NCBI GenBank assembly: GCA_903922075.1
Contig: CAIXSK010000005.1
Span: 1-34,609 of the forward strand
Direction: 5' to 3'
Source: an uncultured beta proteobacterium
Lineage (GTDB): Bacteria > Pseudomonadota > Gammaproteobacteria > Burkholderiales > Rhodocyclaceae
Length of the DNA stretch: 34,609 nucleotides
The first letter of the stretch is position 1; every line of letters starts with the position of its first letter. The translations under genes and the position numbers were made by a program. This document shows, piece after piece, positions 1 to 34,609 of this stretch. The notes beneath the pieces were generated by a model, which was not told the DNA's origin, did not search any database, and was given only the letters and a program-made list of their open reading frames with translations.

Positions 1-1124
1 AAGCCGTTGCGGTCGGCGTGGGCGGAAGCCTTGACCAGCTTGCCGGTCTTCGGATCCTTGTACTCGAACAGCACCACCGAATTATTGCCGGAGAAGTCCC
101 AAGCGTCGTTCGGGGTGTGCTGGAAGAAGCCCTTCAGCTCGCCGGTGCTGGCATCGACATAGGCCTGACCGGAAGTGAACAGGCTATCCCAGTTACGCGG
201 ATCGTCGCCTTCCTTGGTCCGGTGCCAGGTGTTCCACGGTGCCGGGTTGCCGGTCCCGATGACCACCATGTTCTTGTCCACGTCGTAGCTGGCCGTCTGC
301 CACGGAGCGCCGCCGCCGTGGTTCCAGGCGTCAACCTTCTTGCCGTCCGGACCTTCCGGCCAACTCGGCGCCTTGGCGTCGCCAGTCGGCGTGCTGTCCT
401 TGCCGTTCAGACGACCCATGTGGCCTTCGACCATCGGACGAGCCCAGACCTCTTCACCAGTCTCCGGATCGCGGGCAAACAGGTAACCAACAACACCAAA
501 CTCGTCACCCGAAGAACCATGCACCAGCAGAACGCGGCCAGACTTCTGATCCTTGACGATGAACGGCGCGCCGGTCATCGTGTAACCAATCTTGTGATCG
601 CCCCACTTCTTCGACCAGACCACCTTGCCGGTGTCCTTGTTCAGGGCAACCATGCCAGCATCGAGCGTACCGAAGTAAATCTTGTCGCCATAAATGGCCG
701 GACCGCGATTGACCACGTCACAGCACGGACGGATATCTTCCGGCAGGCGATGCTGGTATTCCCACAGGCGCTTGCCGGTACGGGCATCGATGGCGAAAAT
801 CCGCGAATAGGAACTGGTGGCGTAAATCACGCCGTCATGAACCAGCGCCTGCCCTTCCTGACCGCGCTGCTTCTCACCGCCGAAGGAAAAACTCCAGGCC
901 GGCAGCAGATTAGCTACGTTGGAAGTATTGATCTTGGCCAATGGGCTGTGGCGCTGAGCTTTCATGCCCAGACCATAGGTCAGCACATCGCCAGTCGTCT
1001 TGTCGTCATTGACGATGTCCTCCCAGGACACCTTGGCCCCTGCGGCAACCGCAGAGCCGCAGAAGGTCGCCGCCACCAGCGCTGCAATGATGGTCTGACG
1101 GGAATTGAACCGGATTGAATGCAT
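1..1124 (-). CDS. exaA: PQQ-dependent ethanol/methanol-type dehydrogenase (partial, 3' end outside window)
   Basis: Periplasmic quinoprotein alcohol dehydrogenase: oxidises primary alcohols to aldehydes and passes electrons to a c-type cytochrome. The first 374 codons are visible and the frame is open to the window edge. The N-terminus is a Sec signal peptide (hydrophobic, ending near SAVAAGA). Cys134-Cys135 (RPCCDVV) is the vicinal disulfide typical of these enzymes. Asp343 in DAWDFSGNN is the catalytic Asp. Two residues on, Ser345 stands where lanthanide-dependent enzymes carry a second Asp, so this looks like the calcium type (PedE/ExaA-like). The ATG at 1124 is preceded by AGGAGACG. The gene lies downstream of the TonB receptor on the same strand, but a terminator separates them. 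A weak -10-like TATACT lies at 1205-1210. The family is certain; substrate range is inferred. Confidence 0.93.
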   Translation of the reverse strand, partial: MHSIRFNSRQTIIAALVAATFCGSAVAAGAKVSWEDIVNDDKTTGDVLTYGLGMKAQRHSPLAKINTSNVANLLPAWSFSFGGEKQRGQEGQALVHDGVIYATSSYSRIFAIDARTGKRLWEYQHRLPEDIRPCCDVVNRGPAIYGDKIYFGTLDAGMVALNKDTGKVVWSKKWGDHKIGYTMTGAPFIVKDQKSGRVLLVHGSSGDEFGVVGYLFARDPETGEEVWARPMVEGHMGRLNGKDSTPTGDAKAPSWPEGPDGKKVDAWNHGGGAPWQTASYDVDKNMVVIGTGNPAPWNTWHRTKEGDDPRNWDSLFTSGQAYVDASTGELKGFFQHTPNDAWDFSGNNSVVLFEYKDPKTGKLVKASAHADRNG

Positions 1125-1204
1125 TGTTCTTTCGTCTCCTATGAATTGGTGTCGCTACGTGCCCGAAATGCTAGGCCTCCCCATCCGTCTCGACAGGTCA
1201 GGCC

Positions 1205-1290
1205 AGTATAGGAACGCCCCAAGTCACGGTCTCGGGAGCATCGCCCCGACAAGTGCGGAATTCTTCCCGGTGCAATCGGGCATATTGCCC
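1205..1290 (-). promoter_or_regulatory. Candidate promoter/operator region of the PQQ dehydrogenase gene
   Basis: On the minus strand a TATACT -10-like hexamer sits at 1205-1210, with no good -35, as expected for an activator-dependent promoter. About 75 bp upstream of it is a dyad, GGGCA-TAT-TGCCC (1278-1290), that could be an operator for the response regulator encoded at 5280-5927. No sigma-54 type -24/-12 element was found in this gap. Assignment is by inspection only. Confidence 0.3.
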
Positions 1291-1364
1291 ATTCAGGGAC
1301 ACCTCGCCGTGACAACGACAAGAAACGACAGAAAGACCGCCAAACGAAGGAGACGATCTAGAAC

Positions 1365-1394
1365 AGTAAAGAAAACGCCCTCCGAAGAGGGCGT
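1365..1394 (-). terminator. Rho-independent terminator of the TonB receptor gene
   Basis: Read on the minus strand, an 8-bp stem (ACGCCCTC/GAGGGCGT, 1375-1394) with a 4-nt loop is followed by TTTTCTTT. It lies about 40 bp past the receptor stop codon. Confidence 0.85.
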
Positions 1395-1430
1395 GGGAAA
1401 CAGGAAACCAGGGAATGTTTCCGGAGAAAC

Positions 1431-3803
1431 TTAACGTCCGGCCGGCTTGCCGAATTCGTAGCGCACACCGATCCAGGCAGCACGGGGAGCGCCTGGCGCC
1501 ACCAGTGCGGAGAAATCGTCGTCGCCACCCATAAAGACCCCGTTGGCAGTAAAGAAGGTCTCACCCAGCATGCCGCCGGTGTAATACCTCTTGTCGAACA
1601 GGTTATTGACCTTGGCAAAAACCTGCCAGCCGGTGTTGCCGATGTTATAGCGGGTATCCAGGTTGACGACGGCAAAGCCGCGCACCTTGGCGCCAGCTCC
1701 CTGGTGATCGTTATTCTCGTTACCGTGTGAATACTGGCTGGAGAATGCGATGACGTTGGCACCGACGGTCCACCGTGGCAGCGCCTCCCATTCGCCACGC
1801 AATTTGAACTGATGACGCGGAATACCGGGGATGTAATCACCCTTGCCGACGTGAATCACCTCAATGTCTTCGCCATCGGCATCAACGCCGATCACCTCTC
1901 TGGAGGAGTTAACTTCCGACACTAGGTCGAATCGGCTTTGGTAGGTAGCCTTGACATAGCTGTAGCCGGCATACCAACGGAACTTGCCGATTTCTCCATT
2001 CAAGCCCAGATCCAAGCCAAGGCGACGGGTCTTGCCAACGTTGTCGAAATACCCAGCGCCGCTGGAGTTGGCGGCAATGAACTGAATATCGTTGGTGTTC
2101 TCCGTGCGATACAGGCTGGCGCTATAGCCAATCCCGTTCATGACCTTGCCACGCACGCCACCTTCGAAGGTCTTGGAGACCACCATATCGAGCGGCGGGT
2201 CGCCAGCCATGGCATTCGGCAGTTTGCAGGGTTGGTCCGGATTGGCGCAGCCTAGTTCAATGGCGGTCGGCGCTCGACTGCCTTCGTTATAGCTGGCATA
2301 GAACGACAGCGTCTTGCTCGGCGTAATCGCCAGACCGACGGAAGGATTGAAGCGTTTGAAGCTATGGTTGCCAGTCAATGATTCGGGATCGCTGGCATCC
2401 GGGATCAGCCTATCGCGGTTCTCCACCCGGGTATGGTTGAAGCGACCCGACAAGGTCAAGTGATAGACATCGTTGAATGAGAAGGTATCAGTTGCGAACA
2501 GGCTCCAGGTCCGGTTGACGCCGCGCAGGCCCACTTCGGCCTCGTCGCTGAAAATGCCGGCACCGTCGACACCGCGGCTGGCGTTGATGTTGCCGAACTC
2601 GGTGGACTGTTCAAAATCGGTCCGGCTGCGGTCAAACCCAAGGCCGGCAATGAACAGGTTCTTGTGGCCCAGCAAGTCCTGATTGAAATTGATCTGTCCG
2701 GTGACCCCATAGCCGATGCGCTTCGACTTACTACGATTGAGCGCGCCACCACAGCCCGACTCCGCGTCTTCCGGATCCGCAAAACTCGCGCAGTCCGCAC
2801 TGAAGTCGTCCTCGTCTACGTCGTCGTTGACATCACCATTCAGGGTGTTCGTGCGCGCATTACGATAATAGGCATTGACGCTGAACATGGTGGCGTCATT
2901 GAACCAGTGGCTTCCATTGAAATTGAGGAAGGCCATCTTGTTAATCGTCTGGTCCGGCTTGGTATTGATGGCATCCCAACCCTGGGCGCTCAAAAACTCC
3001 TTCTGTACCAAACCGTTGCCGATTAGGTTGTTATCGGCCAGCGACATGGTCAGGCTGAGATCGGTCGCGTCATTGCGCCAGCCCAACTGGCCGAACATCT
3101 GGCGTACTTTGGAGGGCGACGCATCGCGCCAGCCATCCTCGTCGAAATAATTGCCGGCAAAAAAGTAATCCACGCCGTTGGCTGCTACACCGCCATATTC
3201 CGCTTGGGCGTTGTAACGCCCCCAGGAGCCGCCGGAAAATTCCACGGCGCCGCCGCGGTGCGTATAGCCGCGCTTGGTCTGCATCGAAATGGCGCCGCCC
3301 AGCGTATTGAGGCCGAACATCGGATTGGACCCCGGCATCAGAGACATGTTGGCCAGCGCGTTCATCGGAATGAGATCCCAGCTAACCACATCACCAAACG
3401 GCTCGTTGATGCGCACGCCGTCCTGGTACACGGATAAACCCTGCGGGGTACCGAGCAACGGCGAAGCCGTGAAGCCACGGAAATTCACATTGGGCTGGAA
3501 GGGATTGTTCTGGGTTTCATTGACGTTCACCCCTGTCATGTTCTGCGCCATGAAATCCGCGATGGTCAGGCTGCGCTGCTCTTCCAGAGCCTTGCCCTTG
3601 ACCGTCTGCACGTTGGCCGGCACCTTTTCGAGCGGCAAACCAATTCCATACAGGGGCGTGGTGCCGACGATCTCGACCGTTGGCAACAGTGTCGCCGACT
3701 CCGCCCCAACAACGCCTCCTTGATACGCCGCCAGCACCGCCAGCGCCAAAAAGCGCGGACGAAAACGCGAGGTTCCGCTCCCCACAGCGAAATGCAACTT
3801 CAT
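1431..3803 (-). CDS. TonB-dependent outer-membrane receptor
   Basis: A 790-residue ligand-gated outer-membrane barrel that imports a scarce substrate with TonB energy. The ATG at 3803 is chosen because it is preceded by GGAGAC and followed by a signal peptide; the open frame extends to 3902 but without a ribosome site. A TonB-box-like TVEIVG sits near residue 31. The plug domain follows (IADFMAQNMTGV, then NVNFRGF, QDGVRINEPFGD and NTLGGAISM). The barrel ends in a VRYEFG strand, with a short KPAGR extension beyond the usual aromatic terminus. An extracellular-loop candidate (about 2751-2845) is very rich in Asp/Glu and carries two Cys. The substrate is not readable from sequence. The position beside a PQQ dehydrogenase suggests PQQ or its metal cofactor, which is inference only. 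It is divergent from the sensor kinase gene, with a 127-bp shared promoter region. Confidence 0.93.
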   Translation of the reverse strand: MKLHFAVGSGTSRFRPRFLALAVLAAYQGGVVGAESATLLPTVEIVGTTPLYGIGLPLEKVPANVQTVKGKALEEQRSLTIADFMAQNMTGVNVNETQNNPFQPNVNFRGFTASPLLGTPQGLSVYQDGVRINEPFGDVVSWDLIPMNALANMSLMPGSNPMFGLNTLGGAISMQTKRGYTHRGGAVEFSGGSWGRYNAQAEYGGVAANGVDYFFAGNYFDEDGWRDASPSKVRQMFGQLGWRNDATDLSLTMSLADNNLIGNGLVQKEFLSAQGWDAINTKPDQTINKMAFLNFNGSHWFNDATMFSVNAYYRNARTNTLNGDVNDDVDEDDFSADCASFADPEDAESGCGGALNRSKSKRIGYGVTGQINFNQDLLGHKNLFIAGLGFDRSRTDFEQSTEFGNINASRGVDGAGIFSDEAEVGLRGVNRTWSLFATDTFSFNDVYHLTLSGRFNHTRVENRDRLIPDASDPESLTGNHSFKRFNPSVGLAITPSKTLSFYASYNEGSRAPTAIELGCANPDQPCKLPNAMAGDPPLDMVVSKTFEGGVRGKVMNGIGYSASLYRTENTNDIQFIAANSSGAGYFDNVGKTRRLGLDLGLNGEIGKFRWYAGYSYVKATYQSRFDLVSEVNSSREVIGVDADGEDIEVIHVGKGDYIPGIPRHQFKLRGEWEALPRWTVGANVIAFSSQYSHGNENNDHQGAGAKVRGFAVVNLDTRYNIGNTGWQVFAKVNNLFDKRYYTGGMLGETFFTANGVFMGGDDDFSALVAPGAPRAAWIGVRYEFGKPAGR

Positions 3804-3930
3804 ATAGTCTCCGAAAATCTTAGAAATAAAGAGGTGTGCGGATTTTCCAGGAATACCGGCGGAGAATCCCGGGAAATCTTCCCGCTGTTTAGGTATCCAC
3901 AAAACAGCTACCGAGTATCGGCTAGCGGGT

Positions 3931-5283
3931 ATGAAAACTGCTGGACAAGTTCTTTCAACTACACATCCTTGCCACGTGGATCTCAGAAGACGTCTGGTCG
4001 GTTACCTTGGCACCCTGCTCGCCGGGTTGTTCCTGATGGCTCTGCTCGTGAACCTCTACTCGCTGCGCAGCGACATCAATACAGAGGTTGCCGCCTCGGA
4101 ACAGCTGGCGAAAATCCTGCTGGATGCCAGCAGCCTGGATCATCACCAACCTCCAGAAGAAGCAGTATCGCGCCTGCGTACGCTGATTGATGCTGCCCCG
4201 TTGCGCCACTTGCGCATTTCAGTCGAAGAACCCGACGGCCCTGCCTCCACTGACGCAGCTTTCATTCAGCTCGCCCAAATACTTGGCATCACTCCGCCAC
4301 CAAGCCCGGTCAAACAGGTCAAGCTCGGCCAGCAAACCTTATATATCGCCCCCAACCCCGGCTCGGAAATCGAAGAGCGCCTGGGCGATACCGTTCGCCT
4401 GTGCATCACATTGCTGCTCTTTTCTGGAGCGACACTCCTTGTCGCCTGGTGGTCTGCCCATCGTGCCCTGGCACCCGTACGCGAACTGGAAGCCGGTTTG
4501 CAACGCTTGGCTGATGGAGAACCGGATGCTGCCCTACCCCCATTCGACCTGCGGGAATTCAGACAAGTAGCCGGTGCCATCGACCAACTTGCTTCGGCGC
4601 TCAAGACCTCCCGTGCAGCGCAAAAGCAACTTGCCAAGCAATTGATCCAAGTCCAGGAAGAGGAGCGCCGGACCTTGGCAAGGGAATTGCATGATGAGAC
4701 CGGCCAGACGCTGACGGCCATCGGTGTGACAGCGGCATTTCTCGAACGCAATGCCTCCACCCTCGACAGTCAGCGAATTGTCGAATGCGCTCAGGAACTG
4801 CGGCGCGACGTGCGGACCAATGGCGAACAATTGCGCGTAATGCTCAAGCGACTGCGGCCCCATGGCATGGATGCCGAAGGCGTAGCCGGCGCTTTGCGCG
4901 AATTGATTGCCAGTTGGCAGCAACGGAATGTGGGGATCGATTTTCGATTGGATATTCCTGCCCGGCTGCCGGCAATGAAGGAGGAGCAGGCATTGGTGCT
5001 GTATCGTGTTGTTCAGGAAGCGCTGACCAATGTTGTGCGCCATAGCGAGGCACGCCATTGTGTCGTCAGGATTCACCCGGAGAACGGGGCTTTGCACCTG
5101 CAGATTGACGATGACGGCAAGGGCCTGCCCAGCACCGGGGAAACCCGGCGTGGCGGCCTGTTGGGAATTGAAGAACGACTGGAGATGGTGCAAGGACGAT
5201 TGGCGCTTCAGACCGGGCACCCCACCGGCCTGCATCTACGGGTCGTTTTGCCCTTGAACGAGACACAGAAGGAGGAAGCATGA
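3931..5283 (+). CDS. Sensor histidine kinase, NarL/UhpB class (HisKA_3)
   Basis: Inner-membrane sensor kinase of 450 residues. Membrane segments lie near residues 22-42 and 161-178 and enclose a periplasmic sensor region of about 115 residues; a HAMP-like linker follows. The dimerisation/phosphoacceptor helix has RRTLARELHDETGQ with His254. The ATPase domain shows an N-box (EALTNVVRHSEA), a G1 box (DDDGKGLP) and a G2 region (GGLLGIEERLEM). The stop overlaps the response-regulator start by ATGA, so the pair is co-translated. No strong ribosome site precedes the ATG at 3931. Sitting between the receptor and a cytochrome gene, it probably controls alcohol-oxidation genes, as ExaD/ExaE-type pairs do in pseudomonads (inference). 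Confidence 0.92.
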   Translation: MKTAGQVLSTTHPCHVDLRRRLVGYLGTLLAGLFLMALLVNLYSLRSDINTEVAASEQLAKILLDASSLDHHQPPEEAVSRLRTLIDAAPLRHLRISVEEPDGPASTDAAFIQLAQILGITPPPSPVKQVKLGQQTLYIAPNPGSEIEERLGDTVRLCITLLLFSGATLLVAWWSAHRALAPVRELEAGLQRLADGEPDAALPPFDLREFRQVAGAIDQLASALKTSRAAQKQLAKQLIQVQEEERRTLARELHDETGQTLTAIGVTAAFLERNASTLDSQRIVECAQELRRDVRTNGEQLRVMLKRLRPHGMDAEGVAGALRELIASWQQRNVGIDFRLDIPARLPAMKEEQALVLYRVVQEALTNVVRHSEARHCVVRIHPENGALHLQIDDDGKGLPSTGETRRGGLLGIEERLEMVQGRLALQTGHPTGLHLRVVLPLNETQKEEA

Positions 5284-5927
5284 TTCGCGTAATTCTGGTC
5301 GACGACCACGCCGTGGTGCGTACGGGATATCACCGCTTGCTCGATGCCGAACCAGGCATCCAGGTTGTCGGCGAAGCCGCCACCGCCGACGAGGCAAACG
5401 CTCTGGTGGTGAGGACCGAACCCGACGTAGCACTGGTTGACCTCAGTCTCAAAGGCAGCAGCGGCATAGAAGCGATCCGCGGCATGCTGGCCAGACAACC
5501 CAGGTTGAAGGTCCTGGTTCTCTCGATGCACGACAGCGCCGGTCACGTCACCCAGGCGCTGCGTAGCGGCGCCCACGGCTACCTGACGAAATACTGCGAA
5601 CCCGATGACGTGATCAGCGGCATCCGGCGCATCGCTGCCGGCAAGCGGGTCTTCTCGCCAGAGATTGCCGAGGTACTGGCACGCGAGGCCATCGAAGGAG
5701 ACGCCCCGCTGGCGAACCTTACCCCACGCGAATTCGAGGTCCTGCGCATGCTGGTCCAGGGAGAATCAGCGGGCGACATCGCCAATTCCATGCAACTCAC
5801 ACCCAAAACAGTCCTCAACTACCTTTCGCTAATTCGCCAGAAGCTGGATGCCGATAGCGACTTCAAACTGCTTCATCTGGCGGCACGCCACGGATTGGTA
5901 GACATCAGCAGTACAATTGAGGCATAA
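5280..5927 (+). CDS. Response regulator, NarL/LuxR family
   Basis: A 215-residue cytoplasmic transcription factor. The receiver domain (about 1-120) has the acidic pair Asp8-Asp9, phosphoacceptor Asp54 (ALVDLSLKG) and the conserved Lys in GYLTKY. The C-terminal LuxR helix-turn-helix runs from about residue 145 (LTPREFEVLRML through QLTPKTVLNYLSLIRQKL). It overlaps the kinase gene by 4 bp. It is the likely partner of that kinase; DNA targets are unknown, and the dyad at 1278-1290 is one candidate. Confidence 0.93.
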   Translation: MIRVILVDDHAVVRTGYHRLLDAEPGIQVVGEAATADEANALVVRTEPDVALVDLSLKGSSGIEAIRGMLARQPRLKVLVLSMHDSAGHVTQALRSGAHGYLTKYCEPDDVISGIRRIAAGKRVFSPEIAEVLAREAIEGDAPLANLTPREFEVLRMLVQGESAGDIANSMQLTPKTVLNYLSLIRQKLDADSDFKLLHLAARHGLVDISSTIEA

Positions 5928-6016
5928 CGATTACACCTATTTACCGACCGGAATACCGATAGCCTTCGATCCCGGCCCGCAAACCACTTTAACAACCGCT
6001 CATCAGGAGGAAAGCA

Positions 6017-6394
6017 ATGTTTAATAACCGAATTCTCGTCAGCCTGCTGGCTTGCAGCCTGTTCAGCCCGCTCGCCATGGCCGATGCCAAGAAGGATGCT
6101 GAAATGCTGAAGCTGGCTACCACCAGCGGTTGCATGACCTGCCACAGCATCGAAGCGGGCAAGCCGGGCCCGGACGGCATGAAGCCGATCGGCCCAGCCT
6201 GGAGTGAGGTCGCCAAGCAGTACAAGGGCAAACCGGGCGCTTCTGAGTTCCTCACCCGCGTCGTCCTGGAAGGCTCCAACCCCTATAGCAGCCACTGGAA
6301 GGGCAAGGTCAGCGGTCTCTCCATGCCGCCCAACGCCGTCGCCATTACCGAGGGCAACGCACGTCAACTGGTCAACTGGATTCTGGCTATGTAA
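6017..6394 (+). CDS. Small periplasmic monoheme cytochrome c
   Basis: A 125-residue precursor. The signal peptide ends near residue 22 (SPLAMADA). The heme-binding CMTCH is at residues 39-43, and a likely axial Met lies in GLSMPPN. A strong AGGAGG ribosome site precedes the ATG. It follows the two-component genes and ends in its own terminator. It probably accepts electrons from the quinoprotein or shuttles them to a terminal oxidase; the exact partner is inferred. It is not close in sequence to the other two cytochromes in this locus. Confidence 0.9.
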   Translation: MFNNRILVSLLACSLFSPLAMADAKKDAEMLKLATTSGCMTCHSIEAGKPGPDGMKPIGPAWSEVAKQYKGKPGASEFLTRVVLEGSNPYSSHWKGKVSGLSMPPNAVAITEGNARQLVNWILAM

Positions 6395-6416
6395 TTCTGG
6401 CTACGCCAGAGTAAGC

Positions 6417-6442
6417 AACCGGCCCACGTGGCCGGTTTTTTT
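6417..6442 (+). terminator. Rho-independent terminator after cytochrome c gene
   Basis: Stem AACCGGCC/GGCCGGTT with a 5-nt loop, followed by a run of seven T, 22 bp after the stop codon. Confidence 0.9.
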
Positions 6443-6554
6443 ACGCCAAAAATCAGTTGAAGCAACAGTTTTGTGCTCCAGTGCTGAACAGATGTTGCGG
6501 ATTTGACCACGAACAGGCACGAACGACCTAAGCGATTCGCCACAACAAACAACA

Positions 6555-6567
6555 CAACACATTGATT
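6555..6567 (-). promoter_or_regulatory. Candidate IHF binding site
   Basis: The minus strand reads AATCAATGTGTTG, a full match to the IHF consensus WATCAANNNNTTR. It lies in an AT-rich stretch 40-52 bp upstream of a sigma-54 promoter, where IHF normally bends DNA between activator sites and promoter. Confidence 0.55.
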
Positions 6568-6606
6568 AATATATATTTAATTTGATCAACACAAATCACG
6601 GACAGC

Positions 6607-6622
6607 TGGCACACGGCGTGCA
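6607..6622 (+). promoter_or_regulatory. Sigma-54 (-24/-12) promoter
   Basis: TGGCACACGGCGTGCA matches the TGGCAC-N5-TTGCA pattern, with the GG and GC elements at the required spacing; G replaces the first T of the -12 block. Predicted start of transcription is near 6634. Together with the IHF site upstream and the sigma-54 activator gene at 9983, this is a credible promoter. It points into a stretch with no clear protein gene. Confidence 0.7.
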
Positions 6623-6633
6623 CTATTTTTATC

Positions 6634-7062
6634 AAAGAAACGACAGACATCGGCATCCGAACCGCCGTCACTGCCTGTCAAGCATCATATTATTGAACAG
6701 CAACCCGGAACACTGAATACACATATGCGTTACGCCTCACCAGGCACCGCCAGTCTCGAGACTCCCCAGGCCAATTGCGCCAGGAAGAATAGTGTCGAAC
6801 TGCCGTCGGTCGTAACGAATACCGGCAAAGCAAGGAGCCGCTCCGTGCACGCGAAAGGCGCAATTTTCGCCCGCCGCGCTCAGCGAAGCCTCCGAAGAAT
6901 CAGCCTTGAAACCAATTTGATGACGCCCCGGCAGGACTCGGCCGAATATCAAAGGCCCGTGAGGAACGGACCAAAGCATGGGCGCATCTAACCCTGCATC
7001 TCCTCCACTGGCCCATAAGTTTGCGGGCAACTCTTAGGGGGCGGGCAACCGCCCCCCTTTTT
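6634..7062 (+). other. Orphan sigma-54 transcription unit without a convincing gene (possible ncRNA)
   Basis: This stretch of about 430 bp starts at a predicted sigma-54 start site and ends in an intrinsic terminator. The longest plus-strand frame (6725-6991, 88 codons) has no ribosome site and an unnatural composition rich in Arg and Ser; the minus-strand frame at 6737-7030 is not recognisable either. I see no known RNA family (not RNase P RNA, tmRNA or a cobalamin riboswitch as far as conserved motifs go). It may be a regulatory RNA, a decayed gene, or a long leader of the cytochrome gene at 7288 with an attenuator. Confidence 0.35.
7037..7062 (+). terminator. Rho-independent terminator or attenuator
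   Basis: Perfect 8-bp stem GGGGGCGG/CCGCCCCC around a GCAA tetraloop, then C and five T. It lies 226 bp before the cytochrome c551-type gene. Confidence 0.85.
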
Positions 7063-7073
7063 CCGGAGACTCG

Positions 7074-7193
7074 ATGAACGAGCATGTCAACCAAAGCGTC
7101 AACGGGTTCGTTTTAACTCGTGGAACACAGACATGGCTTGGAGTTGATGTTTTACCAGTTAGGCAGCCGTGTCGCCTACTGCGATTCACCTAG
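7074..7193 (+). CDS. Possible 39-residue small ORF
   Basis: The ATG is preceded by CCGGAGACTCG (GGAG, 5-6 nt spacing), directly after the terminator hairpin. It encodes 39 residues with no recognisable motif, signal or membrane segment. The ribosome site is the only support. It could be chance. Confidence 0.2.
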   Translation: MNEHVNQSVNGFVLTRGTQTWLGVDVLPVRQPCRLLRFT

Positions 7194-7287
7194 CAACCTA
7201 AAAATGGCCACTACAAAGCCCACTCACCGTTATTCAATGGGCTAAAGCAGGTAGCCAGAATTTTCTGAACAACCCAAAGGAAGGCAA

Positions 7288-7614
7288 ATGAAAAAGCTAA
7301 TCACCACCGCCCTGTTCGCCGTTGCCACATTCGCCATCAACGCATCGGCACATGCCGCCGACGGCGAGGCCATTGTCAAGAAGGCGCGCTGCGTCGCCTG
7401 CCACACCGTAGACGCCAAGCGCGTCGGCCCCGCCTACAAGGAAGTTGCCGCCAAGTACAAGGGTGACGCCAAGGCAGCCGGTATGCTTTTCGAGAAGGTC
7501 CGCCATGGCGGTTCAGGCAACTGGGGCAATGTCCCGATGATCCCGCACGGCGAAGACAAGATCAGCAACGACGACCTGCACGAAGCCGTCAAGTGGATCC
7601 TGTCCCTGCATTGA
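7288..7614 (+). CDS. Cytochrome c551/c552-type monoheme electron carrier
   Basis: A 108-residue precursor. The signal peptide ends near SAHAADG (residues 20-26). CVACH is at residues 35-39, and the axial Met lies in NVPMIPH. Length and layout match the soluble c551 class (NirM/c8-like). The ribosome site is GGAAGG before the ATG. It has its own bidirectional terminator. In this setting it would carry electrons from alcohol oxidation to oxidases or denitrification enzymes (inference). Confidence 0.92.
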   Translation: MKKLITTALFAVATFAINASAHAADGEAIVKKARCVACHTVDAKRVGPAYKEVAAKYKGDAKAAGMLFEKVRHGGSGNWGNVPMIPHGEDKISNDDLHEAVKWILSLH

Positions 7615-7652
7615 TTGCGACTCGCTGATCCACGGTTCAGCACAATAAAAAA

Positions 7653-7679
7653 ACCGCGACGCTTACGTCGCGGTTTTTT
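7653..7679. terminator. Bidirectional intrinsic terminator
   Basis: Stem ACCGCGACG/CGTCGCGGT (7653-7661, 7666-7674), with A-runs on the left and T-runs on the right. It can end both the cytochrome gene (plus) and the cytochrome b561 operon (minus). Confidence 0.9.
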
Positions 7680-7707
7680 GCATTTTGGAGGGGCTGACCG
7701 TAGCATT
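7672..7707 (-). repeat. 36-bp dispersed motif, copy A (divergent)
   Basis: The minus strand begins AATGCTACGGTC, like the other five copies (12782, 18665, 20870, 26689, 32275). The first 18 positions match the consensus except position 13. The two A-tracts are shifted to positions 22-25 and 29-34. It lies downstream of the cytochrome b561 gene in the same orientation and touches the terminator T-run. Confidence 0.7.
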
Positions 7708-7773
7708 TGACTATGACTTTAGTCAGGCAAACTGCTCAACCACTGCTTCGTTGCGAAACAGCACGCTGAATAA

Positions 7774-8301
7774 TTAAACACCACCCCCGGGAAGCATACG
7801 ACGCAGGGTGCCATCGCCTTTGATAGCATGCTTGACCGCTCCGGCGACGTGCAGAACCACCAACCCCGCTCCTCCCCAGACAAATACCTGATGAGCGAGC
7901 TTGAATACAGCGTTGATGCCCTCATCCGGCCACCCTGCCTTGATGATCTCGAATCCGAAGAACTTGAGCGGATAAGAGCTGAAGGACGACGCAAAATAGG
8001 CCGATAGCGGCGCACAAAGCAGGAAGATATAAAGCAGACGGTGCGTTAATTGAGCAAGCTTGACTTCCCAGCCCTGGCCTAGCAGTGCAGGTGCCGGGGT
8101 GCGGTGGCGCCAGCCAAGGCGAATCACCACCAATAGCAAGGCGACAAGCCCCATCGATTTATGCAGCCCGTAGGCAGCCGTACGCTCACCGCCTTTGGGC
8201 ATGTCGACCATGGTCCAGCCGAGCCAGAGCAACCAGAGGACGATGGCCGCCTGAGCCCAATGCAGAACGATCGCCGGCAAGGAATAACGTTTCACGTTCA
8301 T
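7774..8301 (-). CDS. Cytochrome b561 (membrane diheme)
   Basis: Integral membrane b-type cytochrome of 175 residues with four hydrophobic helices. Candidate heme-ligand His residues appear in IVLHW (14), GLHKSMG (about 47), LTHRLLY, LAHQVF and LHVAGAVKH, the usual pattern of YodB/CybB-type b561. It would link a periplasmic electron carrier with the quinone pool. It is the last gene of the minus-strand run pedF, xoxJ-like, b561, with 156 bp between it and the binding-protein gene. A role in quinoprotein electron transfer is inferred from context. Confidence 0.9.
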   Translation of the reverse strand: MNVKRYSLPAIVLHWAQAAIVLWLLWLGWTMVDMPKGGERTAAYGLHKSMGLVALLLVVIRLGWRHRTPAPALLGQGWEVKLAQLTHRLLYIFLLCAPLSAYFASSFSSYPLKFFGFEIIKAGWPDEGINAVFKLAHQVFVWGGAGLVVLHVAGAVKHAIKGDGTLRRMLPGGGV

Positions 8302-8380
8302 CAGCCTGCAACACCCGTAAGCTGCGGGGCGATCCCGACAAGCGTTGCCGCTGCGTAGCGAGCACCGAAAACCGGGCCCC

Positions 8381-8411
8381 GCCGGAACAACGGGCTAGCC
8401 GCTGTTCCGGC
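8381..8411. other. Strong hairpin between binding-protein and cytochrome b561 genes
   Basis: Perfect 9-bp arms GCCGGAACA and TGTTCCGGC around a 13-nt loop. Without a following T-run on the minus strand it is more likely an mRNA processing or stabilising hairpin than an intrinsic terminator. Confidence 0.4.
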
Positions 8412-8457
8412 AGAGATCGCCGGTTTTTCCATAACCCCAACCGGAGGCAAACTCATT

Positions 8458-9303
8458 TCAGGCGGGGGAATAGGTGATGCCATGCCGCTTGAAGATGGCG
8501 GCGACGGTGCCGTCCTCCTTCAAATGGGCAAGAACCTCGCCAATGGCGTGAGCCAGTTCCATTTCCTCGGCCTTGACCGCCATGCCAACCGGCCAGCTAT
8601 CAACCTTGAGCTCGGCAAATTTCTGATCGTCGAGCACGATTCTGGACTGCCCCTTGAGCGCGGCTTCGAGTTCGGCACGGGGTGCCAAAACTGCGGAGAT
8701 CGATCCGTCGACCAAGGCTTTGGCGGCTTCGGCAATCGTCTTGAAATGCACGACGTTTTCACGCAGGCGGCCGTTCATGGCCGAGAGCAGGAAAGCATCG
8801 GGCAGGGTTGCAATTTCGACCCCTACCTTTTCGCGCGTAAAAACCTCGAGAGCAACGACTGCCGAGCCCGACAGCGGATTCGGGATCCGCTCCGGATTGC
8901 GTGCCAGTGCCAGCGTTTCGCGATGATAGGGTCCGAAGATACGAACCTTGTCATTGGTCTTGGCCAGATGCTGATCGACCGGCACGTGCATCATCACATC
9001 GGCTGGCTGAGTACCCAGGTAATGGCCCTTCCAGACCATGTTACGCAGGTCATCATTCATGTCCTCGTCGGCATTGAAGCCGACGACTTCTGGAACCAGC
9101 CCGAGCTTCTCGGCAATGGCGCGTCCGATATCGGCGTCGATGCCCTTGCCTTCACTCGAATAAGGCAGGAAGTTGTTATAGACCGCAATGCGCAGGCGCC
9201 CGCGCTTGCGGACAGACTCCGAAATCTCTGCGGCGGCCGGCAGCGCGGCTGCCATCGGCAACGCAGCCAGCGCCTTCAACCAGAAACGGCGATTACTCTT
9301 CAT
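8458..9303 (-). CDS. XoxJ/MoxJ-like quinoprotein-associated periplasmic binding protein
   Basis: A 281-residue family-3-type solute-binding fold. The export signal (RRFWLKALAALPMAAALPAAA) ends near residue 23. The body opens with RKRGRLRIAVYNNFLPYS and contains GIDADIGRAIAEKLGL, typical of the quinoprotein-dehydrogenase-associated binding proteins. These are thought to help assemble or activate the dehydrogenase rather than feed an ABC transporter; no permease or ATPase gene is nearby. The ATG at 9303 lies inside the end of pedF (11-bp overlap), which implies translational coupling; an upstream TTG at 9315 is less likely. Confidence 0.85.
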   Translation of the reverse strand: MKSNRRFWLKALAALPMAAALPAAAEISESVRKRGRLRIAVYNNFLPYSSEGKGIDADIGRAIAEKLGLVPEVVGFNADEDMNDDLRNMVWKGHYLGTQPADVMMHVPVDQHLAKTNDKVRIFGPYHRETLALARNPERIPNPLSGSAVVALEVFTREKVGVEIATLPDAFLLSAMNGRLRENVVHFKTIAEAAKALVDGSISAVLAPRAELEAALKGQSRIVLDDQKFAELKVDSWPVGMAVKAEEMELAHAIGEVLAHLKEDGTVAAIFKRHGITYSPA

Positions 9304-9721
9304 GTACGGTTTCAATATAGGAACGGATAGCCCACATGGCTTCCTGGCTCAAAGTATGTTCGAACGGAGGCATGTACACACGGCCATCACGAACCGAACC
9401 CTTGCGGATACGCTGCATGAAGATTTCGTCGCCATCATCGCCCAGCGGCAGATAGCGCAGATCGGGGGCGATACCGCCGGAGATGGCTTCCAGGCCATGG
9501 CAGCGGGCGCAGTTCTGGTTGTAGGCAGAACTGCCGATACGAATCGCAGTCTTATCCTTACGGTAAGGATTGCTCTTCAGAAAATCTGCACCCAGGTTCT
9601 TCAGGCCCGTGGTGTCGACAGCTTGCGGCGTCACATCACCGTGAGCAAAAACCTGCGGAGCGGCCACGCTGATGAAAAGAGCTGCCGCAACAGCACCGAG
9701 GTGTCGGAAGGGATGTTTCAC
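9293..9721 (-). CDS. pedF: Cytochrome c-550 PedF
   Basis: Periplasmic c-type cytochrome of 142 residues, taken as the electron acceptor of PQQ alcohol dehydrogenase. The signal peptide ends at about residue 26 (APQVFAHG). CARCH is at residues 71-75, with downstream GIAPDLRYLP and the axial Met in RVYMPPFEH. The start is GTG at 9721, supported by AAAGGAGA eight bases upstream. It is first in the operon with the XoxJ-like gene and cytochrome b561. A near-perfect sigma-54 promoter lies just upstream, so expression should need the activator encoded divergently at 9983. Confidence 0.9.
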   Translation of the reverse strand: MKHPFRHLGAVAAALFISVAAPQVFAHGDVTPQAVDTTGLKNLGADFLKSNPYRKDKTAIRIGSSAYNQNCARCHGLEAISGGIAPDLRYLPLGDDGDEIFMQRIRKGSVRDGRVYMPPFEHTLSQEAMWAIRSYIETVHEE

Positions 9722-9768
9722 AATGTCTCCTTTGATAGGTAAGGGTTGCTACTAAGCCTGCACTGCAC

Positions 9769-9784
9769 TGCAAGCGTTGTGCCA
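9769..9784 (-). promoter_or_regulatory. Sigma-54 promoter of the pedF operon
   Basis: The minus strand reads TGGCACAACGCTTGCA. This matches TGGCACG-N4-TTGCA at every position except the seventh. The predicted start is near 9758, giving a leader of about 37 nt before the GTG at 9721. The adjacent divergent gene encodes a sigma-54 activator. Confidence 0.9.
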
Positions 9785-9922
9785 GGTAAGCCTGACAGAG
9801 TATCAAAACAATTTCCGGAAAGCCATTTGAGCATAGAGTGAAAAACGCAATAGATCCGCGACCAGTTGACGTAAGTCGTTTTGGCCAAAAAACAGGTGCT
9901 GCTTGCTCCATTGCTTCCAAAA

Positions 9923-9934
9923 AGCACATGTGCT
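9923..9934. promoter_or_regulatory. 12-bp palindrome, candidate upstream activator site
   Basis: AGCACATGTGCT is a perfect palindrome about 140-150 bp upstream of the pedF sigma-54 promoter and just before the activator gene. Position and symmetry fit an enhancer site for the dimeric Fis-type activator. No second copy was confirmed. Confidence 0.35.
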
Positions 9935-9982
9935 ACGTTATGGAACACTAGAACAAACATAATGATTCATTCTGGAGGAGAG

Positions 9983-11968
9983 ATGGGTAGTCTGCAAATT
10001 TTGGCCGATGCTCATGGTCAGCGACTGGAACAGGCCCGACAGCTGTTTTTTGATCAAGGCGCCTTGCCGGAAGGCTTGGTCGATCCCTTGATCATCCGCT
10101 CGTGGGAACGTTGCCGTCGACTTGGTCTGACGGGGACGACCATGATGCCCGAAACGGATGTGCTGAGCGCTCCTTCCTTGAAGACCGAGCAGGAGCGCAG
10201 CCACTTCCTGCTCTCGCAGGGGCGTCCGATCCTGGAACACATCTACGACCAGATCCGCGAATCGGGGAGCATGGTCATTCTGGCCAACGCCAACGGATTG
10301 TTGCTGGAAACAGTCGGCGATCCGGACTTCGTCGATCGCGCCGACCGCGTCGCACTGTCGGCGGGCGCCTCGTGGGACGAAACCCTGCGCGGCACCAATG
10401 CCATCGGCACTGCCTTGTCGGAAGAAGCTCCGGTTGCCGTTCTCGGTGGCGAACACTTCCTCGAATACAACAGCTTCCTGACCTGTTGCGCCAGTCCGAT
10501 CGTCGGGCCGGACGGAAGGCTGATCGGCGTTCTCGACATCTCCGGGGACTACCGTAGCCAGCAACGGCACACGCTTGGACTGGTTCGCCTGTCCGCACTC
10601 ATTATCGAGAAGCGCCTTTTCGAATCGACCCATGCCCGGGAAATTCTTGTCTGCTTCCACCGGCGTGCCGACTACCTCGGCAGCCCGAAGGAAGGCATGG
10701 CTGCCGTTTCCCCGGACGGTCAGGTGCTGGCGATCAACACCGCTGGTCTCGAAATTCTCGGCATCCGGCAAGTCGATGCCGTGCGCCGCGACTTCTCGAT
10801 TGTCTTCGAAAGCACGCTGTCCGCCCTGGTCGATCGCCTGCGCCACACTCCGCTGGGTAGCTGCGAAATCAATGTCAACGGTCGTCCGGTCCATCTCCAG
10901 CTACGCGGACAATTGCCCCCGCTGACGCTGGCCGGCCGGGTTTTTGACGACACGCCAGCGGCACGCCCGCCGGTCCGCCGCGCCGAACCGTCCGGGCATA
11001 GCGGCCTGACCCTGGACACCCTGAATACCGGCGATGCCCGCTTGCAGGCAGCCATCGACCGCGCCCGCCGCATCCTCGGCCGCGACATCCCGATCCTGAT
11101 TCAGGGCGAGTCGGGTGCCGGCAAGGAAATGTTCGCCAAGGCCTTCCATAACAGCGGGCCGCGCCAGGGTTTACCGTTCGTGGCGCTCAACTGCGCGTCG
11201 ATTCCGGAAACCCTGATCGAATCCGAACTGTTCGGCTACCAGGGCGGGGCCTTTACCGGCGCCCGCAAGGAAGGCGCCCCCGGCAAGATCCAGCAGGCCC
11301 ATGGCGGCACGCTGTTCCTCGATGAAATCGGCGACATGCCGCTCAATCTCCAGGCCCGCCTGCTGCGCGTGCTGCAGGAACGCTGTGTAACGCCGCTGGG
11401 CAGCACGCGGGCGATCCAGGTCGATATTTCCCTGGTCTGTGCCACCCACCGCAAGCTGCGCGAGGAAGTCGCCCGCGGCACCTTCCGCGAAGACCTTTAC
11501 TATCGTCTCAATGGCCTGAGCGTAACGCTCCCGCCCTTGCGCGACCGTACCGACATCCGCGCCATGGTCTCCAAGCTGGCCGCCTCCGAAGCTGCCTCCC
11601 GGGGTGAAGCCGTCAAATTCTCCGAAGGCGCCCTGCAAGCCATCGAAAACTACGGCTGGCCGGGCAACATCCGCCAGCTGTTCAATGTCATCCGGGTTGC
11701 CATCGCCCTGCTTGACGACAATGAAACGACGATTACGGAAACCCATTTGCCCGAAGAGTTGTTCGAGGTGATGCCGGTGGCCGCGGGCAATGCGCCGGCC
11801 TTCGACCCGTGGGCCGCAGCACCGCTGGAAGGCGCCAGCAGCCTTGACGAGATCAGCCGTCAGGCCGCCTTGCGCACCCTCGAAGCAGCGGGCGGAAATA
11901 TCTCGGCGGCCGCCCGCCAACTCGGCATCAGCCGCAATACGCTATACCGCAAGCTCGGCCGAATGTAA
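9983..11968 (+). CDS. Sigma-54-dependent activator, AcoR/Fis family
   Basis: A 661-residue enhancer-binding protein. The N-terminal half is a GAF-type sensor (about 75-205: ANANGLLLETVGD, GTNAIGTAL, CCASPIVGPDGRLIGVLDISG) followed by a PAS-like part. The AAA+ domain has Walker A GESGAGKE from residue 375, the sigma-54 contact loop GAFTGA at 422-427 and Walker B LFLDEIGDM. A Fis-type helix-turn-helix closes the protein (ISAAARQLGISRNTLYRKL). The ATG at 9983 is chosen for the GGAGGAG five bases upstream; the frame also runs 34 codons further upstream. It is divergent from pedF and probably senses alcohols, aldehydes or a related metabolite and switches on both sigma-54 promoters here (inference). 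Confidence 0.93.
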   Translation: MGSLQILADAHGQRLEQARQLFFDQGALPEGLVDPLIIRSWERCRRLGLTGTTMMPETDVLSAPSLKTEQERSHFLLSQGRPILEHIYDQIRESGSMVILANANGLLLETVGDPDFVDRADRVALSAGASWDETLRGTNAIGTALSEEAPVAVLGGEHFLEYNSFLTCCASPIVGPDGRLIGVLDISGDYRSQQRHTLGLVRLSALIIEKRLFESTHAREILVCFHRRADYLGSPKEGMAAVSPDGQVLAINTAGLEILGIRQVDAVRRDFSIVFESTLSALVDRLRHTPLGSCEINVNGRPVHLQLRGQLPPLTLAGRVFDDTPAARPPVRRAEPSGHSGLTLDTLNTGDARLQAAIDRARRILGRDIPILIQGESGAGKEMFAKAFHNSGPRQGLPFVALNCASIPETLIESELFGYQGGAFTGARKEGAPGKIQQAHGGTLFLDEIGDMPLNLQARLLRVLQERCVTPLGSTRAIQVDISLVCATHRKLREEVARGTFREDLYYRLNGLSVTLPPLRDRTDIRAMVSKLAASEAASRGEAVKFSEGALQAIENYGWPGNIRQLFNVIRVAIALLDDNETTITETHLPEELFEVMPVAAGNAPAFDPWAAAPLEGASSLDEISRQAALRTLEAAGGNISAAARQLGISRNTLYRKLGRM

Positions 11969-11974
11969 GTTGCC

Positions 11975-12001
11975 CTACCATCACGCCATCCGGGATGGTA
12001 G
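11975..12001. terminator. Hairpin between convergent genes
   Basis: Arms CTACCATC and GATGGTAG sit between the stops of the activator and sirB2-like genes. No T-run follows, so it is only a weak terminator candidate. Confidence 0.35.
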
Positions 12002-12013
12002 AACCCGTCTGCC

Positions 12014-12394
12014 TCAGAACAGGATCGTCGGGTTGCGGCTGAGCGCCACCCCGACGATGTAGGCATAGGCCAGCAAGGCCAGACAGAAATAGCGCAGACG
12101 GATCGTCCGGGTCCGGGCGCGTTTCAGCGCCATCATACCGAGCAGTATGTAGGCAAGCAGGCCAAACAGCTTGGCCGTCAGCCAGCCGTTCACAAACGGG
12201 TACTGGCCGCTCATCCAGGCCATGCTCAGTGCGCTGCCGAGCAGCAGGGTGTCGACAAGGTGGGGCAGTATCCGCGTCAATCGATGCTGGCGCAGCGGCG
12301 ATTCGACCAGCATCCACGCCCCGCGCAGGCAAAACCCGAGGCCGCTGAGGACGACGCAGGTGACGTGCAGGTGCTTGAGAGCGAGGTAACTCAA
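12014..12394 (-). CDS. SirB2 family membrane protein
   Basis: Small integral membrane protein (126 residues, about four hydrophobic helices) of unknown molecular function. The start is TTG at 12394: it gives the family-typical N-terminus MSYLALKHLHV, and TTGA overlaps the stop of the upstream gene. A longer frame to 12577 runs through that gene and is rejected. It is last in an operon with the NnrS/CcoN-like protein, DUF2249 and hemerythrin, which suggests a role in O2/NO-related respiration (inference). Confidence 0.8.
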   Translation of the reverse strand: MSYLALKHLHVTCVVLSGLGFCLRGAWMLVESPLRQHRLTRILPHLVDTLLLGSALSMAWMSGQYPFVNGWLTAKLFGLLAYILLGMMALKRARTRTIRLRYFCLALLAYAYIVGVALSRNPTILF

Positions 12395-13689
12395 AGCACC
12401 GCCAGCTTGTTGAGGATATCGGCCCGATACCGCCCGTAGCGACGGAAGGCGCACCACAGGTTCAACCATAACCAGCCGTTGGCGGCCGCAAACGCCAATC
12501 CGGCCGGCACCGCCAGCCAGCGCGGGAACAGCACGGCGGCGAGCAGCAGGCCGAGTGCGCCGGCATAGGCCAGCCACTGCCGGTTGGCCTCGGCATCAGC
12601 CAGAATCTTGTTCATGGCGGGCGCCGGCAGCTTGGCCTGTCCGCAACTCTGCAGATGCAGCCAGGCCAGGAAGGGAACGATCTTGTAAATCATGCCGGCA
12701 ATGAACGGCAAATAACCGCCGGCCACCAGTGATATGCCGAAAAACAGCGTCCAGCCGTCGATCTCGGCGGCGGCGGGCCACAATGCTACGGTCGAGAGCA
12801 AAAAAAGGGCAAAAATACTAAACGACAAACCGAGCTGCCAGTAGCGATAGGTCGCGTCCGCCCGCGCCCGACGACGCCCGCCCTGCAGGCGCAAGGTCAG
12901 GCCGGCAAAGGCGATGCCGGCGACGGCGGCGACCAGCTGGCTGAGGCGGACGAGCCAGGGCCAATCAACCAGCAGGGCGATACTCCACAGCAGCAGCATG
13001 ACCAGCATGGCGACTGGAAACCACCAACTGGCACGGGACGGATAGCCCGGCGTCAGCTGGAACATCGGGACGACGACGTAGGCGATGGCGGCTAGCAACA
13101 CACCGGCCCAACCGCCCAGGCCCCAGCCAGCATGCAGGTCGGCCAGCGCCGGCAGCGGTAGGGCCCAGCCATAGGCCAGCGCCAGCGCCATGACAATGCC
13201 GATGCCGACGACAGTGGCCAGACCGAGGAGCGCCAGCTTGAGACCGCGAATGGTCGGGCTGGTCGACGGTACGCCGATCAGCGCGCGCACCGTTGCCACC
13301 AGAAAAAAGACAACCGTCAGCCCCAACAGCAAGGCGGCGCCAGTGAGCAGCGGCGGGTTGCCCAGGTAAAGCCCGGAAGCCAGCAGCAGCGCCCCGAGCG
13401 AAAGACCGGGGTGAACGATTCTGGCGACCCTGAGCGGATGCTGTAAATTGGCCCCGGTAACGACCGGGAGGATCTGGATCAGCGCCCCCAGCATGGCCTG
13501 CATCATGAAGCCGACGGTCAGCAGATGCGTTGCCGCCAGCGCCCCCGGCGTCCACCGCGAAGCGAAGATATCCGCCCCCTCGAAGGCGACCAGCAAGCCA
13601 GCCAGAACGGCAAACAGCGGCGCGGTCAGGAAAAAACGCAGCGGGGCCGCGAAGGGCGGTGCGTTTTCGAAGGCCATCAGTGCTTGCAT
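12391..13689 (-). CDS. Polytopic membrane protein, NnrS/CcoN-like
   Basis: 432 residues and about twelve hydrophobic helices. His residues inside or at the ends of helices (AATHLLTVGFMMQAMLGALI, ARIVHPGLSLG, DLHAGWGLGGW) recall heme-copper-related NnrS-type proteins that go with nitric oxide response and microaerobic respiration. Exact function is unknown. Spacing is 10 bp after the DUF2249 gene and there is a 4-bp overlap with sirB2, so one operon is likely. A 36-bp dispersed motif (12782-12817) lies antisense inside the gene and encodes part of a hydrophobic helix, IFALFLLSTVAL. The start could also be the ATG at 13677. Confidence 0.75.
   Translation of the reverse strand: MQALMAFENAPPFAAPLRFFLTAPLFAVLAGLLVAFEGADIFASRWTPGALAATHLLTVGFMMQAMLGALIQILPVVTGANLQHPLRVARIVHPGLSLGALLLASGLYLGNPPLLTGAALLLGLTVVFFLVATVRALIGVPSTSPTIRGLKLALLGLATVVGIGIVMALALAYGWALPLPALADLHAGWGLGGWAGVLLAAIAYVVVPMFQLTPGYPSRASWWFPVAMLVMLLLWSIALLVDWPWLVRLSQLVAAVAGIAFAGLTLRLQGGRRRARADATYRYWQLGLSFSIFALFLLSTVALWPAAAEIDGWTLFFGISLVAGGYLPFIAGMIYKIVPFLAWLHLQSCGQAKLPAPAMNKILADAEANRQWLAYAGALGLLLAAVLFPRWLAVPAGLAFAAANGWLWLNLWCAFRRYGRYRADILNKLAVL
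12782..12817 (+). repeat. 36-bp dispersed motif, copy F (antisense inside a membrane-protein gene)
   Basis: Starts AATGCTACGGTCG; A-tracts fall at motif positions 19-25 and 30-34, with no indel relative to copies B, C, D and E. Positions 14-18 differ (AGAGC). It runs opposite to the host gene, where it encodes hydrophobic residues. Confidence 0.85.
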
Positions 13690-13699
13690 GGCCTGGCGT

Positions 13700-13927
13700 T
13701 CAGCGCGAGATCAGGATTTCGAAAGTACCGTCGGCCTGCAATTCGACTTCGTAGTCGTGCCCGTTCTGGCGCAATACCTTGTACAGCGGATGCGGCTCGC
13801 GGAACAGCAGCAGCAGCATCTTTTCCCCTTCTTTCAGGGTATCGAGCATTTCCATGGTCGCGACAAAGGGGCCGGGTGGCTCCATGTAGCGGGCGTCGAG
13901 GACATGCGGGGTTTTCGGATGAGTCAT
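13700..13927 (-). CDS. DUF2249 domain protein
   Basis: A 75-residue cytoplasmic protein. The family signature runs from VLDARYMEPPGPF to EILISR, with a central LFREPHPLYKVLRQNG. DUF2249 proteins accompany hemerythrins and nitric-oxide-related genes; the molecular role is not established. The ATG at 13927 overlaps the hemerythrin stop (ATGA), so the two are co-translated. Confidence 0.85.
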   Translation of the reverse strand: MTHPKTPHVLDARYMEPPGPFVATMEMLDTLKEGEKMLLLLFREPHPLYKVLRQNGHDYEVELQADGTFEILISR

Positions 13928-14370
13928 GCTTCGCAGAGCTCCGTTTCCAGGCGCTCGAGCAGCGGCGCAAGTTCGGTGGAGAGATGCTGGTCGCACATCG
14001 GGTAGAGGATGTTCTCCTCCTTCATGTTGTGCTGCTGCATCATGATCAGCAGGGTATCGGCAATCCCGAGATACTCCTCGGAATCACCGGATTTCAGGGC
14101 ATCGGCGGCGTCATTGAACAGCGTGCGCATCTGCTCGTGCTCCATCCGCATGACCTGGGTCGGACCCATGCTCATGCCGGTCTTCGCTTCGAAAGACGGA
14201 AAAAGCGTCTTTTCCTCGCTGGCAAAATGCGCCAGGACGGCCGTCCTGAAATGCCCGAAAGCGGCCTGGGCCGCCTCCAGGTTGCCCTTGCCGATAGCCT
14301 GCTCGGCTTCGGCGAACAGATCGTCGCAACGGCGATGATCGTCGGTCATAAAACTGCGGATGGTGGTCAT
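13924..14370 (-). CDS. Hemerythrin-like (HHE) diiron protein
   Basis: A 148-residue four-helix protein. Likely iron ligands lie in DDHRRCDD, LAHFASEEKTLFPSFE, RMEHEQM and MMQQHNMKEENILYPMCD, the repeated H-HxxxE pattern of cation-binding hemerythrins. It probably binds O2 or NO, or repairs iron centres. It is the first gene of the DUF2249, NnrS/CcoN-like, SirB2 operon, and a perfect FNR/DNR-type box lies 56-69 bp upstream of its start. Confidence 0.92.
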   Translation of the reverse strand: MTTIRSFMTDDHRRCDDLFAEAEQAIGKGNLEAAQAAFGHFRTAVLAHFASEEKTLFPSFEAKTGMSMGPTQVMRMEHEQMRTLFNDAADALKSGDSEEYLGIADTLLIMMQQHNMKEENILYPMCDQHLSTELAPLLERLETELCEA

Positions 14371-14425
14371 TTTGGCTCACGAACAGGGGTTTGCCACATT
14401 CTCGACGCAGCCCACGGGGCACGCC

Positions 14426-14439
14426 TTGACCGCGGTCAA
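14426..14439. promoter_or_regulatory. FNR/DNR-type binding site
   Basis: TTGACCGCGGTCAA is a perfect palindrome matching TTGAC-N4-GTCAA. If centred at -41.5 it places a start near 14391, about 21 nt upstream of the hemerythrin gene, as expected for a class II activated promoter. This predicts induction at low O2 or by NO. Confidence 0.75.
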
Positions 14440-14450
14440 ATACCGGGCAA

Positions 14451-15191
14451 TCAGGCGGCGACGATACCCACTTGTAATTCGTCGAACCAGTTGATGAAGC
14501 GCTGGACGTCGGCGCCCTGATAGATCGCGCCGTGTTGCGGACAGAGCATGTCGATATCCATTTGGACGACGCGTTCGCACCAGCGCCGCTTGGCCTCGTT
14601 GGAGCCCATCCAGCGTTTGTGAAAACCCTCGGCATGGCGGATGTGGGCATCGAAATTCTCGACAAACAGGCCATCCGCGCCCGGCGGCAGCAAGGCCGCC
14701 CCGACATCGCCGGAAAACAGCACCTTGGCGATCTTGTCGTAGAGGTTGAAATTGCCCGACGAGTGCAGGTAGTGAGCCGGCACGGCGCGCAGGATCAGGC
14801 CATCGAGCGAGATATCGGCCCCCTCGTCGGGAATGGTCACGAAGGTTTGGGCGCTACCGCCGAAATGGGGAATGAACCCGCCCCACAGCCAGCTGACATA
14901 GCAGGGCATCTGCGGATTGAACTCCAGCCACAGCGCCAGCGAGGAACAGATGTCCGGATCCTGGTGCGAGGCGAAGATGCCGGCCAGTGCCGACGGGTCG
15001 AACTCCGCAGACAGCGCGGAAAAAACCGCCGGAAATATCTCGGCCCCACCCGGGTCGAGCAACAGCCCTTGCTCGCCGTGGGTAACCAGATACTCGTTGG
15101 TATCGATCAGAAAATTCGGCTTTTCAGGATCGCGAACGATGGCAACCCATTTGTGATTGCCTTCCTGAAAGATTGTCTTTGTCGTTTTCAC
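14451..15191 (-). CDS. ODP-type diiron metallo-beta-lactamase-fold protein (flavodiiron-like, no flavin domain)
   Basis: A 246-residue cytoplasmic protein. The diiron site is readable: SHQDPDIC (His76, Asp78, Asp80), AHYLHSSGNF (His143), FSGDVGA (Asp162) and CPQHGAIY. There is no flavodoxin or rubredoxin domain, as in ODP, the oxygen-binding diiron protein described as a chemotaxis O2 sensor in spirochaetes. The start is GTG at 15191, with GAGGAAGAGGG upstream. The neighbour upstream on the same strand is an orphan MCP-like protein, 27 bp away, which supports a sensory role (inference). Confidence 0.85.
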   Translation of the reverse strand: MKTTKTIFQEGNHKWVAIVRDPEKPNFLIDTNEYLVTHGEQGLLLDPGGAEIFPAVFSALSAEFDPSALAGIFASHQDPDICSSLALWLEFNPQMPCYVSWLWGGFIPHFGGSAQTFVTIPDEGADISLDGLILRAVPAHYLHSSGNFNLYDKIAKVLFSGDVGAALLPPGADGLFVENFDAHIRHAEGFHKRWMGSNEAKRRWCERVVQMDIDMLCPQHGAIYQGADVQRFINWFDELQVGIVAA

Positions 15192-15218
15192 GGGTCCCTC
15201 TTCCTCGATTTCCTATTC

Positions 15219-15842
15219 TCACTTGTCGGTAAAAAAGGCCGACCGACGCAAGGCTTCCAGCGAACCGCGAATTTCCTCGACGATCTCGTCGAACTCCCCC
15301 GAGACCTGGGCCAGCGGCACGGCGAAGGACTGCCCGTAGGCTGCCTCGATCTTGGCCGACTTGGCCAGCACGCCACCCAGTTCGACCATCTGGAAGGCAT
15401 CCTCCAGGGCACGCTTGAGCTGTTTGCGCAGGCTGAGCAGCCGTGCCGAGTGACGGTCGTTCTCAACCTCCCTGGCGGCCAGCACCTGGGAAATCCGAGC
15501 CGTCGGCGCCATCTCTACCGCCTGACGCAGCAGGCGGGTATGGCGGATATCCTGGAGCACCAGCGACACCTCGTTGACGCAGCCATGGATCAGACCGGTC
15601 AGCGACGACATGCAGTCGCGCAAGTCCTGCGAAAAAATACGCAGTTCGTTGGACAGCACGCCAAAGCCGCGCGCTGCGGTACCGGCCCGCTTGGCCAGGA
15701 AAATCGCATTGAGCGCCATGATGTTGATCTTGAACGCGACACCGACGACGGCCTTGATCTCCTCGTTGATGCGCACGATGCGCAAGAGGTCCACGCCGGC
15801 CTTCGAAGCGGTGGCGGATATCGTCGTCAGTGCAGTCGTCAT
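15219..15842 (-). CDS. Soluble MCP-like chemotaxis signalling protein
   Basis: 207 residues with no membrane segment. Residues about 38-75 (FKINIMALNAIFLAKRAG, GFGVLSNELRIFSQDL) resemble the hairpin tip of methyl-accepting chemotaxis receptors. The usual Glu/Arg contacts are partly changed (NAIFLAKRAG instead of NAAIEAARAG). The rest is predicted coiled coil. The ATG at 15842 is chosen because the longer frame runs into phaC. It could be a minimal receptor that reads the adjacent ODP diiron protein, or a non-chemotactic relative. Confidence 0.7.
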   Translation of the reverse strand: MTTALTTISATASKAGVDLLRIVRINEEIKAVVGVAFKINIMALNAIFLAKRAGTAARGFGVLSNELRIFSQDLRDCMSSLTGLIHGCVNEVSLVLQDIRHTRLLRQAVEMAPTARISQVLAAREVENDRHSARLLSLRKQLKRALEDAFQMVELGGVLAKSAKIEAAYGQSFAVPLAQVSGEFDEIVEEIRGSLEALRRSAFFTDK

Positions 15843-15928
15843 GGTGATCTCGGCGATCCTGTTCAGGCCAGCGGGCAATGTACCAATTTGCCGTCGAAAC
15901 GGCCAGCCGGCGGGCCAGTAAGCCGGCG

Positions 15929-17674
15929 CTACTTCTCCAGCACGTAGGTTCCGGGGGCCGCGGCCAGCGCCGGGAACTTGCGATTGGCCGCCGGATAGGC
16001 CGGGACCAGCTCGCCGCTCCGCTCGCCCAGCCAGCCGGTCCAGTCCTCCCACCAGGTGCCGGATTTCTTCTCGGCCCGGTCGAACCAGTGCTCCCAGTGC
16101 TCGTTGCGCTCCGGCTCGCCGATCCAGTAGGCGCGCTTGGGTGGGTTGGCCGGCGGATTGACGATGCCGAGGATATGCCCGGAGGTGGACAGCACGAAGC
16201 GCACCGGTGCCGCGACATTGACGTACTTGCGGATGCGGTAGCACTGCTTCCACGGTGCGATGTGGTCGTCCTCGGCGGTCACCACGTAGAGCGGCTGGGT
16301 GATCTGGTCGAGGTCGATGCTTTCGCCGGCGATGCTCAGCTTGTCGCGCTTGATCAGGTTGTTCTCCAGATACAGTTCGCGCAGGTAATACGAATGCATG
16401 GCGTAGGGCATGCGCGTCGTGTCCATGTTCCAGAACAGCACGTCGAACGGCGGTAGCGCCTCGCCGCGCAGATAGCTGCGCTCCCAGTAATGCCAGATCA
16501 GTGGGTTCGAACGCAGCATGCGGAAGGAACTGGCCATTTCGCTGCCGTCCAGGTAACCCTTCTTGGCCATCGACTCTTCCAGCGCGCCGATGCAGGCTTC
16601 GTCGATGAAGACGTCGATGTCACCCGGGTGCGCAAAATCGGTCAGCGTCGTGAACAGCGTCCAGTGCGCGACCGGCACCTTGTCCTTGGCAAAATGCTTG
16701 TTGGCCCAGGCCATGTAGGTGCTGACCAGCGTGCCGCCGATGCAGTAGCCGGCCAGATGGACCTGCGGCACCTTGCAGAATTCGCCGGCAACGCGCACCA
16801 CCTCATTGACGCCGTCGAGCAGGTAGTCGTCGAAGCGCACCCCGGCCATCTCCTCGCCCGGATTTTTCCAGCTGGTGATGAAGACCGAGAAGCCCTGATC
16901 GGTCAGGTACTTGACCATGCTCTTCTTGTCGGTCAGGTCGAGAATGTAAAACTTATTGATCCACGGCGTGATGATCACGATGGGCATCGCCCGTACCTTC
17001 TCGGTGGTCGGCGCGTAGTGGATCAGTTCGACCAGATGGTTGCGAAAAACGACCTTGCCCGGCGTCGTTGCCAGATTCTCGCCGACCTTGAAGGCATCCG
17101 GCTCGACCATCAGGATGTTCTTGGCCTTGACGTCGCGCAGGAAATTTTCGCAGCCCTTGCGCAGGCTTTCGCCGCCGGTTTCGACGCAACGCTGCATGGC
17201 GACCGGATTGAGCCAGAAGAAATTGGTCGGCGCCACCATGTTCAGCCAGTTGCGCAGCCAGAAGGCAGAGCGGCGGCGTTCCTTGTCGGACAGCCCGGGC
17301 GTTTCGAACAGCATGTCCTCAAGGCGGTGGGTGAAGGCGATGTACCACTCCTTGACGATGTCCCAGGTCGCCGAATCGGTCCATACCGGATCGGCAAAGC
17401 GCGGATCGTCGACATTTGGCCGGATCACGTCGGTCGACGGGATGCCCATCGCCCGGCGCAGGACGTGTGCCTGCAGCGCCAGCAGATCGCCGGACAGGGC
17501 ATTGACGGCGCGGGTCAGCTCCTGCGGGTGCATCAGCCAGGCCATCTGGGCGTTGAGCAGCGAGGTCGTCACGCCGTAGGGGTCGATGGCGCTGCTGACC
17601 GCCTTGCCGAGCGTTTCGAGCGGACTCAGGTGGCTGATGTCAACGCCGTTGTGATGGGCGGAACCGTTGGGCAT
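15929..17674 (-). CDS. phaC: Class I poly(3-hydroxyalkanoate) synthase
   Basis: A 581-residue enzyme that polymerises (R)-3-hydroxyacyl-CoA into storage granules. The lipase-like box is GYCIGG with catalytic Cys311. The Asp in VVTAEDDHIAPW and the His in STSGHILGIVNPP complete the triad. The length equals that of class I enzymes. The ATG at 17674 follows AGAGG; an upstream extension is rejected. It stands alone, with no phaA/phaB beside it. Monomer supply could come from the MaoC-domain fusion at 27917 (inference). Confidence 0.95.
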   Translation of the reverse strand: MPNGSAHHNGVDISHLSPLETLGKAVSSAIDPYGVTTSLLNAQMAWLMHPQELTRAVNALSGDLLALQAHVLRRAMGIPSTDVIRPNVDDPRFADPVWTDSATWDIVKEWYIAFTHRLEDMLFETPGLSDKERRRSAFWLRNWLNMVAPTNFFWLNPVAMQRCVETGGESLRKGCENFLRDVKAKNILMVEPDAFKVGENLATTPGKVVFRNHLVELIHYAPTTEKVRAMPIVIITPWINKFYILDLTDKKSMVKYLTDQGFSVFITSWKNPGEEMAGVRFDDYLLDGVNEVVRVAGEFCKVPQVHLAGYCIGGTLVSTYMAWANKHFAKDKVPVAHWTLFTTLTDFAHPGDIDVFIDEACIGALEESMAKKGYLDGSEMASSFRMLRSNPLIWHYWERSYLRGEALPPFDVLFWNMDTTRMPYAMHSYYLRELYLENNLIKRDKLSIAGESIDLDQITQPLYVVTAEDDHIAPWKQCYRIRKYVNVAAPVRFVLSTSGHILGIVNPPANPPKRAYWIGEPERNEHWEHWFDRAEKKSGTWWEDWTGWLGERSGELVPAYPAANRKFPALAAAPGTYVLEK

Positions 17675-17723
17675 GGGGAAAACCTCTTTCTGATTTCGAA
17701 TTTTATTTAAGCATTTGATGATC

Positions 17724-19136
17724 TTACAGCGAGACAGAGTCTCCAGGCGCAGGCCGATAGACATCTGGCCAGCCCAGTTGTTCTTCGATGGCGCGTTTGA
17801 AATTGGCCGAAGCGCCGGCCTCGCCATGGACGACGAAAGTCTGGCCGGGCGGCCGATGAAAACCGCGCAGCCAGTTGAGCAGCGCCGCCTGATCAGCATG
17901 CGCCGACAGCCCGCCGACGGTATAAATGCGCGCCCGGACCGGCACCGTCTGGCCGAAGATGCGCACCAGCCGCGCCCCGTCGACCAGGCGCCGGCCCAGC
18001 GTCCCGGCCGCCTGGAAACCGGCGATCAGCACGCTGCATTCGCTGCGCGGCAGGTTCTCGCGCAGGTGGTACTTGATCCGCCCGGCCTCGCACATGCCGC
18101 TGGCCGACAGGATCACCGCCCCGTGGCGGATTTCGTTGAGCGACTTGGAGCGTTCGACATCGGCGACGAACTCGATGTGCATGCGGTCGGTGTGCGCGCG
18201 CTGCCAGGCGATCAACTCGCGGGTTTCCGGGTCGAGCAGTTCGGGGTTGTCCAGCGTGATGCGGGTCGCGGCGTTGGCCATCGGCGAATCGACATAGACC
18301 TTTAGCGACGACACCCGCTTGCGGCGGACCAGATCGGCCAGCAGGTAGATGATCTCCTGCGTCCGCCCGACGGCGAAGGCGGGAATGATCAGATTGCCGC
18401 CGGCCACCCGCGTCCGCTCGATGGCGCCGACGATCTCCTCCTCCGTCTCCGGCAGCGAACGATGCAGACGGTCGCCGTAGGTCGATTCGATCAGCAGCAC
18501 GTCGGCTTCGGCCGGCGGCGGCTCAGGATCGCGGAGCACCGGTCGGTCGGGCATGCCGAGGTCACCGGAAAAAACCAGCCGGCGCGGCCTGCCCTCGCCG
18601 CCGACGACCACTTCCAGCGAGGCCGAACCGAGGATATGGCCGGCATCGCGAAAAGTCACGCTGACGTTTTTGGCCATTTTTTCGGGCCGACCGTAGCATA
18701 TGGGCTGCAGCAGCTTCAACGAGGCCAGCGCCTGCGCCACGGTATACAGCGGCGGCTGGATGCCCCGCTCGCCCTGGCCGCGCCGACGGCGATGACGCAA
18801 CTGCCACTCCGATTCCTTCTCCTGAATATGCGCGCTGTCCGGCAGCAGCACTTCAAGCAGGGCGATGGTCGCCGGCGTGGCATAGATCGGCCCGCGAAAA
18901 CCGAGCGTCGCCAGACGGGGCAGCAGGCCCGAGTGATCGATGTGGGCGTGGGTCAACAGCACGAAGTCGAGCTGGCGCACATCGAAGCCGACATTCAGCG
19001 CCCGCTGGTTCTTCTGGCGGGCTTCCGGACCGCCCTGAAACATGCCGCAATCGACCATAAAACGGACGTCGCCCGCTTCAACGAGGGTGCAGGAACCGGT
19101 CACTTCCCCGGCTGCTCCGAGAAACCCGAGACGCAT
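17724..19136 (-). CDS. Metallo-beta-lactamase / beta-CASP family RNase-like protein
   Basis: 470 residues. The metal site includes HAHIDHSG and GHILGSAS; a beta-CASP core follows (FSGDLGM, ESTYGDR, PAFAVGRTQE). The end is RMMBL-like (GGLSAHADQ, VVHGE). It is related to CPSF-73/YsnF-type RNases; the substrate is unknown. The ATG at 19136 is supported by GGGAGGAA. In-frame copy B of the 36-bp dispersed motif encodes CYGRPEKMAKN within a variable linker just before the FRDAGHILGSAS motif. Confidence 0.88.
   Translation of the reverse strand: MRLGFLGAAGEVTGSCTLVEAGDVRFMVDCGMFQGGPEARQKNQRALNVGFDVRQLDFVLLTHAHIDHSGLLPRLATLGFRGPIYATPATIALLEVLLPDSAHIQEKESEWQLRHRRRRGQGERGIQPPLYTVAQALASLKLLQPICYGRPEKMAKNVSVTFRDAGHILGSASLEVVVGGEGRPRRLVFSGDLGMPDRPVLRDPEPPPAEADVLLIESTYGDRLHRSLPETEEEIVGAIERTRVAGGNLIIPAFAVGRTQEIIYLLADLVRRKRVSSLKVYVDSPMANAATRITLDNPELLDPETRELIAWQRAHTDRMHIEFVADVERSKSLNEIRHGAVILSASGMCEAGRIKYHLRENLPRSECSVLIAGFQAAGTLGRRLVDGARLVRIFGQTVPVRARIYTVGGLSAHADQAALLNWLRGFHRPPGQTFVVHGEAGASANFKRAIEEQLGWPDVYRPAPGDSVSL
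18665..18700 (-). repeat. 36-bp dispersed motif, copy B (in frame inside the beta-CASP gene)
   Basis: The minus strand starts TATGCTACGGTCGGCC; A-tracts are at motif positions 19-24 and 30-34. It is read in the gene's own frame as CYGRPEKMAKN, the same phase as copy C. Confidence 0.9.
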
Positions 19137-19219
19137 GTTTTCATTCCTCCCGACTTGGCGTAGCATGAACCTCAACAAGGCGGAATGCAACGCCACACAA
19201 CCATTTCAGGAGGCTACGC

Positions 19220-19663
19220 ATGTTCAAGCACATCTTCGTCCCGACCGACGGCTCCGAACTTTCCCGTGCCACGGCGCAACGTGCCGTTACCTTCGCCAAG
19301 GAAGCCGGCGCCAGGATGACGGTCTTCTTTGCCAAGCCGGAATACCCGATTGCCTACTTCGGCGAAGGCGCGCTGATCGACCCGACGACCCCGGACAAAT
19401 TTGCCGAGCTGGCCGACCAGCAGGCCAACGAATACCTCGGCGAAGTGGCCAAAGCCTGCGCCGATGCCGGCGTCGAATGCAGCACCGTTTCGGCGACCAG
19501 CGACGTGCCCTACGAGGCGATCATCGAAGCCGCCGAAAAATCCGGCTGCGACCTGATCTTCATGGCCTCGCACGGCCGCCGCGGGATCAGCGGCCTGCTG
19601 CTGGGCAGCGAGACCAACAAGGTGCTGACCCACTCCAAGGTGCCGGTGCTGGTCTATCGCTGA
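19220..19663 (+). CDS. Universal stress protein (UspA family)
   Basis: A 147-residue single-domain protein. The N-terminus is FKHIFVPTDGSELS. The ATP-site signature GRRGISGLLLGSETNKVL and the terminal KVPVLVYR are intact. The ribosome site is AGGAGG. It is transcribed divergently from the beta-CASP gene and converges with the exported protein at 19670 (6 bp between stops). Probably an ATP-binding stress or hypoxia factor. Confidence 0.92.
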   Translation: MFKHIFVPTDGSELSRATAQRAVTFAKEAGARMTVFFAKPEYPIAYFGEGALIDPTTPDKFAELADQQANEYLGEVAKACADAGVECSTVSATSDVPYEAIIEAAEKSGCDLIFMASHGRRGISGLLLGSETNKVLTHSKVPVLVYR

Positions 19664-19669
19664 GTCGCC

Positions 19670-20380
19670 TCAACGGCCGGTGCAGCGCGACTGTCCCGGG
19701 CCGATGCGACACAGCACCTCACCGCTGGCGGTGTCGACAAAATCGATTTCATCAAGCTTGCCGACCAGGTAGCGCTTCTTCAGCGTGAAATCGGTCGGCC
19801 GGGCATGGATCGCCTTCCAGAAGGTCGTGCTCTCGCTGATCACCGGTTCGACCAGATGCGCCCTGGCGCGAATCCCCACCCGTCCGGCCAGCGCCGCCGG
19901 CAGATTGGCCGAGAAGCCGGCATCGTCGTCGACGACGCGCGGATAGAAATCGTAGAGATTGTCGAAGGCCAGGAAATAGTCGTAGCGCCAGCTGACCTTC
20001 ATCTGTTGCGTCGTGCCGATCTTGTCCTCGCCGGCGTATTCGCCGCGCTCGACAACGACCGATTGCAGCGGCAGGTACTTGAAGCGGTAATAATCCTCGA
20101 CCGCCGGATCGGCCAGCGGCTGCCAGCTCCAGCCCTCGGCGATCTGGTTGAAGGCCATCGTGAAATGGACGTCGAGCCGCCCCTCCGCCTCGGCGACCGC
20201 CAGGCTGCCGGCGCTCAGATCGACATCGACCTCGACCACCTGCCCGGCCCGGGCGCCGATTTCCGGCGCCGGCAACTGGGCGATGGCGACATACTGCCGC
20301 TCGGCGGTTTCCCCGGCCTGGGCGGCACCAAAAAAAGCGGCGACCAAAGTCGCCGCGAATGTGTATCTGAGGAAAACCAT
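19670..20380 (-). CDS. Exported protein of unknown function
   Basis: 236 residues. A signal peptide (LRYTFAATLVAAFFGAAQAGE) is predicted; the mature part looks beta-rich with many aromatic residues. Two Cys near the C-terminus (CRIGPGQSRC) could form a disulfide. I do not recognise the family. The ATG lies at the 3' foot of an inverted repeat (20382-20414), and no good ribosome site is adjacent, so expression may be controlled by RNA folding. Confidence 0.7.
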   Translation of the reverse strand: MVFLRYTFAATLVAAFFGAAQAGETAERQYVAIAQLPAPEIGARAGQVVEVDVDLSAGSLAVAEAEGRLDVHFTMAFNQIAEGWSWQPLADPAVEDYYRFKYLPLQSVVVERGEYAGEDKIGTTQQMKVSWRYDYFLAFDNLYDFYPRVVDDDAGFSANLPAALAGRVGIRARAHLVEPVISESTTFWKAIHARPTDFTLKKRYLVGKLDEIDFVDTASGEVLCRIGPGQSRCTGR

Positions 20381-20381
20381 C

Positions 20382-20414
20382 TGACTTGCTACGCTCCATG
20401 CAGCATCAAGTCAG
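20382..20414. promoter_or_regulatory. Inverted repeat next to the start codon of the exported-protein gene
   Basis: Arms CTGACTTG (20382-20389) and CAAGTCAG (20407-20414). On the minus strand the hairpin ends one base before the ATG at 20380 and holds the only GGAG in its loop, so it could act as an operator or a translational switch. Confidence 0.35.
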
Positions 20415-20456
20415 GTGAATTTTCCGCGCCGGTAGCCCTGCTGCCCATGATGTATA

Positions 20457-21020
20457 TCAACTATTTATGACCTCTTTCGACGCCCGGCCGGCGAGCCGCT
20501 CCCAGGTGGGCAAGCGGGGCTGACGACAGAGTTCGACGAGCAGGCCGACGGCCGCCTCAAGGCGCTCAGAGGCCTCGCCGGACAGCGCCTCACCCAGTTC
20601 GAAACGCTCGCCGCGCACGCAGAGCACGAAGGCCGGCGGCGGTTCGCTGCCTTCGGTCTGCCGGTAGACCTGCAGCACGGCCTGCGGAGACAGCGCGTGG
20701 CTGGTATGGGCAACGGCGGTCGACGGGAATATCCGCTCGAACACGTAGGGTGCCGGAGTATCGACGCCGGCGTCGATGAACAACGCCAGTTGCCGGCCAT
20801 GCAGATCGAGGGCGTGTTCGATCTGTAGCTGGAAATCCTCGATCAGCTCGACGCCGCCGGCCAGAATTTCATTTTTGAGCATTTTTTCGAGCCGACCGTA
20901 GCATTCCGGCCCGATGGCGTCGTCGCCGCGGCTGGGGTTGCCGACGGCGAAGATGACGACCGGCTTGGCCTGTCCTGAGCCCTGTCGAAGGGCCTGTCCT
21001 GAGCCTTGTCGAAGGATCAT
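20457..21020 (-). CDS. hoxW: Hydrogenase maturation protease (HoxW/HyaD family)
   Basis: A 187-residue endopeptidase that trims the C-terminal extension of the hydrogenase large subunit after nickel insertion. Family motifs are GNPSRGDDAIGP, ELIEDFQLQIEHALDL and LFIDAGVD. The ATG overlaps the hoxH stop (ATGA). Two oddities are visible. The first 17 residues consist of a doubled RQGSGQA encoded by a tandem 24-bp repeat. Residues shortly after GPE come from copy C of the 36-bp motif (CYGRLEKMLKN). Both insertions keep the frame and leave the catalytic motifs intact. Confidence 0.9.
   Translation of the reverse strand: MILRQGSGQALRQGSGQAKPVVIFAVGNPSRGDDAIGPECYGRLEKMLKNEILAGGVELIEDFQLQIEHALDLHGRQLALFIDAGVDTPAPYVFERIFPSTAVAHTSHALSPQAVLQVYRQTEGSEPPPAFVLCVRGERFELGEALSGEASERLEAAVGLLVELCRQPRLPTWERLAGRASKEVINS
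20870..20905 (-). repeat. 36-bp dispersed motif, copy C (in frame inside the maturation protease gene)
   Basis: The minus strand starts AATGCTACGGTCGG; A-tracts are at motif positions 19-24 and 30-34. It is translated as CYGRLEKMLKN in the same phase as copy B in an unrelated gene. Confidence 0.9.
20967..21014 (-). repeat. Tandem 24-bp repeat at the 5' end of the protease gene
   Basis: Two adjacent units (20967-20990 and 20991-21014), 23 of 24 bases identical. Each contains CCTGTCCTGAGC and TGTCGAAG, and each adds eight in-frame codons (LRQGSGQA) directly behind the start codon. The unit resembles a short dispersed repeat seen in many bacterial genomes (recalled, not searched). Confidence 0.85.
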
Positions 21021-22480
21021 GCGCGGCTCAGCGAATGAACGATCTGCCCTTCCGGATCGACCAGCTCGACTTGCAGCGGCATCTTGCCCAGCGCGTGGGT
21101 GGCGCAGGACAGGCAGGGGTCGAAGGCGCGGATCGCCACCTCGATGTGGTTGAGCAGGCCTTCGGTCACTTCGCGGCCGTGCAGGTAGCGGCGGGCGACG
21201 TGGCGGATCGCTTCGTTCATCGCCTGGTTGTTGTTGGTCGTCGAGACGATCAGATTGGCCATCGTGATCAGGTCGTTTTCATCGACACGATAGTGGTGGA
21301 ACAGCGTGCCGCGCGGCGCCTCGATGACGCCGACGCCGTCCATCTGGCGCTCGCCTTCGACCATCAGTTCGCCGCCGAGCAGGTCGTCGTCGTGCAGCAG
21401 TTCCTTGATCGTTTCGGCGGCATGCAGCATCTCGATCATCCGCGTCCAGTGGTAGGCCAGCGGGGCGTGCAGCGGCGAGCCGCCGGCATAGTCGACGAAT
21501 TCCTTGCGCTCATGCTCGGCGAAGGGGGTCGAGATCTGGTTGCAGTTCTGCACCCGGGCCAGCGGGCCGACCTTGTACCAGCCGTGCTCCTTGCCGATGG
21601 ACTTGAAGAACGGGAACTTCATGTAGCTCCACGGCCGCACTTCCTCCTCGATGTACTTGTCGTACTGCTGGTAATCGACGCCGTCGAAGATGATCTTGCC
21701 GTTGTCGTCGCGGGCGCGCAGCGTGCCGTGGTAGAAGTCGAGGTCGCCGTTATTGCCGACCAGCGACATGAAGTTGGAGCGAAAGATGCCGAAGCTGTTG
21801 TACAGCCCGGGGTCCTGCGTATGTACCTTCTGGATCAGATGCACCGCGTCGCGCGACCACTGGACGATGTGATAGACGTCCTTCAACAATTCGTCGCGCT
21901 CGGCAATGGTCAGCGCCTTGTTGACGCCGCCCGGCACCGAGCCGGTGCCATGCACCCGCTTGCCGGCAGTGACGCGGATCACTTCCTGCCCGAAGCGGCG
22001 CAGCAGCACGCCGCGCTTGGCGGTTTCCGGATGCGCGGCGGCAACGCCGACGATGTTGCGCTTGGTGACGTCGCTGTCGAAGCCGAACAGCAGGTCCGGC
22101 GAGCAGAGGTGGAAGAAGTGCAGCGCGTGCGATTGGAGCATCTGGCCGTAGTGCATCAGCCGGCGCATCTTCTCGGCCGTCGCCGTCAGCTTCTTGGCGC
22201 CGACGATGACGTCGAGCGCCTTGGACGCCGCCAGATGGTGCGACACCGGGCAGATGCCGCACAGGCGCTGGACCATGACCGGCACTTCCCAGTACGGCCG
22301 GCCCTGGATGAATTTTTCGAAGCCGCGGAATTCGACGATATGCAGGCGAACCTGATGCACTTTGTTCTGCTCGTCAAGCAGGAGGGTCACCTTGCCGTGG
22401 CCTTCGACGCGGGAAACCGGGTCAATCGCCACGCGGCGCAGGGTTTCGGGGTGTTGGGCGGTTTCCAGTTGGTAGGTCAT
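21017..22480 (-). CDS. hoxH: NAD-reducing [NiFe] hydrogenase large subunit HoxH
   Basis: 487-residue catalytic subunit of a group 3d bidirectional hydrogenase. The Ni-Fe ligands are in [11 protein letters not shown] (Cys74, Cys77) and DPCLSCATH (Cys456, Cys459). After His462 a 25-residue tail follows, the part removed by the maturation protease encoded next. It forms the hydrogenase module with HoxY. It is separated from hoxY by 53 bp of TAGTCG-rich sequence and overlaps hoxW by 4 bp. No ATG competes with the start at 22480. Confidence 0.97.
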
Positions 22481-22533
22481 GATCTAGTCGCTAGTCTTTA
22501 GTGGTTAGTCGATAGCAAAAACATTGCTCTCGA
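22481..22533. repeat. TAGTCG-rich spacer between hoxY and hoxH
   Basis: Contains CTAGTCG, CTAGTC, TTAGTCG and CGACTAG blocks in direct and inverted order, and breaks the otherwise gapless hox operon. It might be a short mobile repeat or an mRNA hairpin. Confidence 0.4.
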
Positions 22534-23085
22534 CTAGTCATAGTGCATCAGGCCGTGGCCAAGTTCCGGTTCTTTGCCGGCCAGCAAATCAGTCAGCACC
22601 TTCCAGATCGCATCCGCCGAGGGCGGGCAACCGGGCATGAAGTAATCCACCTTGACCACTTCGTGGATCGGGTGCACCTGGTTGAGCGGCAGCGGCAGTT
22701 CCGGATCGTTGGGAATCATGCCGTTGGCCAGCCCCGGGCTGGTGTGATAGACCTCTTCGAGGATGGTCGTCAGCGGCAGGTGGTTGCGTTGCGCTGGCAA
22801 GCCGCCGTTGATGGCGCAGGCGCCGACGGCGATCAGTATCTTGCAGTTCTTGCGGAACTCGCGCAGGACATGGACGTTCTCGGCATTGCACAGGCCGCCC
22901 TCGATCAGGCCGATGTCGCAATCCGGGCTGCAATGCTTGATGTCGGTCAGCGGCGAGCGGTCGAACTCGATGTGTTCGAGCAGCGTGAACAAGCGCTCGT
23001 CGATGTCGAGGAAGGACATGTGGCAGCCGAAGCAGCCGGCCAGCGAGGTCGTCGCCACCTTCAGTTTCTTGATCGGAGCAGTCAT
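22534..23085 (-). CDS. hoxY: Hydrogenase small subunit HoxY
   Basis: 183 residues; carries the iron-sulfur cluster next to the Ni-Fe site and relays electrons to the diaphorase module. Cluster Cys are in AGCFGCHMSFLD, GLCNAENV, VGACAINGG and MPGCPPSAD. It starts one base after the hoxU stop (TGAGATG). No Tat signal is present, consistent with a cytoplasmic enzyme. Confidence 0.95.
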   Translation of the reverse strand: MTAPIKKLKVATTSLAGCFGCHMSFLDIDERLFTLLEHIEFDRSPLTDIKHCSPDCDIGLIEGGLCNAENVHVLREFRKNCKILIAVGACAINGGLPAQRNHLPLTTILEEVYHTSPGLANGMIPNDPELPLPLNQVHPIHEVVKVDYFMPGCPPSADAIWKVLTDLLAGKEPELGHGLMHYD

Positions 23086-23086
23086 C

Positions 23087-23785
23087 TCAGTGGCCCTCCA
23101 CGGTTTCGGAAATCGGCGCCTGATCGTATTTCCGCTCGCCGATCGGCACCGCGAAGCCCTGGCGTTTCTTCAGGATCACGCCGACCGGGCAGACCTGCGC
23201 CGCCTTGTCGTCCAGCGTGAAGTCGGTATCGCCAAGCTGGCCGGATTTGGCGTTGACGATCAGGTGCGTCTTGATGCCGCGCCCGGACAGCGCGAAGACG
23301 TTCTTGCCATCGACGTCGCGGCTGGCCCGTACGCACAGCGAACAGAGGATGCAGCGGTTGAAGTCGAGCAGCACTTCCGGGTGCGAGGCGTCGACCGCCC
23401 GGTTCGGGAAGAAGTGGTCGTAGTGCGGCGACATCATGCCGAGGTGGTAGGCGGTGGCCTGCAGTTGGCAGTTGCCGCTCTTTTCGCACGACGGGCAGAA
23501 ATGGTTGCCCTCGACGAACAGCATCTGGGTCAGTGCCCGGCGTTCGGCGTTGATTTCCTCGGTCTCGCTCTCGACGACCATGCCGGCCGCGGCGCGCATG
23601 GTGCACGACGCCGTATGCCGGCCATTGACCTTGACCGTGCACAGCTTGCACGAGCCGTGCGGCTTAAATTCCGGGTGGTAGCACAGGTGCGGGATATAGA
23701 CCCCGGCCGCGCCGGCCGCCTGGATGATGGTTTGCCCTTCCGTGAAGGGAATGGTCTTGCCGTCGAGGCTAAAGGTCTGGCTCAT
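23087..23785 (-). CDS. hoxU: Hydrogenase diaphorase subunit HoxU (NuoG-like)
   Basis: 232-residue electron-transfer subunit. The N-terminal [2Fe-2S] domain has LCYHPEF, SCKLCTVKV and ASC. A His-Cys3 site (NHFCPSCEKSGNCQ) follows, then a [4Fe-4S] motif (RCILCSLCVRASRD with AAQVCPVG). The start overlaps the hoxF stop by ATGA. It bridges HoxF and HoxY. Confidence 0.95.
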   Translation of the reverse strand: MSQTFSLDGKTIPFTEGQTIIQAAGAAGVYIPHLCYHPEFKPHGSCKLCTVKVNGRHTASCTMRAAAGMVVESETEEINAERRALTQMLFVEGNHFCPSCEKSGNCQLQATAYHLGMMSPHYDHFFPNRAVDASHPEVLLDFNRCILCSLCVRASRDVDGKNVFALSGRGIKTHLIVNAKSGQLGDTDFTLDDKAAQVCPVGVILKKRQGFAVPIGERKYDQAPISETVEGH

Positions 23786-25680
23786 GCTGCACCTCCGTTT
23801 TCGGTCGCCAGGTGCGCCGCTGCGTCGTCGCGCCCGGTCATCTGGCGGGCCGCCCCCAGCGCTCTATCGAGGTCGAAGGCCGGCGTGAAGTCCTGCTGCA
23901 TCATCCGTTTGTCGTAATAAGGCCGGAATTTGGCGATGGTGTCGAGCACGGGATTGCAGGCGGTATGCCCGAGGCCGCAGTGGCTCATCGATTGCAGCAA
24001 CTGGTTCAGTTTCTCGATCTCGGCGAAGTCGTAGGGCGAGCCGGCGCCGTGGTGCAGCTTGTCCATCAGGTTGCGCAGCAGCGAAGTGCCGACCCGGCAC
24101 GGGGTGCAAAAGCCGCAGCTCTCGTGCTGGAAGAAATGCACGTAGTTGCGCGCCACCTGGAACATGTCGCGGGTCTTGTTGAAGATGGTGAAGGCGCCGG
24201 CGGTCGGGATGTCCTCGAAGCCGATGATGCGGTCGAATTCGTCGGCCGCGACGCAGACACCGGACGGCCCGCTGACTTGCACGGCCTGGGTGTCGGTCGC
24301 GCCGCAGTCTTCGAGTACCTGGCGGATGCTGACCCCGAACGGGTATTCGTAGATACCGGGCCGGGCGCAATCGCCGGACACCGACAGGATCTTGGTGCCG
24401 GCCGACTGCGGGGTGCCGATCCTGGCGTACCACTCGCCGCCATTGAGGGCAATCAGCGCGGCGGCGGCGAAGGTTTCGACGTTATTGACGATGGTCGGCT
24501 GGTCGAGATAGCCGTTGGTGACCGGGAAAGGCGGCCGGTTGCGCGGCGTGCCGCGCTTGCCTTCGAGCGACTCGATCAGCGCCGATTCCTCGCCGCAGAC
24601 GTAGGCGCCGGCCCCGAGATGGATCTCGATGTCGAAATCCGCCCCCGGAATGCCGAGAATGTCCGTGCCGAGCAGCTTTTCGCGCCTGCGATGGGCGAGC
24701 ACGGCGTTCAGATGGTCGAGCAGGTAGCGGTACTCGCCGCGCAGATAGACGAAGCCCTTGGTCGCGCCGACCGCGTAGGCGGCCACCGTCATGCCTTCGA
24801 AAACCAGATCGGGGAAGCTGGCCAACAGCACGCGGTCCTTGAAGGTGCCCGGTTCGCCCTCGTCGGCATTGCAGACGACGATGCGCTGATGGCCGGCCTT
24901 GAGCGGCGCATTGCGGCAGGCTTCCCACTTCAGCGCAGTGGTGAAGCCGGCGCCGCCGCGGCCGCGCAGGTTGGCCCGCTTCATTTCGTCGAGCATGGCG
25001 GCCGGGCCGCCGAGGCCGCTGGGCAGGCCTTCGCGCCAGGAACGCATGTTCGAGGCATGCAGGCCGTCGCTCGGCGTCCGCGCCCGGGCCGCGCGCAGGG
25101 CATCGCCCGGCGTCAGGTCGCTGCCGAGCAGGATGTCGGCGCGCCGGATGTTGTCGGCGACCTTGAAGAACTCGGCCGGCCATTCGGCCAGCGGCACCTT
25201 GGCGCGGATCAGTTCGGCGATCTGGTCGATCCGTTCGGCGGTCAGCCCGGCGATGGCGTAGTTGTTGACCAGCATGGCCGGCCCCTGGTCGCACATGCCG
25301 GTGCAGGCGGTCTGGGCGACGCTGACCAGGCCGTCTTCGGAGACCTTGCCGCGCTCGACCCACAGGCTGTTGCACAGGCGGTCCATCAGTACCTTGCTGC
25401 CGAGCATGCGGTCGGTGATGTTGTCCGAGAAAAGCACCCGGTACTTGCCGCGCGGCGCGGTGTAGAAGAAGGCATAAAAGCCGGCGACGCCCTCGATCTT
25501 GGTGCGCGGGACACCGAGGACTTCCTGCAGGCGGTCGATCGCCTCGGGGGAAATCCAGTCGCAGGCTTCCTGGATTTCGCGCAGGATCTGGACCATGTTC
25601 GACGGGTCGCGCCGATGGCGGGCGACCACCCGATCGACGACGCCGGCCACCGCTTCGGCATGCATTTCGTTCATTGCCAC
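23782..25680 (-). CDS. hoxF: Hydrogenase diaphorase subunit HoxF (NuoE-NuoF fusion)
   Basis: 632 residues. The NuoE-like part (1-170) keeps the C-x3-C of TACTGMC but shows only one Cys (RLCNSL) for the first pair. The NuoF-like part binds FMN and NAD(H) (RGRGGAGF, NADEGEPGTFKDR, GAGAYVCGEESALIESLEG). A [4Fe-4S] site (ESCGFCTPCR with the Cys of GLGHTACNP) closes it. The start is GTG at 25680 (GGAG six bases upstream) or ATG at 25674. It is the first gene of hoxFUYHW. An FNR-like box lies 62-75 bp upstream. Confidence 0.95.
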   Translation of the reverse strand: MAMNEMHAEAVAGVVDRVVARHRRDPSNMVQILREIQEACDWISPEAIDRLQEVLGVPRTKIEGVAGFYAFFYTAPRGKYRVLFSDNITDRMLGSKVLMDRLCNSLWVERGKVSEDGLVSVAQTACTGMCDQGPAMLVNNYAIAGLTAERIDQIAELIRAKVPLAEWPAEFFKVADNIRRADILLGSDLTPGDALRAARARTPSDGLHASNMRSWREGLPSGLGGPAAMLDEMKRANLRGRGGAGFTTALKWEACRNAPLKAGHQRIVVCNADEGEPGTFKDRVLLASFPDLVFEGMTVAAYAVGATKGFVYLRGEYRYLLDHLNAVLAHRRREKLLGTDILGIPGADFDIEIHLGAGAYVCGEESALIESLEGKRGTPRNRPPFPVTNGYLDQPTIVNNVETFAAAALIALNGGEWYARIGTPQSAGTKILSVSGDCARPGIYEYPFGVSIRQVLEDCGATDTQAVQVSGPSGVCVAADEFDRIIGFEDIPTAGAFTIFNKTRDMFQVARNYVHFFQHESCGFCTPCRVGTSLLRNLMDKLHHGAGSPYDFAEIEKLNQLLQSMSHCGLGHTACNPVLDTIAKFRPYYDKRMMQQDFTPAFDLDRALGAARQMTGRDDAAAHLATENGGAA

Positions 25681-25741
25681 GACAAGCTCCGGTGAAGTGC
25701 TTATGACAATGTACAGACTAGCACCGCCAGATGACGATTTC

Positions 25742-25755
25742 TTGTTTCAGATCAA
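25742..25755. promoter_or_regulatory. FNR/Anr-like box upstream of hoxF
   Basis: TTGTTTCAGATCAA differs from TTGAT-N4-ATCAA at one position. It is in the divergent hoxF-fabI gap, close to the expected activator position for hoxF, which suggests oxygen control of the hydrogenase. Confidence 0.5.
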
Positions 25756-25907
25756 GATAAGGAGCCCTGGCGTTCAACAATTCGTAATCCGGCTGTGCAA
25801 GAATGCTGCTGCAGTACAGCAACCAGCACAGCCCCGCCAAATCTGCAAATCAAGAATGGATTGATGCGGCGCAACAGCCCCAAAACCGTATTGGAAGGAT
25901 GAACAAC

Positions 25908-26681
25908 ATGAACACCGCTCTCCCGCTGGCCGGCAAGAAAGGCCTGATCACCGGTATCGCCAACGACAAGTCGATTGCCTTCGCGGTCGCCAAGGCCATC
26001 GTCGCCCTCGGCGGCGAAATCGCCGTTACCTACCAGAACGACAAAACCGCCAAATACACCCAGCCGCTGGCCGAAGCGCTGGGCGCCAAGCTCTTCCTCA
26101 AGCTCGACGTCGCCGAGGAAGGCAGCCTCGAAGGTGTCATCGCCCAGTGCGGCGAGGCCTTTGGCGAAATCGACTTCGCCATCCACTCGATGGCCTTCTG
26201 CAATGCCGACGACCTGCACGGCCGCGTCATCGACGCCACCGAAGCCGGCTTCGATTCGGCCATGAACGTCTCCTGCCACAGCTTCCTGCGCATGGCCAAG
26301 GCGCTGGAGCCGCTGATGGCCCACGGCGGCTCGCTGATCACCATGTCCTACCTGGGCGCCGAACGCGTCGTCCGCAACTACGGCGTCATGGGCATCATCA
26401 AGGCGGCGCTTGAGTCCGCCGTCCGCTACATGGCCTACGACCTCGGCCCCAAGGGCATCCGCGTCTTCGCCGTGTCGCCCGGCCCGATCATGACCCGCGC
26501 CGCCTCCGGCATCGCCAACTTCAACAGCCTGCTCGAAGCCGATGCCGTCAAGGCGCCGCTCGGCCGCACCGTGACCATCGAGGAAGTCGGCGCCCTGACC
26601 GCCTTCCTGTGTACGTCCGGTTCGTCCGGAATGACCGGCCAGACCATCTACGTCGACGCCGGGGCTCACATCGTCGCCTGA
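25908..26681 (+). CDS. fabI: FabI-type enoyl-[ACP] reductase (short-chain dehydrogenase)
   Basis: 257 residues; NADH-dependent reduction of enoyl-ACP in fatty acid synthesis. The cofactor region is GITG-like, with GIANDKSIAFAVAKAI. The active-site spacing is exactly Tyr-x9-Tyr-x6-Lys (SYLGAERVVRNYGVMGIIK), as in FabI. The ATG at 25908 is chosen for GGAAGG nine bases upstream; the ATG at 25899 is too close to it. The residue matching E. coli Gly93 is Ala (HSMAFCNADD). It heads a run of acetyl-phosphate/PHA genes, so it may be a second, specialised copy. Confidence 0.88.
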   Translation: MNTALPLAGKKGLITGIANDKSIAFAVAKAIVALGGEIAVTYQNDKTAKYTQPLAEALGAKLFLKLDVAEEGSLEGVIAQCGEAFGEIDFAIHSMAFCNADDLHGRVIDATEAGFDSAMNVSCHSFLRMAKALEPLMAHGGSLITMSYLGAERVVRNYGVMGIIKAALESAVRYMAYDLGPKGIRVFAVSPGPIMTRAASGIANFNSLLEADAVKAPLGRTVTIEEVGALTAFLCTSGSSGMTGQTIYVDAGAHIVA

Positions 26682-26688
26682 GGCCGCA

Positions 26689-26724
26689 AATGCTACGGTC
26701 GGCCCCAAAAAAAGGCCAAAATCG
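26689..26724 (+). repeat. 36-bp dispersed motif, copy D (8 bp after fabI)
   Basis: Starts AATGCTACGGTCGGCC; A-tracts at motif positions 19-25 and 30-33. It is intergenic and in the same direction as the preceding gene. A GGCGGGC/GCCCGCC hairpin follows at 26731-26749 without a T-run on this strand. Confidence 0.9.
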
Positions 26725-26771
26725 AAAAACGGCGGGCGGCCTGCCCGCCGAAACTGATCGTGGAGCTCAAC

Positions 26772-27347
26772 ATGGCTGAACCCGACGGACTGCTTCCCGA
26801 CCCCGTGCCGGATCACCCGCTGCTGCGCGGCCGCCGGGAAATCGGCCGGGGCGAAAGCACCATCGTCCTCGAAGCCGACCCCGTCGACGGCCAGGAGCGC
26901 GTCTACAAGGTGCTCTCCTCGCCGACCGACTACGCCTACTACACCGCCGACGACCGGCCGACCGGCCGCCACTTTCCGGTCGTTTTCGCCGATCACGGCA
27001 CGGCCGGCCGCTCCAGTCGCGGCTATCCCTTCCACATCGTCGAGGTCGAGCGGCTCTATCCGCTGCCCGGCAGCGGCGAGACGGCCGAGGTGGCGACCAA
27101 GCTGTCCACCTCCTATTTCGACGCCTGCCTGATGTGGCGCAACCTGGCCCAGGACATGGGGCGCATCGCCCTGCACCACCTGGCGGTGACGCCGATGGGG
27201 TGGAGCGACGCGGTGCAGCAATCGCTCCAGGCGCTGGAAACCTTTTCCGACGACTACGGCGCCCTGCCCGACCTGATCAAGGCCGACAACCTGATGATGC
27301 GCAAGGACGGCACCCTGGTTTTCTCCGACCCGGTTTTCATGGAATGA
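26772..27347 (+). CDS. Small kinase-like protein of unknown substrate
   Basis: 191 residues. A glycine-rich segment (IGRGESTIVLEAD, residues 24-36), a Lys ten residues further on (VYKVL, Lys46), and a C-terminal PDLIKADNLMM followed by LVFSDPVF mirror the P-loop, Lys, catalytic Asp-x-x-x-x-Asn and metal Asp of protein-kinase-like folds. It is shorter than a normal kinase domain. The ATG at 26772 has GGAG six bases upstream. Next comes a phosphatase-like gene, 4 bp on. No family name is certain. Confidence 0.6.
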   Translation: MAEPDGLLPDPVPDHPLLRGRREIGRGESTIVLEADPVDGQERVYKVLSSPTDYAYYTADDRPTGRHFPVVFADHGTAGRSSRGYPFHIVEVERLYPLPGSGETAEVATKLSTSYFDACLMWRNLAQDMGRIALHHLAVTPMGWSDAVQQSLQALETFSDDYGALPDLIKADNLMMRKDGTLVFSDPVFME

Positions 27348-27351
27348 CCCG

Positions 27352-27834
27352 ATGACCATCAGCCAAGTCCAATACACCTCGCGCAAGCTGGCCGAACAAC
27401 TGCGCGGCTCGCCCTACATGGCGGTCATCTCGATCACCGATCCGACGACGCCGGAAGCCAAGCTCGACCCGCTGTTCCGCCACGTGCTGCGCCTCGCCTT
27501 CTTTGACGCGGTGCCGGCCGACGAGTACCAGCCGAGCATTCCCGGCCTGTTCGACCGCGACATGGCGGCGCAGATCAGCGCCTTCATTGCCGAGTTGCAC
27601 GCCGCCCCCTTCGAAATCACGCTGATGGTCCATTGCGAGTACGGCGTCAGCCGTTCGGCCGCCGTTGCGCTGTTTGCCGAAGCCTTGACCGGCGCTCCGC
27701 TGGACGCCCGCGAATTCACCTACGAAGCCAACCAGTGGGTGATCGACCAGTTGCAGCAGCGCCATCCCGGCCTGGACGTCGATGTGCCGTCGCCACTGGT
27801 CAGCCGCGAACGCCGTCGCGCCGCCCGGGCATGA
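27352..27834 (+). CDS. Dual-specificity/tyrosine phosphatase-like protein
   Basis: 160 residues. The signature VHCEYGVSRSAA contains the HC-x5-R-S catalytic loop (Cys95, Arg101, Ser102), and upstream FFDAVPADEY (Asp52, Asp57) can supply the general acid. It starts 4 bp after the kinase-like gene. The pair may phosphorylate and dephosphorylate a protein of the neighbouring carbon-metabolism enzymes (inference). Confidence 0.75.
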   Translation: MTISQVQYTSRKLAEQLRGSPYMAVISITDPTTPEAKLDPLFRHVLRLAFFDAVPADEYQPSIPGLFDRDMAAQISAFIAELHAAPFEITLMVHCEYGVSRSAAVALFAEALTGAPLDAREFTYEANQWVIDQLQQRHPGLDVDVPSPLVSRERRRAARA

Positions 27835-27916
27835 ACCGGCTCGCCACCCCCATATTGTTTGCTGCACCGCAGCAATCTATACTAGCCTTTGGCTTGATAC
27901 ACCGGAGCAAGCAGTC

Positions 27917-29335
27917 ATGAACCACCCTTCCGAACAACGCTACCTGGTCAACAAGACCTATGACGAAATCAAGGTCGGCGACTCGGCCAGCCTGACCCGC
28001 ACCCTGATGCCCGAGGATGTGAAACTGTTCGCCATCCTGACCGGCGACGTCAATCCCGCCGTCGTCGATCCGAGCTACTCGGAAAGCGGCCTGTTCCGCG
28101 AAGTCATCGCCCACGGCATGTGGAGCGGCTCGCTGATCTCGACCGTGCTCGGCACGCAGTTCCCCGGCCCGGGCACCATCCTGGTCGACCAGAGCCTGCA
28201 CTTCGCCCGCCCGGTCACCATCGGCGACACCATCACCATCACCGTCACCGCCAAGCAGAAATTCGATCACAACCAGCACGTCATCTTCGACTGCCTGTGC
28301 ACCAACCAGGAAGGCCTGCCGGTCGTGCGCGGCACGGCCGAAGTGCTGGCCCCGACCGAAAAAGTCTCCCGGCTGCAGGAAGTGCATATGCCGGAGATCC
28401 GCATCGACGACAAGCACGAGCGCTACGTCCACCTGCTCGAGCGCGTCCGCGGGCTGGAACCCATCCCCACCGCCGTCGCCCATCCGTGCGACGAAGAATC
28501 GCTGAAAGGCCCGGTCATGGCCTTCCAGGCCGGCATCATCGAGCCCATCCTGGTCGGCCCGGAGAACAAGATCCGCGCCGTTGCCGAGGAATTCGGCATC
28601 GACCTCTCCGGCATCCGCATCGTCCATGCCGCGCACAGCCACGACTCGGCCGCGCTGGCCGTCTCACTGGTCCGCACCGGCGACGCCGAGGCGCTGATGA
28701 AGGGCAGCCTGCACACCGACGAACTGATGGGCGAAGTCGTCGCCCGCGCCAACGGCCTGCGCACCAGCCGCCGGATCAGCCACGTCTTCCTGATGGACGT
28801 GCCGACCTACCACCGGCCGCTCTTGATCACCGACGCGGCGATCAACATCGCCCCGACGCTGGAAGACAAGGTCGACATCATCCAGAACGCCATCGACCTC
28901 GCCCACATCATCGGCATCCCGGAACCCAAGGTGGCGATCCTCTCGGCGGTCGAGACGGTCAACCCGAAAATCCAGTCCACGCTCGACGCCGCCGCCCTGT
29001 GCAAGATGGCCGACCGCGGCCAGATCAAGGGCGGTATCCTCGACGGCCCGCTCGCCTTCGACAACGCCGTTTCCATCGTCGCCGCCAAGACCAAGGGCAT
29101 CAAGTCGGCGGTCGCCGGCCACGCTGAAATCCTCGTCGTCCCCGATCTCGAATCCGGCAACATGGTGGCCAAGCAGCTCGAATACCTGGCCAACGCGCTG
29201 ACTGCCGGCATCGTGCTCGGCACCAAGGTGCCCATCGTGCTGACCAGCCGCGCCGACAGCGCCGAAACCCGTACCGCGTCCTGCGTCATCGCCGCGCTGG
29301 TCGCCCACCACAACCGCAAGACTGGAACCACCTGA
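27917..29335 (+). CDS. Bifunctional enoyl-CoA hydratase (MaoC) / phosphate acetyltransferase
   Basis: 472 residues. An N-terminal MaoC hot-dog domain (about 10-150; EDVKLFAILTGDVNPAVVD and HGMWSGSLIST give the catalytic Asp and His) is fused to a phosphate acetyl/butyryltransferase domain (about 160-472; LLITDAAINIAP, ILDGPLAFDNAVS). It would interconvert acetyl-CoA and acetyl phosphate; the MaoC domain can hydrate enoyl-CoA, possibly giving (R)-3-hydroxyacyl-CoA for PHA. The ATG at 27917 has GGAG upstream. The ackA start follows after 1 bp. Confidence 0.9.
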   Translation: MNHPSEQRYLVNKTYDEIKVGDSASLTRTLMPEDVKLFAILTGDVNPAVVDPSYSESGLFREVIAHGMWSGSLISTVLGTQFPGPGTILVDQSLHFARPVTIGDTITITVTAKQKFDHNQHVIFDCLCTNQEGLPVVRGTAEVLAPTEKVSRLQEVHMPEIRIDDKHERYVHLLERVRGLEPIPTAVAHPCDEESLKGPVMAFQAGIIEPILVGPENKIRAVAEEFGIDLSGIRIVHAAHSHDSAALAVSLVRTGDAEALMKGSLHTDELMGEVVARANGLRTSRRISHVFLMDVPTYHRPLLITDAAINIAPTLEDKVDIIQNAIDLAHIIGIPEPKVAILSAVETVNPKIQSTLDAAALCKMADRGQIKGGILDGPLAFDNAVSIVAAKTKGIKSAVAGHAEILVVPDLESGNMVAKQLEYLANALTAGIVLGTKVPIVLTSRADSAETRTASCVIAALVAHHNRKTGTT

Positions 29336-29336
29336 T

Positions 29337-30518
29337 ATGCAGCAAGGCATCCTGACGATCAACGCCGGATCGTCCTCGATCAAGTTCGCCCTTTTTCCGC
29401 TCGCCCACCCGATCTCCCCGGAGGCCGAAGTCTCCGGGCAGATCGACGGCATCGGCACCAGCGCCACCAAAATGGTCGCCAAGGACCGCGCCGGCACCAA
29501 GATCGCCGACCAGGCCATCGCTGGCCAGGCAGTCAGCCACGACCAGGCCTTCGACGCCCTGCTCCAGTGGTTCCAGGCTACGCAAACCGGCTGGCAGATC
29601 GTTGCCGTCGGCCATCGCGTCGTTCATGGCGGTGATCTTTACTCACAGCCGACCATCGTCGACGCCCAGGTCGTCGAGCACCTGACCAGCTTCATCCCGC
29701 TCGCCCCGCTGCACGAGCCGCACAACGTCGCCGGCATCCGCGCCCTGCAGAAGCTGCTGCCCGACGTGCCGCAGATCGCCTGCTTCGACACCGCCTTCCA
29801 TCGCAGCCAGTCGGACGTCGCCCAGGCCTTCGCCCTGCCCCGCGCGTTGACCGCCGAAGGCATCAAGCGCTACGGCTTCCACGGCCTGTCCTACGAATTC
29901 ATCGCCCGCGCCCTGCCGCAGCACTCCAGCCGCGCCACCGGCCGCGTCGTCGTCGCCCATCTCGGCAACGGTGCCAGCATGGCGGCCATGGTCAATCGCA
30001 AATGCGTCGCCACCACCCTCGGCTTCTCGACCATCGACGGCCTGATGATGGGCACCCGCTGCGGTAACCTCGACCCCGGCGTCGTGCTGCACCTGATGGA
30101 AACCAAGGGCCTGTCGGTCAAGGACATGACCCGCATCCTCTACAAGGAATCCGGCCTGCTCGGCGTGTCCGGCATCAGCCAGGACATGCGCACCCTGCTC
30201 GCCAGCGACAAGCCGGAAGCCGAGGAAGCGGTCAACCTGTTCTGCTACCGCATCGTCCGCGAACTCGGTTCGCTGGTCGCCGCCGCCGGCGGCCTTGATG
30301 CGCTGGTATTCACCGGCGGCATCGGCGAACACGCCGCCGAGGTCCGCCGCCGCGTCTGCGAACAGTCCGAATGGCTCGGCATCCGCCTCGACCCGGAAGC
30401 CAACGCCCGCCACGACATCGTGATCAGCGCCGGCGACAGCAGCGTCGACGTGCTGGTCATTCCGACCAATGAGGAATGGATGATGGCGCACCACGCGCAG
30501 ACGCTGCTGGCGCTCTGA
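29337..30518 (+). CDS. ackA: Acetate kinase
   Basis: 393 residues. Makes ATP and acetate from acetyl phosphate. Signatures are LTINAGSSSIKFALF (N-terminal), RYGFHGLSYEF, VVAHLGNGASM and FTGGIGEHAAEVRRRVC. It is coupled to the MaoC-Pta fusion (stop-T-ATG). The last 26 codons plus the terminator (30439-30578) recur at 32330-32363 and 33052-33156 as flanks of the accessory insertion. Confidence 0.96.
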   Translation: MQQGILTINAGSSSIKFALFPLAHPISPEAEVSGQIDGIGTSATKMVAKDRAGTKIADQAIAGQAVSHDQAFDALLQWFQATQTGWQIVAVGHRVVHGGDLYSQPTIVDAQVVEHLTSFIPLAPLHEPHNVAGIRALQKLLPDVPQIACFDTAFHRSQSDVAQAFALPRALTAEGIKRYGFHGLSYEFIARALPQHSSRATGRVVVAHLGNGASMAAMVNRKCVATTLGFSTIDGLMMGTRCGNLDPGVVLHLMETKGLSVKDMTRILYKESGLLGVSGISQDMRTLLASDKPEAEEAVNLFCYRIVRELGSLVAAAGGLDALVFTGGIGEHAAEVRRRVCEQSEWLGIRLDPEANARHDIVISAGDSSVDVLVIPTNEEWMMAHHAQTLLAL

Positions 30519-30578
30519 AACAAAAATATTTTTTCTGCCCCGCCCCGGTCCCCGAAAGGTGGCGGGGCTTTGTTTTTT
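30439..30578 (+). repeat. ackA 3' tail, copy 1 (left boundary repeat)
   Basis: Positions 30474-30578 match 33052-33156 at 102 of 105 bases (the first 75 exactly); 30439-30472 match 32330-32363 at 31 of 34. It covers the end of the coding region and the terminator. Confidence 0.9.
30537..30578 (+). terminator. Rho-independent terminator of ackA
   Basis: Stem GCCCCGCC (30537-30544) with GGCGGGGC (30561-30568), followed by TTTGTTTTTT. Confidence 0.9.
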
Positions 30579-30699
30579 AAAGCGGACCAGGCTCGGTTTT
30601 GTGCAGAAATTTATCAACCCGGGCTGGAAGAAAGCAATTTGCAAGCTTGAGTCAATAAAGTCCCCTATTACCAACAAACCGTAGGGGAAGGGCTGCAAT

Positions 30700-30744
30700 A
30701 TGGATCGTCGTCAATTCAATCTCGGACTCCTCCAAATTAATTGA
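30700..30744 (+). pseudogene. Possible 5' remnant of a Tat-exported gene
   Basis: GGGGAAGGG precedes an ATG opening a 14-codon frame that begins MDRRQFNLG, resembling a twin-arginine leader. It stops inside the inverted repeat at 30735-30757. It may be a gene start cut by an insertion; the short length leaves chance open. The rest of 30579-30755 shows nothing else recognisable. Confidence 0.3.
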
Positions 30745-30757
30745 GCCTGGCCCCTTT
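30735..30757 (-). repeat. Left arm of an inverted repeat flanking a captured fragment
   Basis: The minus strand reads AAAGGGGCCAGGCTCAATT. It matches the plus-strand sequence at 31498-31519 at 18 of the first 19 bases. A partial relative, CCAGGCTCGG, lies at about 30585. Confidence 0.75.
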
Positions 30758-31415
30758 AGCTCGCGTTCAGGTACGGGGTGTAGTCGATGAACCAGCCATG
30801 GCCGGAGGCGATGGTGTCGAGGGTAATTTGGGCATTGGTGCCGGTGCCAATGGTTTGGGCGAGAGTGGCATTATCGAGATCGGCAACGCGAACGCCAGCA
30901 GACAATTCCCCTGGCCATAGATCGCTTCCATTGCCCTGACTTGACTTGCGAAGTTTGATAACGATAGGCCGGCTGGGGCAGGTATCCACGTGACTACTGA
31001 CGATCTCCAGCACGTGAATATCGATCGATACCTTAAAGCGTAAGCCTCGATATTCCACCATGAAAACCGCCTTGTCCTTGCCCAAGAATCCCGGCTTGGG
31101 GTCATAGGCATAGAACATACTGCCATCATTGCCCACTATGTACTCTAGTGACCCCTGCCGCGGCCCTTGCAGCAGGGTCGGTTTGAATTCGGCAATATCC
31201 AATACATTATTCTGCTGCAAACGCTGTATATAGTTTCTGACCTCGCCGGCAGGATGAACACCGCGCAAGGCGTTATCCGGCTTGAGATCATGCTCGGTCT
31301 CGGTACAGCTGCGAATGAGATAATCCACCGGCTGCTTGCCCACGGCATCCGTTGCGGCCGCCACGATCATCGGCGTTTCCTGGGGGGACACATAAGGCAC
31401 GTCTAGGAAAATCAT
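30756..31415 (-). CDS. Unknown protein, probably truncated at its C-terminus
   Basis: 219 residues with no signal peptide. The ATG at 31415 follows GGAGGAG. The end contains ITLDTIASGHGWFIDYTPYLN. From memory, similar text (GHGWFIDxTPYLNEEF) continues into a metallopeptidase-like HExxH region in large secreted proteins. Here the frame ends within two codons, and its stop is supplied by the left inverted-repeat arm. It is therefore read as the 5' part of a longer gene, cut off by the element. Function is not assigned. Confidence 0.55.
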   Translation of the reverse strand: MIFLDVPYVSPQETPMIVAAATDAVGKQPVDYLIRSCTETEHDLKPDNALRGVHPAGEVRNYIQRLQQNNVLDIAEFKPTLLQGPRQGSLEYIVGNDGSMFYAYDPKPGFLGKDKAVFMVEYRGLRFKVSIDIHVLEIVSSHVDTCPSRPIVIKLRKSSQGNGSDLWPGELSAGVRVADLDNATLAQTIGTGTNAQITLDTIASGHGWFIDYTPYLNAS

Positions 31416-31497
31416 CAGTTCGTCTCCTCCATGAGGAATTGTGCTTCATTGAGCAAGGCGGCGGCGTGCTTCGACAGGTTGCCGAATCGCAAAATAA
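31415..31497 (-). pseudogene. 3' remnant of the gene upstream of the unknown protein
   Basis: A minus-strand frame ending LLNEAQFLMEETN has its stop overlapping the next start (TGATG) and carries that gene's GGAGGAG ribosome site, the usual look of an operon junction. Its upstream part is lost at the right inverted-repeat arm (31498-31519). Confidence 0.35.
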
Positions 31498-31519
31498 AAG
31501 GGGCTAGGCTCAATTTTAG
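31498..31519 (+). repeat. Right arm of the inverted repeat
   Basis: AAAGGGGCTAGGCTCAATT, inverted relative to 30735-30757. The 740 bp between the arms hold the truncated unknown gene and a gene remnant. Confidence 0.75.
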
Positions 31520-31589
31520 CTCCGACCTGCCGCTGACGCCCCCATTTTGGCGCTTGCCTGGCAAACCCGCAGCCGTGATATCATCAGTC

Positions 31590-31889
31590 ATGGCTGATGT
31601 GAAAAGCATTGACGAATCCCACAAGATTTCCGACAAGCGCGGAAATGGGAAACTGCGCCGGGAAGTCTGGATTGATGAGGCCACCGGGAAGGTCACACGG
31701 TATAACCTCGCCTACGTCAATCACAACATTTTCCCCGGCGACAATGGGCGCGTAGTTGGTTACGACAACGCCCACGACGGCCACCATCGCCACTATTTCG
31801 GTGTCGTGGAACCTATCGAGTTTGTCAGCTTCGAAGATACGGAAGCGCGTTTTGAACACGACTGGATTGCATTGAAGGACAGCAAATGA
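31590..31889 (+). CDS. TumE-family toxin (DUF6516-like)
   Basis: 99 residues. The family core VTRYNLAYVNHNI, DNGRVVGYDNAHDG and HHRHYFGVVEPIEF is intact. It is the presumed toxin of a two-gene module; the target is unknown. The ATG at 31590 is used; a longer frame to 31431 runs through the inverted repeat and is rejected. The stop overlaps the next start (ATGA). A TATCAT hexamer at 31579-31584 would give a nearly leaderless transcript. Confidence 0.75.
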   Translation: MADVKSIDESHKISDKRGNGKLRREVWIDEATGKVTRYNLAYVNHNIFPGDNGRVVGYDNAHDGHHRHYFGVVEPIEFVSFEDTEARFEHDWIALKDSK

Positions 31890-32260
31890 CCAAGCTCATT
31901 ATCAAGACCGGAACGGAAGCCGACTTCTTCAAGCGTGGTCGCCAGTTGGCTAGGGCGGCAGACCGTGGAGAACAGCTACCCGATGAGCGCACGGTTTGCT
32001 TTGAAGACCCCGCAGAACTCATGAAGCTGATCACCGTGGCTCGCCTGGCACTATTCCGTGCGGTAAAGGAAATGCCCGGTTCGATTACCCAGATTTCGGA
32101 ACGCCTGCACCGGGACCGCAGTGCCGTGAAGCGCGATATCGATGAACTGGAACGCGCCGGCCTGCTGACGATTGCCGAGAAGGTGCTACCCGGGCATGGG
32201 CGCATGAAAGAAGTTCGGGCGACGGCCAATCGTTTCAGCCTTCAGGCCGAGGTGGCTTAG
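31886..32260 (+). CDS. Helix-turn-helix antitoxin (TumA-like)
   Basis: 124 residues. A winged helix-turn-helix (ITQISERLHRDRSAVKRDIDE) of the HVO_A0114-like DNA-binding class occurs as the partner of TumE-type toxins. It is coupled to the toxin gene by a 4-bp overlap, and probably neutralises the toxin and represses the module. Confidence 0.75.
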   Translation: MTKLIIKTGTEADFFKRGRQLARAADRGEQLPDERTVCFEDPAELMKLITVARLALFRAVKEMPGSITQISERLHRDRSAVKRDIDELERAGLLTIAEKVLPGHGRMKEVRATANRFSLQAEVA

Positions 32261-32274
32261 CCGCGACCGGGCAG

Positions 32275-32310
32275 AATGCTACGGTCGGCCGGAAAAAATA
32301 GGCAAAAATC
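32275..32310 (+). repeat. 36-bp dispersed motif, copy E (15 bp after the antitoxin gene)
   Basis: Starts AATGCTACGGTCGGCC; A-tracts at motif positions 19-24 and 30-34. It is inside the accessory insertion. Confidence 0.9.
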
Positions 32311-32324
32311 AAAACGGGAAAAGT

Positions 32325-32456
32325 GATGAGCAGCGTCAACCTGCTGGTCATTCCGACCGATGAATATTGCTGTTTCTGGCATACCGTCTCATCCAATCAG
32401 GGTCGCCTGGAAATGCCATATATCGCGAATAGCGACTATTTTTTGTGGTGGCAATA
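32325..32456 (+). pseudogene. Chimeric 43-codon ORF beginning with an ackA tail fragment
   Basis: Codons 2-13 (SSVNLLVIPTDE) match the ackA C-terminus SSVDVLVIPTNE; the nucleotide match is 31 of 34 at 32330-32363. The remaining frame is unrelated and ends at TAA before brnT. It is best read as the left half of a displaced ackA tail interrupted by the brnTA cassette. Confidence 0.55.
32330..32363 (+). repeat. ackA 3' tail, copy 2 (left half)
   Basis: GCAGCGTCAACCTGCTGGTC and the following ATTCCGACC match 30439-30472 with three mismatches. Confidence 0.8.
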
Positions 32457-32461
32457 AATAA

Positions 32462-32490
32462 TTGCACAAATGAATTTACGCCCCTACAAT
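32462..32490 (+). promoter_or_regulatory. Sigma-70 promoter of brnTA, giving a leaderless mRNA
   Basis: TTGCAC (32462-32467), a 17-bp spacer and TACAAT (32485-32490). The predicted start is 32497, one base before the brnT ATG at 32498. No ribosome site precedes that ATG. Confidence 0.7.
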
Positions 32491-32497
32491 AAATCAC

Positions 32498-32764
32498 ATG
32501 AGCACCTTCGATCCGGACAAGGATGCAATCAACAAAGCAAAACACGGCCTTTCTCTTGCTGATGCGGAACAGATTGATTGGGGTGCAGCATTAGTCTGGG
32601 AGGATGACCGCAAGGAATACGGTGAAACCCGCTTGGTTGCTCTCGCCCCCATTGACGACAGGCTGTTCTGCTGCGTCTATGTCGAGCGTAACGGCCAGAA
32701 GCGAATCATCAGCCTGCGAAAGGCAAACAAACGTGAGGTAACAGACTATGCGTCAAACGATTAA
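32498..32764 (+). CDS. brnT: BrnT family toxin (RNase)
   Basis: 88 residues. Opening FDPDKDAINKAKHGLSLADA, then EDDRKEYGETRLVALAPID and KRIISLRKANKREVTDY, match the RelE-like BrnT fold, a ribonuclease that stops translation. It overlaps brnA by 17 bp. The toxin-first order is usual for this family. Confidence 0.92.
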   Translation: MSTFDPDKDAINKAKHGLSLADAEQIDWGAALVWEDDRKEYGETRLVALAPIDDRLFCCVYVERNGQKRIISLRKANKREVTDYASND

Positions 32765-33029
32765 AACCAGATCAGGGCGAGTTCTTGCGATGCCTTCCGA
32801 CGAAGAAGATGCGGCCATTACCGCCGCCGCCCTGAGCGATCCGGACAATCAGCCATTGACGGACGAGCAGCTTGGCCAATTCAAACGCCGTGGCCGCCCC
32901 GTTGGCAGCAACAAGGCAAAGGTGAACCTGAGGCTTGATGTCGATATTCTGGAAGCGTTCAAATCTGGTGGCGATGGCTGGCAGACAAGGATTAACGCCG
33001 CTTTGCGCGATTGGGTTCAGCATCACTGA
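32748..33029 (+). CDS. brnA: BrnA family antitoxin
   Basis: 93 residues. The C-terminal ribbon-helix-helix (KVNLRLDVDILEAFKSGGDGW followed by TRINAALRDWV) binds DNA, and GRPVGSNKAK precedes it. It neutralises BrnT and represses the operon in known systems. Confidence 0.92.
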   Translation: MRQTIKTRSGRVLAMPSDEEDAAITAAALSDPDNQPLTDEQLGQFKRRGRPVGSNKAKVNLRLDVDILEAFKSGGDGWQTRINAALRDWVQHH

Positions 33030-33051
33030 GTCGGTGTCGACTAACGGAACT

Positions 33052-33156
33052 GAATGGATGATGGCGCACCACGCGCAGACGCTGCTGGCGCTCTGAAACA
33101 AAAATATTTTTTCTGCCCCGCCCCGGCCACCGAAAGGTGCCGGGGCTTTGTTTTTT
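33052..33156 (+). repeat. ackA 3' tail, copy 3 (right boundary repeat)
   Basis: 102 of 105 bases match 30474-30578; translated it gives EWMMAHHAQTLLAL and stop, as in ackA. Just upstream, TNGTE-like codons weakly match the ackA sequence that precedes this tail. Confidence 0.9.
33116..33156 (+). terminator. Rho-independent terminator (duplicate of the ackA terminator)
   Basis: CCCCGG-CACC stem with a GAAA loop and GGTG-CCGGGG, then TTTGTTTTTT. The differences from copy 1 lie in the hairpin and partly compensate each other. Confidence 0.85.
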
Positions 33157-33202
33157 CGGGGTTTTTTGAGCATGCCATTGTCACCTGACGCAAAAGCACC
33201 AA

Positions 33203-33249
33203 ACACCGTATCTAGTCAAGATATTGCCTTCGACCACTATATCTAGTAG
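33203..33249. promoter_or_regulatory. Pair of NrdR boxes
   Basis: ACACCGTATCTAGTCA (33203-33218) and CCACTATATCTAGTAG (33234-33249) resemble NrdR boxes. Starts are 31 bp apart, about three helical turns, the usual spacing. They lie 59-105 bp before the ribonucleotide reductase gene they should repress. Confidence 0.8.
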
Positions 33250-33307
33250 CTTTGCAACATTCGAAAACTAATAACCTGAACAATCTCAAATCGATGAGGA
33301 GCCACCG

Positions 33308-34609
33308 ATGAGCAAGATCGCCGAGCAGTTGTCGCTGACCGATATTCCCGCACCGCCGCAGTATGCGCCGCTGCCGGAGCAGGAAATCTCCGGCGAAGTG
33401 CTCATCGAGAAGTACGCCAAGGGCAAGGAAACCAACGTTCACGACGTGCGCCGCCGCGTCGCCTACGCGCTGGCCCAGGTCGAACAGGAAGCCGACCGCG
33501 CCCATTGGGAAGGCAAGTTCCTGTGGGCCCAGGAAAACGGTTTCATCCCGGCCGGCCGGATCAACTCCGCCGCCGGCACCGACCTCCAGGCGACGCTGAT
33601 CAACTGCTTCGTGCAGCCGGTCGGCGACTCCATCGTCGAGAACACCGACGGCAAGCCGGGCATCTACACCGCGCTGGCCCAGGCTGCCGAAACCATGCGT
33701 CGCGGTGGCGGCGTCGGCTACGACTTCTCCTCCATCCGCCCGCAGGGCGCCCGCGTCAAGGGCACGCAATCGCGCGCTTCCGGCCCGGTTTCCTACATGC
33801 GGGTCTTCGACCGCTCCTGCGAAACCGTCGAATCCGCCGGTGCCCGCCGCGGCGCCCAGATGGGCGTGCTGCGCTGCGACCATCCGGACATCGAGGACTT
33901 CATCCACGCCAAGGACAAGGGCGACCTGACCAACTTCAACATCTCGATCGGCGTCACCGACCCGTTCATGGAAGCCGTCGATGCCGACGGCGACGTCGAG
34001 CTGCTGCACCGCGCCGAGCCGAACAGCGAAATGCGCGCCGCCGGCGCCTACCAGCGCGAAGACGGCCTGTGGGTCTACCGCAAGGTGCGCGCCCGCGACC
34101 TGTGGGACCAGGTGATGAAATCCACCTACGACCACGCCGAGCCGGGCATCCTGTTCCTCGACCGGATGAACAAGGACAACAACCTCAATTACTGCGAAGT
34201 GATCGAGGCCACCAACCCCTGCGCCGAACAGCCGCTGCCGCCGTACGGCTGCTGCTGCCTGGGTTCGATCAACCTGACGCTGTACGTCAAGGAACCCTTC
34301 TCCGAGCAGGCCGAGTTCGATTTCGACGCCTTTGCCGAAGTCATCCGCGTCTCCACCCGCATGCTCGACAACGTGCTCGACGCCACCCACTGGCCGCTTG
34401 AGCGCCAGCAGCAGGAAGCCGCCAACAAGCGTCGCGTCGGTCTCGGCTATACCGGCCTCGGCGATGCGCTGGCCATGCTCCGCCTGCGCTACGACAAGCC
34501 GGAAGCCCGAGCCATGGCCGCCCGCATCAGCGAATTCATGCGCGACACGGCTTACCTGTACTCGGTCGAAATGGCCAAGGAACGCGGCGCCTTCCCGCTC
34601 TTCAATGCC
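33308..34609 (+). CDS. nrdJ: Adenosylcobalamin-dependent (class II) ribonucleoside-diphosphate reductase, partial
   Basis: The first 434 codons are visible and the frame is open at the window end. It makes deoxyribonucleotides without O2 dependence, using B12. Visible signatures are [23 protein letters not shown] (first active-site Cys), [19 protein letters not shown] and [19 protein letters not shown], the active-site NPCAEQPL region. GAGGAG precedes the ATG. Paired NrdR boxes lie upstream. Confidence 0.92.

What the first reader, a model, noticed from the sequence alone, without database searches (positions are those of the whole stretch)
7672..32310. A 36-bp dispersed motif, six copies in 34.6 kb, built as a sequence core plus two phased A-tracts
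Copies at 7672-7707(-), 12782-12817(+), 18665-18700(-), 20870-20905(-), 26689-26724(+) and 32275-32310(+). Five align without any indel. The core is AATGCTACGGTCGG (one copy starts with T, one differs at position 14). An A6 tract is at positions 19-24, C at 29, and A4-5 starts at 30, so the tracts begin exactly 11 bp apart, one helical turn. A hairpin (GGCC...GGCC) is possible in only some copies, so DNA-level recognition fits better than an RNA structure. The layout recalls Pasteurellaceae uptake signal sequences (9-bp core plus two phased AT-rich segments). Alternatives are a small mobile repeat or a chromosome-organisation site. I know of no such motif described for this group.
Basis: partly seen in the sequence, partly recalled or inferred. 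Interest (0 to 1): 0.88.

Follow-up and report, generated by a model that had tools for sequence, protein, structure and literature searches.

The report
Uptake-signal-like DNA motif with dialects
Hundreds of near-identical 40-letter DNA signposts dot the chromosomes of a group of environmental betaproteobacteria, differ in spelling between species at the same places, and look like the tags by which a few other bacteria recognise and take up DNA of their own kind.

Summary
The six copies are real, and the core ATGCTACGGTC occurs 385 times in the 3.27-Mb genome against 2 for the reversed control; 328 and 468 times in two sister genomes, control 0. Perfect 12-mer cores outnumber one-mismatch cores 27 to 3 in 272 kb. 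The motif is core, W6 tract, GGCC, W4 tract, plus a weaker third tract.

Other species of the genus carry sister dialects, most of the sampled ones in the same register. In segments of three relatives aligned to the window, 9 of 11 motif places sit at sites occupied in the window, with the local spelling. Copies in genes arise by substitution, not insertion. No RNA pairing signal, no clear replication polarity. One mobile island lacks the motif (p=0.008 by one of three criteria). In 295 sampled genomes of the family only this genus is enriched.

Best reading: a self-specific DNA uptake sequence, built like the Pasteurellaceae USS, in a betaproteobacterial genus. A 2025 paper calls Neisseriaceae and Pasteurellaceae the only families known to have such sequences (PMC12616744, introduction read). 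Uptake is untested and no receptor was identified.

The parts
7672..7707 (-). motif copy 1, between a cytochrome c-like gene (7288-7614, +) and a cytochrome b561 gene (7774-8301, -); its last A-tract runs into a terminator-like hairpin (by eye); first tract displaced; sister genome G029 has only a degraded counterpart
12782..12817 (+). motif copy 2, inside a 432-aa reading frame on the - strand (12391-13689) with no Pfam or NCBIfam match; the same site holds a motif copy in G029, G002, G012 and G043, in the local spelling
18665..18700 (-). motif copy 3, in frame inside an MBL/beta-CASP gene; no gap in 26 aligned orthologues; dialect D2 at the same codons in G043, G012, G002; degraded in G029
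20870..20905 (-). motif copy 4, in frame inside a hydrogenase maturation protease gene; counterparts in G029, G012, G043
26689..26724 (+). motif copy 5, 7 bp after the stop codon of an enoyl-ACP reductase gene; counterparts in G029 and G012
32275..32310 (+). motif copy 6, inside a 2.46-kb segment with toxin-antitoxin-like genes that is absent from the orthologous stretches of G029 and G012
17724..19196 (-). gene carrying copy 3 (MBL fold, Beta-Casp, RMMBL domains)
20457..21020 (-). gene carrying copy 4 (hydrogenase maturation protease, TIGR00072)

Best explanation
The motif is a self-specific DNA uptake sequence of naturally competent bacteria, working like the uptake signal sequence (USS) of Pasteurellaceae. 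A surface protein of the type IV pilus uptake machine (a minor pilin is the likeliest kind) would read the invariant core AATGCTACGGTC; the phased A/T tracts, one turn apart, would let the duplex bend or open at the uptake pore. DNA carrying the motif is taken up in preference and recombined into the homologous place, so point mutations that create or restore a copy are spread and those that damage one are replaced. That keeps hundreds of copies sharp, on both strands, in and between genes, and when the receptor's taste shifts the sites drift together into a new dialect. Shown here: copy number, sharpness, architecture, origin by substitution at the sites compared, conserved sites with species dialects, restriction to one genus among the family genomes sampled, and a full-length ComEC and two PilT/PilU-family motors in the window's genome. 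Inferred: that the trans-acting reader is a DNA uptake receptor, the role of the tracts, and the uptake itself.
For: Genome-wide excess: 385 vs 2, 328 vs 0 and 468 vs 0. Perfect to one-mismatch cores 27:3 in 272 kb, where 40 shuffled 12-mers average 0.03 and 1; more perfect than singly mismatched copies is the oddity described for USS and DUS (PMC1626085, passages seen). Profile of 30 own and 133 other copies: core, W tract 19-24, W tract 30-34, A-rich 37-40 (the 133 are biased by the search pattern). Dialects from k-mer enrichment; CGGTC at 8-12 with tracts at 19-24 and 30-33 exceeds both control cores at least threefold in 10 of 18 genomes sampled. Same sites, local spelling: of 11 places found in aligned segments of G002, G012 and G043, 9 lie at sites occupied in the window. 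26 aligned orthologues show no gap at site 18665 (4 of 30 loci dropped for lack of my anchor peptide). Strands 61/56 with 53 switches in 112 neighbour pairs (117 of 150 listed places used). Crude gene calls: 16 of 28 copies in predicted genes, 23.2 expected. A 33.7-kb island in comEC of G002 holds 0 copies by the CGGTC(A/G)AC criterion, 4.8 expected, p=0.008. ComEC full length and two PilT/PilU-family ATPases in the window's genome.
Against: No uptake or transformation data. No receptor identified: the pilin inventories I looked at by eye do not separate motif-rich from motif-poor genomes, and in the window's own MAG the N_methyl search gave 10 genes, none that I could recognise as a major type IVa pilin, and GspH/FimT gave 0, perhaps from fragmentation (469 contigs). 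comEC has a full-length frame in many motif-poor relatives and is interrupted in the motif-rich G029 and G002. In G030 and G032 (rich in the core) the tracts are weak (13 and 12 vs control cores 7 and 8), and in G024 (298 vs 70) there is no tract excess (3 vs 4 and 1). Density (about 1 per 8.5 kb) is roughly a tenth of that of USS and DUS. Inverted pairs, common in both known systems, are nearly absent (0 of 38 copies in G000; 2 in 217 over eight genomes). One copy lies in an accessory toxin-antitoxin segment. By two other criteria the island depletion is not significant (3 vs 5.9, p=0.16; 0 vs 2.4, p=0.09). Motif richness is not significantly clustered on a one-gene tree.
Confidence: 0.8

Rival explanations
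1. A chromosome-organisation or nucleoid-protein site: an intracellular protein reads the core and the phased A-tracts to bend or bundle the chromosome at regular intervals.
For: Phased A-tracts; copies spaced more evenly than random when pooled (112 gaps, 3.6% under 0.2 of the mean vs 18% expected, KS p=0.0017); conserved positions across species.
Against: Evenness is clear on two of five contigs (G100 C1 p=0.0003, C4 p=0.003), borderline on G100 C2 (0.051) and absent on G029 C2 (0.16) and C3 (0.95). Intracellular binding sites usually have a looser consensus (argument in PMC1626085, passage). Known site families of this sort (matS, parS, KOPS, recalled) are fewer, shorter or polar. Patchy presence within one genus is odd for a chromosome organiser.
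Confidence: 0.1
2. A small mobile repeat (REP/MITE-like) that copies itself around the genome.
For: Many near-identical copies in and between genes.
Against: No gap at an in-gene copy in 26 aligned orthologues; relatives hold their own dialect at the same sites; no RNA pairing covariation.
Confidence: 0.02
3. A recombination or replication-linked motif (Chi- or KOPS-like).
For: Hundreds of copies genome-wide.
Against: No clear polarity: 35 with and 24 against local GC skew in 11 stretches of G043, p=0.19; mixed strands within single contigs; far longer and more structured than Chi (recalled).
Confidence: 0.03
4. A transcription terminator or other RNA element.
For: GGCC...GGCC arms in some copies; copy 1 abuts a terminator-like hairpin (by eye).
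Against: Pairing 88 of 144 cells vs 84.2 in permutations, p=0.18; no Rfam match in the window; copies in both orientations inside predicted genes.
Confidence: 0.02

Closest known systems
Uptake signal sequence (USS) of Pasteurellaceae (Hin-type AAGTGCGGT, Apl-type ACAAGCGGT)
   Same: Short invariant core followed on its 3' side by two A/T-rich segments about one helical turn apart; many copies on both strands; more perfect than singly mismatched copies; arises by substitution; dialects. Several dialects of this genus contain GCGGTC (TGCTGCGGTCAAC), as the Apl-type 10-mer does.
   Different: Different bacterial class; core 12 bp and not ANNNGCGGT; the window's dialect has ACGGTC; W tracts start 11 bp apart and the first begins 7 bp after GGT; conserved GGCC between the tracts and a third A-rich stretch; about tenfold lower density; almost no inverted pairs.
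DNA uptake sequence (DUS) of Neisseriaceae (read by the minor pilin ComP)
   Same: Class Betaproteobacteria; genome-wide self-marking motif; dialects in related species; dialect distribution has been used to find integrative elements (PMC7371117, title and start of abstract only), as one island here lacks the motif.
   Different: No CTG inner core and no evident sequence likeness; DUS has no flanking A/T segments; DUS often occurs in inverted pairs (PMC12616744 introduction, PMC1626085 passages).

Membership tests
Pasteurellaceae USS | 9-bp core with the common motif ANNNGCGGT | tested here: not met
   D1 core AATGCTACGGTC has ACGGT; D2/D3 forms with GCGGT (TGCTGCGGTC) have T, not A, four bases before it
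Pasteurellaceae USS | two A/T-rich segments 3' of the core, about 12 bp apart | tested here: met
   W tracts at 19-24 and 30-34 in D1 and at the same register in D2; weak in G030 and G032
Pasteurellaceae USS | more perfect than singly mismatched cores | tested here: met
   27 vs 3 in 272 kb of G000; other genomes not counted
Pasteurellaceae USS | arises by point mutation, not insertion | tested here: met
   for the window's sites
Pasteurellaceae USS | preferentially in non-coding DNA | tested here: met
   12 of 28 copies outside predicted genes, which cover 83% of the sample; crude gene caller
Pasteurellaceae USS | about one copy per kb | tested here: not met
   385 in 3.27 Mb; up to 59 in 183 kb in G043 with a looser definition
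Pasteurellaceae USS | frequent closely spaced inverted pairs | tested here: not met
   0 of 38 copies in G000; 2 in 217 over eight genomes
Pasteurellaceae USS | competent cells take up motif-bearing DNA preferentially | not testable with these tools
   needs an uptake assay
Pasteurellaceae USS | ComN/PpdA-type receptor candidate | not tested
   no ComN query was run; only the N_methyl and GspH families were searched
Neisseriaceae DUS | 10-12-mer with CTG inner core, no flanking A/T segments | tested here: not met
Mobile repeat (REP/MITE) | insertion-shaped gaps at orthologous empty sites | tested here: not met
Polar chromosome motif (Chi/KOPS) | strand bias relative to replication | tested here: inconclusive
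   35/24, p=0.19, sample of 11 stretches of G043

The most novel reading that the evidence does not exclude
A third lineage of self-DNA recognition in bacterial transformation, outside Pasteurellaceae and Neisseriaceae: one betaproteobacterial genus holds at least three dialects of a USS-built uptake sequence, and orthologous sites have changed dialect in concert, so that the dialect boundary is a visible barrier to gene exchange between environmental species. The shared GCGGTC and tract layout may mean that the receptor is related to that of Pasteurellaceae.
Probability: 0.65. Interest if true: 0.92.

Novelty: new variant of a known kind. Interest (0 to 1): 0.86.

Why it matters
Uptake sequences are said to be known in only two families (PMC12616744, introduction). 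A third case, in environmental bacteria with many close species, some with and some without the motif, and with dialects at identical sites, makes old questions testable: how a receptor's specificity and hundreds of genomic sites change together, whether dialects isolate species genetically, and what the A/T tracts do. It would also show that betaproteobacteria of sludge and similar habitats sort DNA by kin.

Tried and rejected
RNA hairpin: no covariation, no Rfam match. Mobile repeat: rejected by orthologue alignment for the window's sites. Inverted pairs: nearly absent. Receptor search: lists of N_methyl and GspH proteins, compared by eye, gave no protein whose presence tracks the motif. comEC presence (33 of 36 genus members, my count) does not track it either. 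Mapping motif richness on a 30-sequence tree of the MBL protein gave a patchy pattern, 8 changes vs 10.3 in shuffles, 52 to 65 of 500 shuffles as low; the label there uses the TGC... pattern and undercounts G012, which has a TC... variant. IMG/VR: 0 hits for the full D1 motif and 29 single hits for a 16-mer of D2, by a rough estimate of the collection's size chance level; those 29 loci were not examined. Phage and plasmid records: one partial 25-base match in phages (E 0.3), none in plasmids. A first spacing test on an incomplete list was replaced. Literature: searches listed no paper on uptake sequences in this group; one search showed 10 of 440 papers, 15 of 56, (the core strings themselves) 10 of 30, all ten unrelated by title. 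Preprints were not held.
Full report
What was claimed and what is there. The six copies are at the stated places. The core ATGCTACGGTC is exact in all six and has no one-mismatch relative in the window; the 13-mer with up to two mismatches gives 6 hits where shuffles give 0.83. In the window's genome (G000, 3.27 Mb, 469 contigs, 96% complete, 5.4% contamination) the 11-mer occurs 196 + 189 times, the reversed control 2 + 0.

Anatomy. Thirty unique copies from the own genome and 133 from other genomes (the latter biased, since fetched with a pattern demanding GG and A6) give: AATGCTACGGTC (1-12, nearly invariant; 2-12 fixed by the search), a GGCCC-type stretch (13-18), W6 (19-24), GGCC (26-29), A4 (30-33), TC, then A-rich 37-40. 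Among 36 unique own copies the first tract is pure A in 17, pure T in 5, mixed A/T in 6 and holds G or C in 8. Tract starts lie 11 bp apart. The consensus is very sharp: 27 perfect 12-mers and 3 with one mismatch in 272 kb; 40 shuffled 12-mers average 0.03 and 1. GGCC arms do not covary (88 of 144 vs 84.2, p=0.18).

Who has it. I infer, without a formal test, that the genus is in the Azonexus/Dechloromonas neighbourhood of Rhodocyclales (taxonomy of Azonexus). Exact counts: G029 328, G100 468, controls 0.

Dialects. K-mer enrichment in 20- to 226-kb samples of 13 genus members brought out sister motifs: TGCTACGGTCAACCGGAAAAAA in G052, TGCCACGGTCAACCGG in G002, (T/C)ACGGTCAACC forms in G056, TGCTGCGGTC(A/G)AC in G003, G014, G030, G032, G043 and G058; none in G022 and G045, and none at the top of the list in a 25-kb sample of G008. 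Anchoring on CGGTC plus both tracts, 10 of 18 genomes exceed both control cores at least threefold in the same register (G000, G002, G003, G012, G029, G043, G052, G056, G058, G374); G014, G030 and G032 show a weaker excess, G024, G016, G022 and G045 none, and G008 had too little sequence (my sorting). D2 is roughly TTGCYRCGGTCAACCGG-A6-n-GGCC-AAAATTGAAAT; G043 has 59 in 183 kb against 4 and 3. With the pattern TGCNNCGGTCRNC, 27 of 60 genus members including G000 have at least three times the control count; of 40 genomes from other families one with more than a handful of hits does (G080, 43 vs 12) (my count). In 295 genomes of the family over 62 genera, TGCNRCGGTCRAC is rich only in this genus (14 of 17 relatives listed have 45-550 hits; the others 4, 6 and 28; G000 itself 23, as its dialect mostly lacks the final AC); no genome of another genus exceeds 17 (my reading of the table).

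Not inserted, and changed in concert. The MBL protein of copy 3 found a match in 53 of 75 genomes; 30 loci were fetched and 26 aligned (4 dropped because my anchor peptide was absent), without a gap at the site. G043, G012 and G002 have CGGTCAACCGG-A6-..-GCC-.AAAA at the same codons, G029 a degraded copy, G030 and G032 a CGGTCAA core without tracts, the rest little or nothing. Orthologous windows of G029, G012, G043 and G002 (32.0, 23.0, 14.0 and 12.6 kb aligned) hold copies at window sites 12782, 18665, 20870 and 26689 wherever these aligned, degraded only at 18665 in G029. Scanning these segments for CGGTC with both tracts gave 15 places: 12 at occupied window sites (3 in G029, 9 in G002, G012 and G043) and 3 elsewhere (one in G029, two in G043). 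Two of those three lack the rest of the motif; the third, in G043 opposite window position about 14073, is a partial match (AATGACGCGGTCGAC) and may be a copy private to G043. So most sites predate the dialects, and the spelling at separate sites has shifted together. Not all is conserved: copy 1 has only a degraded counterpart in G029, and copy 6 sits in a segment absent from G029 and G012.

Distribution. In 117 of 150 listed places (five contigs of G100 and G029) the strands are 61/56 with 53 switches; gaps are more even than random when pooled (KS p=0.0017), clearly on G100 C1 and C4, borderline on G100 C2, not on G029 C2 and C3. In 11 stretches of the finished genome G043, 35 copies point with and 24 against local GC skew (p=0.19). 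By a crude gene caller 16 of 28 own copies lie in predicted genes where 23.2 are expected; some of these calls are to shadow frames, so the figure is rough. A 33.7-kb island of lower GC (51.5% vs 64.6%) in comEC of G002 has no CGGTC(A/G)AC-tract copy, 4.8 expected, p=0.008; with CGGTC alone 3 vs 5.9 (p=0.16), with ACGGTCAAC 0 vs 2.4 (p=0.09).

Machinery. The window's genome has a full-length ComEC (TIGR00361, 351 bits, cut-off 190) and two PilT/PilU-family ATPases (TIGR01420). ComEC matches in 33 of 36 genus members searched (my count), so it does not discriminate. In G029 and G002 comEC is interrupted, in G018 cut short. In the own MAG I recognised no major type IVa pilin among 10 N_methyl hits, and GspH gave none, while G029, G032, G043 and G052 have PilA-like genes and minor pilin clusters (named by eye). 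No receptor can be named.

Comparison. Redfield et al. 2006 (PMC1626085; passages found and the section on gaps read) describe for USS: a strong consensus with more perfect than mismatched copies, preference for non-coding DNA, two 3' A/T segments 12 bp apart, origin by substitution, about one copy per kb, closely spaced inverted pairs, and two dialect types sharing ANNNGCGGT. Here the exact core, the density and the inverted pairs are not met; the others are. Helsem et al. 2025 (PMC12616744; [quoted passage not shown] The shared GCGGTC in several dialects is suggestive: by simple arithmetic a random 12-mer holds a given hexamer on either strand with a chance near 0.3%; I did not test homology.

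Verdict. A dialect-bearing, USS-built motif, present in a large part of one genus, is established from sequence. That it is a DNA uptake sequence is the best explanation (0.8), and its function is untested. It is not filed as a USS, because the core, density and inverted-pair tests were not met; it works like one as far as sequence can tell.

Noticed in passing
L234 (G029), L305-L306 (G002), L315 (G018): comEC is interrupted or cut near the conserved ISGLHVTMVA stretch in several genus members; G002 has a 33.7-kb low-GC island whose first gene looks by eye like a serine recombinase, and a similar gene lies beside comEC in G029. Mobile elements may repeatedly target comEC here; no family search was run on these genes.
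   Followed up: partly
window 30578-33038: A 2.46-kb segment with TumE-like toxin, HTH and BrnT toxin genes, absent from the orthologous regions of G029 and G012, carries an exact motif copy between its genes; it may have arrived by motif-assisted transformation.
   Followed up: partly
L143-L147 (G014): An unrelated repeat, CCTGTTTTTGGTCC, is strongly enriched (9-10 copies of its 12-mers in 100 kb) in G014.
   Followed up: no
L153-L157 (G030), L148-L152 (G032): In G030 the variant GCGGTCGACCGC, a palindrome, is enriched, and in both genomes the A/T tracts are weak, as if the dialect had another form there.
   Followed up: no
L159-L163 (G056): Another enriched word, TTGAAACCTCAGTT (5-6 copies of its parts in 81 kb), unrelated to the motif.
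   Followed up: no
L044: A single D1 motif copy on a 7-kb contig of a MAG labelled Propionibacteriaceae UBA6238, whose genome is near background (51 vs 30 for the degenerate pattern); the contig may be contamination, though it did not align to the own-genome stretches held.
   Followed up: partly
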